Below are positions 1-64,000 of a stretch of 64,000 bases of DNA, in pieces (positions within the stretch are counted from its first letter, which is position 1; each line of letters starts with the position of its first letter). The stretch is taken from contig NC_013512.1 of the NCBI RefSeq assembly GCF_000024885.1, forward strand, positions 1,984,001 through 2,048,000, read 5' to 3'. This DNA is from Sulfurospirillum deleyianum DSM 6946. Its GTDB lineage: Bacteria > Campylobacterota > Campylobacteria > Campylobacterales > Sulfurospirillaceae. The notes below the pieces were generated by a model that was not told the DNA's origin, ran no database searches, and worked only from the letters and a program-made list of their open reading frames with translations. The position numbers and the translations under genes were made by a program.

Positions 1-587
1 ACAACGCCAACAGTTGCCATACATTCAGCTAATATCTGTCTCATTTCACCACTAGGGAGTCTTACCATAACATATTGAGTCTCTTTACCCATAAGTTGAG
101 CGTAACCACCAGCACTACGTGCCATCTGACCACCCTTACCAGGTTTAAGTTCAAGGTTATGTAAAATAGTACCTACAGGAATGTTTTTTAGCTTCATTGC
201 GTTACCTGGTTTAATATCCAGTCCGCCTTCTGCTGATTGTACTTTATCGCCTACTTGAAGACCTGATGGTTGAAGAATATATCTCTTGTCGCCATCAACA
301 TAGTTGATAAGTGCAATTCTACAGTTTCTGTTTGGATCATATTCGATTGCTGCTACAGTACCTTCGATGTTAAACTTTGTACGTTTAAAATCAATAATTC
401 TGTAAAGTTTTTTGGCACCCGCTTCTTTATGACGAGAAGTGATTCTACCATTATTATTTCTACCTGCTGTTGCAGCAATTTTTACTAACAAAGAAGGAAC
501 ACTTGCTTTTGCAGTAATATCTTTAGAATCAAGACTGGTTAAAAATCTACGACTCGGGGTGTAAGGTTTAAATGATTTTATTGCCAT
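1..587 (-). CDS. rplB: 50S ribosomal protein L2 (partial, 3' end outside window)
   Basis: This is the N-terminal part of ribosomal protein L2, the large-subunit protein that binds 23S rRNA near the peptidyl-transferase centre. Reading leftward from the ATG at 585-587, the protein begins [15 protein letters not shown] and stays open to the window edge, giving about 195 of the roughly 275 residues usual for L2. It is the fifth gene of the S10 operon and starts 2 bp after the rplW stop. Identity is certain from sequence and gene order. The missing C-terminus is only a window effect. Confidence 0.97.
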
Positions 588-589
588 GA

Positions 590-871
590 TTACGCCTCCA
601 CATTCTCAAGTTTTGCGCCTTCAGGCAACTGAACATAAAACTTTTTAAAATCATTACGTTTGCCTTCAATGCCTTTAAACTTCTTAACTTTTCCCATAAC
701 TCTAAGAGAATTGATCTTAATAGGCGTGAAACCAAAATATTGTTTTAATACTTCTTTCAAGCCATTTTTTGTCATTCTAACAGATGTTTGAATAACGACC
801 GTACCATTCTCTTGAAGGCTCAAGCTCTTTTCAGTATAAAGGATTGCTTTAATATCAGTAATATCAGCCAT
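590..871 (-). CDS. rplW: 50S ribosomal protein L23
   Basis: A 93-residue protein with the L23 pattern: an N-terminal segment containing YTEKS, then a basic [18 protein letters not shown] stretch that contacts 23S rRNA near the peptide exit tunnel. L23 is a docking site for trigger factor and SRP (family knowledge). It lies between rplD (2-bp gap) and rplB (2-bp gap), in the canonical S10-operon order, and is co-transcribed leftward from the promoter upstream of rpsJ. Its length is normal for the family. Confidence 0.97.
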
Positions 872-873
872 TC

Positions 874-1488
874 TTAGCCCTCTTTTGTGATTGTTTCAAG
901 CACTGATTTTTCTATGATTACTGCATAGAAAGCAGTTGCTAAGTAAGCATTTAATTCGCTTGCATCAACAAGATAGCAATTTTGGATATTTCTAAACGCT
1001 AACATGGTTTTTTCATCAACCAACTCTTTAACGATTAATGCATCTCTTGTACCCAATGTTTTAATTATGCTTGCTGCATCTTTTGTTTTGCCTGATTCGA
1101 TATTTAAAGAATCAACAACAAAAAGTGCATTGTTTGCCGCTTTTTCATTCAAAGCAAACTCTAACGCTAATCTTTTTTGTTTTTTATTGACTTTCAAATC
1201 ATAATTTCTGTTAGCTTTAGGACCGAATGCAGCACCACCGCCAACCCATACAGGACTTCTTCTACTACCAGCACGAGCACCACCACGACCTTTTTGAGCC
1301 CATGGTTTTTTACCACCACCACTGACTTCACCTTTTGTTTTAGAGTGAGCCGTGTTTGAGCGGAGCGCAGCTTGGTATGATTTAACATAAAGATATAAGT
1401 TGTGTGAGTGAATCTCTTCAAAACTTGCTGGAAGAGCTAATGCACCAACATTTTCTAGTTTTTCATTTAATACGATTGCGCTACTCAT
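874..1488 (-). CDS. rplD: 50S ribosomal protein L4
   Basis: A 204-residue L4 protein. The hallmark extended loop is visible at about residues 45-95, with [19 protein letters not shown] followed by [10 protein letters not shown]; this loop lines the exit tunnel in the large subunit. The ATG overlaps the end of rplC by 4 bp, suggesting translational coupling. In some bacteria L4 also feeds back on S10-operon transcription (family knowledge, not tested here). Many overlapping frames in this region are shadows of its Gly/Lys-rich segment. Confidence 0.97.
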
Positions 1489-2063
1489 TTAACAATCCTT
1501 GCTTTACCTAATGATCCATTTGCGCCAGGAACTGATCCCTTAACAGCTAAAATGCCATTTTCTGCGTCAAATGAAACGATCTCATTTTGTACTGTCACTT
1601 GGGTATTACCATAGTGACCAGGCATTTTTTTGCCTTTTTGAACACGACCTGGCCATTCACAGTTACCAATTGAACCAGGAGCTCTATGGAAACGGCTACC
1701 ATGTCCACCAGGACCACCATGAAAGTTGTGACGTTTAATAACACCTGTAAAACCTCTACCTTTTGTGTTCAAAGAAACTTTTAATCTCTGTGCTTCACTC
1801 AAAGGTGCAGTGCTTAAATCGCCTACTTCAGTATTTGTAACATCCAATGTAACAAAACGATTAAATGCAGCAGAAAGATTATACTTTTTTTGCTGACCTG
1901 CAATTGCTTTGTTCATTTTTTTGCCACTCACATAAGAAACTAAAGCACGTTTGTTCTCATCCACTGAACATACTTTTGCTTCTAACACTCTGAGTAACGT
2001 AACAGGAACGCTTGGTACTGCAATTGTTCGGCTCATGCCGATTTTTTCAATAATATATTCCAT
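1485..2063 (-). CDS. rplC: 50S ribosomal protein L3
   Basis: A 192-residue L3 protein, an early 23S rRNA-binding assembly protein. It begins [13 protein letters not shown] and contains the conserved central segment [24 protein letters not shown], written here in parts: RHNFHGG, then HGSRFHR, then GSIG. Two ATGs stand side by side at 2066 and 2063. I prefer the second because the AGGGG ribosome-binding site is then at a normal distance and family members start ME(Y/F)I. It overlaps rplD by 4 bp and follows rpsJ by about 10 bp. Confidence 0.96.
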
Positions 2064-2072
2064 CATTACCCC

Positions 2073-2384
2073 TTATTTACCCATTGCTCTAACTTCAACA
2101 TTGACTTCAGGAGCGAGGTCAAGTTTCATAAGTGAATCAACTGTATCCGTCGTCGCAGACACGATGTCAATCATACGTGCATGGATTCTCATCTCAAATT
2201 GCTCTCTTGAAGTTTTGTTTACGTGCGGTGATCGAAGCACTGTATAGCGCTTGATTTTTGTAGGCATAGGAATTGGTCCGACGATTTCGGCTCCAGTTCG
2301 TTTGACAGCTTCTACGATAGCTGCAACAGATCTGTCTAAAACTCTATGGTCATACGCCTTGAGTTTAAGTCTAATTTTTTCCAT
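2073..2384 (-). CDS. rpsJ: 30S ribosomal protein S10
   Basis: A 103-residue S10 protein, first gene of the S10 operon. It contains the typical [11 protein letters not shown] start, GPIPMPT, and [14 protein letters not shown]10 sits in the head of the 30S subunit and, as NusE, takes part in antitermination complexes (family knowledge). It is preceded on the minus strand by a promoter with good sigma-70 boxes about 60 bp upstream. Length and gene order are fully regular. Confidence 0.98.
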
Positions 2385-2441
2385 TTAGGACCCCTGTAAA
2401 GAACTTGCCACCTTGAAAGATGACCTAATTAAAGGACTGTG

Positions 2442-2470
2442 ATTTTACTACAATAGATAGCAAAAGTCAA
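2442..2470 (-). promoter_or_regulatory. sigma-70 type promoter of the S10 ribosomal operon
   Basis: On the minus strand a -35 TTGACT (2465-2470) and a -10 TAAAAT (2442-2447) are separated by 17 bp, close to the ideal. Transcription would begin near 2435 and leave a leader of about 50 nt before rpsJ. The box quality is unusually high for an epsilonproteobacterial promoter, as expected for a ribosomal operon. No start site was measured. Confidence 0.7.
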
Positions 2471-2559
2471 GAAATATAGGGGTTTTTCAGCTTGGATTTC
2501 TTATTTTATTTCCTTTTAATAAGGAAAGATATAAAATACTTTTATCAAGGAGCGAAACG

Positions 2560-3633
2560 ATGAAAACCCTGCAACTTCTCTACGAAGTTTCTTGCAAAAA
2601 TAGTTTTTTTATTGATCGTAAAATCACGTTTGAGCATGCCAAAGTCATTCTGCATGGTCCTAGAAAAAGTGGAAAAACCCATCTTATTTTTGACCATCTT
2701 AGTCGCTATGAATCTAAAGAGTACCTCTACATAGACCTTGCAGACGAACGCATTGATAAGGCTGAAATTATCGACTATTTAGAGACATTTGTACGTCAAA
2801 ATTCGCTTCAACTTTTGGTCATTGAATCTTTTGATTTTTCCTTTACATTGCCCTATGTTCCTGAAATAATTCTAACAACACCCTTTACATGTAAAACGCT
2901 TGAGGGCTTTCATAACGACACACTCTATCCTTTGGATTTTGAAGAGTTTTTAGCCTTCGATAAAAAACACTCTAACATTGAACATCTTTTCAATCTTTAC
3001 ACCAACTATGGTACATTTCCACAGTACATTCAGCATGGTGAAAGCATTGAGGCAAAAAGTATTCAAGAATTGCTTCACATTCTCCTAAAAGAGAGTACCC
3101 GTTTTTTGGTCTATAAGCGTTTTTGTGAATTGCAAGGCACGAAAGTATCTCTTTTTCAAATCTACAACTATTTAAAAAGTGTTACAAAAATTTCCAAAGA
3201 TAAACTCTACGCCATTACCTCAGAGTTGGTCGATGAAAAACTCCTTTTTTTTGTGGAAAAATTTAACCAGCCTAATGCCAATAAAAAAGTTTTTTTACTT
3301 GATTTTACGTTTAAAGATGCCCTCACCTTTAAAAAAGATTTTTTAAGACGCTTTGAAAATATGGTGTTTTTAGAACTCATCAAACGGGATAAAAAAGTCT
3401 TCTATGAAGAGGGGATTGATTTTTATCTTCCAGAAGAATCGTTAGCGATTTTGTGTGTTGGATTTGCGACCACAGAGGCGATTGAGATGCGTTTACAAAA
3501 ACTGTTACCTACTTTTTGGTCTTTACATGTAAAGCGAGTTGAAGTGGTGACGTTAAGCAGTGAAAGCGCTAAAGATATTGAAGGTCTTAGTTTTTCCATT
3601 TTCCCTTTCTGGGAATGGGCATTGCAACTCTAA
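2560..3633 (+). CDS. P-loop ATPase of unknown role
   Basis: A 357-residue soluble protein with a clear Walker A motif, GPRKSGKT, at residues 33-40, and a plausible Walker B strand (LLVIESFDF, about residues 83-91). The middle and C-terminal parts look like the winged-helix and nuclease-like tail seen in AAA-type ATPases of the DUF4143 kind, but I cannot place the family firmly. It lies alone between the S10 operon and rnhB. Two TTACATGTAA palindromes fall inside it (2885 and 3523) and encode FTCK and LHVK. Its function is unknown; a housekeeping ATPase is a guess. Confidence 0.8.
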   Translation: MKTLQLLYEVSCKNSFFIDRKITFEHAKVILHGPRKSGKTHLIFDHLSRYESKEYLYIDLADERIDKAEIIDYLETFVRQNSLQLLVIESFDFSFTLPYVPEIILTTPFTCKTLEGFHNDTLYPLDFEEFLAFDKKHSNIEHLFNLYTNYGTFPQYIQHGESIEAKSIQELLHILLKESTRFLVYKRFCELQGTKVSLFQIYNYLKSVTKISKDKLYAITSELVDEKLLFFVEKFNQPNANKKVFLLDFTFKDALTFKKDFLRRFENMVFLELIKRDKKVFYEEGIDFYLPEESLAILCVGFATTEAIEMRLQKLLPTFWSLHVKRVEVVTLSSESAKDIEGLSFSIFPFWEWALQL

Positions 3634-3818
3634 TAGCGTTCTTACAGAATTCTTAACGTAGCCCTTAGAGCAAAGCTCAAAACGTAGTTTCTGTGAAAAG
3701 GCTACGCTAACGCTGAGTTTTCCTCGGTGGAATGCCCACGCACCCTTGGTGCTTTTCCTTCTTGCAAAATAGGTTTTGCAAGAAGTCTAATATCTTTACA
3801 TGTAAAAAGGAAAATGAA

Positions 3819-4367
3819 ATGTTATGTGGCATTGATGAAGCAGGAAGAGGTTGTTTAGCAGGACCTTTAGTGGTTGCGGGTGCGGTCTTAAAAGAACCTG
3901 TAAAAGGCTTAGCCGATTCAAAACAGCTGAGTGAAAAACAACGTGAAATTTTATTTGAGCGCTTACAAAATGCAGCGGAGTTTAAAATCGTCTTTTGTGA
4001 CCATGAAATGGTCGATACCAAAGGCTTGAGTGCCTGTTTAAAATACGCCATTGAAACCATCAAAGCACACTTTTGTGAGCATGAAATTTTAATGGATGGC
4101 AACTGTACCTTTGGTGTTTCGGGTATTTCAACGATGGTCAAAGCCGATGCGAAAGTGGCAGAAGTGAGTGCAGCGAGTATCTTAGCCAAAGTGAGCCGTG
4201 ATCGTTACATGTGTGACATTGCGCCCTCTTATCCAGAGTACGCTTTTGAGAAGCATAAAGGGTATGGAAGCGCTTTACATGTAAAGATGATCCAACAATT
4301 TGGCTATTGCGACATTCATCGTAAAAGCTTTAAACTTAAAGCCCTTTCACAACCCACTCTTTTTTAA
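3819..4367 (+). CDS. rnhB: Ribonuclease HII
   Basis: A 182-residue RNase HII, which cuts RNA in RNA-DNA hybrids and single ribonucleotides in DNA. The N-terminal MLCGIDEAGRGCLAGPLVVAG carries the catalytic D-E pair; the later ILMDG and a C-terminal KVSRDRYM are also typical. The frame is open for 29 codons further upstream, but the ATG at 3819 is chosen because the family begins at CGIDEAGRG and AAGGAAA lies just ahead of it. TTACATGTAA sits immediately upstream (3796) and again inside (4275). Confidence 0.95.
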   Translation: MLCGIDEAGRGCLAGPLVVAGAVLKEPVKGLADSKQLSEKQREILFERLQNAAEFKIVFCDHEMVDTKGLSACLKYAIETIKAHFCEHEILMDGNCTFGVSGISTMVKADAKVAEVSAASILAKVSRDRYMCDIAPSYPEYAFEKHKGYGSALHVKMIQQFGYCDIHRKSFKLKALSQPTLF

Positions 4368-4453
4368 AAGATGATAATTACAATCAAAACAAAGCTTAAC
4401 GAAAGGCTTTTTGCTCTATTATTCCAATAATAATTATCAAAAGCATGATAATT
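4368..4453. promoter_or_regulatory. Probable Fur-type iron operators upstream of feoAB
   Basis: The gap before feoA holds several GATAATT/AATTATC units typical of Fur boxes. The best is the inverted pair AATTATC (4432-4438) and GATAATT (4447-4453), preceded by AATAATAATTATC from 4426; another GATAATT lies at 4371-4377 just after rnhB. Iron-dependent repression of feoAB by Fur is established in relatives. Here the assignment rests on motif resemblance and position only. A weak AAAGC/GCTTT stem at about 4391-4410 may end rnhB transcription. Confidence 0.5.
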
Positions 4454-4480
4454 TAATCGTCATTTAAAAGGAATTTAGGG

Positions 4481-4708
4481 ATGGACTTATCACATCTAAG
4501 CACACACCAAAAAGCGCTTATCACCACCATTAATGCACAAAATAGCCTCAAAAAGCGTCTGCTTTCTTTAGGATTTAGCGTCGGTAAAACGATTGAAGTC
4601 GTTGAGACAAGCCTTCAAAAAAACACCATCAAAATTGCACTTGGTTTTAGCTCTGTTGCGCTTCGCCTTGAAGAGGCAAAGATGATTGAAGTGGAGGTAC
4701 AACAGTGA
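4481..4708 (+). CDS. feoA: Ferrous iron transport protein A
   Basis: A 75-residue SH3-like FeoA domain protein containing KRLLSLGFSVGKTIEVVE and ending in ALRLEEAKMIEVE, the usual FeoA shape. FeoA is a small cytoplasmic partner of the FeoB iron transporter. It overlaps feoB by 4 bp (ATGA-type junction), which supports co-translation. The upstream region carries probable Fur boxes. Assignment rests on size, sequence pattern and the feoB neighbour. Confidence 0.9.
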   Translation: MDLSHLSTHQKALITTINAQNSLKKRLLSLGFSVGKTIEVVETSLQKNTIKIALGFSSVALRLEEAKMIEVEVQQ

Positions 4709-6861
4709 AAAAAGTCGTCATCGCACTGGTTGGACAACCCAATGTTGGCAAAAGCCACCTTGCCAATGCTATCAGTGGTTCAAATTTAAAAATCGGAAAC
4801 TTCGCAGGTGTCACCGTAGAAAAAGCAACAGCCCATTTGAGCAAAGAAGAGTTTGCTATCGAATTTATCGACCTTCCAGGATTATACTCTTTGGAAGATT
4901 TTTCCGCTGATGAAAAAGTGACCAAAGATTTTTTATTTAAAGGAGAGTACGACCTTATTTTAAATGTCGTTGATTCAACCAACCTTGAGCGCAATCTCCT
5001 CTTGAGCACCCAACTGCTTGAACAACATAAAAAGATGATTATCGCTCTAAATATGGATGATGAAGCAATCAAAGATGGCATTGAGATTGATGCGGAAAAA
5101 ATGAGTAAAATCCTCAATGTTCCCTGTATTAAAGTCTCTTCAAAAACAAAATCCAACATTGATGCACTCCTAGAAACACTCACAAAAACCCTTAAAGAGC
5201 CTCTTCTGGAGCCAAAGCTCATTTACAGTGATGAAGTGGAAGAGCAACTTGAAAAAATCGTCTCTTTTTTAGAGGAGAAACGATTTCACCATGAAACATT
5301 AACGAACCGTCACATCGCCATTGGTTTATTGTGGCAAAAAAAAGAGATTTACGCTTTAATGCATGAGCAACCCCTCTATATTGAGCTTCAACCCATTTTA
5401 AACAACGCGCTAGGGCATGTTTACATGTATGGTGGATGCGATGATATTGAAGAGGTGATTAACCGACAACATAACGCCTTTGCAATGGGTCTATGCGCAG
5501 AAGTGTTAAGCCTAAAAACACCCAAAAGCAAAAACCTCACCCAAGCGATTGATGCGCTTTTAATTCACAAACTTTTCGGACTTCCTCTGTTTATCTTTTT
5601 GATGTGGGGACTTTTTCAACTCACGTTTAGCTTAGGTGAAGTTCCCATGGGTTGGATTGAAGAGGGCTTTGGCTGGTTGGGTGAAACGATTGGTGCAACC
5701 ATTGAAAACGAAGCGCTTCAATCCTTAATCGTGGATGGCATCATCGCAGGTGTAGGAAGCGTGGTCATGTTCTTGCCGAACATTATGATTTTATTTTTAG
5801 GGATTGCCCTTTTAGAAACGACAGGGTATATGGCACGTGCGGCGTTTTTACTCGATGGTTTTTTCCATAAATTCGGGCTTCACGGCAAAAGTTTTATTCC
5901 TTTAGTCACAGGTTTTGGCTGTTCCGTTCCAGCCTATATGGCAGCACGAACGCTTAAAAATAAAAAAGACAGACTTCTTACCATGTTTATCATTGGTTTT
6001 ATGAGTTGTGGCGCACGCCTTCCTGTGTATGTTCTTTTTGCTGGAGCATTCTTTGAAGAAGATGTCGCAGGCAATGTTCTCTTTGGTATCTATATCTCAG
6101 GCGCACTTTTAGGGCTTGTTGCCGCTAAAGTACTTCGTATGACTGTGTTTAAAGGTGAGGATGAACCCTTTGTGATGGAGATGCCAAAATACCGCCTTCC
6201 AAGCTTAAAACTACTCTGGTTTGTCGTCTATTCCAAATCCTTAATGTACCTTAAAAAAGCAGGCACCTACATTCTTGTCGCTTCCATGCTCATCTGGTTT
6301 ATCAGCTCCTATCCACACAATAGTTTGCTTGAAGAGAGTTACACCGCAAAAATCGAAGCGCTTCAAACCGCTGAGCTAGAAGATTCTTTAGAGCAAAATG
6401 CAACCGAAATCTCTGCCTTACGTGAAGAAGCCATCGCAACACTTGAAAATGAAAAAAATGAAAAATTGATGGAGAATACTTATTTAGGGATGATGGGCAA
6501 AACGATTGAGCCTTTCTTCGCTCCATTAGGCTTTGACTGGAAAATGAGCGTGGCAACACTGAGTGGACTAGCGGCTAAAGAGGTCATTGTTTCAACACTG
6601 GGTGTTTTGTATTCGATCGGCGATGAAGTCACAGAAGAAGATAGCTCTTTAAGAGAGATTATTGCGTCAAATGTCAGTTTTGCCTCAGGCATGGCATTTA
6701 TCGTCTTTGTGATGATTTACTTACCGTGCCTTGCCGCAACCGTTGTTTTTGCCAAAGAGGCAGAGAGTCACAAATATACCGCATATTTGGTGGTTTTTAC
6801 CTTTGCGACTGCGTGGATTTTAGCGTTTATAACCTACCAAATTCTTACATTACTGGCATAA
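4705..6861 (+). CDS. feoB: Ferrous iron transporter B
   Basis: A 718-residue FeoB, the inner-membrane Fe(II) uptake protein with an N-terminal GTPase. GTPase motifs are present: G1 GQPNVGKS (residues 10-17), G2 around FAGVTVEK, G3 DLPG, G4 NMDD. The membrane part begins at about residue 280 and holds the Gate motifs, including LVTGFGCSVPAYMAARTL and FMSCGARLPVYVLF. A charged helical insert rich in Glu/Ala lies at about residues 550-590. It forms an operon with feoA and ends at a strong hairpin shared with the convergent aroC. Confidence 0.97.
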   Translation: MKKVVIALVGQPNVGKSHLANAISGSNLKIGNFAGVTVEKATAHLSKEEFAIEFIDLPGLYSLEDFSADEKVTKDFLFKGEYDLILNVVDSTNLERNLLLSTQLLEQHKKMIIALNMDDEAIKDGIEIDAEKMSKILNVPCIKVSSKTKSNIDALLETLTKTLKEPLLEPKLIYSDEVEEQLEKIVSFLEEKRFHHETLTNRHIAIGLLWQKKEIYALMHEQPLYIELQPILNNALGHVYMYGGCDDIEEVINRQHNAFAMGLCAEVLSLKTPKSKNLTQAIDALLIHKLFGLPLFIFLMWGLFQLTFSLGEVPMGWIEEGFGWLGETIGATIENEALQSLIVDGIIAGVGSVVMFLPNIMILFLGIALLETTGYMARAAFLLDGFFHKFGLHGKSFIPLVTGFGCSVPAYMAARTLKNKKDRLLTMFIIGFMSCGARLPVYVLFAGAFFEEDVAGNVLFGIYISGALLGLVAAKVLRMTVFKGEDEPFVMEMPKYRLPSLKLLWFVVYSKSLMYLKKAGTYILVASMLIWFISSYPHNSLLEESYTAKIEALQTAELEDSLEQNATEISALREEAIATLENEKNEKLMENTYLGMMGKTIEPFFAPLGFDWKMSVATLSGLAAKEVIVSTLGVLYSIGDEVTEEDSSLREIIASNVSFASGMAFIVFVMIYLPCLAATVVFAKEAESHKYTAYLVVFTFATAWILAFITYQILTLLA

Positions 6862-6862
6862 A

Positions 6863-6887
6863 GATGTGGCTACAAAAGTAGCCCATC
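6863..6887. terminator. Bidirectional hairpin between feoB and aroC
   Basis: GATGTGGCTAC and GTAGCCCATC pair around an AAAA loop, with one unpaired base in the stem. The hairpin begins 2 bp after the feoB stop and ends just before the aroC 3' end on the other strand. A TTACATGTAA palindrome (6893) follows directly and overlaps the aroC end. The location between convergent genes fits a shared terminator. Confidence 0.75.
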
Positions 6888-6892
6888 TCTTG

Positions 6893-7969
6893 TTACATGT
6901 AAATCTGTTTTAAATGCTCCATCGAAGTACCAAGATTTAGAAGTAATAAGTCTGCTATTACTAAAGCTGCCATCGACTCAGCCACCACACTGCCTCTAAC
7001 AGCAATACACGGATCATGCCTTCCTTTGAGGTTGCATGTTAAAGCGTGACCTTCTGTATCAATCGTCTCTTGAGAGAGAAAAATAGAAGGGGTGGGTTTA
7101 AAATAGACTTTACATGTAACGACATCGCCATTGCTCATACCGCCTAAAATGCCCCCACTGTGATTACTTACAAATCCACTTTGAGTGATGGCATCGTTAT
7201 TTTGTGAACCTTTGAGCCCTGAGGCATGAAACCCCTCACCAATCTCAACGCCTTTGACGCCATTAATGCCCATCATGGCATCCGCTAAAAGTGCGTCAAG
7301 CTTATAATACATCGGCTCACCTAGCCCAATAGGTGCACCCACAATCTGCACCAATGCCACACCGCCAATGGAATCATGCGCATTTTTCGCCTCTAAAATT
7401 TTCTCTTTTTGCGCCTCTTCAACACTCGCATCCAATGCGTAAATTTCACTGTGGCTGACACGTTCAAAATCATAACTTTGCGCCTCAATACCACCAATCG
7501 CACAAATGCCACTTTGTACCTTTACATGTAACGCATTTAAAAGCAGTTTTGCAACTGCCCCAGCGGCTACACGGGCTGCCGTTTCTCTAGCACTACTGCG
7601 TCCGCCACCCCTATAATCCCTGATGCCGTATTTGTGAAAATAAGTAAAATCCGCATGCCCTGGACGAAAAAGATTTTTGACGTTTTCATAATCCCCACTT
7701 TTTTGATTTTCATTGAAAATCACCATCGCAATAGGTGTTCCTGTGCTTTTTCCCTCAAACACCCCACTTAAAATCTCGACTTTATCGCCCTCTTTACGAG
7801 CCGTGGCAAATTTATTTTGCCCTGGTTTTCTGCGGTCTAGCTCACTTTGAATAAACACCTCATCAATACTAAGTCCTGCAGGTACGCCATCGACCACACA
7901 CCCAATCGCCCTTCCATGCGACTCTCCAAAAGTAGTAAAACAAAACCTTCGTCCAAATGTATTGCTCAT
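6893..7969 (-). CDS. aroC: Chorismate synthase
   Basis: A 358-residue chorismate synthase, the flavin-dependent last step of the shikimate pathway (EPSP to chorismate). Family signatures are visible: [21 protein letters not shown] near the N-terminus, then RPGHADFTY and [20 protein letters not shown]. It overlaps rnc by 4 bp and heads leftward in the block aroC-rnc-rnhA-TPR gene divergent from dnaG, an order I recall from Campylobacter jejuni. TTACATGTAA occurs at the gene end and at 7110 and 7522. Confidence 0.97.
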
Positions 7970-8649
7970 TGAATCTCTTTTTTCAAAATCTCTAATGCCA
8001 ACAGAGCAGCTTTTTGTTGTGCCTCTTTTTTACTCTTGCCACTGGCCAAAGACAAATCACTCCCTCTTACACTCACAGCAATCTCAAACTCTTTTTGATG
8101 GTCAGGTCCAAAAGAGCGTACCAAACGATACTCTGGTGTCACCCCAAAATGGGCTTGTGTCAACTCTTGAAGGGTGGTTTTATGGTCTCTAAAAATAGCG
8201 TCCATATCAATTTTAGGATACGCCTCTTCTAAAAGTGAAATAGCAAGCGTTCGAGCTTTCTCTAGCCCCGCCTCTAAATACAGCGCTCCAATAATCGCCT
8301 CAAACGCATTGGAAAGCAAAGAGGGTTTTTCACGCCCATTATTATTCTCTTCTGCCAAAGAGATATAAATCGACTCACCCAAATGAAGTAATCGAGCGAG
8401 TTTTTCAAAGCTCTTCTCATTGACCAAAGAGGCTCGAAGTTTGGAGAGTTCCCCCTCTGCTACCCCTAAAAACTCTTTATACAAATACTCTCCCACAATC
8501 AAATCCAACACCGCATCTCCCAAAAACTCCAAACGCTCATTGTTATACGGCTGTTTGGAACTCTTATGCGTGAGTGCCTCGATTATCAGGTTTTGGTTTT
8601 TAAACTGATAACCCAAACGCTTCTGTAACGCCTCTAATTTTTGTTGCAT
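7966..8649 (-). CDS. rnc: Ribonuclease III
   Basis: A 227-residue RNase III, the double-strand-specific endonuclease for rRNA processing and RNA turnover. The catalytic signature [14 protein letters not shown] is at about residues 37-50 and a second acidic cluster is in [17 protein letters not shown]-terminal dsRNA-binding domain ends [17 protein letters not shown]. It overlaps aroC by 4 bp and lies 4 bp after rnhA, so the group is almost certainly one transcript. Confidence 0.97.
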
Positions 8650-8653
8650 CCTT

Positions 8654-9082
8654 CTATCCTTTCTCTTTAATTTTCATTGCTTCTTCTTTAGCAATTTTAT
8701 CGCACATCTCATTTTCAACATGCCCATCATGCCCTCTCACCCACACACCTTTTACCTTGTGCCCTTTAGAAACTTCCAAATACGCTTGCCATAACTCAGG
8801 GTTTTTCACTTTAACAAACCCTTTTTTCACCCAACCAACTAACCACTCATTAATGCCTCGTACAACATAACTCGAATCACTCACCAAAGTCACATCACAT
8901 GGCTCTCTTAGTGCTTCTAAACCTTTAATCACCGCTAAAAGTTCCATCTGATTATTGGTCGCATCTGCCATGCCACCGCTAATGATTTTTTCAGCATCTC
9001 CAAACCGCAAAATCGCACAATACCCTCCCGCCCCAGGATTACCTAGGGATGAGCCATCACAAAAAAGAGAGATTTTCTTCAT
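8654..9082 (-). CDS. rnhA: Ribonuclease HI
   Basis: A 142-residue RNase HI. The four catalytic acids can be placed: Asp in [12 protein letters not shown], Glu in NNQMELLAV, Asp in LVSDSSYVV, and Asp in [13 protein letters not shown], with GHDGHVENE carrying the His loop. It acts on RNA-DNA hybrids in replication. The start overlaps the end of the upstream TPR gene by 26 bp. The chromosome therefore has both RNase H types within about 5 kb (rnhB at 3819). Confidence 0.95.
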
Positions 9083-10100
9083 GCTGAACTTGAGTTAAAA
9101 GGGGATGAATCTTAGCGGTATGAATGCTTTGACAATGCGGACATCGGTAAAAATGGATAGGAAACACCTGCTTACACTCCATACACATATACTCAAATCC
9201 CAATGTTGCTTCTTGATATCCAGCGTGCTGTAACTCGCCTAAGACCTCCAAAGCAAAAGGAATCTGTTCCATTTTTTCATACGGAATAAGCCCCTTTGCC
9301 ATAGCAATAGCTCTTACCAAATCTTTGTTACATGTAAGAATATTATAAACCCTTTCATCCAAATACCATACAACATCCAGCATCTCTTCAAAGGGCAAAT
9401 CCTCAAAAAAGGAAGGCTCAATCACCATTCCATTTTCACACATAAATTCAAACAGCTTACGCTTTAAAAAAGGCTCTTCTTTGGCTAAAACTAAGAGTTG
9501 CTCTTTTTTCTCTTTATCACTTAAATGACTCTCTTTTAAAATCGCTAACGCCTTAAGGTAGAGACTTTGAAGGTGTACTTTTGCGCCCATCTCCTCAAGC
9601 GATTCTAAAACCTCTTGCGCTTTAGCATACTCTTGAAGTTGCTCATAAACCACACTTAAGTACTTTAAAGACTCTTCATTGCGAGGGTGCAGACGTAAAG
9701 ACTCTAAAAAAACATCCGAACTGCGGTGCAAAAATCCCGCTTTAAAGTAAATCTTTCCAAGCGTTGAGAGAAGATACTGCTTCTCATCTTTTCCCTTAAC
9801 CCGCTTAAGCGTTACCAAATAGATATTAATTGCTTTTTCATAATCCCCACCTTTTGCGTAAGCATGGGCTAGTAAGGCTAAAGATTCAAGAGGAATAGAA
9901 GCATCTTCGAGCAGTTTTTTATACTCATTTTCGTCGGTAACAATTTCAAACTTTTTCACAAATTTATCAATACTTTGCTTATCTTCTTTGCTTTTGAAGA
10001 TACCCCACCAATAGTTTGAAAAAGAGATAACAAAGACAATCGCAAATAAAATAATCACTCCAAAAAGTGGATCACGATACTCTATAAAAAAATTATCCAC
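9057..10100 (-). CDS. Membrane-anchored TPR protein with C-terminal zinc ribbon (LapB/YciM-like)
   Basis: A 347-residue protein with one N-terminal membrane helix (about residues 14-32), a TPR-rich middle (for example AHAYAKGGDYEKAINIYL, then STLGKIYFKAGFLHRSSDVF) and a C-terminal metal-binding knuckle, CMEC followed by CPHC 14 residues later. This architecture matches LapB/YciM, which in Enterobacteria guides LpxC degradation and LPS assembly. The role in Campylobacterota is not established here. It is divergent from dnaG and shares an operon with rnhA, rnc and aroC. A TTACATGTAA copy lies at 9328. Confidence 0.72.
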   Translation of the reverse strand: MDNFFIEYRDPLFGVIILFAIVFVISFSNYWWGIFKSKEDKQSIDKFVKKFEIVTDENEYKKLLEDASIPLESLALLAHAYAKGGDYEKAINIYLVTLKRVKGKDEKQYLLSTLGKIYFKAGFLHRSSDVFLESLRLHPRNEESLKYLSVVYEQLQEYAKAQEVLESLEEMGAKVHLQSLYLKALAILKESHLSDKEKKEQLLVLAKEEPFLKRKLFEFMCENGMVIEPSFFEDLPFEEMLDVVWYLDERVYNILTCNKDLVRAIAMAKGLIPYEKMEQIPFALEVLGELQHAGYQEATLGFEYMCMECKQVFPIHFYRCPHCQSIHTAKIHPLLTQVQHEENLSFL

Positions 10101-10149
10101 ACCAAACCTTTCACAAAAACATCAAAGAGGTTTATTATACCAAACTTGC

Positions 10150-10155
10150 TATAAT
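10150..10155 (+). promoter_or_regulatory. -10 box TATAAT immediately upstream of dnaG
   Basis: A perfect TATAAT ends 7 bp before the dnaG ATG at 10163. There is no purine-rich ribosome-binding site in the gap (TTTCCCTT). If this is the active -10, the transcript would begin at or next to the start codon, making dnaG leaderless. An alternative -10-like TATTATAC lies at about 10132. No -35 box is obvious. Confidence 0.4.
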
Positions 10156-10162
10156 TTCCCTT

Positions 10163-11821
10163 ATGATAGATAAAACATCCATAGAAAACCTCAAACAACG
10201 TCTTGATATTGTCGAAGTGATTGGCTCTTATTTGGAGTTGAAAAAAAATGGTGCAAACTACAAATGCGTCTGCCCTTTTCACAACGACACTAGCCCAAGC
10301 CTTGTGGTGAGTCCCTCCAAACAAATCTATCACTGTTTTGCCTGTGGCGCAGGGGGAGATAGCATCAAATTTGTCATGGAATATGAAAAATTAAGCTACC
10401 CCGAAAGCATTGAAAAACTCGCCAACATGGTCAATTTTTCCCTCACATATACCACGCAAAATGGCGCGCAAAAAGAGAATCGAAAATTGATGGAAAATCT
10501 CAATGCATTTTACGTGAAAGAACTCGATAAGCACTTAAGCGCAAAAAATTATTTATCGCAACGAGGTATCTCTGAAGCGATGATTGAAAAGTTTGAAATA
10601 GGCTACGCTCCTTCCTCTTTTTCAACCCTGGATTTTTTAAGTAAACACGCCTATACGATGAGTGAAGCGATAGAGTATGGTGTGGCGGGAATCGGTGAAA
10701 ACAACCAACCCTACGCACGTTTTATTGAACGGGTGACGTTTCCTATCTATGCTCCAAGCAATAAACTGGTGGGATTTGGAGGACGCACCCTCTCTAACCA
10801 TCCTGCCAAATATGTCAACTCACCCCAAACCAAACATTTCAACAAATCGCAGTTGCTTTATGGATACCCATTGGCGAAAGAGACGATTTTTAAACGCAAA
10901 GCACTGATTATCACAGAGGGGTATTTGGATGTTATTATGCTCCATCAAGCAGGGTTTACCCACGCCGTAGCCACCCTAGGAACGGCTTTGACACACGAAC
11001 ATCTTCCACTTATCTCCAGAGGCGATCCTGAAGTGATTGTGGCATATGATGGCGATGAAGCGGGCATTAACGCCGCTTTAAAAGCTTCTATGCTTTTAAG
11101 CCAACACGCTCTACGAGGCGGTGTGGTACTCTTTTCTCAAGGAATGGATCCTGCGGATATGGTTCAAAAAGGACTGCTTGACGCACTCAATCATCTTTTT
11201 CGCAAACCACAACCCTTTGTTGAATTTGCCCTAGAGCGCATGGTTAAAAAACACAACCTTAAAGACCCTCTCTCCAAACAAAACGCCCTTGAAGAGGCGA
11301 TGGCATACCTCAAAACCTTGCCTCAAGCCGTACAAGAGAGTTATACAGGATTGCTCTCTGAACGCTTAGGTTTGCACCATAATTTGGTCAAAATTCAAAC
11401 CCATAAACCCAAACGCTTAGAAAAAAAAGAGCGTGTCTTTGAAGATATGTTAGAGCTCACTATTATCAAAACTATTTTAAGCGAACCCTCGCTCATAGAT
11501 ACCGTTTTAGATACGATTGATAGTAGCATGTTTAAAACCCACCAAGAGGAGTTTATGCTCCTGCTTGAAAATCAGCGTGAACACCCAAAGCTAAGACGTA
11601 TTGAGCTGTGGGAAGATATTAAGATTTACGATGAAAAAGAGCTGATTGCTTCGATGATCTCTTTTTTATATCACTATTACAGCGAAAAATTTCAAGAAAT
11701 CCGATCCGCTCGTGAACTCAGTTATGAAAAAAAACAGTTTTTGATTCGAAAAATTCAAGAAAAAATGATGAAATTAAAACAAGGTGAACTCGTCCCATAT
11801 GAAAGCATTAGTACTCTTTAG
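10163..11821 (+). CDS. dnaG: DNA primase
   Basis: A 552-residue primase that makes RNA primers at the replication fork. The N-terminal CHC2 zinc finger is visible (CVCPFHNDTSPS, then YHCFACGAGGD), followed by the primase core and a TOPRIM domain with IITEGYLDVIML (catalytic Glu) and VAYDGDEAG (DxD). The C-terminal region would bind helicase DnaB. The start is fixed by the conserved IENLKQRLDIVEVIGSYLELKK opening. It overlaps the next gene by 23 bp. No Shine-Dalgarno sequence is seen. Confidence 0.97.
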   Translation: MIDKTSIENLKQRLDIVEVIGSYLELKKNGANYKCVCPFHNDTSPSLVVSPSKQIYHCFACGAGGDSIKFVMEYEKLSYPESIEKLANMVNFSLTYTTQNGAQKENRKLMENLNAFYVKELDKHLSAKNYLSQRGISEAMIEKFEIGYAPSSFSTLDFLSKHAYTMSEAIEYGVAGIGENNQPYARFIERVTFPIYAPSNKLVGFGGRTLSNHPAKYVNSPQTKHFNKSQLLYGYPLAKETIFKRKALIITEGYLDVIMLHQAGFTHAVATLGTALTHEHLPLISRGDPEVIVAYDGDEAGINAALKASMLLSQHALRGGVVLFSQGMDPADMVQKGLLDALNHLFRKPQPFVEFALERMVKKHNLKDPLSKQNALEEAMAYLKTLPQAVQESYTGLLSERLGLHHNLVKIQTHKPKRLEKKERVFEDMLELTIIKTILSEPSLIDTVLDTIDSSMFKTHQEEFMLLLENQREHPKLRRIELWEDIKIYDEKELIASMISFLYHYYSEKFQEIRSARELSYEKKQFLIRKIQEKMMKLKQGELVPYESISTL

Positions 11822-12782
11822 TGGTGGACTTGACAGTATGTTAGCTGTCAATGTTCTCGTTCAGCAAGGCATTGAAGTGATTGCCTTACATGTAAACATA
11901 GGTTTTGGTATTAAAGATGACCATTATGAAACACTTGAGCGCAGAGCTAAGCTCGCAGGGGCATGCCTTGAAGTCATTGATGTACGAGATGAATACCTTC
12001 AAAAAATCCTCTTTAGTCCAAAATATGGTTATGGGAAACAGTTCAATCCTTGCATTGATTGCCACGGGTTTATGTTTAGCGTTGCCAAATCACTTTTACC
12101 TCGCTATGGTGCCTCTTTTATTGCCACAGGAGAAGTGATCGCTCAACGTCCTATGAGTCAAAACAAAGATGCCCTCCAACTGGTCAAAAAACTTGCAAAC
12201 GATATGGAAGAAGAGCTCATCCTTCGCCCTCTGAGCGCCAAAGTGATGAAAGAGACAAAACCTGAGCGTGAAGGATGGGTCGATAGAAATCGCCTTTTAG
12301 ACCTCAATGGTCGAGGACGCCACAGACAACTTGAACTCGCTCAAGCCTTAGGCTGGGAAGATTACCCCTCTCCAGCAGGTGGCTGTTTGCTTACGGATGT
12401 CGCATTTACCGCACGTTTAAGAGATTTTATAACCTATGATTCGTTTAGCAAAGAAGATATTGATGTGCTCAAAAATGGACGTCATTTTCGTTTACCAGAT
12501 GGAGCGAAACTGGTTGTGGGAAGAAATGAAATGGAAAATAATTTTCTGGATACTTTAGAAAATTCCAAATTTAACCTTTTACATGTAAAGGAAGCGATGA
12601 GTGCTCCTAGTGCACTGCTTTCTTCCAACGCTAGTCCAGAAGATGAAGCTTTAGCCTGTCGTATTGTGCTCAGTTTTACCAAAGCATTACCCAAAGAAAC
12701 TTACACCCTTGCTATTAACACTAAGATGGTAAAATCATCTCCATTGGAAAGAAAAGAAGCGACAAAACCGTATCTTATATAG
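11799..12782 (+). CDS. PP-loop ATP pyrophosphatase, probable tRNA sulfurtransferase
   Basis: A 327-residue protein opening with a PP-loop, SGGLDS at residues 8-13, which activates a tRNA base or similar substrate by adenylation. Two cysteine-containing segments (PCIDCHGFMF and PAGGCLLTD) resemble catalytic cysteines of MnmA/ThiI-type thiolases. A C-terminal LPDGAKLVVGRNE segment looks like the small domain often fused to such enzymes. I chose the ATG at 11799, inside the dnaG end, because MKALVLFSGGLDS is the family start; the frame is open slightly further upstream. The exact substrate is uncertain. Confidence 0.75.
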   Translation: MKALVLFSGGLDSMLAVNVLVQQGIEVIALHVNIGFGIKDDHYETLERRAKLAGACLEVIDVRDEYLQKILFSPKYGYGKQFNPCIDCHGFMFSVAKSLLPRYGASFIATGEVIAQRPMSQNKDALQLVKKLANDMEEELILRPLSAKVMKETKPEREGWVDRNRLLDLNGRGRHRQLELAQALGWEDYPSPAGGCLLTDVAFTARLRDFITYDSFSKEDIDVLKNGRHFRLPDGAKLVVGRNEMENNFLDTLENSKFNLLHVKEAMSAPSALLSSNASPEDEALACRIVLSFTKALPKETYTLAINTKMVKSSPLERKEATKPYLI

Positions 12783-12845
12783 AAATTTAAAGATAGTTTT
12801 TGTATGCTTTAAAATGTTATAAATTTGAAACATTAGGATTATGAG

Positions 12846-13226
12846 ATGGGCAGTTCCCAAAAGATGATTTTTTTAGTCGTGGATGACTCTAATATTTCTC
12901 GCAAATGGCTTATTGAGATGATTCCAAAAAAAATTGTTGAAAACGCACATATTTTTGAAGCATGCGATGGGGAAGAAGCCATCACACTTTACAAAGAACA
13001 CCAACCTGATCTTGTGTTTTTAGATATTACAATGCCTGGAATGGATGGCTTTGAAGCCCTAAAATGCATTCGAGAGCTCAACCCTAACGCCCTCGTGATT
13101 ATGATTTCAGCCGATCGTCAAAAAAGTACAAAAGAGAAAGTGCTCAGCCTTGGGGCTTCTGCTATTCTCTCAAAACCTGTCGATGCAGAAGAGTTTCGAA
13201 CAACCTTATTAAAGTTGGTATTTTAA
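12846..13226 (+). CDS. Single-domain response regulator (CheY-like)
   Basis: A 126-residue receiver domain with the acidic pair in VVDDSN, the phospho-acceptor Asp in VFLDITMPGMDG, the Ser/Thr switch in VIMISADR and the Lys in LSKPVD. It has no output domain. It is the first gene of a plus-strand trio with a CheC-like protein (1-bp gap) and a PAS-GGDEF protein. A phospho-receiver next to a CheC-like phosphatase suggests the latter acts on it or on a CheY. The cognate kinase is not apparent; the che operon starts 2 kb away on the other strand. Confidence 0.88.
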   Translation: MGSSQKMIFLVVDDSNISRKWLIEMIPKKIVENAHIFEACDGEEAITLYKEHQPDLVFLDITMPGMDGFEALKCIRELNPNALVIMISADRQKSTKEKVLSLGASAILSKPVDAEEFRTTLLKLVF

Positions 13227-13227
13227 G

Positions 13228-13824
13228 ATGACACACTATTTCAATCCACAACAAGAAGATGTGCTTAAAGAGCTGATTAATGTCTCTTTTGGGCTTTCTG
13301 CCTCTTTAATTGGTGACATGCTTGACAACCATGCAAAATTGCATATTCCTGAAATTTCCAGTATTGATATTCTCAATCTTGACGATAAAATTATAGAAAT
13401 TCTAGAAGAAAAATATGACTTTTATTTGACAAAACAACGCTTTTTAGGTTCTTTTAACGGGGAAGTCTTATTTGTGTTTAATACCTATTCAGCTCAAGCC
13501 TTCTCAAATCTATTGTTAAAGCAGAGTTCCAGTGATGAGAGTGACATTAAAGCGTCAATTTTAGAATTAACCAATATTATCACCTCAGCGTGCATTGGCA
13601 AATTTTGTGAAATCATTGATGGAGAAACCATTTTTAAAGTGCCCTCCATCGAAAAACGTGAAATCGCTCGCATGGATGAATATGACAAAGTAGAGGGGTA
13701 TGATAATGTCATTGTGATTAAAACGGCTTTGGATATTGAAAAAGAGAATATCCTAGGACATATGTTTATTTTGCTTAACAAACAAATGCTTGAGCATCTT
13801 AAAAAGACGATTGATAAGTTATAA
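13228..13824 (+). CDS. CheC/CheX-like chemotaxis phosphatase
   Basis: A 198-residue protein with two copies of the CheC-family helix pattern: ELINVSFGLSASLIGDML at about residues 11-28 and SILELTNIITSACIGKFCEII about 100 residues later. In this family the E-x(2)-N motif enters the CheY active site and removes the phosphate. Both motifs keep Glu and Asn here, which suggests an active phosphatase. The gene sits 1 bp after the single-domain receiver and 2 bp before the GGDEF gene. Assignment is by motif only. Confidence 0.7.
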   Translation: MTHYFNPQQEDVLKELINVSFGLSASLIGDMLDNHAKLHIPEISSIDILNLDDKIIEILEEKYDFYLTKQRFLGSFNGEVLFVFNTYSAQAFSNLLLKQSSSDESDIKASILELTNIITSACIGKFCEIIDGETIFKVPSIEKREIARMDEYDKVEGYDNVIVIKTALDIEKENILGHMFILLNKQMLEHLKKTIDKL

Positions 13825-13826
13825 TA

Positions 13827-14834
13827 ATGATACAGTGCGAAAAAATTATTCACTCTTTGAATGTGGGGATTTTAATTATTGATGAGGATTTAACTCTCCA
13901 TTTTGTCAACAAATGGGTGGGCGTTCATGCTAATTTTGCACCTGAACACGCCATAGGAAAAAACCTTTTATCCCTCTTTGAGTTGGATGAAGATCGTCTC
14001 AAATCACTCAAACGTCACATTAAAACTGCTTTAACGCTTAAAAGTCCCTCTTTTTTTACCGCCGATGCCAATCACTATCTACTTCCCATGAAAAATTCGA
14101 TTACCACGAAATCTGTTTTTGAATTTATGCAGCAAGATATTACGATTTTGCCATACGATACCGCTGCTAGACACGTTACGCTTCTCATTTATGACCAAAC
14201 CTCTTTGATGGAAGAAAAAATGCGTTGCGATAAAGAGAGTCAAGCGCTTGAAAAAGCGGTCAAGACGGCTAATGCAACGATTAGAAAACTTGAGACAGCC
14301 AAGAATAAATTGATTAAACAGCGTGATATTATCTACCAACAAGCTCATTGTGACCACTTAACCTCACTGGCTAATCGTACCGTCCTCAATCAAAAGCTTC
14401 AACAACTTATCGACGAGGGAGCGCAAAGCGATAAAAAGTTTGGCATCCTCTTTTTGGACTTGGATAATTTTAAAGAAATTAACGACACTTTAGGACACGA
14501 TGTGGGTGATATGATCTTAATCCATGTCGCAAAGACACTGCTCTTATGTACCCGCAAAAGCGATACCGTAACCCGCTTTGGGGGTGATGAGTTTATTATC
14601 TTAATTGACAATGTCGATAATGAAGAAAATCTTAAAACCATTGCCGCAAAACTCGTGGAGACCATTGGACAACCACTTAAAATCCGAAATCATCATTTAC
14701 ATGTAACCGCAAGTATTGGTGTGAGTATCTTTCCAAAACACGGAAGCGACTTTAACCAACTTATTAAAAATGCAGATTTAGCGCTTTATTTGGCTAAAAA
14801 TGAGGGACGAGATACCTACCGCATTCAGTCCTAA
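13827..14834 (+). CDS. PAS-GGDEF diguanylate cyclase
   Basis: A 335-residue cytoplasmic protein: a PAS-like N-terminus (residues 1-110, starting LNVGILIIDEDLTLHFVN), a coiled segment (about 125-165), then a GGDEF domain. The active site is RFGGDEFIIL, and the inhibitory I-site RKSD lies five residues before it, so product inhibition by c-di-GMP is likely retained. It makes cyclic di-GMP from GTP. It follows the CheC-like gene by 2 bp and may link chemotaxis signals to c-di-GMP. The gene ends inside a hairpin. A TTACATGTAA copy at 14697 encodes LHVT. Confidence 0.92.
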   Translation: MIQCEKIIHSLNVGILIIDEDLTLHFVNKWVGVHANFAPEHAIGKNLLSLFELDEDRLKSLKRHIKTALTLKSPSFFTADANHYLLPMKNSITTKSVFEFMQQDITILPYDTAARHVTLLIYDQTSLMEEKMRCDKESQALEKAVKTANATIRKLETAKNKLIKQRDIIYQQAHCDHLTSLANRTVLNQKLQQLIDEGAQSDKKFGILFLDLDNFKEINDTLGHDVGDMILIHVAKTLLLCTRKSDTVTRFGGDEFIILIDNVDNEENLKTIAAKLVETIGQPLKIRNHHLHVTASIGVSIFPKHGSDFNQLIKNADLALYLAKNEGRDTYRIQS

Positions 14835-14857
14835 GCCACTCAACAAGAGGGCTTAGG
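14830..14857. terminator. Bidirectional terminator between convergent GGDEF and receiver genes
   Basis: A perfect 8-bp inverted repeat, CCTAAGCC and GGCTTAGG, with a 12-nt loop, overlaps the stop codon of the plus-strand diguanylate cyclase gene. AT-rich sequence follows on the right. The minus-strand receiver gene ends at 14867, 10 bp away. Confidence 0.75.
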
Positions 14858-14866
14858 TCATAAAAT

Positions 14867-16153
14867 TTAAAAAAACTCTATCTCATCATCGTGACTTAAA
14901 TCCAAACTCTTCTCATCGAAAATGGCTTCGATTTGAATGCACGAAGAGAGTAAAGAAGAATCTAAATAGTGCACATCCCGTGCAATTTGAGTAATAAAAA
15001 CATTTTCTCTCCACGACGCTAAATCATGCAGTAAATTTAACAGCATAGCACTGAGTCGTTTCGCTTTTTCACTATCAAGCTGCTCCACCGTTAACGTATC
15101 TAAAAAGTTAATCAACGTCTGAATCGCAAAACCCAAATGCTCAAACTCTAAGAGTTCCGCCAAAATATCCGCATACTCTTGAAAATTTTCAGAAATAATC
15201 ATTAAATTACGTTTATTTGGCTCTTTTTCAAAATCCAAAATCGCTCTATCTGTCTCATCATTCAATGCTTCTAAACTATCAATTTTTGACATAAACGAAA
15301 TCGCCGTATTATTGACATATTCTGTGGCACTTAAAAGATTATCATGTGTTTTAGAGAGAATTTCTTTTGCCTCATCACTCACTTCCACGGAGCCATTGCT
15401 TTTTTTCATCACCTTATCAAGCTGAAATGCCAACATTTCATGAGAGAGAATATATTTGGCATTAGGAAAATTTCGTAGAAGAATATTTTTAATAATATTG
15501 CTTCGAAGTGGCTTTACATGTAAAAGCATCATATACAACTTTTCTTCATTCTCCTCCACCACAATCGCACACTCCTGCGCATGTTTAAGCAGCCAAAGAG
15601 AAAAACCATACATCAATCGCACACAATCACTCAAATCAATCACGCTTTTTTCATTATTAAGCCAATAATCCCAAAATTCAGCCAATGCACTCTCATCTTC
15701 AATATGAAACGTCGTACTACGGCGAAACACATGTGTATTGAAAGGGTTAAGGGCTTTAGGAAATTTTTGCATCGGTTTATGGCGCAGTGCGATAATGCGC
15801 AAATACTGCCTAATGCGCTGTAAAAAATGCTCCGCATGCAGCGGTTTGGTGAGATAATCCTCCGCACCTAATGAGAGCATTTTATTTTTAGAAGTCTCAT
15901 CATCCAGCGCACTAATAGCAATCACCATGCTTTTTTTATGCAGTTGCTTAATAAATTTTGTTGCCTCAAATCCATCCAGATTGGGCATCATAATATCCAT
16001 AAAAATCAAATCATAATTTTGCTTTGCGCACATCTCAACAGCGATTTGTCCATCTTCCGCCTCATACACTTCGATGCCTTCAACCTCTTCTAAGAGAAGG
16101 TTGAGTGTGAGTCTGTTATTGTCATTGTCATCAACAATTAAAACCTTAACCAT
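14867..16153 (-). CDS. Response regulator with long unclassified output region
   Basis: A 428-residue protein. Residues 1-120 are a receiver (IVDDNDNN, phospho-Asp in IFMDIMMPNLDG, Ser/Thr in VIAISALD, Lys in TKPL). Residues 130-428 match no output domain I know: helical, with few conserved glycines, no HTH, GGDEF, EAL or HD motif. It overlaps the upstream PAS kinase gene by 8 bp, so the two probably form a pair. It is last in the che operon as transcribed leftward. TTACATGTAA at 15514 encodes part of LLHVKPL. Confidence 0.85.
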   Translation of the reverse strand: MVKVLIVDDNDNNRLTLNLLLEEVEGIEVYEAEDGQIAVEMCAKQNYDLIFMDIMMPNLDGFEATKFIKQLHKKSMVIAISALDDETSKNKMLSLGAEDYLTKPLHAEHFLQRIRQYLRIIALRHKPMQKFPKALNPFNTHVFRRSTTFHIEDESALAEFWDYWLNNEKSVIDLSDCVRLMYGFSLWLLKHAQECAIVVEENEEKLYMMLLHVKPLRSNIIKNILLRNFPNAKYILSHEMLAFQLDKVMKKSNGSVEVSDEAKEILSKTHDNLLSATEYVNNTAISFMSKIDSLEALNDETDRAILDFEKEPNKRNLMIISENFQEYADILAELLEFEHLGFAIQTLINFLDTLTVEQLDSEKAKRLSAMLLNLLHDLASWRENVFITQIARDVHYLDSSLLSSCIQIEAIFDEKSLDLSHDDEIEFF

Positions 16154-17666
16154 TTTTCCACTCCTTCAATCGTTTACGCAGTGTAAATCTCGTACCACCC
16201 AAGCTTAGAGAATCCTCAAGCACATACTCGAAATTCAACCCTTCACACAAAAGCTTAACAAAATGAAGCCCAATGCCCGTTCCTTTTTTTTCACGACTGC
16301 TTTGTGCTGCGGAGCTTTTATTGTAGAGTTCAAAAACCTCTTTTTTATCTTTAATGCCCTTGCCATCATCTTGTATCACAATTTCGATACTCTCTTTGGT
16401 CACCAATAAAAAAATTTCAACAATCGACGTTCCATACTTAATCGCATTAGAGAGAATATTAGAAAGAATTTGCTTAAAACGGTATTCATCACTGGTTAAA
16501 TAAGCATCCTGTCCATCGTGTTTAAACACAATGCGCTTTTTATGCTCTAATGCAAGTGCGTTATGTTTTTCAATCACATCTAAAATAGCTTCTTTAGGAT
16601 GGAAAAGTGTTAAATTGTAGTGCAATTTATCATGGCGCAATTTTCCCAAATCTAAAATATTGGTGACATTATCCAACATCGATGAGGCACTCTTATAGAT
16701 TTGTTCCAACAAATAAAGCCGCTTTTCTCTAGGCACTTCGTCAATATTGGGCATATGCTTATGCAAATACTGCGCAAAATTTAAAATGGCATTCAGTGGC
16801 GTTTTGAGTTCATGTGTAAAAAGAACTAAAAAAGCATCTTTGGCTTCTGAGAGATGCTCTTGTTCTAAGGCTTTTTGTTTAATTTCATTGGAGAGACGCT
16901 CTTTTTCCAAAAATGGGGTTAAGTCATGACGGATGGAAAGATACTGCAAAATTTTTTGACTCTCTTTCTCTTTAAAAGGGATAATCATCGTCTCCGCCCA
17001 AAAATCACTTCCATCTTTGTTACGATTGACGATTTGTCCTCGCCATACTCTCCCCTGCGTAATGGTCTGCCACATCTCCTCAAAAACGCTAGAAGGGGTA
17101 TTGGCGTGTTTAATCATACGATGATTTCTACCCAATAACTCCTCTGCCTTATACCCCGTCACTTTTAGAAAATTATCATTGACATAGGTAATATTCCCCT
17201 CTACATCCGTTTGAGAAACAATCGAAAAATCGAGCAAGGTTTGAAAATAGTGACGTTCCGCAAGATAAATATCATGGGTAAATGTTTCAATACTCGCCTT
17301 AAGATGGAAGAGCGCATTTAAACGCTCTTTTTTCATACTCAAATAACGATCACACCGTAGGGCTAAAATATCATCCAATAAACGTAGCTCTTCACTCTGT
17401 AAAAAAAGCAACATCTTAATCAAAGGAAAGGCTCTTTTCACCTCTTGAAGCATGGGAACATACAACGCTTCATTCGAAGCAGAGAGCGAACCAAAAATCA
17501 AATCAACTCTCTTTTCACGTACCATCTGAGGAATTTCATGCGGTAAAACAGTGACATGTAACGTATCACACAAGGTGCGTGCTTCATTTACAAAGGTCGT
17601 ATCATACGCCATTTCACCAATAATTAAAATGCAAACCTTGCAAGATTGGTAGAAACAATGCTCCAT
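16146..17666 (-). CDS. PAS sensor histidine kinase in the che operon
   Basis: A 506-residue soluble kinase. Residues 1-130 resemble a degenerate receiver or sensory domain, 135-260 is a PAS/PAC domain of the aerotaxis type (DFSIVSQTDVEGNITYVND, then RNKDGSDFWAE), then a HisKA with FTHELKTPLNAIL (phospho-His) and HATPase with NILSNAIKYG and DDGKGI. Two in-frame ATGs exist; 17666 is preferred because GAGGAG lies 8 bases ahead, overlapping the cheB stop. Its likely partner is the receiver protein that follows. PAS domains of this shape often bind flavin, but no test is possible here. Confidence 0.88.
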   Translation of the reverse strand: MEHCFYQSCKVCILIIGEMAYDTTFVNEARTLCDTLHVTVLPHEIPQMVREKRVDLIFGSLSASNEALYVPMLQEVKRAFPLIKMLLFLQSEELRLLDDILALRCDRYLSMKKERLNALFHLKASIETFTHDIYLAERHYFQTLLDFSIVSQTDVEGNITYVNDNFLKVTGYKAEELLGRNHRMIKHANTPSSVFEEMWQTITQGRVWRGQIVNRNKDGSDFWAETMIIPFKEKESQKILQYLSIRHDLTPFLEKERLSNEIKQKALEQEHLSEAKDAFLVLFTHELKTPLNAILNFAQYLHKHMPNIDEVPREKRLYLLEQIYKSASSMLDNVTNILDLGKLRHDKLHYNLTLFHPKEAILDVIEKHNALALEHKKRIVFKHDGQDAYLTSDEYRFKQILSNILSNAIKYGTSIVEIFLLVTKESIEIVIQDDGKGIKDKKEVFELYNKSSAAQSSREKKGTGIGLHFVKLLCEGLNFEYVLEDSLSLGGTRFTLRKRLKEWKNG

Positions 17667-17670
17667 CGTT

Positions 17671-18696
17671 TTACTCCTCATTTAAGTGTGTAATCACACT
17701 CTTAGCGATTGCTTCAAGGGGTTGAACTTCATCCACGCCCCCTAATTTAATCGCCTCTTTGGGCATTCCAAAGACGACACAACTCTCCTCAGATTGAGCG
17801 ATAGTTTTAGCCCCTGCTTGATGCATATTGTACAAACCCCTTGCCCCATCATTTCCCATACCCGTCAATATAACCCCAAAAGCATTTCTCCCAGCAACCT
17901 TAGAAACCGAATTAAATAACACATCAACACTAGGACAATGCCCATTAACGCGTTTTCCCATTCCAATTTCAATCAAATAACGCCCCCCTAATCGGCGAAG
18001 CACCATATGCTTGTCCCCTTGAGCGATGTATGCGACACCCCTTTGTAAAAACTCCCCATGCGTAGCTACTTTAACATCAATTTCACAAACCTCATTCAAG
18101 CGTTTCGCAAAAGGAGGTACAAACGCCTGAGGCATATGTTGCACAACCACCATCGCAGGTGCGGCTTTAGGCATTTGACTCAAAACAACCCGCAATGCCT
18201 CTGTTCCACCCGTACTTGAGCCAATCGCAATCACTTTTTGCGTAATCTCTTTAAGCGTAATGGCTGGATGCACCCCTTGAATAAACACTTTTTTTTGTAC
18301 CCGTGCCAAAGAGGCTTGTACCACTTTTTCAAGCAGTTCATCATGAATACTCTCTTTAGAATCAAACAAGTAGGCATGTGGTTTTTGAACAAAATCCACA
18401 GCCCCCGCTTCAAAAGCATCCAACGTCACCTGCGCACTTCTGCGTGTCAAAGAAGAGACAATCACCACAGGCGTGGGGTAATAATGCATCAATTTTTGTA
18501 AAAATGTCAATCCATCCATACGAGGCATCTCAATATCCAAACAAATCACATCAGGAGAGAGCGCTACGACCATATCTCGAGCGATATACGCATCCGCAGC
18601 AAGTCCGACCACTTCGATGCGCTTATCTGAACTTAAAATTTCATATAAAACATGCCGTGCTGTCGCACTATCATCCACGATTAACACTCTAATCAT
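17671..18696 (-). CDS. cheB: Chemotaxis protein-glutamate methylesterase
   Basis: A 341-residue CheB with an N-terminal receiver (IVDDSATARHVL, phospho-Asp in ICLDIEMPRMDG) and a C-terminal methylesterase. The catalytic triad is visible: Ser in AIGSSTGGTEAL, His in VVQHMPQAF, Asp in LTGMGNDGARG. It removes methyl groups from chemoreceptors for adaptation. It overlaps cheD by 8 bp upstream and abuts the PAS kinase gene downstream. Length and motif order are normal. Confidence 0.96.
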   Translation of the reverse strand: MIRVLIVDDSATARHVLYEILSSDKRIEVVGLAADAYIARDMVVALSPDVICLDIEMPRMDGLTFLQKLMHYYPTPVVIVSSLTRRSAQVTLDAFEAGAVDFVQKPHAYLFDSKESIHDELLEKVVQASLARVQKKVFIQGVHPAITLKEITQKVIAIGSSTGGTEALRVVLSQMPKAAPAMVVVQHMPQAFVPPFAKRLNEVCEIDVKVATHGEFLQRGVAYIAQGDKHMVLRRLGGRYLIEIGMGKRVNGHCPSVDVLFNSVSKVAGRNAFGVILTGMGNDGARGLYNMHQAGAKTIAQSEESCVVFGMPKEAIKLGGVDEVQPLEAIAKSVITHLNEE

Positions 18697-19162
18697 TCAT
18701 CATCTCATTTTGAACATATTTGAGCATGATACGATTAGCGTCACTAATCATCATAATGCGTCTGCCATTATTCCCGCCTGTATCTTCTGCTTTAATAGGA
18801 ATATGCCACGCCCTTAAAATCTCTTTTGCAATGAGAACATTTTTTTGACCTATCATTTGCCCTTCGCTGTTGGCACGATGAATATTAGCTCCACCAAAAA
18901 TTTTCGCTTCCATATTAGAGCGTAAACACCCTATATTTTCCATGTTTTCAATCAATTTTGGAATCGCAACATTGCCAAATTTTGGGCTTTCTAACCCATT
19001 ACCATTCCATAAGGGTAAGAGATAGTGGTTCATTCCTCCAATCATTTCCACCTTATCGTACAAACACACACTCACGCATGAACCCAAAACGGTGACAATT
19101 TCTGTGGGTTTAATCCCCACAAAAATCTCGCCAACATGGATAAATTTGCGCGCTAACATCAA
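18689..19162 (-). CDS. cheD: Chemoreceptor glutamine deamidase CheD
   Basis: A 157-residue CheD. The catalytic Cys is in LGSCVSVCLYD and the catalytic His in GGMNHYLLP; FGGANI is also conserved. CheD deamidates receptor glutamines and, in species with CheC, binds it to stimulate phosphatase activity. A CheC-like protein is encoded 5 kb away at 13228. cheD overlaps both neighbours by a few bases (cheB 8 bp, kinase-like gene 4 bp), showing tight coupling. Confidence 0.94.
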   Translation of the reverse strand: MMLARKFIHVGEIFVGIKPTEIVTVLGSCVSVCLYDKVEMIGGMNHYLLPLWNGNGLESPKFGNVAIPKLIENMENIGCLRSNMEAKIFGGANIHRANSEGQMIGQKNVLIAKEILRAWHIPIKAEDTGGNNGRRIMMISDANRIMLKYVQNEMMND

Positions 19163-20061
19163 AACTCTTTCATGGCTACATCATCAAACATAAACTCATT
19201 GGCGCTTTCACTCATCAGCGATTCTGCCATTGAGATATCCTGCAAAGGAATATGAAGTGTAAAAATGGTTGCTTTTGATGATGAAACATAATCAATATCA
19301 CCGTCCAATGATTCCACTAAAGCCTTCACCACACTCAGTCCCAACCCTAAACCATCTACGCCTTCACGGGCTTTAGAGCGTTTACTTATCTTTTTAAAAC
19401 GACTAAAAATTTCTTTCTTATGCGTTGCTTCGATAACATCACCGCAATTAACCACACGCACAAAGAGCATCGTCTCTTTGTTTTCAACCTCAATTTTAAT
19501 GCTATTGCCTCGAAAAGAGTATTCACACGCATTGGATAAAAGATTGGAAAGAATCGTATGCAACTTTTTAGCATCACTCACAATCCGTAACGATGGAGCA
19601 CATTCAATTTCCCATGAAAGATTTTTTTCTTCCACCACGTAAGAAAAACCTTCACACACCTCTTGAAGCAAGTCATACAACACAATCTCACTCCAATAAG
19701 GCGCTATCTCACCTGCTTCAATCTCCGCTGCCGTTAAAATATTGTTTAACTGAAAATCAAGTTTATGCAACTCTGCGTCCATCAGTCCTTTAAGGGTTTG
19801 TGTCTTAGGCGAATCATTATTTTTACGCATCATAGAGGAGAGATTGAGCAAGGAGCTTAGCGGATTGTTGAAGACATTTTTAATCAAAGAGAGAAACTCC
19901 CCTTTAATCGAATCATGCTCTTTGAGTTTTTCATTGAGGTCATAGAGCTTTTTGGTTAAAAATACCATCTCTTCTAAGGTCTGGTTTTTCTGCTCAAACC
20001 GCTTTTTGACCTCTTCAAGTAAATCTGCATCACTGAGTGTATCGAGCCTTGATTCTTTCAT
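19159..20061 (-). CDS. Histidine-kinase-like protein lacking the phospho-accepting His
   Basis: A 300-residue protein with the layout of a kinase core: coiled N-terminus, dimerisation region and HATPase domain. The ATPase motifs are intact (NLLSNACEYS, VDGLGLGLSVVKALVESLDG). In the dimerisation helix, where kinases have H-E-x-x-x-P, this protein reads KNVFNNPLSS, so Asn stands in place of His. It may therefore bind ATP without autophosphorylating, or phosphorylate another site. It lies between cheR and cheD with 3-bp spacing and a 4-bp overlap. The role is unknown; a regulatory pseudokinase is my inference. Confidence 0.8.
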   Translation of the reverse strand: MKESRLDTLSDADLLEEVKKRFEQKNQTLEEMVFLTKKLYDLNEKLKEHDSIKGEFLSLIKNVFNNPLSSLLNLSSMMRKNNDSPKTQTLKGLMDAELHKLDFQLNNILTAAEIEAGEIAPYWSEIVLYDLLQEVCEGFSYVVEEKNLSWEIECAPSLRIVSDAKKLHTILSNLLSNACEYSFRGNSIKIEVENKETMLFVRVVNCGDVIEATHKKEIFSRFKKISKRSKAREGVDGLGLGLSVVKALVESLDGDIDYVSSSKATIFTLHIPLQDISMAESLMSESANEFMFDDVAMKEF

Positions 20062-20064
20062 CTT

Positions 20065-20892
20065 TTACACCTTTTGATAAATTGAAGCACTTTTCGAATA
20101 AAAACCCTTTTTCATATCTGTCAATGCCTCCGAACTGCCTATAAACAGATACCCTTCTTTCCCAAGTAGGGTATAAAATCTCTCAACCAATCTATTTTGA
20201 GTTGGTTTATCAAAGTAAATCATGACATTACGACAAAAAATAATATCAAATCTAACAGACTCCAATAAGCGATAATCCCCCGTGACTAAATTAAATTCTC
20301 GAAATACAATCATCTGCTTAAGTGAAGGAGAGACATGATAGAGTCGTTGGGATTCGTGTGGATGTTCTGAAAAATAACTCTTTAAGTAGTGTGTATCCAA
20401 ATTTGCACACGCTTTAGAGGTATAAACTCCTCGCATGGCCATTTTGAGAACTTTAGAAGAGACATCTGTGGCTAAAATTTTAATATCATATGTTTTATCA
20501 CGGGGTAGATACTCTTTTAAAAACATAGCAATGCTATAAGGTTCTTCCCCTGAGGAACATGCCGCCGACCAAATACGTAGTTTTCCCTCTTTTTTTTCCA
20601 ACAGTGTGGGCAAATACGATTTTAAATACTCCCACTGCTTTGCTTCACGAAAGAAAGAGGTAACATTGGTCGAAATCAGTGAAGAGAGGTACTCAAACTC
20701 GACCCCGCTTTGATCCGCAACCAAGAAATCATAATACGCTCCAAAACTCTCTAGCCCTAAAGCTTTAACCCGTTTTGCAAGCCTTGCTTGTACCAAATAA
20801 ATTTTATGATCACCCAGCGAAATACCGATATGCTCATAAATAAAGGCCTGCAAAAGCATAAACTCCTTACGCTTTAGAACAAGCCTTTGCAT
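20065..20892 (-). CDS. cheR: Chemotaxis protein methyltransferase
   Basis: A 275-residue CheR that methylates receptor glutamates using S-adenosylmethionine. The SAM-binding motif IWSAACSSGEEPYSIAM and the later FDIIFCRNVMIYFD are characteristic. An N-terminal helical domain precedes them. Its ATG overlaps the cheA stop by one base. The neighbouring MCP ends in EDDLKEF without an obvious NWETF-type pentapeptide, so tethering of CheR to that receptor is not supported. Confidence 0.95.
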   Translation of the reverse strand: MQRLVLKRKEFMLLQAFIYEHIGISLGDHKIYLVQARLAKRVKALGLESFGAYYDFLVADQSGVEFEYLSSLISTNVTSFFREAKQWEYLKSYLPTLLEKKEGKLRIWSAACSSGEEPYSIAMFLKEYLPRDKTYDIKILATDVSSKVLKMAMRGVYTSKACANLDTHYLKSYFSEHPHESQRLYHVSPSLKQMIVFREFNLVTGDYRLLESVRFDIIFCRNVMIYFDKPTQNRLVERFYTLLGKEGYLFIGSSEALTDMKKGFYSKSASIYQKV

Positions 20893-22928
20893 TAGTACAA
20901 CTCTTCAACATTTAAAATCAGCGCAATTTCGCCATTACCCATGACTGCACCGCCACTAATGCCCTCTGTTTTGACCAAAAATGCCCCAAGCGTTTTAATC
21001 ACAACTTGCTGTCTACCAACCAACTCATCCACCAAAAGCGCAAATTTTCCTCGACTATTTTCCACGCACACCAGTGTGCATTCCCAAGGAGGCGGAGCAT
21101 TTTCATCTATATCTAAAACATGATTTAACCGTACAATCGGTAAAAGCTCTGAGCGCAACTGAACAAACTCCTCTTTGCCTCGTGCACTATGTACATTCTG
21201 CTCTAAAGGGCGAAACGACTCCGTAATCGAAAGCGTTGGAATAATAAAAATTTTCTCATTTGAGCGAACCAACATCCCATCAATAATCGCCAAGGTTAAA
21301 GGAAGAACAATGCTAAACGTGGTTCCCACACCCTCTTGTGAGCTAATATCCACTTTCCCACGTACCGCCTCAATCGCCGTTCTCACAACATCAAGCCCCA
21401 CGCCTCGTCCCGAAATATCGCTAATCGTATCGGCAGTTGAGAACCCAGGCTGCATAATCAACCCATAAATTTGATTTTCACTTAAAACCTCATCTTGCTC
21501 GATAAGACCTCTCTCTAAAGCTTTTTGGTACACTTTACTTTTGTTAATACCCCTACCATCATCACGTACCTCAATGATGATATTTCCTCCTCGATGATAC
21601 GCACGCAACCTGACATTGCCCTCTTCACTTTTACCCGCTTGCAAACGCTCTTCTTGAGTACCTTCAATCCCATGATCAATCGCATTACGAATAATATGCA
21701 CCAAAGGATCAGAAAGCGCTTCCACCATTGTTTTATCGATTTCTGTCTCTTCACCTTCTAAAGTGAGGTGAATCGGTTTATTGACCTTTTTGGACGAATC
21801 TCGAACAACCCGCTTCATCTTCTCAAATGTATCACGAATGGGTATCATACGCAAACCCATCACACGGTTTTGAATCAAACGGGTGATTTTAGAGAGATTT
21901 TCAATGGTTTTTGTCACTTCCGTATCTTGAATCGCCTTGATTTTACTGTTTTCTCCCAAACAATTTTGAGCGATAACAAGCTCACCAATCGAATCAAACA
22001 GCTCATCAAGTTTTTGCGCATCAATCTTCAGAAAATTTTTCGTTACCAACGCACTTTTTAGAGGCTTTGCTTCCTCTTTATCCACCACAACGGCTTCTTC
22101 ACGGACTTGAGAGGCAAGAGGGGTAGAAGGTTCATTTAAAGAAGGTACAACCTCCTCAATATGAAACTCTTCAGGCTCTAAAAAGGCAAAAACATCTTCT
22201 ATCGCTTCACGGCTCTCTTGCGTGATGAGACAAAGAGTAACTTTGGATAAAATATTGCGTTCGACATCAAAGGCTTCATCCTCAAGCCCTTTGGGAATAC
22301 TCCAAAAAGATGCAACAATTTTTCCTACATGTAAAAGGTTTTTGAAAAAGAGAAAATGGTCAAACCCTCGAAGATAAATATCACTCTCTAACGTCAATGT
22401 AATCCGATAAAGCTTTTCGTTGCTTTGACATTGGGCTAAAAAAGTTTTGACATCAGGCAAGGCACTAGAAGGAAAGAAATGCTCATTGTCAAACTCCAAC
22501 GTCAAATCTGTGCTACTTGAAGAAGAAGGCATTTCAGGTTCACGAAGCGTTAAAAGGAGCATTTGGATTTTTTCTAAACACAAACCATACGCTTCTGGTA
22601 ACTGAGCACTCCCCTCCACATCGCACACAAGTGTCTCTTTGATGACACTCACACTCTCTAAAAAAAGGTCCACATGCGAACTGTTTGGAATATCCTCTGA
22701 GTTTCTAAAAAAATCCAAGATATCTTCAAAATGGTGAACAAACTCACCTAACCTAGAAAAGTTAAACGCATTGGCACTCCCCTTTAGGGTATGAACGCCA
22801 CGAAAAATTTCATTGAGAAGTGCTTTGTCACTAGCCGCTGATTCATAATTAACAATGTCAATATCCATTTTTTCGATAATTTCATTGGCTTCTTCAATGA
22901 AAATCTGACGTAATTTCTCTTTACTCAT
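20892..22928 (-). CDS. cheA: Chemotaxis histidine kinase CheA
   Basis: A 678-residue CheA. Domains in order: Hpt (IFRGVHTLKGSANAF, phospho-His), a linker and CheY-binding-like region (about 170-270), dimerisation (from KLDELFDSIGELVIAQN), HATPase (DPLVHIIRNAIDHGIE, VRDDGRGI, SGRGVGLDVV) and a CheW-like regulatory domain at the C-terminus. No receiver is fused, unlike the CheAY of some Campylobacterota, so this is a separate pathway type. Separate cheY and cheW genes lie upstream. It overlaps the small STAS-like gene by 8 bp. Confidence 0.96.
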   Translation of the reverse strand: MSKEKLRQIFIEEANEIIEKMDIDIVNYESAASDKALLNEIFRGVHTLKGSANAFNFSRLGEFVHHFEDILDFFRNSEDIPNSSHVDLFLESVSVIKETLVCDVEGSAQLPEAYGLCLEKIQMLLLTLREPEMPSSSSSTDLTLEFDNEHFFPSSALPDVKTFLAQCQSNEKLYRITLTLESDIYLRGFDHFLFFKNLLHVGKIVASFWSIPKGLEDEAFDVERNILSKVTLCLITQESREAIEDVFAFLEPEEFHIEEVVPSLNEPSTPLASQVREEAVVVDKEEAKPLKSALVTKNFLKIDAQKLDELFDSIGELVIAQNCLGENSKIKAIQDTEVTKTIENLSKITRLIQNRVMGLRMIPIRDTFEKMKRVVRDSSKKVNKPIHLTLEGEETEIDKTMVEALSDPLVHIIRNAIDHGIEGTQEERLQAGKSEEGNVRLRAYHRGGNIIIEVRDDGRGINKSKVYQKALERGLIEQDEVLSENQIYGLIMQPGFSTADTISDISGRGVGLDVVRTAIEAVRGKVDISSQEGVGTTFSIVLPLTLAIIDGMLVRSNEKIFIIPTLSITESFRPLEQNVHSARGKEEFVQLRSELLPIVRLNHVLDIDENAPPPWECTLVCVENSRGKFALLVDELVGRQQVVIKTLGAFLVKTEGISGGAVMGNGEIALILNVEELY

Positions 22929-23190
22929 CGGCTATCCAATACATCATCCCAAAGACTTCAAGATCAAGCATCATCGCATCTAGCACATCAATCTTCAAAG
23001 AGGGTTTTTGATGCTTCACCCACAATAAAAATGCAAAAAGCGCAGAAGTTGTTGGCACACCATTTTTAGAACGCAACACAACAATCTCTTCGATATAATT
23101 TAAACGCTCTTGAACAAAATTTTTCAGGCTTTTCACCTCTTCAAGATCCATCTCAATATCCAGTTCTAATACGTCTCCATCTATATACAT
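22921..23190 (-). CDS. Small STAS-like protein of the che operon
   Basis: An 89-residue acidic protein overlapping the cheA start by 8 bp. The pattern (beta strand LELDIEMDLEEV, then helices and PSLKIDVLDAMMLD) resembles a short STAS or anti-sigma antagonist fold, which is found beside cheA in several alternative chemotaxis clusters. The usual Ser/Thr phosphorylation site is not clear. Family assignment is tentative; that it is a real gene is well supported by overlap and conserved reading frame. Confidence 0.6.
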   Translation of the reverse strand: MYIDGDVLELDIEMDLEEVKSLKNFVQERLNYIEEIVVLRSKNGVPTTSALFAFLLWVKHQKPSLKIDVLDAMMLDLEVFGMMYWIADE

Positions 23191-23229
23191 ACGTACCCTT
23201 TTCGCACACCAATCACGCTCTTACTATTT

Positions 23230-23256
23230 TTACATGTAAAGAAGTTTTACATGTAA
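23230..23256. repeat. Tandem pair of TTACATGTAA palindromes between mcp and the STAS-like gene
   Basis: Two perfect TTACATGTAA cores lie at 23230-23239 and 23247-23256, separated by 7 bp and together forming a larger inverted arrangement. They fall between the stop of the MCP gene (23263) and the ATG of the STAS-like gene (23190). This is the only tandem pair seen in the window. A hairpin joining the two copies is possible. Confidence 0.85.
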
Positions 23257-23262
23257 AAAAGA

Positions 23263-25248
23263 CTAAAACTCTTTTAAATCATCCTCATTCAAGGGAAAAA
23301 CTTCTTCGTTACTCTGTTTCAAAGAAGACGTTGGCGCCTTTGTCTTTTTACTCGCACTCATGCCCAAACGCTTAGGTGGCATGCTCAAACTAGCAACCTG
23401 CTTAGAAGCCTTACTTGCTTTTACCACAGGACGTTCTTTTCCTATATCGTATCCAGCCAGTGCGGCGATTTCAGCGACACTCTCCAACATAGAAATCGCT
23501 TGTGCATTAAGCTCCTCAGCCGCTGCTGCCGTCTCTTCAGAAGCAGAAGCATTTTGTTGGGTAATCTGATCCACAGAACCCATCGCTGTGGCGATTTGAT
23601 TCATACCTTCTGCTTGTTCCTTCGCAGAAATAGCAATCTCCCCAATCAAATCAGAGGTTTTTTTAATGCTCGCTAAAATCTCACCAAAAGAGTCTTTGGT
23701 ACGATTGGCAACTTCAGTACCCACTTTGACTTGATCAATACTCGCTTCAATAATCCCTGTAATCTCTTTAGCGGCATTCGCACTACGCTCTGCTAGATTT
23801 TTTACCTCTTCAGCCACCACGGCAAACCCTAATCCATGCTCACCAGCTCTTGCAGCTTCCACAGCAGCATTGAGGGCTAAAAGGTTCGTTTGGAAAGCGA
23901 TTTCATCAATCGTTTTAATAATTTTCGCAATTTTTTGAGACGAATCGGTAATTTTTTCCATCGCTACCATCAAATCAGCCATCTGCTGATTACCCTGTCG
24001 AGCAGCATCGTTGGAGTGTTGCGCTAATAGATTTGCTTCTCGGCTGTTATCGGCATTTTGGTTATTGCTCGCCGTTGCTTCCTCTATGGTCGCACTCACC
24101 TCTTCCACACTACTGGCTTGTGAACTAGCCCCTTCTGCCAAAGAGACAGACGCTGAGCTTATCTGCTCACTCGCACTGACCACCTGTGTCGTTCCCTCGG
24201 AGAGAGACCTGACTGAATTGGTCACAATGTTAACAATGCTTCGAATAATATAAATTGCTATCAAAATACTAAGCACAAGCGCAATCATCAAACCTATAAT
24301 CATTGTATTGGAGGCTATGCTCAATGTCTCAGTCGATTCTTTCGATATCTCATCCACATCACGTAACCCAAGCTCTGCAACCGCTTCTGCTGTTGCTAAA
24401 ACATCCACCGCCACCTTAACGAGCACGACTGATTCTTTCGCAACCTCTTGCATAATCACCTCAAATCCTTTTAACGAATCTTCATAGCTTTTAGCTGCCA
24501 TTTCAATCGTTTTAAGATCTGCTAACTCTTCTTTCTCGGTTGCTACTGTTTTCATCTGTTCTAAAATTTTATAGAGCATATCAAACTTTTGAATTGCCCC
24601 TTCAAGCATTAGAACATCACTCTTTACTTGCGCACGCTGTCCATATACTCGTGAATAGGTAATCACCTCAATCACATCATGCATACGATTAATTTTTTCA
24701 TTGCGTTCAAGAAGTTTTCCAGCAGGAGCTTTCTCTTCTATCTCTTGTTTTAATTTTTTCTCATGCGCACTTAGATAAGCCTCTGCACTTTTTAAAAAAG
24801 TTACGGAACTCTCTCCCATTTTATCATCAAGTGATTTTCGCTTCAAAAAGGCTTTTTCAAGACGCTCAGACGAACGCATATACTCCGCCAAACCTTTCAC
24901 TGCTATTTTTTGATTTTCAAGTAATGCGTTTAGCTGATACTTTTTACCTAAAGCTTCCGCTTGTGCTAAAGCATTTTGAAGTTCAACAAAATTTTTCTTA
25001 ACACTGACCAAAGAGGCTTCATCTTCACGGTAAACATACCCTCGCATGTCGTAGCGTATTTGGTTGGCGAGTTTAAAAATATGACTTGCAAGTGAAACCT
25101 CTGGGGCATACACATCTGAAAGTTTTGTCGCATTCGTGGAGGCACTACGCATATTCACAACACCAATACCACCCAAAACCACCATAATAAAAACCAAAAT
25201 ACCAAATCCGATAGAAATTCTTTTACCTAACGTCATTGAACTGCCCAT
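23263..25248 (-). CDS. Methyl-accepting chemotaxis protein, transmembrane
   Basis: A 661-residue chemoreceptor. It has one membrane helix near residues 11-33 and a second near 318-336 ([16 protein letters not shown]), with a long helical periplasmic sensor of about 280 residues between them. The cytoplasmic signalling tip reads [24 protein letters not shown] in pieces and is well conserved. The large all-helical sensor suggests a helical-bimodular (HBM) or four-helix ligand domain. The gene lies 3 bp downstream of cheW in the che operon. The ligand is unknown. Confidence 0.94.
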
Positions 25249-25251
25249 CTT

Positions 25252-25761
25252 CTATCCTTTATCACTTGCTGTTTTGCTAAGATTCTCCACCATACTCAAC
25301 TCTTCATCACCAAAAAGGGCTAAAAGGTCGAGTATCATGACTACTTTTTGTTTATATTGCGCCATACTTTTAATAAAACGTGTATCGATATGTTCACCAA
25401 ATTCAGGAGGTGGTGTTAAATGCTCATCATCCACATTAATCACCTCTTCCACCTTATCGACAATAAAACCTATCTGTTTTTCGCCCAATCGAATAATCAC
25501 TATGGCAGTGTAGGCTTGAGGAGGAATAGAAGGCATGTCAAATTTAAGACGCATATCCACAACGGGAATAATGTTGCCTCGAAGATTCATCACCCCTTGA
25601 ATAAATTTTGGGGTTTTAGGAACAGGCGTTGTTTTCATCATGGCAATAATCTCTTTGACATCAAAGATATGAACACCATAGATTTCGTTTTCTAGGTAAA
25701 ACGTTAAAAAGCGGTTACTAACACTCTTGCCTTGTTTGCTTCGTTGTACTTCTGTTTCCAT
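25252..25761 (-). CDS. cheW: Chemotaxis coupling protein CheW
   Basis: A 169-residue CheW, the adaptor between receptors and CheA. It contains the two SH3-like halves with FYLENEIYGVHIFDVKEI, RGNIIPVVDMRLKF and VDKVEEVINVDD. The open frame extends 16 codons upstream into cheY, but the ATG at 25761 is chosen because it lies 4 bp after the cheY stop and the CheW domain starts soon after. It is followed by the MCP gene with a 3-bp gap. Confidence 0.94.
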   Translation of the reverse strand: METEVQRSKQGKSVSNRFLTFYLENEIYGVHIFDVKEIIAMMKTTPVPKTPKFIQGVMNLRGNIIPVVDMRLKFDMPSIPPQAYTAIVIIRLGEKQIGFIVDKVEEVINVDDEHLTPPPEFGEHIDTRFIKSMAQYKQKVVMILDLLALFGDEELSMVENLSKTASDKG

Positions 25762-25765
25762 CGCT

Positions 25766-26152
25766 TTATAACCCCAATACCATGTTGATTGCTTTAACCA
25801 GTTTCTCATCGCTAAAGGGTTTAACCATCCAGCCTGTCACACCAATGGCTTTACCACGCGCTTTCATCTCAGGAGAGCTCTCTGTTGTTAAAATCAAAAT
25901 GGGGCGGTTTTTAAATTTTTCGTGAGATTTAAGGCGTTCTGACAAATCCAGACCGCTCATCTGAGCCATATTAATATCGCTGATCAGCAAATCGTACTCT
26001 TCAGAGCCCTCTAAAAGTGCGCCCAAAAGCTCCTCAGGATTTAAATACGTCGCAAACTCAATCACACCTTTGCCAATCATCTCTTCAAGAGCCATCTGCG
26101 CTGTTGCGAGAATTGTTTTGGAATCATCCACCAAAATAACTCGTTTACTCAC
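25766..26152 (-). CDS. cheY: Chemotaxis response regulator CheY
   Basis: A 128-residue single receiver domain and first gene of the minus-strand che operon. Key residues are VDDSKTIL (acidic pair), LLISDINM (phospho-Asp), ILTTESS (Thr) and MVKPFS (Lys). The typical role is to carry phosphate from CheA to the flagellar switch, though in alternative clusters it may have another target. The gap upstream (26153-26281) should hold the operon promoter; no clear box was assigned. Confidence 0.9.
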   Translation of the reverse strand: MSKRVILVDDSKTILATAQMALEEMIGKGVIEFATYLNPEELLGALLEGSEEYDLLISDINMAQMSGLDLSERLKSHEKFKNRPILILTTESSPEMKARGKAIGVTGWMVKPFSDEKLVKAINMVLGL

Positions 26153-26281
26153 GGCAACTCCTCTTTAGCTTAAGGCTATTTTATTTTTCACAATTATAGG
26201 AAATATAACCCAAAAAATATTAAAAACAGTTAACAAGGAATTACTTTTGCTTTATAAGCTTTATCAGGAAAGGAGAAAACG

Positions 26282-26803
26282 ATGAAATTACACCTTACAT
26301 CTAATTGTATTGTCATTAAAATAGCCGAAAACTCTCCCTTTTTTTTACATGTAAAAACATTTTTGATGCAAAAACTAAGCCGTTCTTTTTGCATTAATCA
26401 AACACTTATTAACCTCTATAACCCTTTAGAATCTGAAAAAAGAAAAGCTTTCTTGACCAGAGTCTATACCATTTGCGCCCATATCTCCCAAACGCAAAAT
26501 CCCTCATTTTTAGAAAAATTACTTCTCTCATATGATAAACCTATCAAAATCGTACACCAAACATCAAAACCTATTAAACATGTTCATACCCTGCGTCATT
26601 TTTACACTCTTTTAAATGCCCATCACGAAGAGACCCTACACGTTATTCGCAAAAAATACCTTCATCTAATCAAACAATACCATCCTGACCACCTTCAAAA
26701 TGAAAACGAAACAATGCGAAAACGCCATTTGGAAAGGTTTTATCAAATTCAAGAAGCTTACACGACAATACGAGCAGAAAAAACGAAACCACTGGTTGCA
26801 TAA
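26282..26803 (+). CDS. J-domain (DnaJ-like) protein
   Basis: A 173-residue protein whose C-terminal half (residues 105-170) is a J-domain with the invariant HPD in IKQYHPDHLQ, flanked by helices II and III ending FYQIQEAYTTIRAE. J-domains stimulate DnaK ATPase. There is no Gly/Phe linker or zinc domain, so it is a specialised co-chaperone with an N-terminal domain of unknown function. TTACATGTAA at 26345 encodes FLHVKTF near its start. It stands alone, immediately upstream of the tRNA-Ala gene. Confidence 0.85.
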   Translation: MKLHLTSNCIVIKIAENSPFFLHVKTFLMQKLSRSFCINQTLINLYNPLESEKRKAFLTRVYTICAHISQTQNPSFLEKLLLSYDKPIKIVHQTSKPIKHVHTLRHFYTLLNAHHEETLHVIRKKYLHLIKQYHPDHLQNENETMRKRHLERFYQIQEAYTTIRAEKTKPLVA

Positions 26804-26848
26804 AAACCATTTTTTAAGGTTTGATTGGTAAAATACTTTTCTTCAAAT

Positions 26849-26924
26849 GGGGTGTTAGCTCAGCTGGGAGAGCGCAACGCTGGCAGCGTTGAGGTCAGGG
26901 GTTCGATCCCCCTACACTCCACCA
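26849..26924 (+). tRNA. tRNA-Ala (anticodon GGC)
   Basis: A 76-nt cloverleaf with encoded CCA. Acceptor GGGGTGT pairs with ACACTCC and includes the G3-T70 wobble that identifies alanine tRNAs. The anticodon stem CAACG/CGTTG closes the loop CTGGCAG, giving GGC. The T arm is CAGGG-GTTCGATC-CCCTA-like with the usual TTCGA. The 3' half is the integration site of the element to the right, and its 47-bp end is duplicated at 32399. Confidence 0.97.
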
Positions 26925-26926
26925 TT
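26880..26926 (+). repeat. attL: 47-bp direct repeat, 3' half of tRNA-Ala
   Basis: These 47 bases, from the anticodon loop (CTGGCAGCG) through the CCA and two more bases (ATT), recur exactly at 32399-32445. This is the classic attachment-site duplication left by a tyrosine integrase that enters a tRNA gene and rebuilds it. The integrase gene begins to be read from the other side only 5 bp past the tRNA end. Confidence 0.93.
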
Positions 26927-26928
26927 CC

Positions 26929-28008
26929 CTAAGCCATTTTCCTAAATGTACCCTCTTTTGTACCCTCTGAAAAAAGTGCAATACCTCGATCTATCTTTAA
27001 TTCTTCTGCTTCGATAAATCCACTATAAGTCGTTAAAACCATTTTTGAGTTCGTATGACCCAACATTTTAGCAACGGTTAAAACACTTACCTTTCCACTT
27101 CTTAACATAGCAGTAGCAAAAGTATGGCGTGTATTGTAGAGTTTTCGATGTCTTACCTTAGAGCGTTTTAACACACTTAACCATTTCTTTTTAAGCGCAT
27201 CGGCATCGTGATAAAATTTACCCGTTACCTCACTCATAAAGAGAAACATCGTTCTTTTTTCTCTTGCACGTCTTATTTGATCTTCTAAGTAAGGACGACA
27301 CGCATCCAATATAGGAATTTTCCTAATGGACTTTTGTGTTTTTGGTGTTGTAGGCTCTTTTGAATTTCGAGAAACCGCTCGTTTGATACTGATACTATCT
27401 TCATCAATATCTTGAAGCATTAATCCCAAAATTTCACCAATTCGCATACCAGTGTTAAATGCTATCCCTAGATAGTTTTTAAATTCATCATTGGCATACG
27501 CTAAAAGCCGACTAACCTCTTCCTCACTAAATGGATCAGCTTCAACTTGTTCATATCGTCCAATGCTAACTTCTGATGCGATATTTTTAGCAATCACTTC
27601 ATCATCATAGGCGACTTGAAATATCCCTTTGAGAGCTACTAAGTAGTTCTTTTTTGAGATATTCTTGATCTTGAAACTATTGAGCCATTCTTTGATATTT
27701 AGCTTCGTAATGCTATCTATCGTTTTATCTCCAAAAGCCTTATTTATAGCTTCAACTCGACATTCTACATAACGATAACTTTTCATATTTTCTTGCAAAG
27801 CGAGATATTTTTGACTGTAATATCTTACAGTTTTAGGCACTTTCTTATATTCCCCGCTTGCTATTTTTCTAGCAAGCTCAGGGAATAGCACTTTTTTAGC
27901 TAAAGTCCTATTTTTCTTAGTATCTTCAAGCTTTAAAGACCTAACGATTTCTCTATCTTCAACAAAAAAACGAACGTATAAATTACCGTCTCGTGATTTT
28001 AAATGCAT
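26929..28008 (-). CDS. Tyrosine integrase of the tRNA-Ala element
   Basis: A 359-residue site-specific recombinase. An N-terminal DNA-binding part precedes a catalytic domain with Arg in NTGMRIGEILGL, the second box LYNTRHTFATAM (Tyr replaces the first His, common in this subgroup), GHTNSKMVLTTYSGF with the His and the nucleophile Tyr. Its stop codon lies 5 bp from the tRNA-Ala 3' end, as expected for the resident integrase. Near its C-terminus the coding DNA contains two TGTACCCTC repeats 12 bp apart, a possible arm-type site. Confidence 0.95.
   Translation of the reverse strand: MHLKSRDGNLYVRFFVEDREIVRSLKLEDTKKNRTLAKKVLFPELARKIASGEYKKVPKTVRYYSQKYLALQENMKSYRYVECRVEAINKAFGDKTIDSITKLNIKEWLNSFKIKNISKKNYLVALKGIFQVAYDDEVIAKNIASEVSIGRYEQVEADPFSEEEVSRLLAYANDEFKNYLGIAFNTGMRIGEILGLMLQDIDEDSISIKRAVSRNSKEPTTPKTQKSIRKIPILDACRPYLEDQIRRAREKRTMFLFMSEVTGKFYHDADALKKKWLSVLKRSKVRHRKLYNTRHTFATAMLRSGKVSVLTVAKMLGHTNSKMVLTTYSGFIEAEELKIDRGIALFSEGTKEGTFRKMA
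26947..26967 (+). repeat. Paired TGTACCCTC repeats, candidate integrase arm-type site (left)
   Basis: TGTACCCTC occurs at 26947-26955 and 26959-26967, with 12-bp periodicity, 21 bp from the attL core and inside the 3' end of the integrase gene. A near-identical pair, TGTACCCTA twice with the same spacing, lies at 32316-32336 near attR. 19 of 21 positions agree. Binding by integrase is inferred, not shown. Confidence 0.55.
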
Positions 28009-28034
28009 TTGTGACCTTTCTCACAAATCGGCAT

Positions 28035-28256
28035 CTAAATACTAGCTAAAATTCGGTCAACAGCACTTGAAACATTTATGCTATTTTCACCTTTTAGCCA
28101 CCTTGTTAACTGCTCACTATCGAATCGCACTATACCCTCACGTTTGAAGAAATGAACACCACATACCAATGCACCTTTTTGTTTATACCGTTTAAGCGTT
28201 TCATCGGAGATTTTGAGAAATTCTGCCGCTTCTTTTTGAGTTAAAAATTGATTCAT
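28035..28256 (-). CDS. Small HTH protein, probable excisionase
   Basis: A 73-residue protein with a MerR/AlpA-like helix-turn-helix at the N-terminus (LTQKEAAEFLKISDETLKRYKQKG) and a wing reading HFFKREGIVRFD, typical of excisionase-type DNA-binding proteins of integrative elements. It precedes the integrase gene by 26 bp on the same strand, a usual position for xis or an integrase regulator. The exact function is inferred from fold and location. Confidence 0.75.
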   Translation of the reverse strand: MNQFLTQKEAAEFLKISDETLKRYKQKGALVCGVHFFKREGIVRFDSEQLTRWLKGENSINVSSAVDRILASI

Positions 28257-28265
28257 TTATTCCCC

Positions 28266-28685
28266 CTAAAAAGGAATTTTAGGCTTCAACTTACGCCTAA
28301 CCGCTTCATCATAAGCCACTTTGTACCGTTTATTGGTTGTATTAAAATCAATATCCTCTTTCTTGAAATCTGCTGTAATATCATCCAAATACTGAAGCAG
28401 TTCAAAGTCACCTAATCTTGTAACCGAAAGCACATTAATGGGTTTAATCAATTGACCGTTTCTAAGTAATCTAAAATGCTGTTTTGTGCCATCAAACTGT
28501 TTAATCTCCAGAGGAATAAAATCTTTAGAATAATGAAATGTTTTAGATGTTGGACTCATTGGCTCATGTAATTCAAGGATTGTTTCATCCAAGTTTTGAA
28601 TGAGTAGCTCTTTGGTAATAGGCACAGAGTTTATAAGTCCTTTACGAATTAAGAGCTTATGCTCTTTTGTAAAGCTTGTATCATT
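28266..28685 (-). pseudogene. Element gene of unknown function, apparently cut by the IS21 insertion
   Basis: From the GTG at 28625 a 119-residue protein can be read (VPITKELLIQNLDET at the start, RRKLKPKIPF at the end). The same frame stays open upstream to the IS21 end at about 28685 and reads protein-like (TSFTKEHKLLIRKG), so the natural start was probably further right and was lost when the IS entered. No known domain was recognised. It lies 9 bp before the HTH gene, in operon position with the integrase. The remaining part could still be translated from the GTG. Confidence 0.55.
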
Positions 28686-28742
28686 GTCAAGGGCGGAGTT
28701 AAATTCAGCAGTTTTTTCGTAAAAAAATTACGAAACGTAACC

Positions 28743-30661
<1,919 letters not shown>

Positions 30662-30864
30662 CTGTCTCCTTTCAATATATTTGAAAAAAGACTTTAGCAG
30701 AACTAATCTGCTCATTTAAGCTTTTGGTTGTAAAAACTACTTTTTAGCAGCTTTTTATACTGCCCATTTTAACTCCGCCCTTGACAATATTGACAAATGA
30801 AAAAAGTCTGTTAAAGCCCTATATTAGGCACTTTTAGCTATAATAAAAATAAAGAATATCATCC

Positions 30865-32232
30865 ATGAATCTTCAAGAACAGATCCTATCGGCCATAAAT
30901 ACAACGCTTAAAAACCCCATATATCAAACACTGCAACTCTTAAACATCAAGAGTATTTTACACCGTGCTAACTTTGTAAAGAAAAGAGAAGGCGTAGCCC
31001 CCTATCTTGTTGTATTACACTTTGTCTATATGTTGGTGATGAATAAAAAGATATCTTCGTTTATGCACCAAAGCAATGAGAGTTTTAAAAAAGACACCTA
31101 CTACAGACTTTTGCAAAATAGTAGCTACAACTGGAGAAAACTTCTCTCTTTAAGCACTTTAAAAATCATCAAGCTTTTGCATAAAGTCCAAGATGCTTCG
31201 TCAATAAAAGTCTTTATTATGGATGATACGGTTGAGGGTAAAACAGGTAAATATATAGAGGGGAGTCGTGATGGACTTTGGAGCAATAAAGAGAAGCGAA
31301 CCATTAGAGGGATCAATGTTGTTTCTTTGAATTATAGTGATGGTTATTCAAATTTTATGATAGATTTTGCAATGAGCATGGGAAACTATGCCCGCGTTAA
31401 AGTTGAAGAGTTTAGTACAGAACTCGATATCCGTTGCAACGCTTACAAACGAAGAATGGAGATTATGGAGGGTAAGTCTAAGATAGCATTGGCTATGGTA
31501 AAAAGAGCTGTACACAGTGGTATATACGCTGATTACTTGCTGGTTGACAGTTGGTACTCTAAACCAGCCTTTATCCAAGAGATGAACGATTTGGGTCTAA
31601 AGGTCATTTCAAGAATTGCTAACAACACTAAGATTTGGAACTTTAATGACAAAGAAAAAACACTGAATGCCATGTATGAAAAACACAAAAAGCTTAAAAA
31701 TGCCAAAGTGGGAACATATGGCAAGAAGATTCGCTTTAGCTATTTTTCAACCGTTGTTGAACATAAAAATGCAGGGAAACTCAAAATTGTTTTTATTAAA
31801 ACCACCGACAATCTCATCCCTATTGTCTCCACCGATTTAGAACTCAATGATGAAGAGATTATTGAGATTTATAAACGACGATGGGATATAGAACAAGGCT
31901 ATAAAGAGCTCAGAGAATACTTTGGGTTTGGACAAGAAGAAAATAGAATCTATGAAGCACTGATTGCTAGAATGACACTTTCATTCTTTGCTTACAATAT
32001 TGTCAGCTACATCAATAGAATCAGCCATGAGCCAAAAACCATTGGTGGATTATTTAAAGATTTGGAGTGTGAACTCTACACGCTTTCTATTGCTATGCAA
32101 GCGTTTATTGAAATAATGGACAAAATAGCACAAATTGATGAGATTGTAAAGAACAATAAGGATTTTACCAGTATAATTGCTACACTACGAAGTGCAACTC
32201 AAGAATTGCTGGGATTTAGGTGCGAAAGATGA
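30865..32232 (+). CDS. IS4-superfamily DDE transposase
   Basis: A 455-residue transposase. Catalytic acids fit the IS4-type DDE layout: Asp in VFIMDDTVEGK, Asp in YLLVDSWYSKPA, and Glu in YKRRWDIEQGYKELREYF, which is the Y-R-E-K signature region. An N-terminal helical domain precedes the core. The gene is complete and faces away from the IS21 transposase. Placement in a particular IS group was not possible without a database. Confidence 0.9.
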   Translation: MNLQEQILSAINTTLKNPIYQTLQLLNIKSILHRANFVKKREGVAPYLVVLHFVYMLVMNKKISSFMHQSNESFKKDTYYRLLQNSSYNWRKLLSLSTLKIIKLLHKVQDASSIKVFIMDDTVEGKTGKYIEGSRDGLWSNKEKRTIRGINVVSLNYSDGYSNFMIDFAMSMGNYARVKVEEFSTELDIRCNAYKRRMEIMEGKSKIALAMVKRAVHSGIYADYLLVDSWYSKPAFIQEMNDLGLKVISRIANNTKIWNFNDKEKTLNAMYEKHKKLKNAKVGTYGKKIRFSYFSTVVEHKNAGKLKIVFIKTTDNLIPIVSTDLELNDEEIIEIYKRRWDIEQGYKELREYFGFGQEENRIYEALIARMTLSFFAYNIVSYINRISHEPKTIGGLFKDLECELYTLSIAMQAFIEIMDKIAQIDEIVKNNKDFTSIIATLRSATQELLGFRCER

Positions 32233-32315
32233 GTAAATTATATATAAAATAAAGAATAATGATAATAATATTTTATCATTATTTTATCATTGTACAGTAA
32301 AAAATGAATGATTTT

Positions 32316-32336
32316 TGTACCCTATTTTGTACCCTA
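32316..32336 (+). repeat. Paired TGTACCCTA repeats, candidate arm-type site (right)
   Basis: TGTACCCTA at 32316-32324 and 32328-32336 repeats the spacing and 19 of 21 bases of the pair at 26947-26967 inside the integrase gene. It lies about 63 bp from the attR core. A shared reverse-complement 12-mer, CACAAATCGGCA (28022-28033) and TGCCGATTTGTG (32342-32353), also links the two ends of the element. Recombination protein binding is inferred. Confidence 0.5.
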
Positions 32337-32398
32337 AATGTTGCCGATTTGTGTACTTTTTTATTTCAAAATACCCTATTTTAGGGCTTTAAAGGTGA

Positions 32399-32445
32399 CT
32401 GGCAGCGTTGAGGTCAGGGGTTCGATCCCCCTACACTCCACCATT
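32399..32445 (+). repeat. attR: exact 47-bp copy of the tRNA-Ala 3' half
   Basis: This is the second member of the 47-bp direct repeat. It begins in the anticodon loop and ends just after CCA, but has no 5' half, so it is not a working tRNA. The bases after it (TTCTAAGCCGTTTT) resemble those after the intact tRNA (CCCTAAGCCATTTT) because both are the 3' ends of related integrase genes. Confidence 0.93.
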
Positions 32446-32447
32446 TT

Positions 32448-32700
32448 CTAAGCCGTTTTTTCTACTGTTCCATAGTTTGTTCCATAAAGTTTGATACTTC
32501 TATCAATCCTTAATTCTTCAGATGCAATGAAACCACTATAAGTTGTTAAAACCATTTTAGAATTTGAATGTCCCAACACTTTAGCAACGGTTAATACACT
32601 CATTTGCCCACTTCTTAACATTGCTGTTGCAAAAGTATGGCGAGTGTTATACTACTTTCGATAATGTACCTTTGAGCGTACCATTACCCTTTTCCACTTC
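32448..32700 (-). pseudogene. Remnant of a second tyrosine integrase (C-terminal part, in-frame stop)
   Basis: Reading leftward, this stretch encodes TRHTFATAMLRSGQMSVLTV followed by AKVLGHSNSKMVLTTYSGF and ends YGTVEKTA at the TAG (32448-32450). It closely parallels the intact integrase end. An in-frame TAG replaces the Leu codon before YNTRH, and homology fades out near 32700 (KWKRVMVRSKVHYRK just upstream). It marks an older related element that used the same tRNA. At 32466-32486 its DNA has TGTTCCATA twice at 12-bp spacing. Confidence 0.85.
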
Positions 32701-32783
32701 GTCTGACACATAAGTCACCTTATGTAAACCAATTTATTCATAATTTCATGCTGGTCAATTTCATAATATTTATCGTACTATTT

Positions 32784-32801
32784 ATGGTATGATTATACCA
32801 T
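32784..32801 (+). promoter_or_regulatory. Inverted repeat at the Fic gene promoter
   Basis: ATGGTAT and ATACCAT form a perfect 7-bp inverted repeat with a 4-bp spacer, ending 28 bp before the Fic gene ATG. TATGAT within it could serve as a -10. A repressor site is plausible; which protein would bind is unknown. The C-terminal winged helix of the Fic protein itself is a candidate. Confidence 0.45.
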
Positions 32802-32829
32802 CTAATCAAACCACTTTGGAAGAACTACT

Positions 32830-33957
32830 ATGAAACGATGGATTTGGCAATATGAAAATTATCCAAATTTTACCTATCAACTTGAAAAGCTAGAGCATTT
32901 ACTTCAAAAAATATCAATGGAACAAGGCTACCTCTTAGCTTTTACACAGACCATGAGCCAAGATACCATTCTTCAACGACAGTGCGATGCTTTGCTCAAT
33001 GAAACACTGAGCACGTCTGCGATTGAAGGAGAAATACTCAATCGTGATAGTGTTAAAGCCTCTATTGCTAAGAAATTTGGATTAAGAGAGTGTGATGATA
33101 AAAAGATTATTGATTCGACGGATAACTTAGTTTCAATCCTCATTGATGCCAATACCAACTATGATAAAGCATTAACCCTAGAGAGACTCTTTGGCTGGCA
33201 TAACGCACTTTTCCCTAAAGGGTACAGCGGTTTACGTAAAATCCATACTGCCTCTTTTAGAGGTGAAGAGACGATGCAAATTGTAGGTGGGCATATTGGA
33301 AGGGAAATTGTCTATTATGAAGCCCCACCTCGTGATAGACTAAAGCAAGAGATGCAACGTTTTTTAGAGTGGTTTAATCGTGAAAAACCGAGCCTTATTA
33401 AAGCGTGTATTGCTCATCTTTGGTTTGTTATCATTCACCCTTTTGATGATGGCAATGGAAGGATTACACGAGCTATCACCGATTTAGTTCTCTCCAATAT
33501 TGAAAACTCCAAAATATCACGGCTGTACTCCATGTCAAGTACCATTAATGAGAATAAAAAAGCTTACTATACGGCTCTTGAAAATACAACGGGTTATGTT
33601 CACAAAGATGAAAACCCCTTAGATATTACTCTCTGGTGTGAATGGTTTTTAAATACCCTCTATCAAGCACTCCTTGATGCCAAAGGCAAGCTCAATCACA
33701 TTGTTTTTAAAACAAAGTTTTGGGATAAACATAGAGAACAACCACTTAATGCTAGGCAAATTAAGGTGCTGAACTTTATTTTAGATATTGGTATAGAGAA
33801 TTTCAAAGGGAATTTGAGTAAGAAAAAATACATGAGTATCACAGGCACTACTTCGACAACAGCATCAAGGGATATTGCAGAATTGATAGAATTTGGGTGT
33901 ATAAAACAGATGGAGGGAACGGCTGGGAGAAATGTGAGTTATATAGTTACGTTATAG
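32830..33957 (+). CDS. Fic-domain protein with self-inhibitory motif
   Basis: A 375-residue Fic protein. The core motif HPFDDGNGRITR (about residues 210-221) has the catalytic His and the nucleotide-binding GNGR, so transfer of AMP or another nucleotide to protein targets is expected. TSAIEGE (about residues 60-66) fits the inhibitory (S/T)xxxE(G/N) helix, placed ahead of the core (class II). A C-terminal winged helix (about 300-375) may bind DNA. It lies outside the attR boundary but next to the integrase remnant and could be cargo of the older element. No partner antitoxin gene is adjacent. Confidence 0.92.
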   Translation: MKRWIWQYENYPNFTYQLEKLEHLLQKISMEQGYLLAFTQTMSQDTILQRQCDALLNETLSTSAIEGEILNRDSVKASIAKKFGLRECDDKKIIDSTDNLVSILIDANTNYDKALTLERLFGWHNALFPKGYSGLRKIHTASFRGEETMQIVGGHIGREIVYYEAPPRDRLKQEMQRFLEWFNREKPSLIKACIAHLWFVIIHPFDDGNGRITRAITDLVLSNIENSKISRLYSMSSTINENKKAYYTALENTTGYVHKDENPLDITLWCEWFLNTLYQALLDAKGKLNHIVFKTKFWDKHREQPLNARQIKVLNFILDIGIENFKGNLSKKKYMSITGTTSTTASRDIAELIEFGCIKQMEGTAGRNVSYIVTL

Positions 33958-33962
33958 GCCCA

Positions 33963-33988
33963 AAAGGCTTTATATGTCTAAAGCCTTG
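33963..33988 (+). terminator. Probable terminator after the Fic gene
   Basis: AAGGCTTT and AAAGCCTT form an 8-bp stem around a short loop just after the Fic stop codon, followed by AATTTTTA. The remaining gap to selC (33989-34202) is AT-rich, contains one TTACATGTAA (34117) and no gene that I can see. Confidence 0.6.
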
Positions 33989-34202
33989 AATTTTTAGCGG
34001 TATTTTTTACGGTAATACATAATATCATATACACTAAAAACCATCAAAAAAGATTTGAGTGTTTGAGTGTCTCAACATTTTTCTTACTTCGCTATCAAAT
34101 TGTTTGAGAATTATTTTTACATGTAAAGGGTTTTAAATCACACTGTAACGGAGATAAGCAAAGTTAAGAAAATAATCTTAAAGAAAAAAGTTTAAAGAAG
34201 TT

Positions 34203-34302
34203 TGGCGAGAGGGTGGAGGAATCGAACCTCCCAAGAGACGGTCAACCGCCCCTCCAATCGGCTTTGAAGGCCGTGGTGCACACCAGAGTCACATACCCCC
34301 CG
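34203..34302 (-). tRNA. selC: tRNA-Sec (selenocysteine, anticodon TCA)
   Basis: A 100-nt tRNA on the minus strand. The anticodon stem GGC/GCC closes the loop CTTCAAA, giving TCA, which decodes UGA as selenocysteine. It has the long variable arm (GGAGGGGCGGTTGACCGTCTC, read in two parts), a T arm GGAGG-TTCGATT-CCTCC, an 8-nt 3' acceptor strand ACCCTCTC, discriminator G and encoded CCA. The 5' strand CGGGGGGT pairs with it except that C1 faces C72, so either the tip is mismatched or the 5' end is one base further out. Presence implies selenoproteins elsewhere in the genome. Confidence 0.93.
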
Positions 34303-34394
34303 CAAGAGGAAAATGATTTTAACCTATCTTTGCTTTAGTGAGAATAAAGTTTCTATTCTTTATAATGAAAAGAAGTTCATTGCAGGAGGTTTAC

Positions 34395-35018
34395 ATGGTA
34401 CTTCGTCTTTTTATGTTACTTTGTTTACCTTTGTTCATGTGGGCAGCCCCCAAGCATTATGGGGAAAATATTTGGGTAAAAGTAGGACAAATTTACGGTA
34501 TTGAACCGAGTCTTTTGTATTCGATTGCAAAAGTTGAGAGTGATTTAGACCGTTACGTAGTGGCTTTTAGTGCCAATAAAATGACGCAAAAACAAGCGAG
34601 AGAGTTAGAACAATTTTTAAAACAAAAAGGCATTGAGAGCAAACGACACACCCAAGTCATTGCGATTAAAAGTAAAAACAGATACGAAGCCAGTCACGTC
34701 GTACATTTTCTCTACACCCGTAACTATCCTCGTTTTGATATGGGCATTATGCAAATCAACTCCATTCACAAACCCATGCTCGATAGAGCCAACATCTCTT
34801 TATATGACCTTTTTGACCCCAAAGTAAATATTCAAGTGGGTGCGTACATTTTGGCGACTTGTTTTGCTAAACATAAAAATAACAAAGATGCCATCAATGC
34901 TTACAATGGCAAAATCAAAGATAATCCCTACTCTGCGAAGGTCTTTAAGGAGTTTAAAAAACTTTACAGCTCTTATCAAAAAGATAGAAACAAACTCGCT
35001 TACAAAGACCCATCATAA
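34395..35018 (+). CDS. Periplasmic lytic transglycosylase (SLT domain)
   Basis: A 207-residue secreted muramidase-like protein. The N-terminus MVLRLFMLLCLPLFMWA is a signal peptide with a cut after AxA-like WAAP. The SLT domain starts YGIEPSLLYSIAKVESDLDR, whose Glu in VES is the catalytic acid; DMGIMQINS and NAYNGK are the other family marks. An internal stretch rich in Lys/Gln separates the first and second motifs. The ATG at 34395 is chosen because AGGAGG lies 5 bp ahead, though the frame extends upstream. It cleaves peptidoglycan, perhaps for remodelling. Confidence 0.9.
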   Translation: MVLRLFMLLCLPLFMWAAPKHYGENIWVKVGQIYGIEPSLLYSIAKVESDLDRYVVAFSANKMTQKQARELEQFLKQKGIESKRHTQVIAIKSKNRYEASHVVHFLYTRNYPRFDMGIMQINSIHKPMLDRANISLYDLFDPKVNIQVGAYILATCFAKHKNNKDAINAYNGKIKDNPYSAKVFKEFKKLYSSYQKDRNKLAYKDPS

Positions 35019-35660
35019 CTCACCTAAGCGATACCCCACCTCTTTAATCATTTCAATAGAACCCTCAGGCAATTTTTTACGCAACCGTTTTACAAGAGCT
35101 CGCATATTTAAGATACTGGTCTCTTCGCCTTCCCACACATACTCTTCTAGCTCACTAAAGGTAACAACACGGTGTCTGTCCTTAATGAACAAATCTAAAA
35201 AGAGAGACTCTTTTTTCGCTAGTTTTATCTCCTCATTATCGGGAGCAAAAAGACGGTGATTGACATAATCATAGCTATACCCCGTCCACAATACCAGCGT
35301 TTGCGAAGGCTTATGACACAGTTTTTTCACTTTTTGAACCAACTCATAGATAAAAAAAGGCTTTTTCAGATAGTCATCACACCCTATCTCATAAGAGCTC
35401 TGTATCTTTTCCAAATCGTGATTGGAACTCATAATAATCACAGGAATCTCTTTATGGTACAAACGAATCGTCTCCAAAATGGAGAGTCCATCGAGCGAGG
35501 GAACATTGATATCCAAGATAAAACAGTGATAACCACGATTCAGTGCATCCAATGCCTTTTCGCCATCGTAAAAGAGATCAACGTTGTACCCTTCTTTATC
35601 CAAAACATTTTTAATCACTTTTGCCAAACGGTCATTGTCTTCAAGAACTAAAACTTTCAT
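35013..35660 (-). CDS. OmpR-type response regulator
   Basis: A 215-residue regulator: receiver (LVLEDNDRLAKVI, phospho-Asp in FILDINVPSLDG, Lys in KKPF) and a C-terminal winged-helix DNA-binding domain ending VKRLRKKLPEGSIEMIKEVGYRLGEL in pieces. Its ATG overlaps the stop of the upstream sensor kinase gene by 4 bp, so the two form a pair. The first ATG of the longer frame (35690) lies inside the kinase gene and is less likely. Probable targets are the neighbouring asparaginase-dcu-aspA genes, by proximity only. Confidence 0.92.
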   Translation of the reverse strand: MKVLVLEDNDRLAKVIKNVLDKEGYNVDLFYDGEKALDALNRGYHCFILDINVPSLDGLSILETIRLYHKEIPVIIMSSNHDLEKIQSSYEIGCDDYLKKPFFIYELVQKVKKLCHKPSQTLVLWTGYSYDYVNHRLFAPDNEEIKLAKKESLFLDLFIKDRHRVVTFSELEEYVWEGEETSILNMRALVKRLRKKLPEGSIEMIKEVGYRLGEL

Positions 35661-37510
35661 GTTACATTTCCTAGTGTAATAATAAAACACGCACCATCAT
35701 TTTTGTTCGATGCGCTTATTTTTCCGCCCATTTTATCTTCAATAATGAGCTTACTCATATAAAGCCCAATGCCATGTCCTTGCTTTTTCGTTGTAAAATA
35801 AGCATCAAAGAGATGTGGCAGTTTCTCTTCTGGAATCCCTCCTGCGTTATCGCAAATCTCAATAATGACCTTTTGCGCATGATTATACACTACAATAGCA
35901 ATCATCCCTCGTTTTATCTTCTTCTCTTCTCGTTGCTGAATAATCTGATCTTTGGAGTTATTGACAATGTTTAAAAGGGTTTGCATAAACTCGTTTTTAT
36001 AGCCTAAAACCATAAGATTGGTCGCATGACTAATATCTACCTTGACATCAATATAATTGTACTTAATCGTATGATTAATGATTTTTAGCATGGTTTCAAT
36101 AGCATCGTTGACATCAAAAACCGTTTTGGTCGTTGAGGGCATAATAAACGCTTGAAAACTATTAATCGTATCTGTCATGTAGCGTACTTGAACCATAATA
36201 TCATGGACAAATTGATTATTTTTTTCGTCATTTTCATTCAGACAACTGTAAAAGTGATCTTGTGCAATCGTCGCAATCTCCACTAAAGGATTTTTCCATT
36301 GATGGGCAATCGAAGAAAAAACTTCCCCAATTTCCGCCAATTTAGACTGTTGAATGATAAACTGTTGGTGTTTGTTTTTTTGAAGTTCCACCGCACGCAA
36401 CTCTTTTTCAGAGCGAATACGCATGTAGATATTGTGAAAAAGCCCTAAAATCAAAAAAAACAGAAACGGAGAGATAAGAAAAACGGCATCGATGAGCTTA
36501 CGATGGCGATCAAAAAAAGTTTCAGGCGCATTAATCAGCTCAAACTCTGGCACCGTAGGATTAGGATAAATATCGAATTGTTTAATTTTTTGAAGATCAA
36601 ACTGGTACCAATATTCATCAAACGTCTCTACATGTAACGGGTGAATTTTATTCTCTAAAACATTTACAATCATCTCTCCTGTTTTCATACCCAAACGCTG
36701 AATAGGGACTAACTTACCACCAAATGCACCTTTGCCAATAAACAGTGTATCGGTAATAAAAACAGGCAAAGCGCTTTTGTGAATCATATTTGCAATTTGA
36801 TTATTTTTATAGAGATTGCCATAGCGGTCATTGTAAAAACGAATGTAAAAAATCGCTTCTTCTTTCTTAGGGGTCGCAAAACGATGTTCAAGCTCTTCAA
36901 GAGTCGATTCACGGATGTATTCGATTTCAAGCCGATCATGGAACTCTTGCATCGCCTCACGAATAAAGGGCTCACTATCATCACCATTGGCACTGGCATC
37001 GTTAATAATCGTAATTTTTTTAAGATGAGGAATCATCTTCGCCATCAAAGGAATCGTCTCGCCAATGGCTCTTTTTTCCATTACTCCATAAATGCGGTCA
37101 TCTAAGCCTTTGGCATGTATCTGCTTGACATCAAATTGCTCTAAACCTGTAAATAAAATCGGCTCATCGGTGAAAAGCTCATGATAATACTCAATTAAAA
37201 AATCATAGGCAAATTTATCGACAGCCACAATCAGGTCATGTTTTTGATTTTTTAGTTGAAGTTTATAGAGTTCTCGCAGTTTTTCATAATACTCCTTAGA
37301 GTTAATCCGCTTTGAATCCATATATAAAATATTGATAGTAATTTCAGGGTGGTCGTAAAAAACATCTTCCATCCCTTTTAAAACGTCATCACTCCACTGA
37401 AAGCCTTTATGATAGGAGTTGATGATGAGGATTTTTTTATCCTCTTTTGCACACAGAGGATGAGCATAACATAGAACAAAAAGGGTTAAAAAAAAGAGAA
37501 GCTTTTTCAT
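35657..37510 (-). CDS. Sensor histidine kinase with periplasmic ABC-binding-protein-like domain
   Basis: A 617-residue kinase. A signal sequence or first helix (residues 1-20) is followed by a periplasmic region of about 320 residues that resembles the ABC substrate-binding fold (IINSYHKGFQWSDDVLKGME, VFITDTLFIGKGAFGG). A membrane helix lies at about 345-365. Then HisKA with SSIAHQWKNPLVEI (phospho-His) and HATPase with NIVNNSKDQI and GHGIGLYMSKLI. Such domains sense small organic molecules. The neighbouring genes handle Asn, Asp and C4-dicarboxylates, so these are candidate ligands (inference). Confidence 0.9.
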   Translation of the reverse strand: MKKLLFFLTLFVLCYAHPLCAKEDKKILIINSYHKGFQWSDDVLKGMEDVFYDHPEITINILYMDSKRINSKEYYEKLRELYKLQLKNQKHDLIVAVDKFAYDFLIEYYHELFTDEPILFTGLEQFDVKQIHAKGLDDRIYGVMEKRAIGETIPLMAKMIPHLKKITIINDASANGDDSEPFIREAMQEFHDRLEIEYIRESTLEELEHRFATPKKEEAIFYIRFYNDRYGNLYKNNQIANMIHKSALPVFITDTLFIGKGAFGGKLVPIQRLGMKTGEMIVNVLENKIHPLHVETFDEYWYQFDLQKIKQFDIYPNPTVPEFELINAPETFFDRHRKLIDAVFLISPFLFFLILGLFHNIYMRIRSEKELRAVELQKNKHQQFIIQQSKLAEIGEVFSSIAHQWKNPLVEIATIAQDHFYSCLNENDEKNNQFVHDIMVQVRYMTDTINSFQAFIMPSTTKTVFDVNDAIETMLKIINHTIKYNYIDVKVDISHATNLMVLGYKNEFMQTLLNIVNNSKDQIIQQREEKKIKRGMIAIVVYNHAQKVIIEICDNAGGIPEEKLPHLFDAYFTTKKQGHGIGLYMSKLIIEDKMGGKISASNKNDGACFIITLGNVT

Positions 37511-37556
37511 TCTTTTTGTCCTTTTTTAACGCCAATTATAGCATATCAAAATAAGA

Positions 37557-37584
37557 TTCCATCGCTCCGCCAAAAGCGATGGAA
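37557..37584 (-). terminator. Terminator downstream of ansB
   Basis: TTCCATCGCT and AGCGATGGAA form a perfect 10-bp stem with an 8-nt loop, 8 bp beyond the asparaginase stop on the minus strand, followed there by TCTTATTTTG. It separates the asparaginase gene from the sensor kinase gene downstream. Confidence 0.8.
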
Positions 37585-37591
37585 CTTCATT

Positions 37592-38650
<1,059 letters not shown>

Positions 38651-38679
38651 TTAGAAAATGTGTTTTACATGTAAAGGCC

Positions 38680-38702
38680 ATCGGCTCTAAAAAAGAGCCG
38701 AT
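38680..38702 (-). terminator. Terminator downstream of the dcu gene
   Basis: ATCGGCTCT and AGAGCCGAT form a perfect 9-bp stem with a short A-rich loop, in the gap between the dcu stop (38783) and the ansB ATG (38638). A TTTACATGTAAA copy starts 6 bp beyond its foot on the ansB side. Confidence 0.75.
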
Positions 38703-38782
38703 ATGAGAAGGCGTAAATCATGTTCTTGCAATTTTACAAGAAGTTTTTTTCTCAAGCTGTATAAAAAATGTCCTAATGATTG

Positions 38783-40084
38783 TTATAAAATCATTCCACC
38801 AATCACAAATGCGAATGCGACAGAAAGAGAAATGGCAACAACACCAGGGATAAGGAATGGATGGTTAAATACAAATTTACCAATTCTTGTTGAGCCTGTA
38901 TCGTCCATCTCTACCGCTGCAATCAATGTTGGATACGTTGGAAGAACAAACAATGCGCTGACCGCTGCAAACGAAGCAACGATGGTTAAAGGTGAAACAC
39001 CGAGCAATAAAGCACTTGGCATCAACGCTTTAGCGGTTGCGGCTTGAGAGTAAAGAAGCATACTAGCAAAGAAAAGAACGACCGCTAACATCCATGGATA
39101 AACGTTAAGCAAGTCACCCGCAAACGCTTTGATTTCGCTAATGTGATTTGCGACAAAAGTATCACCTAACCACGCAACACCTAAAACACAGATACATGCA
39201 CTCATACCTGATTTAAAAGTACCAGAGTTAAGAATTTGCGCAGAATCAATTTTTGTAAAGAATGTGATAAACGTTGCACCTGTCAACATGAAAAGCATAA
39301 TCGCAGCATCACGACCAACCACAGGGTTTTTAATCAAACCTACTTTATCACTAATCATGGTTGCATAGATAACAACAGATAGAATAGTTAAAAGGAAAAT
39401 AAAAACAGAAAGTTTTGCACCAGGTTTTACTTCAAGTTGTGTAGTGCCTCTGGTTTTTACCAAACCTTTTGCCAATCTTTCTTGATAAATTTCATCATCT
39501 TTTAACTCTTTGCCCAAAAAGTTAGCAACAAACGCTGCACACATACATGCAAGAAAAGATGAAGGAATACATACCGCAAGTAAATCCAAATAACCCACAC
39601 CGTGTTTCTCTAAAGCACCACTTAAAAAGACAACCGCTGCTGAAATTGGAGAAGCAGTGATGGCGATTTGAGACGCAACAACCGCGATACTTAAAGGACG
39701 TGATGGACGAATACCTTGCTCTTTTGCTACTTCTGCAATAACAGGCAGGGTTGAAAACGCTGTATGACCTGTTCCAGCAAAAAATGTCATAACATAAGTA
39801 ACAACAGGGGCTAAAAACGTGATTTGTTTAGGATTTTTGCGAAGAATTTTCTCAGCAATACTGACCATATAATCAAGTCCACCTGCCACTTGCATTGCGG
39901 CAATCGCTGCGATAACAGACATAATAATCAAGATAACATCAATAGGAATCGAACCTAACTTTAAACCCATACCAAGTGCTAATACTAAAACACCTAGTCC
40001 TCCCGCATAACCGATAGCAATGCTACCGAGTCTTGCTCCAAAAAAGATGGCAGCAAGAACAACAATGACCTCTAACCATAACAT
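38783..40084 (-). CDS. dcuA: Anaerobic C4-dicarboxylate exchanger (Dcu family)
   Basis: A 433-residue membrane protein with about ten helices, matching DcuA/DcuB (MLWLEVIVVLAAIFFGARLG at the start, TFFAGTGHTAFSTLPVIAEVA and SQIAITASPISAAVV inside). These carriers swap aspartate or fumarate for succinate. Its position after the aspartase gene is typical of DcuA in relatives, which is why I use that symbol, but DcuB cannot be excluded. The 146-bp gap to the aspartase gene holds two hairpins. Confidence 0.88.
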   Translation of the reverse strand: MLWLEVIVVLAAIFFGARLGSIAIGYAGGLGVLVLALGMGLKLGSIPIDVILIIMSVIAAIAAMQVAGGLDYMVSIAEKILRKNPKQITFLAPVVTYVMTFFAGTGHTAFSTLPVIAEVAKEQGIRPSRPLSIAVVASQIAITASPISAAVVFLSGALEKHGVGYLDLLAVCIPSSFLACMCAAFVANFLGKELKDDEIYQERLAKGLVKTRGTTQLEVKPGAKLSVFIFLLTILSVVIYATMISDKVGLIKNPVVGRDAAIMLFMLTGATFITFFTKIDSAQILNSGTFKSGMSACICVLGVAWLGDTFVANHISEIKAFAGDLLNVYPWMLAVVLFFASMLLYSQAATAKALMPSALLLGVSPLTIVASFAAVSALFVLPTYPTLIAAVEMDDTGSTRIGKFVFNHPFLIPGVVAISLSVAFAFVIGGMIL

Positions 40085-40113
40085 GGTAACTCCTTATACT
40101 AAGTTTTAAACTC

Positions 40114-40208
40114 CTCTAATAGCTCCTTAAGCCATTAGAGCAATTATGGTGTGCCACAGAAGGGCGATAAAAGGAAGAGGTGTGAGAAAACCGCTTCTTC
40201 TGTGGCAC
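40114..40208 (-). promoter_or_regulatory. Two inverted repeats between aspA and dcu
   Basis: CTCTAAT/ATTAGAG (40114-40120 and 40134-40140) and a perfect 12-bp pair GTGCCACAGAAG/CTTCTGTGGCAC (40151-40162 and 40197-40208) lie in the gap after the first aspartase gene. The larger repeat has a 34-nt loop that can itself pair (GGAAG with CTTC). They could reduce read-through into dcu or stabilise the mRNA ends. The function is inferred from position. Confidence 0.55.
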
Positions 40209-40229
40209 GGAAAAAGGCTAAAAGGCTAC

Positions 40230-41636
40230 TTATTTTTTATCGTATGTACGTGGTTTAATCATATTTTCTGGTTTGATGATGTCATCAAGCTCATCTTTAG
40301 CCAAAAGACCACGAGCAAGAACGATGTCATACACAGAACCGCCTGTCTCTAACGCTTCTTTAGCTACTGAAGTTGAGTTCTCATAACCAATAAATGGATT
40401 AAGAGCGGTTACAAGTCCAATGCTATTAAGTACCATGGCTTTACAACGCTCAGGATTAGCCGTAATGCCATCCACACATGTGTACGCTAAGGTCTCAAAC
40501 GCATTTTTCATCATGTTGATAGAGCTAAAAAGGTTATAGGCAATGACGGGTTCAAATACGTTAAGTTGAAGCTGACCACCCTCGCACGCCAATGTCACAG
40601 CGATGTCTGTACCAATCACTTGGAAACATACTTGGTTCACAACCTCAGGGATAACAGGATTGACTTTACCTGGCATAATTGAACTACCTGGTTGCATTGC
40701 TGGAAGGTTGATTTCGCCTAAACCTGTTCTAGGACCTGAACTTAATAGACGAAGGTCGTTACAAATTTTTGACATTTTAGTAGCGACTCTTTTTAAAACA
40801 CCAGAGATTTGTACATAAGCACCTGTATCTTGTGTTGCTTCAACAAGATCACCTGCGGTGACAAACGGACGACCTGTGACTTCTTGTAGTTTTGCTTCAA
40901 CGGTTTTTGAGTAATTAGGATGTGCGTTGATACCTGTACCAATCGCTGTTGCACCTAGGTTCATCTCACGAACGAGCTGTTGCGCTTCAGTTACACGTTG
41001 GATATCCTCACCAATCATAACCGCATACGTACGAAACTCTTGCTCTAGGGTCATCGGAACCGCATCTTGAAGTTGTGTACGTCCCATTTTGATGATGTCT
41101 TTAAACTCAACCGCTTTGTTGGCAAATGAGCTTTTGATGATTTTCATAGACTCAGTTAGTTCACCTAATTTTTCATAAAGTGCTACACGAAGCGCTGTTG
41201 GGTAAGCATCGTTTGTTGATTGAGAAAGGTTAACATCGTTGTTTGGGTGTAAAAATTTGTATTCACCTTTTTGGTGACCCATTTTTTCCAAACCAATGTT
41301 TGCGATAACTTCGTTTGCGTTCATGTTAGTTGATGTACCTGCTCCACCTTGAAACATATCTACAACAAATTGGTCATGGTATTTGCCTGAAATGATTTCA
41401 TCACATGCTTCACAAATCACATTTTTTTTAGCTTCAGCAAGAAGACCTAAATCATAGTTTGCTAAAGCAGCTGCTTTTTTGACTTTTGCTAACGATACAA
41501 TAAATGTTGGGAAGCTTGAAAGTTTAATACCTGTAATATGAAAGTTCTCAGCCGCACGTGCAGTTTGAACGCCATAATAACACTCATTTGATATCTCTTT
41601 ATCACCGATTAAATCATGTTCCATTCTGGTTGACAT
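40230..41636 (-). CDS. aspA: Aspartate ammonia-lyase, copy 1
   Basis: A 468-residue aspartase that converts aspartate to fumarate and ammonia. The superfamily signature GSSIMPGKVNPVIPEV is present, as are NVNLSQSTND-like DVNLSQSTND and GGAGTSTNMNANEV. It is closely related to the next gene upstream (41807), with most differences conservative or silent. It is followed by the dcu gene. Together these make fumarate for respiration and exchange Asp for succinate. Confidence 0.95.
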   Translation of the reverse strand: MSTRMEHDLIGDKEISNECYYGVQTARAAENFHITGIKLSSFPTFIVSLAKVKKAAALANYDLGLLAEAKKNVICEACDEIISGKYHDQFVVDMFQGGAGTSTNMNANEVIANIGLEKMGHQKGEYKFLHPNNDVNLSQSTNDAYPTALRVALYEKLGELTESMKIIKSSFANKAVEFKDIIKMGRTQLQDAVPMTLEQEFRTYAVMIGEDIQRVTEAQQLVREMNLGATAIGTGINAHPNYSKTVEAKLQEVTGRPFVTAGDLVEATQDTGAYVQISGVLKRVATKMSKICNDLRLLSSGPRTGLGEINLPAMQPGSSIMPGKVNPVIPEVVNQVCFQVIGTDIAVTLACEGGQLQLNVFEPVIAYNLFSSINMMKNAFETLAYTCVDGITANPERCKAMVLNSIGLVTALNPFIGYENSTSVAKEALETGGSVYDIVLARGLLAKDELDDIIKPENMIKPRTYDKK

Positions 41637-41782
41637 TTTGTCTCCTTAAAAGTTAAACGTGGTGGAAGTTTAAACCTCTAAAGGGATTTGAAAATGACTT
41701 TTTGGAATTTTTTTTAAAAAAAGCTTGAAATAAGAGAATTAATTAAAATATATAAAATTTTAAGGAAAAATGTTTTACATGT

Positions 41783-41804
41783 AAAGAGGGAAGAGTCCCT
41801 CTTT
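41783..41804 (-). terminator. Terminator between the two aspartase genes
   Basis: AAAGAGGGA and TCCCTCTTT form a 9-bp stem with a 4-nt loop directly after the stop of aspartase copy 2 (41807) on the minus strand. A TTTACATGTAAA palindrome shares its AAA foot. It suggests that each aspartase gene has its own transcript. The rest of the 170-bp gap is AT-rich and likely holds the copy 1 promoter. Confidence 0.8.
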
Positions 41805-41806
41805 GC

Positions 41807-43237
41807 TTAGAGCTTTACAAATTTACTCTTTTCAGAAAGCCCAAAATTGCGTGGTTTTATCATGTTTTCGGGTTGAATAATATCATCGAGTTCGCCTTTT
41901 TCCAATAAGCCTTTTTCTAAGACAATATCATACACCGAGCGTCCACTCTCTAGCGCTTCTTTGGCTACTATCGTAGAGTTTTCATAGCCGATAAAAGGAT
42001 TAAGTGCGGTCACTAAGCCAATGCTGTTTAAAACCAGCGATTTACATCGCTCAGGATTGGCAGTAATGCCATCGACGCAACTGTACGCTAAGGTCTCAAA
42101 AGCATTTTTCATCATATTGATGGAGTTAAAAAGGTTGTAGGCAATGAGCGGTTCAAAGACATTAAGTTGAAGCTGTCCACCCTCGCACGCAAGGGTTACG
42201 GCAATGTCAGTTCCAATGACTTGAAAGCAAACTTGATTGACCACTTCAGGGATCACAGGATTGACTTTACCGGGCATAATGGAGCTTCCTGGTTGCATCG
42301 CAGGCAGATTAATCTCCCCAAAACCCGTTCTTGGGCCTGAGCTTAAAAGCCTTAAGTCGTTACAAATCTTTGACATTTTGGTTGCCACGCGTTTTAAAAC
42401 ACCTGAAATTTGTACATACGCACCCGTATCTTGGGTCGCTTCAATCAAATCACCCGCTGTGACAAAAGGACGACCGGTTACTTCTTGCAGTTTGGCTTCC
42501 ACCGTTTTGGCATAATTGGGATGTGCGTTAATGCCCGTACCAATGGCGGTTGCTCCCATGTTGATTTCTCGCACCAACTGCCTTGCCTCATGAACACGCT
42601 GAATGTCCTCACCAATCATCACGGCGTAGGTTCGAAACTCTTGCTCTAAGGTCATCGGAACCGCGTCTTGCAGTTGGGTTCTGCCCATTTTGATGATGTC
42701 TTTAAACTGGGCTGATTTATGAGCAAAAGAGCTTTGAATGATTTTCATCGACTCACCCAGTTCGCCTAGTTTTTCATACAAAGCGACACGAAGAGCGGTG
42801 GGATAAGCGTCATTGGTTGATTGGGAAAGATTGACATCGTTGTTGGGATGCAGGTATTTGTATTCACCTTTTTGGTGTCCCATCAGCTCCAATCCAATGT
42901 TGGCGATGACTTCATTGGCGTTCATGTTGGTCGAAGTTCCAGCCCCTCCTTGAATCATATCGACCACGAATTGGTCGTGGTATTTACCTGCAATCAGTTG
43001 GTCGCACGCCTCGACAATGGCGTTTTTCTTTGCTTCTGAAAGAAGCTCTAACTCGTAGTTTGCCAAAGCGGCGGCTTTTTTAACTTTAGCGATGGACTCG
43101 ATAAAAGTGGGAAATTTGGAGATGGTTACCCCTGTGATGTGAAAATTCTCTGCCGCACGTGCGGTTTGAACACCATAATAACACGCATTGGATATCTCTT
43201 TATCGCCGATTAAATCATGTTCGATTCGAGTTGACAC
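41807..43237 (-). CDS. aspA: Aspartate ammonia-lyase, copy 2
   Basis: A 476-residue aspartase nearly identical in layout to copy 1, with the same GSSIMPGKVNPV signature. It differs by scattered substitutions (for example the opening STRIEHDLIGDKEISNACYY against STRMEHDLIGDKEISNECYY) and by a longer C-terminus (NFGLSEKSKFVKL). Silent changes are many, so the duplication is not recent or the copies diverged under different codon pressure. A TATAAT-like -10 lies upstream at 43270-43275. Both copies keep the catalytic loop. Confidence 0.94.
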   Translation of the reverse strand: MSTRIEHDLIGDKEISNACYYGVQTARAAENFHITGVTISKFPTFIESIAKVKKAAALANYELELLSEAKKNAIVEACDQLIAGKYHDQFVVDMIQGGAGTSTNMNANEVIANIGLELMGHQKGEYKYLHPNNDVNLSQSTNDAYPTALRVALYEKLGELGESMKIIQSSFAHKSAQFKDIIKMGRTQLQDAVPMTLEQEFRTYAVMIGEDIQRVHEARQLVREINMGATAIGTGINAHPNYAKTVEAKLQEVTGRPFVTAGDLIEATQDTGAYVQISGVLKRVATKMSKICNDLRLLSSGPRTGFGEINLPAMQPGSSIMPGKVNPVIPEVVNQVCFQVIGTDIAVTLACEGGQLQLNVFEPLIAYNLFNSINMMKNAFETLAYSCVDGITANPERCKSLVLNSIGLVTALNPFIGYENSTIVAKEALESGRSVYDIVLEKGLLEKGELDDIIQPENMIKPRNFGLSEKSKFVKL

Positions 43238-43312
43238 GGTTGGACTCCTTGAGCAAATAGAATAGCTCTATTATAAGCGGAGTTTGTACAAAATAATCTT
43301 TACATGTAAAAC

Positions 43313-43969
43313 TTATTTTTTGGCAATGCCCACTTTTTGGGGGCGAATACTTAAATCGGTAATGACCCCGTTTACATGTAATACATCCCACACGCTTTGA
43401 GCGATGGTTTCAGGGAGCAGATGGGTTGATTCATCCTCACTGGGTTTAAAATGAAGGGCGTCAAAAAAAGGCGTTTGGGTCATATCTGGGTTAATGGATG
43501 TGACTCTCACACCGCTTTTTCGTACCTCTTCAAAGAGACAATGCCCAAAGTCTCGAAGACCGCTTTTGGTGGCGGTGTAGAGTGCTGAGTATTTGGCGTG
43601 ACGAGTCGCTTCAATGGAAGTAATGTTGATGATATGACCGCTTTGTTTTTGTAAGGAGCGCAAACACAAAGAACTTAAAATAATAGGCGCAGTGAGGTTG
43701 ATATCAATAAGGTTTTTGATTTTGGAAGGGCTAATGGTCTCGTGCGGATCAAACACTCCCACACCCGCACAGTTAATAAGCACATCGACCTCATGACTTT
43801 TTAGCCACGCTTTGACTTTTTTTTCAAGCGCTTCAGTATCTCGCAAATCACACACAATCTCCGCTTCGTTTCGCCCGATATTAAAGACTTCATACTCGTT
43901 ACATGTAAGAATGTTTTTTATCGCCTTGCCAATGCCACTGCTTCCGCCACTCATTAAAACCGTTTTCAT
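43313..43969 (-). CDS. Short-chain dehydrogenase/reductase
   Basis: A 218-residue SDR oxidoreductase. The cofactor motif is MSGGSSGIGKAI, the structural NCAG follows, and the active-site YxxxK is in YTATKSG with the Ser in NITSIEA. The short Rossmann protein likely uses NADPH; the substrate is unknown. It lies 14 bp after the probable restriction gene on the same strand. Palindrome copies at 43372 and 43899 lie inside it. Confidence 0.88.
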   Translation of the reverse strand: MKTVLMSGGSSGIGKAIKNILTCNEYEVFNIGRNEAEIVCDLRDTEALEKKVKAWLKSHEVDVLINCAGVGVFDPHETISPSKIKNLIDINLTAPIILSSLCLRSLQKQSGHIINITSIEATRHAKYSALYTATKSGLRDFGHCLFEEVRKSGVRVTSINPDMTQTPFFDALHFKPSEDESTHLLPETIAQSVWDVLHVNGVITDLSIRPQKVGIAKK

Positions 43970-43983
43970 AAAAATTTTACCTT

Positions 43984-45036
43984 TTAATTCTTATCACAAA
44001 CGAATGGAATATTTTCACTCCATGGTAGCGTTGCGTATTGCCATTTTTTGTAGATTTTACCCTCAGGGTTACCGCAAAATTTTCCATGCGACCAGCGAAT
44101 CTCTACTTTTAAATCAAGCGTAAATGTCTCTAAGGTGTGCTTGTTTTTAAAGGAAAAAAGAAGCAGTACCTCAGGTTGCCCTTTATCAAGTTCAATAGCA
44201 TGAATGCCCATAAATTCATACGATTTATTCCATACGTCTGTGGGATTCATATACAAAGCAAAAGGCTTCTTTTTATCGGTTCCTGCGAGAATATAACGTA
44301 CACCATTGATTCTAAAAAAATAGTGAAAAATGGGTTGCAGGGCGTTGGATTTGTTTTTGTTTTTTTGCAAATAGTGTGTTAGATTTTCATTGAAAATGCG
44401 AGAAGACTCAACGCTCACTTTTTGGCATAAATGCTTGTATGTGTTTAGAACAGATTTATCTTTCTTTTTGTGTAAGAGCGTGACGTGGTCACTAAAAGCA
44501 TCTCTCTCTTTTCGTTTTGTTTGCTGGTAAAAATCTTCAACATGAGAAAATCCTGTTTGCGCTAAGCCACCACATGCTAAAAAATAGTCGTTAAACTCTT
44601 TGGGGGCAACATATAAAAACCAGTCCACGCCTCTGCTTGAGTGTGCAAACTCTCCAAAGGGCATGTGCTCAAATATTTTATCAGGGGAAGCGTTAATAAA
44701 TACATCAGCACTCTCTTTGATAGAGAGTCTAAGGTTAAGGTTTTGGATATAAATATCTTTAGCAACAGCGGACATGGCACTTGTCTTTTCGTTGCCTGTC
44801 CATTCAATTCGCAAAGCATGAACACCATCGCAGAGTAGATGTTTTCGAATAGATTTTCCAACATGCTCTAAATTTGTAATTTGAGTTTGACCTATTTTGG
44901 TAAGGCTTCGTTTTTCATACTCTTTAAGGTATTGCTCTTTTGCACTTGGAGTTACATTGATAATATCCTCTAACGAGCCTTCATTTAGGGCTAACGCTAC
45001 AGAAAGTTCTGAAAATATCGTTTGGTCTCTTGCCAT
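43984..45036 (-). CDS. Probable type II restriction endonuclease
   Basis: A 350-residue protein with no motif I can name, whose ATG overlaps the stop of the C5-cytosine methylase gene by one base (TAATG). Restriction enzymes are poorly conserved and are usually recognised by this position. Its C-terminal half has candidate nuclease acids and a lysine (LDLKVEIRW). Base composition and palindrome content do not mark it as very recent. The target site is unknown. It could be some other methylase-linked protein. Confidence 0.55.
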   Translation of the reverse strand: MARDQTIFSELSVALALNEGSLEDIINVTPSAKEQYLKEYEKRSLTKIGQTQITNLEHVGKSIRKHLLCDGVHALRIEWTGNEKTSAMSAVAKDIYIQNLNLRLSIKESADVFINASPDKIFEHMPFGEFAHSSRGVDWFLYVAPKEFNDYFLACGGLAQTGFSHVEDFYQQTKRKERDAFSDHVTLLHKKKDKSVLNTYKHLCQKVSVESSRIFNENLTHYLQKNKNKSNALQPIFHYFFRINGVRYILAGTDKKKPFALYMNPTDVWNKSYEFMGIHAIELDKGQPEVLLLFSFKNKHTLETFTLDLKVEIRWSHGKFCGNPEGKIYKKWQYATLPWSENIPFVCDKN

Positions 45037-46232
45037 TAGGCAACCTTTTTGGTGTTCTTTTTGGTCTCCATCTCATCGCACAATGCCAAAAATGCTTCTA
45101 ATTTTTTAGCGATGTGGTACGCTAAGAGTGGAGGAACAGCATTGCCGATAAGTTTATACGCCTCTGATGCCCCTAATTTTTCGCTCACAAAAGCGTAATC
45201 ATCGGGAAAAGTTTGCAGACGGGCACATTCACGCACCGATAAGCGACGCTCAGGCAGATGGTACTCTTCTTCTATGAGACCTCCATGCTCTTTTGAAAGT
45301 CGCCTGAACTCTATATTGCCATGATGTTCCGCACGAATGGTTGGGGCTAGTTTGTTGGGATTGATTTCGGTTTGCCCTTGGCAATGCTTACCAAACCATT
45401 TAGCTTTTGAGTATTTTTGATGGCTTAAATCCTCACTTTGCTCAGGTTCACACAAATCAAATAGGGCGTCTTTGACGGTTACAAAGTCATGTTTGATGTC
45501 GTGTGTTGGTTCAGGATAGAGACTGAATTCGCCATTTTGAAGCTTTACATGTAAATCTTCTGAGAGAATATCTTTACGCACACCTATAAAAATGATGCGC
45601 TCTCTTGTTTGCGGTACGCCATAGTTTCCCGCATGAAGTACGTTTGGGTCAAGAACAACGTAGCCTTCGCCGATAGTGCGAAAATCTTGCGTCATAATCT
45701 CTTTAACGTCTTTCATGCTGACTAAACCTTTAACGTTCTCAGCGATAAAAATCTTAGGTTTAATTAATGCGATGGCTTCTCTAAGCCAAAAGTAAAGCAT
45801 ACCACGCGATTCGATGGTAGGCGTGTCTATGGCGTTACGGTAAGCGTTTTTGTGTGTTTTGTGAGAGTCAAAACCCTTGCGTTTCCCCGCAACCGAAAAA
45901 TCTTGACACGGAAAACCTCCTGTCACCACATCTGCGTTAGGGAATGTAAACGTACCTTCTTTAGCCTTTTTTACCAGTTCAACAATGCTTTCAAGATGAA
46001 AAACATTATCCCTTTGAAAGTAATACTCCCACGCTTTTTTTGCAGAGGGTTTGATGTCGCAAGCAAAAACGGTTTGAAAGGCTGTTGGTGCAAGTTTAAC
46101 AAAATTTTTGTGACGTTCTTTTATCCATGTTTTGTCTTTAACACTCTTCGCTTTAACCCAAAAGTCACCCTCTAAGCCCAAATCAAGTCCACCACAACCT
46201 GAAAAAAATGAGACAACTTTTAGAGGTTTCAT
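45036..46232 (-). CDS. DNA (cytosine-5)-methyltransferase
   Basis: A 398-residue C5-methylase. Motifs in order: I (VSFFSGCGGLDLGLEG), IV with the catalytic Cys (GGFPCQDFSVAGKRKG), VI (FIAENVKGL), VIII (QTRERIIFIGVR), IX (RRLSVRECARLQTFPDDY) and X (KLIGNAVPPLLA). The open frame runs 87 codons upstream into the next gene's end, but MKPLKVVSFFSG at 46232 is the natural start. Target recognition lies between VIII and IX. It pairs with the probable restriction enzyme. TTACATGTAA at 45545 encodes LHVK. Confidence 0.95.
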   Translation of the reverse strand: MKPLKVVSFFSGCGGLDLGLEGDFWVKAKSVKDKTWIKERHKNFVKLAPTAFQTVFACDIKPSAKKAWEYYFQRDNVFHLESIVELVKKAKEGTFTFPNADVVTGGFPCQDFSVAGKRKGFDSHKTHKNAYRNAIDTPTIESRGMLYFWLREAIALIKPKIFIAENVKGLVSMKDVKEIMTQDFRTIGEGYVVLDPNVLHAGNYGVPQTRERIIFIGVRKDILSEDLHVKLQNGEFSLYPEPTHDIKHDFVTVKDALFDLCEPEQSEDLSHQKYSKAKWFGKHCQGQTEINPNKLAPTIRAEHHGNIEFRRLSKEHGGLIEEEYHLPERRLSVRECARLQTFPDDYAFVSEKLGASEAYKLIGNAVPPLLAYHIAKKLEAFLALCDEMETKKNTKKVA

Positions 46233-46266
46233 GTGGATATTCCTTTGTATTTTAATGCTAATAGTA

Positions 46267-47511
46267 TCATTTTCTGATTTTAACTCTAATTTTTTGCATA
46301 TATGCCTTTGCCATCGCTTCTTCAAAGGCTTCGTTGTTGGCGTACTCATGCCCAAAGACTTTTTGCCATAAACTCTCATCTTCCATGCAAAGATAGAAAA
46401 AAACCTCGGTGTGCCACGGTGCAAAAGCCTTGTAAAGTGTGCTAAACATCTCCTCTTTAAAGCTGAGGGGATAGGAGTATTTGCCACTCGCATCCACTAA
46501 AGGCATTTGCAAAATTTTACTGCTTTGCGCACGCAGTCGTATCTTTTTCAACACAGGCTTAATGAAGGTCAGCGTGCCCATGGAGATAAGCGCAACCTCT
46601 TTACATGTAAAGCGCTCAAGTAGCTCTTTAACAATGGCGGTGTACGCCTCTTTCCACCCTTCAAATAAGACGATGGGATGAAAATGAAAGCCTACCAATA
46701 CGCCTTTATCCGCCAGCGCTCTAGCACTTTGGATACGCTCTGTTAGGCTTGAAGAGCGTTTTTCCTCGTTGTCGATGATAACCTGAGGGTTAAGCGACCA
46801 CGTACAAAGAACATTTTTAGGCACTTCATGTTCTAAGAGATAGCTAATGTTGTCCGACTTGCTTTTAAACTCCAAAATGACATTGGGATGTTTTCGTGCA
46901 AAGCTAAAAAGCGCTTCTAAAACGCCCACACGATTCCCCCACATTAAAGAATCCGATGACTGTCCCGTGCCAATGTGGTAGGTTTTAGTAGGGTCAAGCT
47001 CCAAACGCTCCAACTTTTGGGCAAAGTTTTTATCAAATGTGATGGTGTTGTTTTTGTAAAAACTCTGAATGGAACAGTACGAACAGTCAAACCCACAACT
47101 CTCCACAGCATCCAAAGTCATCAGGTTGCAACAGCGTGTTTTAGGCGATGCCACGGGACAAGAGCCAAGCCCTAGATGCTCCTTTTCCACCTCTTCGATG
47201 TTAAAACGCTCCTTTTTAAAATCGTTGGGCGTTTTGGGGTAGGTTTTGAGGGTGTTTTTTAAGCGCTCATAGGCTTGTTGCAAGGCTAAAAACGCCTCTT
47301 TTTTGCTCTCTTTATCCACCCAAAAGGCTTCTATATTCTCATCCCACATCTGCATATCAACCGCCATGATGATGAACTGCTGAATTTGCGAAAAGCTCAA
47401 ATGATACGCTAAGGCTTTGGTTTTTACAAAGCTTTGTGTATTTACATGTAAACTTTGAAAGGGGGTGTTTTCGCACGCTTTTTCAAAGTGTTCAAGGTTC
47501 GTATCTAACAT
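46267..47511 (-). CDS. Spore-photoproduct-lyase-like radical SAM protein
   Basis: A 414-residue radical SAM protein with the cluster motif CGFDCSYC and flanking TLDAVESCG, IGTGQSSDSL and ILEFKSKSDNISYLL, as in the spore photoproduct lyase (SPL) family. SPL repairs UV thymine dimers in spores, but this organism group does not sporulate, so its substrate is open; DNA or nucleotide repair is a guess. The ATG at 47511 has GGGAGAAAT ahead and lies 20 bp inside the upstream gene. It is followed by the methylase gene after 34 bp. Confidence 0.82.
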   Translation of the reverse strand: MLDTNLEHFEKACENTPFQSLHVNTQSFVKTKALAYHLSFSQIQQFIIMAVDMQMWDENIEAFWVDKESKKEAFLALQQAYERLKNTLKTYPKTPNDFKKERFNIEEVEKEHLGLGSCPVASPKTRCCNLMTLDAVESCGFDCSYCSIQSFYKNNTITFDKNFAQKLERLELDPTKTYHIGTGQSSDSLMWGNRVGVLEALFSFARKHPNVILEFKSKSDNISYLLEHEVPKNVLCTWSLNPQVIIDNEEKRSSSLTERIQSARALADKGVLVGFHFHPIVLFEGWKEAYTAIVKELLERFTCKEVALISMGTLTFIKPVLKKIRLRAQSSKILQMPLVDASGKYSYPLSFKEEMFSTLYKAFAPWHTEVFFYLCMEDESLWQKVFGHEYANNEAFEEAMAKAYMQKIRVKIRK

Positions 47512-48028
47512 ATTTCTCCCATAATTTAATGCTTTTAGTGACCCAATTTCCCACGTCTGTTTTGCTAGGAATTGTATCTTCCAAATGGTCTGAGACCACT
47601 TTAAACACATAGGTTTTGATAGGGTTTGGAAGGGTTTGGATGAAAATGTCCGCTTCCATATCCACCAAAGTCGTCTTTACATGTAAGGCATCTTCGAGCG
47701 CCTTTGGGTGTGAAGAACAGCTCGCAAAAGGCATACCCAAACCCTCCTGTGTGGTGCAAAAAAGTGTGCCTTTAGCAATGCTTCTATCGACACACCCCGC
47801 AATGCCAATATTTATCGCAACGTGCGGTTCATAGAGACTCAGCGCATACAAAAGCGCCTCTTTGGAATTTTGGCTTCCCATGCCTGAGACGATGAGAGCG
47901 ATGTGTTCGTTTTCGTAAAGATTGAACGGTTGCTTTGCTGTACATCTCAGTTTAAAATGCCCAATAATCGGCTTTGCTTCCGCCACTAGTGCGGTGTGAA
48001 TGAGGGTGTGAATGTTTCTAGTAGACAT
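47492..48028 (-). CDS. Nucleoside phosphorylase/nucleosidase-like protein
   Basis: A 178-residue protein that resembles a shortened nucleosidase of the MTA/SAH type: HTALVAEAKPII at the start, LIVSGMGSQNSKEAL, AINIGIAGCVDRS, and LVDMEADIF in place of the usual substrate-binding VEMEGAA. It overlaps the RelE toxin gene upstream by 11 bp and the radical SAM gene downstream by 20 bp. Shared expression with an SPL-like enzyme hints at removal of a base or salvage of SAM products. Activity is unproven. ATG 48034 is an alternative start. Confidence 0.65.
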   Translation of the reverse strand: MSTRNIHTLIHTALVAEAKPIIGHFKLRCTAKQPFNLYENEHIALIVSGMGSQNSKEALLYALSLYEPHVAINIGIAGCVDRSIAKGTLFCTTQEGLGMPFASCSSHPKALEDALHVKTTLVDMEADIFIQTLPNPIKTYVFKVVSDHLEDTIPSKTDVGNWVTKSIKLWEKYVRYEP

Positions 48029-48293
48029 CGTCATGCGCACCGATGTCAAGTAAAATAATTTCATTTTCAACAATGATAAAATCTAAAATAATGCGGTACT
48101 GTAAGTCCAAAGAGACGGAATAAAATGCTTTAAGATTGCCTTGTAGTTTATGCAAACGCAAAAAGGGATGGTGTGGATTGGCACTTAAAAGTGTCAGCGT
48201 TTTTTCGTATTTGCTGTGCATTTCGGGGTGTTTTTTGAAAAATTTGAGCGATTTTTTAAAATATTCGTCCGTTCGGGTAATGTTATAAGGCAT
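48018..48293 (-). CDS. RelE/ParE-family toxin
   Basis: A 91-residue toxin-like protein: a helical N-terminus with FFKKHPEMHSKYEK, then LHKLQGNLKAFYSVSLDLQYRIILDF and a terminal LLDIGAHDDVY, which is the common RelE/YafQ pattern. Such toxins usually cut mRNA on the ribosome. It overlaps the antitoxin gene by 11 bp. A downstream overlap ties it to the nucleosidase-like gene, so toxin expression may be linked with the rest of the block. Confidence 0.85.
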   Translation of the reverse strand: MPYNITRTDEYFKKSLKFFKKHPEMHSKYEKTLTLLSANPHHPFLRLHKLQGNLKAFYSVSLDLQYRIILDFIIVENEIILLDIGAHDDVY

Positions 48294-48537
48294 TGCGTAG
48301 CTCGCTTAGATGCTCTTCCACGCTTTGTGTTTTATAACGCCCTTCCTTAATCTCTTGCATCGTCTCTTCATAAAGTCGGTCAAGTTCTAACGTACGCAAA
48401 TTTTTGTACCGCTCAATGTCAATCACAACGTATTTGTTTTTTCCACGCACGTTAATGATGACTTCACTGGCTTTTTCAAAGAGTTTATCAAGGAGTGTGA
48501 CCCCTTTGGTTTTAATGTCGTTGGCTGAAACTATCAT
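48283..48537 (-). CDS. Phd/YefM-type antitoxin
   Basis: An 84-residue antitoxin. The N-terminal part (IVSANDIKTKGVTLLDKL, then VIINVRGKNKYVVIDIERYKNL) is a Phd/YefM DNA-binding fold; the C-terminal acidic helix would wrap the toxin. It precedes the RelE-like gene with an 11-bp overlap. Just upstream are a TATAAT on the minus strand and nested palindromes that form a fitting autoregulatory operator. Confidence 0.88.
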   Translation of the reverse strand: MIVSANDIKTKGVTLLDKLFEKASEVIINVRGKNKYVVIDIERYKNLRTLELDRLYEETMQEIKEGRYKTQSVEEHLSELRNAL

Positions 48538-48541
48538 AAGC

Positions 48542-48581
48542 GTATCCTTAATCGTACGATTTAGCGTATTATAAAGGATAC
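48542..48581 (-). promoter_or_regulatory. Promoter/operator of the toxin-antitoxin pair
   Basis: GTATCCTT (48542-48549) and AAGGATAC (48574-48581) form a perfect 8-bp inverted repeat. Between them AATCGTACGATT (48550-48561) is a 12-bp perfect palindrome, and ATTATA (48568-48573) is a TATAAT -10 on the minus strand. The palindrome would cover the start of transcription, a classic place for antitoxin binding. The antitoxin ATG is at 48537. Confidence 0.7.
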
Positions 48582-48623
48582 TTTTGGAAAGTTGGCTGAG
48601 GGAGTTGGGTTACATGTATAAGG

Positions 48624-49079
48624 TTAATCCCATCCGCTATTGTATTCTGTTTCTAATATTGTTTCAATATAATTTTTATCTCTAAAATAAACTCTACAAG
48701 ATAAACATCTCCATTCTCCATTCTTCTCATCTTGTAGGCGAATAAGTTTTTTTTCTTTATCGTAGCAGAGCTGGCAAAAAGGACCATCTTTTGTTCCATC
48801 ATCTTTGTTTGCCCAATAATAAGGCATTTCAAATTGAAGTTTCGTTTTTATTTCTAATGCGTTTTTAAGTTCTTGCTTTTCTTGCTCACTTTCAAGAAGG
48901 GCTTCTTTAATATCTGCCATTTTAGTTTTTATATCAGCAAGCGATTCAATCAAGTATGCAAGTTTTAATTTGACTTCTGCTTTTTCGAGAGAATCACTAC
49001 TATCTTTCAAAAATTTTGCAATTTCCATTGCCCCTTTGACGCTACTTGCAGCAGTAGAAATAATTGCCATATCAAACAT
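48624..49079 (-). CDS. Coiled-coil protein with C-terminal zinc knuckles, unknown function
   Basis: A 151-residue protein. The N-terminus (ISTAASSVKGAMEIAKFL) and the next 60 residues are helical and heptad-like. The C-terminal third has CQLC and CLSC pairs about 23 residues apart, likely binding zinc. Proteins of this shape are often found in phage-like or defence regions, but I do not recognise the family. The ATG at 49079 has AAAGGAGC ahead; the earlier ATG at 49097 lies within that site. It is preceded by a 48-residue gene. Confidence 0.6.
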   Translation of the reverse strand: MFDMAIISTAASSVKGAMEIAKFLKDSSDSLEKAEVKLKLAYLIESLADIKTKMADIKEALLESEQEKQELKNALEIKTKLQFEMPYYWANKDDGTKDGPFCQLCYDKEKKLIRLQDEKNGEWRCLSCRVYFRDKNYIETILETEYNSGWD

Positions 49080-49093
49080 AAAAAACGCTCCTT

Positions 49094-49240
49094 TCAAGCC
49101 GATATTTTGACATGATACTTTGCCATAAGCGCTTTAGCTTTTTCTTGCAGAGGTTTTGGGGCTGGCCGGTAGCCTTCTATTTTTTGGGAAATTGCAACGA
49201 CTTTTCTGATGCTCTCTTTTGAAATTTCACGCTTTTTCAT
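49094..49240 (-). CDS. Small 48-residue basic protein, unknown
   Basis: A short open frame from ATG 49238-49240 to TGA 49094-49096 reads MKKREISKESIRKVVAISQK and continues IEGYRPAPKPLQEKAKALMA, ending KISA. It is Lys-rich and likely helical, with a Pro-rich hinge (RPAPKP). The stop lies just ahead of the zinc-knuckle gene and overlaps its alternative ATG. An antitoxin- or regulator-like role is possible. No database check was possible. Confidence 0.5.
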   Translation of the reverse strand: MKKREISKESIRKVVAISQKIEGYRPAPKPLQEKAKALMAKYHVKISA

Positions 49241-49315
49241 TCACTCGCACCTGTCTTAAATTGCCTAATGGTAGCACATTGTTGCTCCAAATAGAACTTG
49301 ATTGCATGGCATTAA

Positions 49316-49471
49316 AAAGAACTTTACGGTAGTTTTAAAGATTTTGGTGTGGGCATTGTGCATGGTTTTTTAACCAAAGTATTTCTCTTCTTAATCGTAA
49401 TGCACGTTGCGGGTGTCATTTTGTATGCCATTAAAACGAAGAATAACATCGTCAAACGTATGTGGTTTTAA
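49316..49471 (+). pseudogene. 3' fragment of a cytochrome b561-type membrane gene
   Basis: The frame 49316-49471 encodes KELYGSFKDFGVGIVHGFLT, then KVFLFLIVMHVAGVILYAIK and ends NNIVKRMWF. This is the last membrane helix and tail of a di-haem cytochrome b561 (a His in MHVAG would bind haem). There is no start and a stop codon lies immediately upstream, so it is a leftover. It fills most of the gap between the small gene and the ABC operon, and implies a deletion at this junction. Confidence 0.65.
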
Positions 49472-49531
49472 AAAGCCTAAAATAGAGTAAAATATGAAAA
49501 TTACCATCTTTACATGTAAAAAGAGGATGCC

Positions 49532-50218
49532 ATGCTAAAAGCGATTGGGTTGCAAAAGGTTTATCATCAAGGAGAGGTGGCACAAGAGGTCATCAAAAAC
49601 CTCTCTTTGGAGATAAAAGGTGGAGAGTTTGTCTCGTTTGTGGGACCTAGTGGAAGCGGTAAAAGTACGGTGCTGAACATGTTAGGCTGTTTGGATACGC
49701 CCACAAAGGGAGACATTTGGATTAACGACACCGCTATCACAACGATGAGTCGCACCCAAAGAGCTCATTTTCGAGGAGAAAACATTGGGTTTATCTTTCA
49801 AAGTTTTAACCTTATTCCCGTGCTAAGCGTGTATGAAAATATCGAGTATCCGCTTATTATGGTGCAAAATCTACCTGAACATGAACGCCAAAAGCGTATT
49901 ATGCACCTGCTTGAAGCGGTGGGAATGGTAGAGCACAAAGATAAAACCCCCGATAAAATCTCAGGTGGTCAGATGCAACGTGTCGCCATTGCCAGAGCTT
50001 TAGTGGGACAACCCAAAGTGGTCTTTGCCGATGAGCCTACCGCTAATTTAGACAGTAAAACTGCGCATATGATTCTTGATTTGATGAAAGAGATTCAACG
50101 AAAATACCAGACTACCTTTGTGTTCGCCACCCATGATGAAAAAATTGTCGCCAATGTGGATAGACTTATTACGCTGATTGATGGTGAAATCGTAGAGGAT
50201 AAAAGGATGCGTCCATGA
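49532..50218 (+). CDS. ABC exporter ATP-binding subunit (LolD/MacB type)
   Basis: A 228-residue ATPase with Walker A GPSGSGKST, signature ISGGQMQRVAIARAL, Walker B VVFADEPTANLDS and a switch His in FATHDEK. This subgroup serves transporters that pull lipids or lipoproteins from the inner membrane rather than import substrates. It overlaps the permease gene by 4 bp and starts a four-gene operon. A TTACATGTAA copy lies 13 bp upstream of the ATG. Confidence 0.93.
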   Translation: MLKAIGLQKVYHQGEVAQEVIKNLSLEIKGGEFVSFVGPSGSGKSTVLNMLGCLDTPTKGDIWINDTAITTMSRTQRAHFRGENIGFIFQSFNLIPVLSVYENIEYPLIMVQNLPEHERQKRIMHLLEAVGMVEHKDKTPDKISGGQMQRVAIARALVGQPKVVFADEPTANLDSKTAHMILDLMKEIQRKYQTTFVFATHDEKIVANVDRLITLIDGEIVEDKRMRP

Positions 50219-51450
50219 ACAATATTATCAAAATGTCTTACCGCAATCTCATGCGCAATTTTAGACGAACCCTGCTCACGGCTTCACTCATTACCGTAGG
50301 CGTGGTCTTTGTTCTTATCTACACCGCACTTTCAAGCAGTTTTAAAAGCTACACCATCGGGCAAATTACCGATTCGGTGATGGGGCATATTCAGATTCAC
50401 AAAAAAGGGTATGTTGCCTCTGTCGATAGCTTACCACTGGATAAAAACATGAATGCCAAAATGGTTGAGATGATTGAAGGGGAGATTAAAAACAATCCTT
50501 TGATTGAGAGTTATTCGTTTCGTATCAAATTTGGTGCCATGTTCTCCAATTTTACCACCACCACCAACATCAGACTCAATGCCATCTATCCTGAAAAAGA
50601 GTTCAAAACCCTTCCTCTCTTAAAAGAGAGAGTCTCAGACCTGAGTGGTGCATTAAAACAAGGTGAAATTATCGTGCCTGAGTTGCTGATTAAAGGAATG
50701 GATGTCAAACTAGGCGATACCATCGTTTTGGTAGCGAATAATAAAAATGGCTCCGTCAATGGAGTCAATCTCAAAGTCGCAGGCATTTTAGGTCAAGTCA
50801 TGGGACCAGGAGGCAGAGACGGCTACATTCATATCGAAGATGCCAAAAAAGCTCTGCGTATGAACGAAGCAGAGGTGAGTGAGATTGTTTTACGTCTTAA
50901 AGATGTTGAAGGTCTCAAAGATGCGGAAAAATCCTTACAACCCATTTTGGCAAAACAGAATAAAGAGGGAAAACCTCTTTTTGAGGTGCATACGTGGGAG
51001 CAACTCTCTCCTTTTTACAATATCATCAAGATGATTGATATTATGAATATTTCCATTCAGATTATTTTGATTTCCATCGTGCTGATTTCCATACTAAACG
51101 TCATGATTATGAGTGTGTTTGAGCGGATTCGCGAGATTGGAACGATTGCCGCCATTGGCACACCGCCTTTGAGCATTGTCAAACTCTTTTTAAGTGAGGG
51201 TTTGATGTTGGGTCTATTTGGTGCCGTTTTAGGGAGCATCATCTCCTATGTCATCATAACCCTTTTAAAACTTTTTCCCATTACGTACAGTTTTGGACAA
51301 CAAAGTGGCTTAGTCCTCAGCCCAACGCTGGGTATTCAAGAGATTCTTAGTGTCGGTGTTATTGTCATCATCATCGCTCTCATCGCTTCAATCTCACCTG
51401 CCATTAAAGCTTCAAGGCTTGATCCTGTTGAAGCCTTACGAACCTATTAG
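50215..51450 (+). CDS. ABC exporter permease (FtsX/LolC-like)
   Basis: A 411-residue permease: one N-terminal helix (about 20-45), a large periplasmic domain (about 50-270, MacB-PCD type), then three helices at the C-terminus (ISIQIILISIVLISILNVMI, LMLGLFGAVLGSIISYVII, and SVGVIVIIIALIASI), ending SRLDPVEALR as in FtsX proteins. With the preceding ATPase it should form a mechanotransmission-type exporter. A single permease gene implies a homodimer. Confidence 0.92.
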   Translation: MNNIIKMSYRNLMRNFRRTLLTASLITVGVVFVLIYTALSSSFKSYTIGQITDSVMGHIQIHKKGYVASVDSLPLDKNMNAKMVEMIEGEIKNNPLIESYSFRIKFGAMFSNFTTTTNIRLNAIYPEKEFKTLPLLKERVSDLSGALKQGEIIVPELLIKGMDVKLGDTIVLVANNKNGSVNGVNLKVAGILGQVMGPGGRDGYIHIEDAKKALRMNEAEVSEIVLRLKDVEGLKDAEKSLQPILAKQNKEGKPLFEVHTWEQLSPFYNIIKMIDIMNISIQIILISIVLISILNVMIMSVFERIREIGTIAAIGTPPLSIVKLFLSEGLMLGLFGAVLGSIISYVIITLLKLFPITYSFGQQSGLVLSPTLGIQEILSVGVIVIIIALIASISPAIKASRLDPVEALRTY

Positions 51451-51459
51451 GAGAAACGT

Positions 51460-52176
51460 ATGAAAAAAATAGCCCTTTTTATCGTCGCATGTATGACCTG
51501 TTTGAGTGCCCAGAGTATTTTAGAGCAGGTCGATAAAAAACTCTCCCCAAATTCAGCGGAGAGCTACAAAAAGCTTATCAACATAGAGCCTGATGGAAGC
51601 AAAAAAGAGTTTTTGCTCTATCAAATCAAAAAAGATAAGAACAAAATGGTATCACTCTTTTTGCAACCTGATAGCGAAAAAGGCAGAAGCACGTTGCGCT
51701 TGGATGATAATATGTGGCTTTTTATCCCCGATGTGGGAAAACCCATTCGTATTACCTCGATGCAAAGCGTGGTAGGCGGTGTTTTTAACAACAGCGACAT
51801 CATGCAACTGGACTTTTCAGCGGAATATGATATCAAAGCGCAAAAAGAGGAAAATGGGCAGATTATTTTGGACTTGAAAGCAAAAAATGAGAGTGTTGCT
51901 TACGATCATCTGGTGATGGAAGTCGATCAAAAAACGCTGACACCGACCAAAATCATCTGCTACACCTCAACCGATATGTTGATTAAAACACTTTACTACA
52001 AGGATATGAAAGATTTTGGAGGAGGCATCGTGCGTCCTGCGGTCATCGAAACCGACTCGCCTCTGTATAAAGGGTATAAATCCATCATGGTCTATGGAAA
52101 AATGAAAGAAAGAACATTCCCCAATGAAGTCTTTACGATAGAAAACATTGGAAAAGTTCAAGAATTAAGAGAGTAA
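51460..52176 (+). CDS. LolA-like periplasmic lipoprotein-sorting family protein
   Basis: A 238-residue secreted protein with a signal peptide (KKIALFIVACMTCLSA) and the fold pattern of outer-membrane lipoprotein-sorting proteins (LFLQPDSEKGRSTLRLDDNMWLFIPDVGKPIRI in parts, then EYDIKA and LDLKAKN). Such proteins bind lipid or lipoprotein in a half-barrel. It follows the permease by 9 bp and abuts the barrel gene. It may carry the exported substrate across the periplasm (inference). Confidence 0.8.
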   Translation: MKKIALFIVACMTCLSAQSILEQVDKKLSPNSAESYKKLINIEPDGSKKEFLLYQIKKDKNKMVSLFLQPDSEKGRSTLRLDDNMWLFIPDVGKPIRITSMQSVVGGVFNNSDIMQLDFSAEYDIKAQKEENGQIILDLKAKNESVAYDHLVMEVDQKTLTPTKIICYTSTDMLIKTLYYKDMKDFGGGIVRPAVIETDSPLYKGYKSIMVYGKMKERTFPNEVFTIENIGKVQELRE

Positions 52177-53283
52177 ATGAAAGCCTTACATGTCATGATG
52201 TTTGCCTGTGTGATAGGCTATGCGGGGGATTATGATTTTGATATGGAAGCCATTGAAGTCAAACCCTATACGCTCAGTGGCTATCTTAGGGGAGACACTA
52301 AATTTCAAGGCATCAATGAAGACTCACCGATGTATTTTTCTAAAAATAAAGATTCCATGAAGTCCTATTTTGGGGAGGGGAATATCAAATTTGCCTACTT
52401 CAACGATACGGTAAAACTCGACTCTGAGACCATGCTCAATGCTTCTAGGGTAGATGGAGAAAAGAGCGATGAAGCAACGCTCTTACAACTTTTTATGCAA
52501 TACACCTTTAATCAAAACCATCGTGTGGAAGTGGGTAAAAAAGCCCCCAAATGGGGAAAGGGATACTTTGTCAATCCCATCGCTTTTTTTGATCGCAAAA
52601 AAGACCCCAATGAGCCTGAAAACTCACGTGAAGGCTACGTTATGGCAAATTATCGTTACAACAAAAGCCTAGAGGGTGATCTTAAAAACCTCGCTTTTGA
52701 TCTGTTGTTTATGAAAAATGATGCGCATATCAATGAAGATTTTTCCGATGAAGAAGCCAATAACATAGGGCTTAAAAGCTATTTTTTATATTGTGATACC
52801 GACATTGATCTTATCTATTTTCACAGCGATACCCAAAACGATAAAATGGGATTTGATTTTTCAAAAAATCTTCAAACCAATTTTGAAATTCACGGGGAAT
52901 TCGCCACCACCGTAGGCGAGAACTCCTATGCCTATCTTTTGGGACTTAAATATCTCACTACGTTTGATTTGACCATTACGTCTGAGTATTTTTACCAAAG
53001 CGAACAGCAAGAGCACTCCGAGCCCTTTTACGACCATCGCTACATGATGCACCAACTCTCTCAAAAAGAGCCTTTGGATATTTTATACAGCAGTGTATAC
53101 TATAAAAATATGTACAATCTTGATGACCGCTCCATGCAAAATACCCTAGGGGTAACGTATAGCTTTAAAAACAACATGCTCCTAGATCTCTCTTACAGTT
53201 ACAACAGCGGTAAAAGCACTTCAGAGTATGGCTCAAAACTCGTACAAGATACCCTTTGGGCAAAGGTCTATTGGTACTTTTAA
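52177..53283 (+). CDS. Predicted outer-membrane beta-barrel protein
   Basis: A 368-residue protein with a short signal-like N-terminus (KALHVMMFACVIGYAG), many alternating beta segments with aromatic ends (for example FEIHGEFATTVG, YLLGLKYLTTFDLTITSEYF) and a C-terminal WAKVYWYF, the terminal aromatic signal of outer-membrane barrels. Its ATG directly follows the stop of the LolA-like gene. Its role is probably the outer-membrane end of the ABC system or a receptor for its cargo. The family was not recognised. Confidence 0.75.
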   Translation: MKALHVMMFACVIGYAGDYDFDMEAIEVKPYTLSGYLRGDTKFQGINEDSPMYFSKNKDSMKSYFGEGNIKFAYFNDTVKLDSETMLNASRVDGEKSDEATLLQLFMQYTFNQNHRVEVGKKAPKWGKGYFVNPIAFFDRKKDPNEPENSREGYVMANYRYNKSLEGDLKNLAFDLLFMKNDAHINEDFSDEEANNIGLKSYFLYCDTDIDLIYFHSDTQNDKMGFDFSKNLQTNFEIHGEFATTVGENSYAYLLGLKYLTTFDLTITSEYFYQSEQQEHSEPFYDHRYMMHQLSQKEPLDILYSSVYYKNMYNLDDRSMQNTLGVTYSFKNNMLLDLSYSYNSGKSTSEYGSKLVQDTLWAKVYWYF

Positions 53284-53297
53284 GCACACGCTTAAAA
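53278..53297. terminator. Palindromic bidirectional terminator
   Basis: TTTTAAGC and GCTTAAAA pair perfectly around ACAC. The hairpin includes the stop codons of both convergent genes, the barrel gene on the plus strand and the activator ATPase on the minus strand, which are only 8 bp apart. Confidence 0.8.
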
Positions 53298-54047
53298 GAC
53301 TTCAAACCCTGAAAGTGCCGCACCCACTGCGCCCATGAGTTGGGGGTGTTTGGGGATGACAATGGTTCGCTCTAGCTTTTTTTCTAACATATAGTGCAAA
53401 AACGGATTGAGCGCACCGCCACCTGTGAAAACGATGGTTTCACTCTCTTTGATGACAAATTTTCGAGCCATGGAAGCCAAACGTGAAGCGATGGATTCAT
53501 GTACACCATAGCAGATATTGGCTAGGCTCTCTTTTTTGGCGATAAGCGAGATAACCTCAGACTCCGCAAACACAGCGCACATACTCGATATTGTGAGTTC
53601 TTTATCGTGCTCAAACCCTGCTTTTGAAAAGACTTCCATCTCTAGCCCCAAACGATTGGCGGCGATTTCTAGGAATTTCCCTGTCCCAGCCGCACATTTG
53701 TCGTTCATGCGAAAGTCGGTAAAACTACCCAATTCTCCCATTTTGATGACTTTACTGTCTTGTCCACCCAAATCAATCACCGTAGCGACACTGGGCTCAA
53801 AAAAGTAAGCTCCTTTGGCGTGGGCTTTGATTTCGCTTATCACGGGCGCTCCGTGCGAATCTTCTAACATATAACGCCCATAACCCGTGGCGACGAGCAT
53901 TTTGACCTCTTTGTCCTCTAAGTATTCGCCCACGATTTTATCTTGATTAAAAATCGTTGGAATGACTGCGCTATGCACAATCTCCCGTTCTCTGCCAATG
54001 CCGATGATTTTTGTATAGGTCGAGCCTATATCCACACCCCAAAACAT
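53292..54047 (-). CDS. ATP-dependent activator of the dehydratase/double-cubane type
   Basis: A 251-residue ASKHA ATPase (BcrA/BadF/HgdC family). It begins GVDIGSTYTKIIGIG, has VIDLGGQDSKVIKM, and keeps the two cluster cysteines in NDKCAAGTGKFLE and SSMCAVFAESE; a 4Fe-4S cluster would be shared between two subunits. It drives low-potential electrons into a partner using ATP. The partner gene ends 1 bp before this start. Single activator plus single reductase suggests DCCP reductase (E. coli YjiL-like) rather than a classical dehydratase set. Confidence 0.88.
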   Translation of the reverse strand: MFWGVDIGSTYTKIIGIGREREIVHSAVIPTIFNQDKIVGEYLEDKEVKMLVATGYGRYMLEDSHGAPVISEIKAHAKGAYFFEPSVATVIDLGGQDSKVIKMGELGSFTDFRMNDKCAAGTGKFLEIAANRLGLEMEVFSKAGFEHDKELTISSMCAVFAESEVISLIAKKESLANICYGVHESIASRLASMARKFVIKESETIVFTGGGALNPFLHYMLEKKLERTIVIPKHPQLMGAVGAALSGFEVF

Positions 54048-55366
54048 TATTTATTCGCAAACGCTTGGGCTTTTTTCTTAAAGCTAATGCTCTCTAAAAA
54101 CGCCTCGACACGGGTTTTAATCTGCCCTGCATCCTCAGGTGAATAGTCTGATTCAATGACTAGACAGGGAATTCCCTCTTTTGCCATCGCCTCGGTAACA
54201 AGGTGGGATTCAACATTATACGTGTGACAAAAAGAGAGCGTGTAGTAGATGACACCATCGGCTTGTCTTTCTTTGTACATCTGTACGATTTTATCAATAC
54301 GTCCTGTATTAGGTGTAAAACACGCACAATCAATCTTCGAGTAACGCTCCATCAAACGCGCATAAAGTTCGTCATCATTTTGCACACCCTCAATGTCCAC
54401 ATTGTCTTTAAAGTAACGATGTCCGATACAGCTCTCTTCATTGATGACACAGCCTCCTGTGTTTTCCACCGCCGTGTGAAGTTTCCAGTTTGGTGGCGCA
54501 AACGGCGTGCCTAAAACCATCAAACGAGGCGTATCTTTTGGAAAAACACTCACACCCTCTTTGACACGCTCTTCTAACTCATCGCAGAGTTCATTGATTT
54601 TTGCAGTGTAGCGTTCGATGTCGTCCATAAAACCCACTTGCGTAATCCACAAACAATCTTTCCCGCTAATCGGCATAATATCGGGGTTTGAGCTACGAAG
54701 TTTGTCCAATCTTTGAAGAGCGGAGCGTTTAGCATTGACTTTGCGCACACCCTCTTTCATCGCTTCAAGGCTTAAAGGTTGCTCAATCACCCCTTCAATA
54801 TGCTCTTTAAACTCTTCTATCTCTTCTTGCCACATTTTAAGGTCTTTCTCACGCTTCATATGTGGAATGTTCATCACATGCACGGGATGGTGTTTGGCAA
54901 GGATTTCCCACGCTTTTTTCTTCGCTTCACAGGTGGTTTCACCGTAGATAAAGTCACTTGATTGGGTGTAAGCACAGGTGCGTTGAAGTTTAAAACCGTG
55001 TGCGGATTTGATAAGCGGGCAAATGTTACGAGGCAGTTCCGTCTCAGCGTCCGCAATGGTCGCATTAGAGCCACCGCATAAGCCATAACACGCCCCACCA
55101 GCACCCACAACAATCTCTTCAGGTACAAAGATACAAAACGTTCCAACAGCGGGTTTTTTCTCCGCACGAAGTTGATTGATTTCAGCGATTCTCTGCCCTT
55201 GAATCTCACTCATAAACCAGTCAAAATACTCCATCGCTTTGGGTCGATTAGGTTGCCCTAAAAACTGCGCCTTATAGGCTTCTAGACCCATACCCATCAT
55301 CTTTGCGTGACGCTCTACGTCCACACCAATACTCGAAAGTAAATCTTTATGTGCTTCTATGCCCAT
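54047..55366 (-). CDS. HgdB-family double-cubane cluster protein (YjiM-like)
   Basis: A 439-residue protein of the 2-hydroxyacyl-CoA dehydratase D-subunit family. Cysteines at residues 78, 93, 97, 116, 131 and 146 (CIF, CYGLC, NICPLIK, CAY, TTCEAKKK), with more in GGCVINEESC and DCACFTPN, are enough for a large cluster. Classical dehydratases need two such subunits plus the activator, but here there is one, as in the described double-cubane cluster protein (8Fe-9S). That enzyme reduces small molecules such as acetylene; the natural substrate is not known. Confidence 0.82.
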   Translation of the reverse strand: MGIEAHKDLLSSIGVDVERHAKMMGMGLEAYKAQFLGQPNRPKAMEYFDWFMSEIQGQRIAEINQLRAEKKPAVGTFCIFVPEEIVVGAGGACYGLCGGSNATIADAETELPRNICPLIKSAHGFKLQRTCAYTQSSDFIYGETTCEAKKKAWEILAKHHPVHVMNIPHMKREKDLKMWQEEIEEFKEHIEGVIEQPLSLEAMKEGVRKVNAKRSALQRLDKLRSSNPDIMPISGKDCLWITQVGFMDDIERYTAKINELCDELEERVKEGVSVFPKDTPRLMVLGTPFAPPNWKLHTAVENTGGCVINEESCIGHRYFKDNVDIEGVQNDDELYARLMERYSKIDCACFTPNTGRIDKIVQMYKERQADGVIYYTLSFCHTYNVESHLVTEAMAKEGIPCLVIESDYSPEDAGQIKTRVEAFLESISFKKKAQAFANK

Positions 55367-55529
55367 TGTTTTCCTTTGTGAAAAATATGTGCTGTGTGAG
55401 GTTTACATGTAAAGAAGTTAAGTAGAAAAGAAGAGTGCTACTTCATGTATGTCTAAGCCTTAGACCAACAGCATTTTGAGTATTGTAAACTAGTAAAGAT
55501 TAAAAATAGGTAAAAAGTTTTTTACCAAA

Positions 55530-55940
55530 TTAGGAGGAAATTTCTCCGTTTATCAAAAATTTTTTCCCTACTCGTCCTATATTGTCAAGCGTTACATGTA
55601 ACGCTTCATCAATGACTTCATCATGTTCAACACGCAATAATCAGGGTGTATGCTTGCTTCCTTCAAGAGGCATGGTTTGAGTGAAACGGCAAAAAAGAGC
55701 ACATCGGCTTGATTCTACCATGGGAGGGTATTTTGGTAAGCATCGTTTCAATGCGATTTTAAAGGCTTTAAACTCACTGTGTGTGTAAGGAAGTTCTGTG
55801 GCGATTTGAATGAGAGGGGAATAAAATAGCTAAACAAGGCTAGGTTACACACGACCTCATGCGATGGGACGAGGCGTGATGGTGTTAGAGATAAGTTTAT
55901 AAATACTGGTTTCTTCTAAGTTTTAGAAGTCTAAAAGCAT
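55530..55940 (-). pseudogene. Decayed flavin reductase-like gene
   Basis: Reading leftward from ATG 55938-55940 the DNA spells MLLDF-stop-NLEETSIYKLISNTITPRPIA-stop, then, after a gap, IATELPYTHSEFKAF, PKYPPMVES, LFCRFTQTMPLEGSKHT-stop, and, in another frame, ARVEHDEVIDEALHVTL and DNIGRVGKKFLINGEISS with a TAA at 55530. SNTITPRPIA and IGRVG are marks of the FMN-binding split-barrel flavin reductases, normally about 200 residues. Stops, a frameshift and an internal deletion of about 200 bp show it is dead. Palindrome copy 55592 lies in it. Confidence 0.78.
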
Positions 55941-56075
55941 GATGAATCCTTTACCTATAAAAACAATTATGACACGCTTTGTGTCATAGATGCCATTTTT
56001 TTTAACAAAAAAATGTAACCTTATCGTTAGTGTTTTATCCTATAATAGAAACAATTTTTTAACAAAGGGGTATTG

Positions 56076-57398
56076 ATGTTTTTTAGTAAAAAAGAACCCG
56101 AAGAGCTTGCCATTTTACGCAATGAAGTTGTCACATTGAAAGCAGAAAATGAGCGTCTTCTTCACCTCTCTCAATTTTCACAAGAAGAGATGATTGTGGT
56201 GGTGGATAGCGCTCAAAAAATTGTCATGCAAAACGACCTTGCGAAAATAATGATTAAAGAGCCTGCTAAATTAGCTTCCCTTTTGAAGGAATCTATGGAG
56301 ACCATTAGTATGGATGGGTGTCAAGGCTCTGTAAGCTCAAAACGCTTAAGTCCTGAGCTTGTTGCCTATAGCATTATCAAAACTGATGTACGTAACGCCA
56401 AAGACAGTAACATTTTAAGCTTGCATCAAAAGTCTATTTCAGACGCACTTCAAGATTCTCAAACAACGTTTTCGGAGATTTTGGGGGATCTTAAGATGAT
56501 GAAAACAGAATCAGCCCAAACCTCTAAAGAGTCACGTGAAGGACTCACACTGGTGAGTAATGCTTCTACGGCTATGGATAAACTAAGCCTTCTTATGGTT
56601 GATGTCGTGAGCAATTCAAAGTCACTTTTAGCCAGAAGCAAGGAGATTTCAGGGGTGGTACAACTCATCGAAGATATTGCCGATCAGACTAATCTTTTAG
56701 CGCTCAACGCTGCCATTGAAGCTGCGCGTGCGGGAGAGCATGGACGTGGGTTTGCAGTCGTTGCTGATGAGGTGCGAAACTTGGCTGAGCGCACGCAAAA
56801 AGCGACCAAAGAGATCGCCATGGTGGTTCAAACGATGCAACAAGAGTCCTCTCATTCAGAGCAAAGCACCGAAGAAGTTAGCGTTATTGCTAAAAATACC
56901 AAAGAGCAAACCGATGTGCTTAAAGGTAAAATCATCTCGTTTGAGAAAAATGCCGCTAGAACCATGTATGAAGTAAGCTTTCTAAGCGATAAAATTTTTG
57001 CATCCTTAGCAAAAGTCGATCATGTCATCTATAAAAACGATCTTTATGCGCTTTTGTTTGGCGAACACACCGACTTTACAGCCGTGACGCATCATGAATG
57101 CCGTTTGGGGCATTGGTACGAACAGGGAATTGGTAAAGAAGAGTTTAGCAAAATGGCTTCATTTGGAAAACTGGAAAATCCACATGCCATCGTACATAAC
57201 GTAGCAAATCGTCTCGCCAAAGAGTGTGGTGGCGAAAAAGCCATCTGCTCCAAAGCAGAGATAGAGGCAATGGTAAGAGAGATTGAAAGTGCTAGTGTCG
57301 ATGTTTCTGCAGCACTAGACGCAATGGTTGAAGAGAAATCAAAACTATTAATGCTTGAAGCCAAAGAGCATCTTTATGACAATCAAGTGAGGGCATAA
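56076..57398 (+). CDS. Soluble chemoreceptor with CZB zinc-binding domain
   Basis: A 440-residue cytoplasmic receptor without membrane helices. It has a coiled N-terminus and PAS-remnant-like region (residues 1-120), the receptor tip [21 protein letters not shown] (in parts) at about 205-230, and a C-terminal CZB domain whose [10 protein letters not shown] matches HxxCxxGxW, with a downstream HAIVHN His. CZB binds zinc and, in other species, responds to oxidants such as HOCl. I use ATG 56076 because AAAGGGG precedes it; a TTG at 56073 also opens the frame. It begins a three-gene set. Confidence 0.92.
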
Positions 57399-57401
57399 GC
57401 G

Positions 57402-57770
57402 ATGAAAAAGAGAATTAAAGTAGCCATCATTGATGATGAGCAAGAGATTTTAGATATGATTGAAAAGTATCTTAGCCGTACTACTGGTTTTGAGGTGACA
57501 ACGTTTTGTAACCCTCTTAATGCCATCTCACACATTGATAAAAGCTACGATGCGGTACTCTTAGACATCATGATGCCACAGATGAATGGTTTGGATGTGC
57601 TAAAGCGTTTGCATGAAAAAGAACCAAAACTTAAAATCATTATGATGACAGCATACTCCACGCTTGATAAAGTACTCAAATCGCACCGAGAAGGGGCAAC
57701 CCACTACATTATGAAACCATTTGCTTCGATGAAAGCCTTAGAAGAGAAGATTTATACGTTGGTTCAGTAG
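57402..57770 (+). CDS. Single-domain response regulator
   Basis: A 122-residue receiver with IIDDEQEIL (acidic pair), VLLDIMMPQMNG (phospho-Asp), IMMTAYS (Thr) and IMKPFA (Lys). It has no output domain. It follows the CZB receptor by 3 bp and precedes the PAS kinase by 8 bp, so it is the probable acceptor for that kinase, and may connect it to the receptor array or act as a phosphate sink. Confidence 0.9.
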   Translation: MKKRIKVAIIDDEQEILDMIEKYLSRTTGFEVTTFCNPLNAISHIDKSYDAVLLDIMMPQMNGLDVLKRLHEKEPKLKIIMMTAYSTLDKVLKSHREGATHYIMKPFASMKALEEKIYTLVQ

Positions 57771-57778
57771 TCTTTTGG

Positions 57779-59488
57779 ATGAAAGATTTACTCTCGAAAA
57801 TTAACGATCTTAAGCAAGAAATCACACTGCTTAAAAGCCAGAATAGGCGTATTTTAGAGTGTGCTGTTACTGAAAAAAAAGCGCTAGAACGCCTTGCCAA
57901 AAAAGCGCAACTCTATTTTAATAACTCTGATCTTGCCTACATCGTGTTGGATGAAAAGCAATGCATTGTCGATGTCAATGAGACGTTTACGCACCTTTTT
58001 GGTTACACCAAAGAAGAAGTTTTAGGTTTACATATCAGTACCCTTTTTACGTCGCAAAAGCGATATGAAAAGTGGTGGCACGTACATTTAAATGATGGTG
58101 ATTTTGAGCATGTGAGTAATTTAGAGTACCGTTTGTACACCAAAGAGGGCATGGCATTTTGGGCAGAACTTTTTGGTAAAAAATTTATGGATGAGGAAAA
58201 AGCGCTGAGCATTTGGAGTGTTCGCGATATCTCCTTACGCATCAAGTCTCGTAATACCATTGCAAAACTCAATCTCAAATATCAAAAACAGTTACGTGAC
58301 ATGGAAACGATTTTAAATATTATTCCTGTGCCTGTCTTTATTAAAGATCGCTATTTACGTTACATCGGATGCAGTCGTGCTTTTTGTGCCTATTTTGGCT
58401 TGAAAAAAGAAGATATTCTTGGAAGAACCGTTTTTGATCTCTATCCTCTTGAAATTGCCAGCAGACTCTATGAAAAAGATCAAGAGATGCTTAATGTCAG
58501 TCATCAAACCTATAAAATAAATACAATATCGCCACTGACTCAGCAAGAAGTAACATTAGAAATTCAAAAAAAACGTATGATGCGCAATGCTGTCTTTGAT
58601 GGCTTTGTTGGTGTTTTCATTGATGTCACAGAGGTGGAAAAACAAGAAGTTTATCTGCAAAACCGTATTCGAGAAGAGGTGGATAAAAACCTTAAAATCC
58701 AAGCCATCTACCAAGAGGAGATGGTACGTAATGCCAAATTTAGTACTATTGGACGGATGGCAGCGGGTATTACCCATGAGATTAATACGCCTTTGACGTA
58801 TATCAAGGGTAATTTTGAGATGCTCATCGATGATATTATGGCGATTGTACCTGATGGTACACGTAAAAATGTCATGCTCAAAGATAGCCAATCGATTCAA
58901 GAGGGCATTGAACGTATTGAGAGTATTATTGGAACGATGAGAGAAGCATCACAAAAAAGCCATGAGCAAAAAGAGATACTAAATATGTACGAACTTCTTT
59001 GTGCTTCCCTTACCCTTTGCTACCATCGTTCAAAGCAAATTGTTACCATTCATCTGAATGAAAAAATTTTTGATCTGAACTTTTCAAAAGATGAATACCA
59101 CGTTACATGTAACGTTCAAAAACAGCGTATCGAGCAAGTATTTGTGATTATTTTAAACAATGCTTTAGATGAACTAATAAAGATTGAATCCTTTGAAAAA
59201 CGCTCTTTACATGTAACAATTTTTCAAGAACATGAAAAAGTTATAGTACGTTTTTGTGATAATGGTGGAGGCATTGATGCTGCAATTTTACCTCATATTT
59301 TTGAGCCATTTGAAAGTACTAAAATGAGCTCTGGCATTGGGATTGGACTCAACATCGCTCAACAAATTGTAATTCAAAATGAGGGCGAAATTTGTGCTTT
59401 TAATGAGGATGAAGGTGCCGTTTTTGAAGTGCACTTACCTTTGGTAAAAGAAGCAGAGACACTTTTAGATAAAAGGCGTTTCATATAA
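57779..59488 (+). CDS. PAS-PAS sensor histidine kinase
   Basis: A 569-residue soluble kinase: coiled coil (1-45), PAS 1 (about 45-165, VDVNETFTHLFGYTKEEVLG), PAS 2 (about 180-300, LGRTVFDLYPLE), linker, HisKA with AAGITHEINTPLTYIKG (phospho-His) and HATPase (NNALDELIKI, FCDNGGGID, SGIGIGLNIAQQI). The signal is unknown. It is co-transcribed with the CZB receptor and receiver. Two TTACATGTAA copies, 59103 and 59207, lie in the ATPase domain only 104 bp apart, one coding YHVTCNV and one SLHVTI. Confidence 0.92.
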   Translation: MKDLLSKINDLKQEITLLKSQNRRILECAVTEKKALERLAKKAQLYFNNSDLAYIVLDEKQCIVDVNETFTHLFGYTKEEVLGLHISTLFTSQKRYEKWWHVHLNDGDFEHVSNLEYRLYTKEGMAFWAELFGKKFMDEEKALSIWSVRDISLRIKSRNTIAKLNLKYQKQLRDMETILNIIPVPVFIKDRYLRYIGCSRAFCAYFGLKKEDILGRTVFDLYPLEIASRLYEKDQEMLNVSHQTYKINTISPLTQQEVTLEIQKKRMMRNAVFDGFVGVFIDVTEVEKQEVYLQNRIREEVDKNLKIQAIYQEEMVRNAKFSTIGRMAAGITHEINTPLTYIKGNFEMLIDDIMAIVPDGTRKNVMLKDSQSIQEGIERIESIIGTMREASQKSHEQKEILNMYELLCASLTLCYHRSKQIVTIHLNEKIFDLNFSKDEYHVTCNVQKQRIEQVFVIILNNALDELIKIESFEKRSLHVTIFQEHEKVIVRFCDNGGGIDAAILPHIFEPFESTKMSSGIGIGLNIAQQIVIQNEGEICAFNEDEGAVFEVHLPLVKEAETLLDKRRFI

Positions 59489-59543
59489 AATCTCATGACG
59501 CTTATGTTACAATCTCGCATTATTTTTACATGTAGGATGTTTT

Positions 59544-60311
59544 GTGGATATTTTTCAATCTGTCATTATGGGAATTGTTGAGGGGTTTACGGAGTTTTTG
59601 CCTGTTTCTTCGACGGGGCATATGATTATTGTGGGCGATTGGTTGGGGCTAAAGCAAGATAATTTTATCAAAGCGTATGAGATTATCATCCAGTTTGCGG
59701 CGATTTTAGCTGTGGTTTTAAACTACAAAGAGAAATTTTCCCCTAAAAAAATCAATCTTTGGATGAAACTTGCCGTAGCGTTTGTACCTCTAGGTGCGGT
59801 GGGATTTTTATTTGCCAAGCAAGTCAAGGCAATGTTTAGCGTTGAAATCGTAGCACTGATGTTTATCATTGGGGGCATCATCTTTTTAGCGGTTGAAAAG
59901 TTTTACAAACCCAAAGAGCACTTTGTGGATGATGTGGAAAAGGTGAGTTACAAGCAAGCCCTTTGGATTGGGATTGCTCAGATTTTTGCTCTGATTCCTG
60001 GAACAAGTAGAGCGGGTTCGACGATTATTGGAGCGATGTTAGTGGGACTCACACGCAAAGCGAGTGCTGAGTTCTCCTTTTTACTTGCCTTTCCTGTGAT
60101 GTGCGCTACCACGGGCTATGACATCCTCAAACACCACAATGAACTCCTTATGGAGGGTAATTTTACCGCTTTGGCGGTGGGATTTGTCGTCTCATTTATA
60201 GTGGCGTATGCGACGATTAAACTCTTTTTAAAATTTTTAGAGCGCTTTACCTTTGTGAGCTTTGGCATTTATCGCATTCTTTTTGGCATAGCGCTTCTAC
60301 TTTATGTTTAA
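59544..60311 (+). CDS. uppP: Undecaprenyl-diphosphatase
   Basis: A 255-residue integral membrane enzyme that converts C55-PP to C55-P for cell-wall synthesis; it also gives bacitracin resistance when abundant. Motifs EGFTEFLPVSSTGHM and PGTSRAGSTIIGAML are the two active-site loops. It starts with GTG, with AGGATG shortly ahead. A one-base variant of the palindrome lies just upstream. The stop overlaps that of the convergent DUF134 gene by 4 bp. Confidence 0.95.
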   Translation: MDIFQSVIMGIVEGFTEFLPVSSTGHMIIVGDWLGLKQDNFIKAYEIIIQFAAILAVVLNYKEKFSPKKINLWMKLAVAFVPLGAVGFLFAKQVKAMFSVEIVALMFIIGGIIFLAVEKFYKPKEHFVDDVEKVSYKQALWIGIAQIFALIPGTSRAGSTIIGAMLVGLTRKASAEFSFLLAFPVMCATTGYDILKHHNELLMEGNFTALAVGFVVSFIVAYATIKLFLKFLERFTFVSFGIYRILFGIALLLYV

Positions 60312-60892
60312 AAAAGCTTTGGTATCTCATCTTCACTGATCACATCTTTCTCAATCACATGAATGCCTCTGGCACTAAGAGCGTTTTTGAGCCCTTGCCC
60401 GAGGCTTTTTGTTAAAAAAAAGTTTACCCCATGCTCATGCAAAAGTGGCGCTAACACTAGAGGGGGTTTTGCCTCTTTTTCATGTGCGGGATTTAGAAGA
60501 ATTTCTCGTTTAACAATCCTATGATTTTCGACGCTAAAGATACATACATACGTATCTTTGATATTCAGAGATTCAAAATGCGTTGTTTCATTGCTACAAA
60601 ACGCCACCACATAACGCTCTCGTTTTGTTCCCAAATGCAACTCATATCCACCTAAAAGTGCTCGTGCCACTTTTTGACGGGCGGATTTGATAATACGTGC
60701 AAAGGTAGGACGGGAAACTTCCATCCTCAACGCCGCCTCTTCTTGATACAAATCCAATAAATCCATCAAATAAAGCGCTTCTACCTCTTCAGGAATTAAA
60801 GAAATACTCTCATCGTGTTTTGTTCCCTTCGGGTCAAAACAGGTGATTAAAGGCTGATAAGAGGTGACACGATGGCATTTTTGACGGGACAT
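60308..60892 (-). CDS. DUF134-type HTH regulator with NifX/NifB-like C-terminus
   Basis: A 194-residue protein. The N-terminal half is a DUF134 helix-turn-helix (EVEALYLMDLLDLYQEEAAL, then VSRPTFARIIKSARQKVA), and the C-terminal half is a NifX/NifB-like dinitrogenase-cofactor fold that may sense a metal cluster. It faces the NifX-like gene across 121 bp that contain two palindromic operators, and is the obvious candidate repressor of that gene. DUF134 proteins are often found beside such domains. Confidence 0.85.
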   Translation of the reverse strand: MSRQKCHRVTSYQPLITCFDPKGTKHDESISLIPEEVEALYLMDLLDLYQEEAALRMEVSRPTFARIIKSARQKVARALLGGYELHLGTKRERYVVAFCSNETTHFESLNIKDTYVCIFSVENHRIVKREILLNPAHEKEAKPPLVLAPLLHEHGVNFFLTKSLGQGLKNALSARGIHVIEKDVISEDEIPKLF

Positions 60893-60952
60893 ACAACAAT
60901 CCTTTTTTTACATGTAATGCAGCAATACTAACATAAAAGGTTTTAAATATTA

Positions 60953-60996
60953 TTGACATATGTTCATTTAAAGTGCTACAATTCTGAACATATGTC
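60953..60996 (+). promoter_or_regulatory. Promoter with two palindromic operators for the NifX-like gene
   Basis: A -35 TTGACA (60953-60958) and -10 TACAAT (60977-60982) with an 18-bp spacer lie upstream of the NifX-like gene. GACATATGTTCA (60955-60966) overlaps the -35, and its exact inverse TGAACATATGTC (60985-60996) covers the start site. Each has a perfect ACATATGT core, centred 32 bp apart, about three helix turns. This looks like a repressor bound to both sites. The divergent DUF134 protein is the likely ligand. Confidence 0.8.
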
Positions 60997-61013
60997 CAAT
61001 TAAGGAGAAGAAA

Positions 61014-61514
61014 ATGATCGCAATGCCGATTAAAACAGAAAATCAAAATGGCATCCTAGCCCCTCTTTTTGGTAAAGCAAAATGGTTTGCTCTTATTGAT
61101 GATGCTGGTACCGTAACCATTCACGCCAATAGTAAAGAAGGTGGGATGAGAGTGGCACGCTGGTTTGAACAAATGGGTGTCACAACACTGATTACAAACC
61201 ATTTAGGTGAAAAACCTTTTCATGCCCTCAGACAAGCAGGTGTTAAGATTTACTTTGCAGGAGAGGAGCGTATCAGCATTGAAGAGGCGATGAAGCATCT
61301 TAAAGCTAACACTCTTTTAGAAGTAACGCTCAGCAATTACATGAACCTTTTAGGCGAAGAGGCAACAGGACACCATCACGAAGAAGAGCCCCTTGATAAC
61401 GATAAAAAGCCTCTGTTTAAAACCAAACTCAAATGTTGCGAAACCAAAGGTGAAAATTCTCTTATGGGGCATGAGCATCAACACACACCGTGCCATAAGC
61501 ACGAAACACACTGA
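61014..61514 (+). CDS. NifX/NifB-like protein with metal-binding tail
   Basis: A 166-residue protein. Residues 1-105 resemble the dinitrogenase iron-molybdenum cofactor fold (AMPIKTENQNGILAPLFGKAKWF, ARWFEQMGVTTLITNHLG, GVKIYFAG). The tail is rich in His, Cys and acids (GHHHEEEPLD, KLKCCETKG, GHEHQHTPCHKHETH), indicating metal binding. No nif genes are in view, so a role in metal or sulfide handling is as likely as cofactor work. AAGGAGAAG precedes the ATG. The two-operator promoter lies upstream. Confidence 0.82.
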   Translation: MIAMPIKTENQNGILAPLFGKAKWFALIDDAGTVTIHANSKEGGMRVARWFEQMGVTTLITNHLGEKPFHALRQAGVKIYFAGEERISIEEAMKHLKANTLLEVTLSNYMNLLGEEATGHHHEEEPLDNDKKPLFKTKLKCCETKGENSLMGHEHQHTPCHKHETH

Positions 61515-61522
61515 GCCAACGT

Positions 61523-62713
61523 TTAGGTTAATGAGGAGACTTTAAGGTCTAAACACAAAATTTTCTCCTCATCTCCCATAAAAAACTTCTGCGCAAAGGT
61601 TCGACACATACGACCCGATGCGCGGGAGATGTACTTTTGACTCAGATAATCACCCCTCGTTGATTCTTTGGTAATGTAAAAATACTCTTTTAAAGCATGA
61701 TTGTCACCATCCCGTGCTGGTTGAAAAAAGTCGTTAGTATGTGCACTAATATACGTTGCGCCCTCTTGAATACCTGAGTCGGCATTAATACAATAAATCG
61801 CCTCAATCGGGTCAAACTCTTTCAAAAAATCATGCAAATCTAAATCTCTATTTTGAACTAAAGCATCAATAATCATCTGGGCATAGGCTTTAGCACTTTG
61901 TATTAAAAAGCTCTTATGTTGCATAGATGCTTTGACATTATGGGTATGTTTCTCTCCAATGTAAGCTATCTTTTCATCGCATACCTCTTTACGAAACACT
62001 ACACTGCTAGGTCTTGAAAACCAAAACCCTTGAAAGAGGTCTATGTCCAACTTCATCGCCGTTAGAATTTCCTCTTCTTCTTCAACGCCCTCCGCTAAAA
62101 CCAATGCCCCAATGTTAAAACACATGTTTGCGATGGATTTTAAAATCTCTTTATGAATAAAGTTTTGATGCACATTAAAAATAAGGGAACGGTCAATTTT
62201 GACAATATGGGGGCGTACGGTTGAAATACGGTCAAAATTGGCATTGCCAGCTCCAAAATCATCCAACGCAATTAAAAAACCTCTCTCCTTGTAAAAGTCA
62301 CAAAACTCTTTGAGACGTTTGGTATTTTCAATCTGATACTCTTTAATCTCAATGACAACACGAGAAGGTGGAATACCCACTTCATTGGCAAGAGCGCAAA
62401 AAGCAAAATCTTGAAAGCTTAGTGACGTATCAAGCAAATGAGATTCAAAGTTTAAAAAAAGCAGTAGCTCTTTATTGACATCTAAAAGAGGTTTGAAAGC
62501 TCTTAGCGCTTGCATACGCACATGTTTATCAAGCATAAAGCAGAGATTCTCTTTTTGAGACTGCTCAAACACAAAAACAGGAGAGAGCGATTCATTATTT
62601 TCATCTACTGCTCGCATGAGTGCCTCTACTCCCATCATTTTAGCGCTACGAATCGAAATAATTGGCTGAAAAGCAATCGTAATAACACCTTTTTCAATGA
62701 ATTGTTTTACCAT
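61523..62713 (-). CDS. EAL-domain c-di-GMP phosphodiesterase
   Basis: A 396-residue cytoplasmic protein. The EAL domain (about 10-245) keeps the catalytic and metal residues: GVEALMR, Asn in LFLNFESHLL, Glu in VIEIKEY, the acidic pair in ALDDFGAGN, Lys in VKIDRS, Glu in AEGVEEE and Gln in DLFQGFWFSRP. It should cleave c-di-GMP. The C-terminal 150 residues form a separate domain (for example EFDPIEAIYCINADSGIQEG) with Cys residues, possibly a Cache-like or other sensor. It opposes the cyclase at 13827. Confidence 0.88.
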   Translation of the reverse strand: MVKQFIEKGVITIAFQPIISIRSAKMMGVEALMRAVDENNESLSPVFVFEQSQKENLCFMLDKHVRMQALRAFKPLLDVNKELLLFLNFESHLLDTSLSFQDFAFCALANEVGIPPSRVVIEIKEYQIENTKRLKEFCDFYKERGFLIALDDFGAGNANFDRISTVRPHIVKIDRSLIFNVHQNFIHKEILKSIANMCFNIGALVLAEGVEEEEEILTAMKLDIDLFQGFWFSRPSSVVFRKEVCDEKIAYIGEKHTHNVKASMQHKSFLIQSAKAYAQMIIDALVQNRDLDLHDFLKEFDPIEAIYCINADSGIQEGATYISAHTNDFFQPARDGDNHALKEYFYITKESTRGDYLSQKYISRASGRMCRTFAQKFFMGDEEKILCLDLKVSSLT

Positions 62714-62885
62714 CCAATGCCCCTTTGTAAATCATAAAATGATTATACACAAGCCTTCAATGAGAGCGTGTCTAATAAAGAGGCAATGATGTATAAAAAC
62801 ACTTTTTAAAGATTTATCCGCTAAAGTAACACTAAATAATTATTAGTAATAAAAATACATTGGCTTTTATGACAAAGGAGTGTAA

Positions 62886-64000
62886 ATGATGATAGGAAAA
62901 AAAAGAGGAGCCTTACTATGCTCAGCCCTTATCTTGGCATTTTTGACGGGATGTGAAAGCAAACCCAAAGAGGTCAAGGTGGCTAAAACAGAGTTGGTAT
63001 ATGCCAGTACCAAAGATATTCGTAACATTAATCCGCACTTGTACGGAGGAGAGATGTCCGCTCAAAACATGGTCTTTGAATCTTTGGTCATGAACACGCC
63101 TGAAGGGGTTAAACCGTGGTTGGCTGAACGTTGGGAGATCAGTAGTGATGGCAAAAGCTACACCTTTTATTTGCGCAAAGATGTCAAATTTAGTGATGGT
63201 AGCCCTTTTGATGCGACGGTGGTGAAGAAAAACATCGATGCGGTGATTGATAATCGTGCAAGACACGCATGGTTAGAGTTGGTCAATCAAATCGAAGGCA
63301 GTGAAGTCGTCGATAACTTTACCTATAAACTTACCCTCAAAAATCCCTACTATCCAACTTTAAGCGAACTTGCGATGACAAGACCCTTTCGTTTCATTGC
63401 GCCATCGTGCTTTATCGAGGGTGCAACCAAAAATGGGGTAAGTTGTTATGTAGGAACAGGTGCGTGGGTGCTTTCAGAGCATCAGAAAAACGCTTTTGCA
63501 CTCTTTAAGAAAAACCCAAACTATTGGGGAGAAAAAGCAAAACTGGAACAGATTAAATGGCGAGTGATGCCTGATCATCAAAGTGTGTTACTCGCACTGC
63601 AAAAAGGTGAAATCGACCTTATTTTTGGAGCGGATGGCGACATGATAGACCTCAATGCCTTTAGTGTGCTTCAAAAAGAGGGAAAATACACGACCTTGCT
63701 CAGCCAACCCACCGCCTCTCGTGCCATTTTACTCAACACCAAACAGCCTATCACGGGGGAAGCAAAGCTAAGAGAAGCTCTGCAACACGCTATCAATAAA
63801 GAGATGATCGTCTCTGGCATTTTAAATCACTCAGAAAATAGCGCCAACACGCTTTTTGCCCCAATAACGCCCTATTGCGATGTGCCGCTCTCTCGCAAAC
63901 TTTACGATGTTGAAAAAGCTAAAGCCTTGCTGGATGAAGCGGGTTGGATGATGGATGAGAAGCTAGGATATCGAAGCAAAGAGGGAAAAATACTCTCCTT
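62886..64000 (+). CDS. nikA: NikA-like nickel-binding lipoprotein (partial, 3' end outside window)
   Basis: The first 371 codons of a family-5 ABC solute-binding protein. A lipoprotein signal ends LAFLTGCES, with the Cys as lipid anchor. TRPFRFIAPSCF, VGTGAWVL and NYWGEKAKLEQIKW are close to NikA of nickel uptake systems, so nickel (perhaps chelated) is the probable ligand. Two ATGs are adjacent (62886, 62889) after AAAGGAG. Ni supply would serve hydrogenase and urease. The rest of the operon should lie beyond the window. Confidence 0.88.
   Translation, partial: MMIGKKRGALLCSALILAFLTGCESKPKEVKVAKTELVYASTKDIRNINPHLYGGEMSAQNMVFESLVMNTPEGVKPWLAERWEISSDGKSYTFYLRKDVKFSDGSPFDATVVKKNIDAVIDNRARHAWLELVNQIEGSEVVDNFTYKLTLKNPYYPTLSELAMTRPFRFIAPSCFIEGATKNGVSCYVGTGAWVLSEHQKNAFALFKKNPNYWGEKAKLEQIKWRVMPDHQSVLLALQKGEIDLIFGADGDMIDLNAFSVLQKEGKYTTLLSQPTASRAILLNTKQPITGEAKLREALQHAINKEMIVSGILNHSENSANTLFAPITPYCDVPLSRKLYDVEKAKALLDEAGWMMDEKLGYRSKEGKILS

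What the first reader, a model, noticed from the sequence alone, without database searches (positions are those of the whole stretch)
2885..60917. Highly iterated palindrome TTACATGTAA across the core genome
At least 31 perfect copies of a 10-bp palindrome in 64 kb, many extended to TTTACATGTAAA, against an expectation of roughly 0.2 from base composition. They occur inside genes in several frames and between genes on both strands, so they are not operators of one regulon. The behaviour recalls HIP1 of cyanobacteria or DNA-uptake and chromosome-organising sites. I know of no described element of this sequence in Campylobacterota.
Basis: partly seen in the sequence, partly recalled or inferred. 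Interest (0 to 1): 0.88.

Follow-up and report, generated by a model that had tools for sequence, protein, structure and literature searches.

The report
Genome-wide palindromic self-DNA mark in Sulfurospirillum
About 1,100 near-identical copies of a short mirror-image DNA word, TTACATGTAA, are spread along this bacterium's chromosome and kept intact while the surrounding DNA changes; they behave like the self-recognition tags some bacteria use when taking up DNA, and the spelling of the tag changes together with one DNA-methylating enzyme.

Summary
Copies are even around the chromosome, lie in genes and (about fourfold denser) between genes, and are perfectly conserved in 16/17 and 31/34 aligned positions in relatives at 79-84% identity. 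Single-mismatch variants in the ACATGT core are at background (29 seen, 28.4 expected). The element is a family: core ACATGT, with flanks that differ by lineage, found in most Sulfurospirillaceae and patchily in Sulfurimonas-type and Campylobacter-type families; at least two relatives have lost it. Perfect copies far outnumbering near-misses, origin by substitution, clustering after stop codons, hairpin pairs and dialects are hallmarks of DNA uptake sequences. Unlike those, it is a perfect palindrome, and its dialect follows the lineage of a solitary adenine methyltransferase: strict-TTACATGTAA genomes that have the gene share one clade, while S. cavolei carries another lineage and relaxed flanks. 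But some site-rich genomes lack that gene, so its role is unproven. MutL is absent, excluding the published HIP1 repair mechanism. Best reading: a palindromic, probably methylation-linked self-DNA (uptake) signal, not described in the literature I could search.

The parts
2885..2894 (.). TTACATGTAA, inside ORF 2560-3633
3523..3532 (.). TTACATGTAA, inside ORF 2560-3633
3796..3805 (.). TTACATGTAA, inside RNase HII gene
4275..4284 (.). TTACATGTAA, inside RNase HII gene
6893..6902 (.). TTACATGTAA, overlaps the stop codon of chorismate synthase
7110..7119 (.). TTACATGTAA, inside chorismate synthase gene
7522..7531 (.). TTACATGTAA, inside chorismate synthase gene
9328..9337 (.). TTACATGTAA, inside ORF 9057-10100
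11886..11895 (.). TTACATGTAA, inside NFACT-R gene 11784-12782
12579..12588 (.). TTACATGTAA, inside NFACT-R gene 11784-12782
14697..14706 (.). TTACATGTAA, inside ORF 13827-14834
15514..15523 (.). TTACATGTAA, inside ORF 14867-16153
23230..23256 (.). two copies (23230-23239 and 23247-23256), intergenic pair that can fold into a 14-bp hairpin
26345..26354 (.). TTACATGTAA, inside ORF 26282-26803
34117..34126 (.). TTACATGTAA, intergenic
38665..38674 (.). TTACATGTAA, intergenic
41775..41784 (.). TTACATGTAA, intergenic
43300..43309 (.). TTACATGTAA, intergenic
43372..43381 (.). TTACATGTAA, inside short-chain dehydrogenase gene 43313-43969
43899..43908 (.). TTACATGTAA, inside short-chain dehydrogenase gene 43313-43969
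45545..45554 (.). TTACATGTAA, inside C5 cytosine methyltransferase gene 45036-46493
46601..46610 (.). TTACATGTAA, inside ORF 46267-47610 (spore photoproduct lyase-like)
47442..47451 (.). TTACATGTAA, inside ORF 46267-47610
47677..47686 (.). TTACATGTAA, inside ORF 47492-48073
49510..49519 (.). TTACATGTAA, intergenic, 12 bp before ORF 49532
55403..55412 (.). TTACATGTAA, intergenic
55592..55601 (.). TTACATGTAA, intergenic
59103..59112 (.). TTACATGTAA, inside PAS sensor kinase gene 57779-59488
59207..59216 (.). TTACATGTAA, inside PAS sensor kinase gene 57779-59488
60908..60917 (.). TTACATGTAA, intergenic

Best explanation
TTACATGTAA is the local dialect of a chromosome-wide self-DNA signal whose fixed core is ACATGT. 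Shown: it arose by substitution in place, is held at one copy per about 2 kb, is kept almost free of core variants, decays when the keeping agent is lost, and changes its flanks between lineages together with a solitary D12 adenine methyltransferase. Inferred: that enzyme (related, I believe, to the CATG enzyme HpyIM) methylates the central CATG, and the natural-transformation machinery prefers DNA carrying the (methylated) site, as C. jejuni imports only DNA methylated by CtsM at RAATTY. Repeated uptake and recombination then spread perfect copies and erase damaged ones, as with Haemophilus USS and Neisseria DUS.
For: Density of 1 per 2.1 kb, close to the 1.15-1.5 kb spacing of DUS. In 824 kb, 406 perfect copies against 76 with one mismatch, core variants at background; an excess of perfect over singly mismatched copies is described as peculiar to USS/DUS and unlike regulator sites. 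Lineage-specific copies line up with near-match sequence, mostly substitutions. 16/17 and 31/34 positions conserved where random AT-rich 10-mers are 27% and 35% identical, with no gradient of divergence around sites. Intergenic excess, median 23 bp after a stop, densest between convergent genes, and pairs forming 13-15 bp hairpins, as described for DUS. Sparse on two S. diekertiae plasmids (4 per 40 kb), no host-like density in the viral contigs sampled, 2 copies in a 30% GC stretch, none across an insertion-sequence region in the window. Dialects track methyltransferase clades: strict clade 100/98 with strict/ACATGT ratio 0.63-0.73 (10 genomes), second clade 96/94 with 0.02-0.28 (9 genomes), including within-genus contrasts. 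The three clearest decaying genomes, G020, G028 and G033, lack the ~325-aa gene. ComEC is present in 45 of 46 genomes.
Against: Known USS/DUS are not perfect palindromes. Site-rich G168 (complete genome), G035, G391, G032 and G024 (a MAG) lack the ~325-aa methyltransferase, and the core looks maintained in G024 and G032 and not strongly decaying in the others. G010, G201 and G263 have the gene without strong ACATGT enrichment, and the family is common in Helicobacter without it. ComEC is also present in the decayed genomes, so competence genes do not explain the losses. No uptake, binding or methylation data exist here. The specificity of the enzyme is not tested: its relation to HpyIM/M.NlaIII is recalled, no sequence of either was compared.
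Confidence: 0.45

Rival explanations
1. A HIP1-type epigenetic housekeeping site: the solitary methyltransferase marks ACATGT and the mark serves replication, repair or nucleoid processes; sites are kept because each stretch of chromosome needs one, not because of DNA uptake.
For: Perfect palindrome around CATG like HIP1 around GATC/CGATCG; orphan enzyme without a neighbouring endonuclease; dialect follows enzyme clade; as with HIP1, some genomes have many sites but no enzyme; even spacing through the chromosome.
Against: MutL is absent from all 35 genomes tested while 11 of 14 control genomes have it, so the published MutS/MutL ratchet cannot run. The mark or enzyme is lost in several lineages, so it is not essential. 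Terminator-like pairs and plasmid depletion fit uptake signals better.
Confidence: 0.27
2. Binding sites of an unidentified dimeric nucleoid-associated protein that compacts or structures the chromosome; the methyltransferase association is incidental.
For: Twofold symmetric motif of 10-14 bp with graded flanks; sites present and core maintained in some genomes without the methyltransferase.
Against: No enrichment or depletion at origin or terminus; perfect copies far exceed single-mismatch copies, unlike protein binding sites as discussed in the USS literature; flank change co-varies with the enzyme.
Confidence: 0.18
3. By-product of a mutational or gene-conversion bias with no function.
For: Sites replace synonymous codons; HIP sequences have been proposed to be such by-products.
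Against: Core mutants are essentially absent in maintained genomes yet common in G028; copies also impose amino acids (LHV five times over expectation), a cost that a neutral by-product would hardly sustain; no divergence gradient around sites.
Confidence: 0.07

Closest known systems
DNA uptake sequences (DUS) of Neisseriaceae and USS of Pasteurellaceae
   Same: About one copy per 1-2 kb, perfect copies outnumber single mismatches, arise by substitution, conserved in position, enriched after stop codons, inverted pairs able to fold as terminators, lineage dialects around a fixed core.
   Different: This one is a perfect palindrome, varies together with an adenine methyltransferase, and no uptake has been shown; no ComP/ComN-like receptor was looked for.
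HIP1 (GCGATCGC) and alternate HIPs of cyanobacteria
   Same: Iterated palindrome containing the presumed target of an orphan methyltransferase; alternative spellings track methyltransferases; exceptions without the enzyme exist.
   Different: Other sequence, other phylum, centred on CATG rather than the GC-rich HIPs, and the hosts lack MutL, which the HIP1 model needs.
CtsM-methylated RAATTY of Campylobacter jejuni
   Same: Same order; a solitary adenine methyltransferase marks a palindromic motif, and only marked DNA is imported.
   Different: RAATTY is abundant anyway (about 28,000 motifs per C. coli genome). Campylobacter genomes hold 33%-identical ~372-aa homologues of the enzyme; I did not show that these are CtsM.
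HpyIM / M.NlaIII (CATG adenine methyltransferase)
   Same: HpyIM targets CATG and is highly conserved in H. pylori, and Helicobacter-type genomes carry relatives (~50% identity) of the enzyme here.
   Different: Family assignment rests on memory; HpyIM is paired with the IceA endonuclease and no iterated TTACATGTAA is seen in that family.

Membership tests
DUS/USS | Hundreds to thousands of copies spread over the chromosome, in genes and between them | tested here: met
   1,099 copies; 63% in ORFs
DUS/USS | More perfect copies than singly mismatched copies | tested here: met
   406 perfect vs 76 single-mismatch in 824 kb
DUS/USS | Arises by substitution, positions conserved between species | tested here: met
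DUS/USS | Close inverted pairs downstream of genes acting as terminators | tested here: inconclusive
   hairpin pairs and convergent-region excess found; termination activity not tested
DUS/USS | Increases DNA binding, uptake or transformation | not testable with these tools
   needs a wet-lab assay
DUS/USS | Cognate receptor (ComP, ComN or other) | not tested
   searches exhausted; only ComEC was tested
HIP (cyanobacterial type) | Highly iterated palindrome, dominant oligomer of the genome | tested here: met
HIP (cyanobacterial type) | Methyltransferase for an internal sequence present where the HIP is frequent | tested here: inconclusive
   present in most strict genomes but absent in site-rich G168, G035, G024; specificity untested
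HIP (cyanobacterial type) | MutS/MutL-type mismatch repair as maintenance mechanism (Elhai model) | tested here: not met
   MutL_C absent in 35/35 genomes; MutS not tested
MatS / SlmA / Noc chromosome-organising sites | Confined to, or excluded from, the terminus region | tested here: not met
   even density in 41 stretches spanning the skew switch
Operators of one regulator | Located upstream of genes, with degenerate sequence | tested here: not met
   63% inside ORFs, sharp consensus
Mobile or inserted repeat (REP, MITE) | Present as an insertion relative to relatives lacking it | tested here: not met
   most orthologous positions without the site align without a gap at the site

The most novel reading that the evidence does not exclude
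A new class of self-DNA signal: a palindromic uptake or recognition sequence written by a solitary adenine methyltransferase, so that replacing the enzyme rewrites the spelling of a thousand sites across the chromosome; a bridge between HIPs, DUS/USS and the CtsM system.
Probability: 0.35. Interest if true: 0.9.

Novelty: new variant of a known kind. Interest (0 to 1): 0.76.

Why it matters
The function of HIP palindromes has been open for decades. This group offers an independent case with natural replicates: gain, loss, decay and dialect change within one genus, in bacteria without MutL, so the standing HIP1 model can be set aside here and a methylation/uptake model tested directly. It also predicts a barrier to gene exchange between Sulfurospirillum lineages of different dialect, including those that dechlorinate pollutants.

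Tried and rejected
Methyltransferase families PF01555 and the C5 enzyme in the window (45036-46493): absent from own genome or not conserved, so not the writer. Loss of ComEC as the cause of site loss: ComEC is nearly everywhere. Regular spacing: gaps are close to Poisson, counts per 20 kb only slightly under-dispersed. Phage carriage: no viral contig sampled has host-like density. Protein constraint as the cause: in genomes that lost the site several positions keep LHV or LHI with other codons. Solved-structure and NCBIfam matches for the methyltransferase: none. A Fisher test of decay against gene absence was computed but is not relied on: the genomes are related and the call for genomes with few copies (G039, G040) is ambiguous.
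Full report
OBSERVATION. The window holds 31 exact TTACATGTAA (expected 0.11). It lies at 1,984,001-2,048,000 of a closed 2,306,351-bp genome with 1,099 copies; the reversed word occurs 3 times. In 824 kb read from this genome (window plus 38 stretches) there are 406 copies against 1.2 expected from an order-3 Markov model. Weaker preferences extend it to CTTTACATGTAAAG.

ANATOMY. 257 of 406 copies lie in predicted ORFs (88% of the DNA) and 149 between them, so intergenic DNA is about fourfold denser. In genes only the frames allowed by the built-in TAA stop occur: 161 copies read LHV, 90 read xTC[K/N], and 6 form the end of a gene as YM-stop. 161 of 195 LHV tripeptides come from the palindrome and LHV is five times more frequent than expected, so the DNA element shapes protein sequence. 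Intergenic copies sit a median of 23 bp after a stop codon and are densest between convergent genes (2.6 per kb against 1.6 elsewhere between genes); 18 pairs lie within 40 bp and several extend their arms to 13-15 bp hairpins with energies of -13 to -18 kcal/mol. Copies per 20 kb are even around the chromosome, including both replichores and the skew switch; the one poor stretch (2 copies) has 29.5% GC. In the window the longest gap spans insertion-sequence genes; the second, of nearly equal length, spans a chemotaxis cluster.

CONSERVATION AND SHARPNESS. Against two relatives at 79% and 84% identity, 16 of 17 and 31 of 34 own copies are perfect in the relative, where random AT-rich 10-mers are identical in 27% and 35% of cases; at about 75% identity roughly half are shared. 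Divergence is flat around the sites. Positions unique to one species mostly align with related sequences one or more substitutions away, with few gaps, so copies arise in place. Single-mismatch variants are almost confined to the two outer positions; in the six-base core 29 are seen and 28.4 expected. That excess of perfect copies over near-misses is the attribute singled out in the literature as shared by USS and DUS and unlike regulator sites (PMC1626085).

DISTRIBUTION AND DIALECTS. Within the family, 44 genomes range from 6 to 1,496 copies; in the rest of the phylum most have 0-10, with scattered rich genomes (340-380 copies in G156, G168, G391 and G381; 1,059 in G361). Counting the core instead shows the true family: own 1,516 ACATGT against 390 of the reversed word; G221 2,143/398 with only 96 TTACATGTAA; G354 1,350/411 with 77; G021 2,031/330 with 411. 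Flank spectra show strict TT..AA in own, G013, G027, G016, G014 and G024 and relaxed flanks in G021, G025, G032 and G043. G020 and G028 are at or near background. In G028 core variants reach 0.66 of the perfect copies, a real decay; in own, G024, G032 and G021 they stay at background although flanks differ. Core position-5 variants counted over 66 genomes single out G028, G020 and G033 as decaying. At several lost positions G020 and G028 keep the amino acids LHV or LHI with other codons, so protein constraint does not hold the palindrome. Two S. diekertiae plasmids carry 4 copies per 40 kb, and no viral contig sampled has host-like density.

THE METHYLTRANSFERASE. Own genome has one D12 adenine methyltransferase of this kind, solitary, between a sensor kinase and a transglutaminase-like gene, with intact DLFSGSG and DPPYN motifs. 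Its family is widespread in the phylum, about 50% identical in Helicobacter-type genomes and 33% in Campylobacter-type genomes. I believe it is the M.NlaIII/HpyIM (CATG) family; HpyIM's CATG target is documented (PMC4450513), the relationship is from memory. In a tree of 34 members, the enzymes of 14 strict genomes form one clade (100/98). G021 (S. cavolei) and G025 belong to the same genus but carry an enzyme from another clade (96/94) whose host genomes have relaxed flanks: strict/ACATGT 0.63-0.73 in ten genomes of the first clade, 0.02-0.28 in nine of the second, no overlap. Genus confounds most of this; the contrasts inside genera (G021 vs the rest of g1; G043 0.28 vs G042 0.53 in g5; G037 0.07 vs G038 0.37 in g4) point the same way. 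Against a simple rule: G168, G035, G391, G032 and G024 are site-rich without the gene (G024 is a metagenome assembly, G168 a complete genome), and G010, G201 and G263 have it without strong enrichment.

MECHANISM. Shown: a sharply maintained core, dialects, decay in some lineages, co-variation with the enzyme. Inferred: the enzyme or a linked factor specifies the spelling, and the sites serve recognition of own DNA, most likely during natural transformation. C. jejuni, in the same order, imports only DNA methylated by CtsM at RAATTY (PMC10046745, PMC8627207). DUS share the spacing, the post-stop and hairpin arrangement and the dialects (PMC2397512, PMC3630211). The HIP1 model of Elhai (PMC4390886) needs MutL-type mismatch repair; MutL is absent from all 35 genomes tested, with 11 of 14 controls positive. 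ComEC is present almost everywhere, also in genomes that lost the sites, so it neither supports nor refutes uptake.

NOVELTY. No paper in the library names this element in Campylobacterota; subscription papers and preprints were not searched. It works like a DUS/USS and looks like a HIP; membership in either cannot be claimed without uptake or methylation data. I rate it a new variant of a known kind.

Noticed in passing
L016: 505-7645 (G000:C1 about 900,500-907,650): CRISPR-like array of about 110 repeats with unit CTCGAACCGACACAAGATTTGTATTTAAAC.
   Followed up: no
window 45036-46493: C5 cytosine methyltransferase; no close relative in 43 other genomes of the family, so probably recently acquired.
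   Followed up: partly
window 28743-32232: IS21-type istB and integrase genes next to a DDE transposase, inside the longest site-free gap.
   Followed up: partly
824 kb of own genome (window and L001-L038): Other over-represented palindromes: TGAAATTTCA 14 seen vs 2.4 expected, CCGCACGTGCGG 4 vs about 0.
   Followed up: no
L031 (G000:C1:1,800,001-1,820,000): Low-GC stretch (22-37%) with 2 palindromes; likely foreign island.
   Followed up: no
L255 1692-2732; L256 6933-7737: S. diekertiae plasmids carry a second D12 methyltransferase (49% identical to the chromosomal type of own genome), intact on pSDCE1 and in pieces on pSDIE1.
   Followed up: no
genomes of group g19, family f2: TGTACA is strongly avoided (2-20 copies per genome in many) while ACATGT has about 180.
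   Followed up: no

Follow-up and report, generated by a model that had tools for sequence, protein, structure and literature searches.

The genome of Sulfurospirillum deleyianum DSM 6946, a single contig of 2,306,351 bp, encodes a radical SAM protein of the SPL family in a lineage not known to form spores, and does so within a compact chain of co-directional genes. Which of these genes belong together, and what chemistry could an SPL-like enzyme perform in their company? The window studied here, a stretch of 64,000 nucleotides, contains six genes on the minus strand spanning positions 43984 to 48537. The original prediction described them as overlapping or closely spaced and raised the possibility of a combined repair/defence unit. 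The coordinates were rechecked, and every figure given for the layout is exact. The antitoxin and toxin genes overlap by 11 bp, as do the toxin gene and nuc (whose ATG is at 48028); nuc and the SPL-like gene overlap by 20 bp; the latter is separated from the MTase gene by a 34-bp gap; and the MTase and REase genes have one base pair in common, position 45036. The assignments of the genes also hold in family scans, with weak matches for the toxin and the REase. A seventh co-directional gene, encoding a short-chain dehydrogenase (SDR), lies 14 bp beyond the REase gene and outside the six-gene interval (Table 1). Scans of promoter-like matches (9, against a shuffle mean of 14.0) and terminator-like matches (8, against 6.1) were uninformative.

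Table 1. Features of the locus, with positions counted from the first nucleotide of the window
Feature	Coordinates	Strand	Evidence
Phd-like antitoxin, variable neighbor	48283..48537	-	TIGR01552, 23.4 bits (cut-off 20.8)
YafQ/RelE-like toxin, variable neighbor	48018..48293	-	PF15738, 27.2 bits, just under cut-off 30
nuc, compact MTAN-fold nucleosidase, 178 aa	47492..48028	-	PF01048 (PNP_UDP_1), 28.4 bits; model pLDDT 93.6; Glu, Met-Glu and Ser-Asp motifs
SPL-like radical SAM protein of 414 aa; CxxxCxxC motif, helical module at the N terminus	46267..47511	-	PF20903, 54.7 bits (cut-off 27)
SPL N-terminal helical module (coding region), residues ~1-90	47240..47511	-	Profile match; helices 4-86 in model
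Inserted segment of ~2.3 kb at the SPL-SDR junction, approximate boundaries	43985..46289	-	Comparison with relatives
C5-cytosine DNA methyltransferase (MTase), in insertion	45036..46232	-	PF00145, 194.4 bits; homologous pair in G077
Putative type II restriction enzyme (REase), in insertion	43984..45036	-	PADLOC REase_II, 17.9 bits, weak; pairing in G077
SDR, short-chain dehydrogenase, third gene of the nuc-SPL-SDR unit	43313..43969	-	PF00106, 111.6 bits

Distribution and gene neighborhoods point to a nuc-SPL-SDR unit

The distribution of these genes was examined in two samples, 200 Campylobacterota genomes that are at least 90% complete and 100 relatives of the host, which partly overlap. Several of the genomes are fragmented assemblies, and some SPL and nuc matches contain a stop codon or end in one. 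With SPL matches above the Pfam cut-off and nuc matches at E ≤ 1e-12, SPL was found in 36 of the 200 genomes, and nuc was found in exactly the same 36 and in 0 of the 164 others (P = 1.6×10−40, Fisher’s exact test, with genomes counted as independent and without correction for phylogeny). Two further genomes of the 200 have SPL matches under the cut-off and no nuc. Similarly, 52 of the 100 relatives have an SPL homolog and all 52 have nuc (at least 50 bits), while nuc without SPL was seen in two of the remaining 48 (G047 and G072), both fragmented assemblies. The distribution of nuc and SPL is patchy within families and genera, including Sulfurospirillum, the window’s own genus, which makes the co-occurrence, counted here without tree correction, hard to put down to common descent alone. 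The SDR subfamily follows the same pattern less strictly: at a threshold of more than 200 bits it is present in 28 of the 36 SPL genomes, missing from the other eight, and present in 1 of the 164 genomes without SPL.

The loci around the SPL-like gene in the relatives were then compared. Most Sulfurospirillum-type genomes have overlapping or adjacent nuc and SPL genes with the SDR gene next to them, and so do genomes of other families. The gene order varies among nuc-SPL-SDR, nuc-SDR-SPL and nuc-SDR with SPL elsewhere, and the SDR gene is linked to nuc, SPL or both in many families. It had been predicted that the nucleosidase-like gene and the SPL-like one go together, with co-occurrence across genomes as the check; the counts above support it, and the two genes overlap or adjoin in many families. 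Judged from these sequence comparisons, the conserved unit is nuc-SPL-SDR, and the three proteins probably work as one enzyme system.

The restriction genes and the toxin-antitoxin pair look like later arrivals

In close relatives, the stop codon of SPL and the start codon of SDR overlap as ATGA. In the window, this junction is split by ~2.3 kb carrying the MTase and REase genes, and the last SPL codons are altered. No other nuc-SPL locus that was examined has this pair, and only this genome has it at this place. A full-length REase match is present in one other of the 100 relatives (G077); there the REase (49% identical) is paired with a homologous MTase at a different, unrelated place. As a type II restriction-modification system, the pair has a certain MTase and an REase assigned by a weak PADLOC match and by the conserved pairing in G077. 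On this comparative evidence, the MTase/REase pair is a later insertion and not part of the unit. The toxin-antitoxin pair, for its part, is present at only some of the relatives’ loci of the Sulfurospirillum type and is not a member of the unit as had been supposed. Both the toxin-antitoxin and the restriction genes look like unrelated later arrivals.

These results bear on the proposal that all six genes form a combined repair/defence unit. It agrees with the compact, co-directional and overlapping layout in this genome, but the restriction-modification pair interrupts the SPL-SDR overlap of the relatives and recurs in G077 in an unrelated setting, the toxin-antitoxin pair is variable, and nuc, SPL and SDR gave no PADLOC match; nothing ties the unit to phage defence. 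We consider this proposal highly improbable. What survives of the predicted chain as a unit is its nuc-SPL pairing, whereas its boundary was misplaced, leaving out SDR and taking in the MTase/REase and toxin-antitoxin genes.

A probable shared helical module on either SPL or nuc

The SPLs that pair with nuc come in two forms. The long SPLs (at least 386 aa) begin with a helical module of ~90 residues, and their partner is a short nuc, typically of 165-200 aa, whereas the short SPLs (303-350 aa) are without the module and pair with a long nuc (~235-271 aa where complete) that has a C-terminal extension. In profile comparison, the nuc extension matched the SPL N-terminal module with 65% probability when 9 sequences were used, and with 88% probability (E = 3.3e-6) when 14 were used. 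The matched columns scored 26.7, against 17.7 for the best of 300 column shuffles. In a first shuffle test, one of 300 shuffles was an unexplained outlier above the real score; there was none with more sequences and gap-rich columns removed. We therefore regard the SPL N-terminal module and the nuc C-terminal extension as likely homologous, with moderate confidence. Since nuc is often directly upstream of SPL, the module lies where the two genes meet and may have moved from one to the other. Its presence on one partner or the other suggests that nuc and SPL form a physical complex held by the helical module.

Outside Campylobacterota, the pairing is weaker. Among 144 Bdellovibrionia genomes, at least seven have a long-type SPL; in three of these seven there is a moderate, unlinked nuc-like match, and in the other four no clear nuc was found.

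The SPL-like protein lacks the donor and relay residues of SPL

The model of the SPL-like protein (pLDDT 88.8) has Geobacillus SPL as its best match (structures 4fhc and 4rh0). The two share the radical SAM fold, the CxxxCxxC motif, the Tyr of CxYC and the conserved Ser-Asp after the donor position, but are only 18-19% identical in the structural match. The score of the SPL-family core is well above its Pfam cut-off (Table 1), and that for the NCBIfam equivalog TIGR04070 (photo_TT_lyase) is 61.5 bits against a cut-off of 400. The protein also differs from SplB by its extra N-terminal module, a CPVAS..CCN motif and an apparently obligate nucleosidase partner. In SPL, C141 gives a hydrogen to the thymine radical and Y99 and Y97 relay it, which restores SAM (B. 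subtilis numbering; PMC5368176). The donor position (C141 in B. subtilis, C140 in Geobacillus) is occupied by Gln in all the Campylobacterota long-type proteins inspected and by Tyr in the short type. The relay position (Y99 in B. subtilis, Y98 in Geobacillus) is Ser or Ala in the Campylobacterota long type, and Ser in the protein studied here. With both residues replaced, canonical spore-photoproduct chemistry is unlikely.

Could the protein still be a repair enzyme? It might reverse a UV or other nucleic-acid lesion by means of an alternative Cys or Tyr donor, while nuc and SDR process lesion- or SAM-derived by-products. The SPL fold and family match agree with this, and the invariant cysteines that precede the cluster motif in long-type SPLs could stand in for the missing donor, by analogy with C74, the alternative donor Cys of C. 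acetobutylicum SPL (PMC5368176). Several short-type members, on the other hand, are devoid of cysteines in the region before this motif, and an MTAN-type nucleosidase is an unexpected partner for a repair enzyme that restores SAM; the absence of the canonical donor and relay residues also counts against repair. DNA repair has been proposed for Nautilia profundicola GAmH_0507, an SPL-related gene beside a short-chain dehydrogenase gene with a RelBE-type toxin-antitoxin pair nearby (PMC2628731), and the present locus resembles it in the SPL homolog, the adjoining SDR and the nearby toxin-antitoxin pair. That genome paper was the only result of our literature search for SPL in Sulfurospirillum, and we did not find the nucleosidase partner or the phylum-wide pairing described in it; neither these nor the module were found in the open-licence literature searched. 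It is worth noting that photolyase is kept in the genus with or without SPL, being present in the host genome and in 22 of 23 relatives from the same genus; this speaks against repair, and a role of SPL as a photolyase replacement is unsupported. Because SplB-type COG1533 genes are reported to be SOS-regulated in several species of other phyla (PMC8565304), we keep repair among the explanations, as a rather unlikely one.

Nuc appears to be a second, specialized nucleosidase

The AlphaFold model of nuc matches MTAN (Pfs) and futalosine hydrolase. Alignment with the canonical MTANs of these genomes indicates that nuc retains the Glu, the Met-Glu pair and the Asp that are catalytic in MTANs. Nuc differs from both enzymes in being ~50 residues shorter, and the same alignment reveals that it is without the central part of MTAN in which ATGDQF lies. 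The base or 5′ specificity of nuc has therefore probably changed, and its specificity for adenine is not certain. The best NCBIfam matches are to futalosine hydrolase, HpnG ranks lower, and all are far under the curated cut-offs. Within the MTAN and futalosine hydrolase families, the scores are 30.9 against 124.7 bits (TIGR03664) and 12.5 against 73.8 bits (TIGR01704). A separate canonical MTAN is encoded in all of the 16 genomes tested, which suggests that nuc is a second, specialized enzyme beside it and makes a role of nuc as a general SAH/MTA recycler unlikely.

The specialized role might be a private one, in which nuc does nothing but destroy inhibitory free 5′-deoxyadenosine, and SDR reduces the 5-deoxyribose or acts on the SPL product. 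It is known that 5′-deoxyadenosine inhibits radical SAM enzymes and that nucleosidases clear it (PMC6079011), and the inferred nuc-SPL complex would fit channeling. For such a task, however, an ordinary MTAN is already at hand in the 16 genomes, and the loss of the central MTAN segment from nuc also argues against it. The other radical SAM enzymes of these genomes presumably have no nucleosidase partner of this kind, a further point against by-product removal. We judge this explanation to be distinctly unlikely.

A possible adenosyl-product system

The reading that we tentatively favor, and to which we would give a little under an even chance, is that nuc-SPL-SDR is an adenosyl-product system. 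The SPL-like enzyme would cleave SAM, and the 5′-deoxyadenosyl radical would act on its substrate. Because the enzyme is without the donor and relay residues that restore SAM, an adenosyl product would be left, either free 5′-deoxyadenosine or, as with MqnE and HpnH, a substrate-5′-deoxyadenosyl adduct. The dedicated MTAN-fold nuc would then hydrolyze off the adenine, and SDR would reduce either the substrate or the sugar aldehyde thus exposed. Nuc and the SPL-like enzyme would be kept in contact by the helical module that one or the other of them carries.

In menaquinone synthesis, MqnE acts with MqnB or MTAN by this adduct-deadenylation logic. In hopanoid synthesis, the radical SAM enzyme HpnH makes a 5′-deoxyadenosyl adduct and the nucleosidase HpnG deadenylates it (PMC12583986). 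Both systems, like the one proposed here, have a radical SAM enzyme followed by a nucleosidase of the PNP superfamily, and the hopanoid case has a later reduction of a ribosyl intermediate, comparable with the SDR step. They differ in that the radical SAM enzyme here is of the SPL family and that adduct formation here is inferred from the partner enzymes. The loss of the relay, the constant nucleosidase and the SDR would fit the adduct-deadenylation logic. The hopanoid pathway itself was rejected, as squalene-hopene cyclase (PF13249) is absent from all of the 16 genomes tested. It may even be that the unit represents a further natural adenosylation-deadenylation pathway, in which an SPL-family enzyme complexed with a compact nucleosidase, followed by SDR, leads to a metabolite or modified nucleoside across Campylobacterota; this more specific idea is rather doubtful.

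SPL-like proteins of bacteria not known to form spores tend to bear the label DNA repair photolyase, without a tested function. With an apparently obligate nucleosidase, a frequent reductase and a probable shared interaction module, one such protein becomes part of a defined three-enzyme system open to direct assay. Should the adenosyl-product reading be true, the SPL fold would have been reused for chemistry beyond the reversal of lesions.

The nucleosidase and short-chain dehydrogenase (SDR) genes can also be found apart from SPL. At four loci of one family (L092, L093, L094 and L100), they stand together and are followed by a GAPDH-like gene, with SPL at another place. In the genome draw used for the SDR count, G228 retains SDR and shows no match to SPL or the nucleosidase. 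G187, of the same genus, has the complete nucleosidase-SPL-SDR trio, and it is possible that G228 lost SPL and the nucleosidase recently.

An additional SPL class is present in about 70 of the 144 Bdellovibrionia genomes. Its inspected members carry the motif CPG..CCN..CxxxCSYCYLQS, and no nucleosidase gene adjoins it (loci L135-L138).

At L003/L031, a homolog of the gene upstream of the toxin-antitoxin pair likewise adjoins such a pair. Elsewhere in the window (38783-43237, minus strand), two closely similar tandem ORFs adjoin a transporter-like ORF.

Other genes of the window
Feature	Position	Strand	Remark
Anaerobic C4-dicarboxylate transporter-like ORF	38783-40084	-	named by sequence appearance only
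Aspartate ammonia-lyase-like ORF, tandem copy	40230-41636	-	named by sequence appearance only
Aspartate ammonia-lyase-like ORF, tandem copy	41807-43237	-	named by sequence appearance only
Gene upstream of toxin-antitoxin pair	48624-49097	-	four CxxC-type cysteines close to C-terminus

A homologous pair of a methyltransferase and a putative restriction enzyme, the latter 49% identical to that of the window, recurs in G077 in an unrelated setting (L125:1489-3722, minus strand), which suggests that the pair is a mobile restriction-modification unit.
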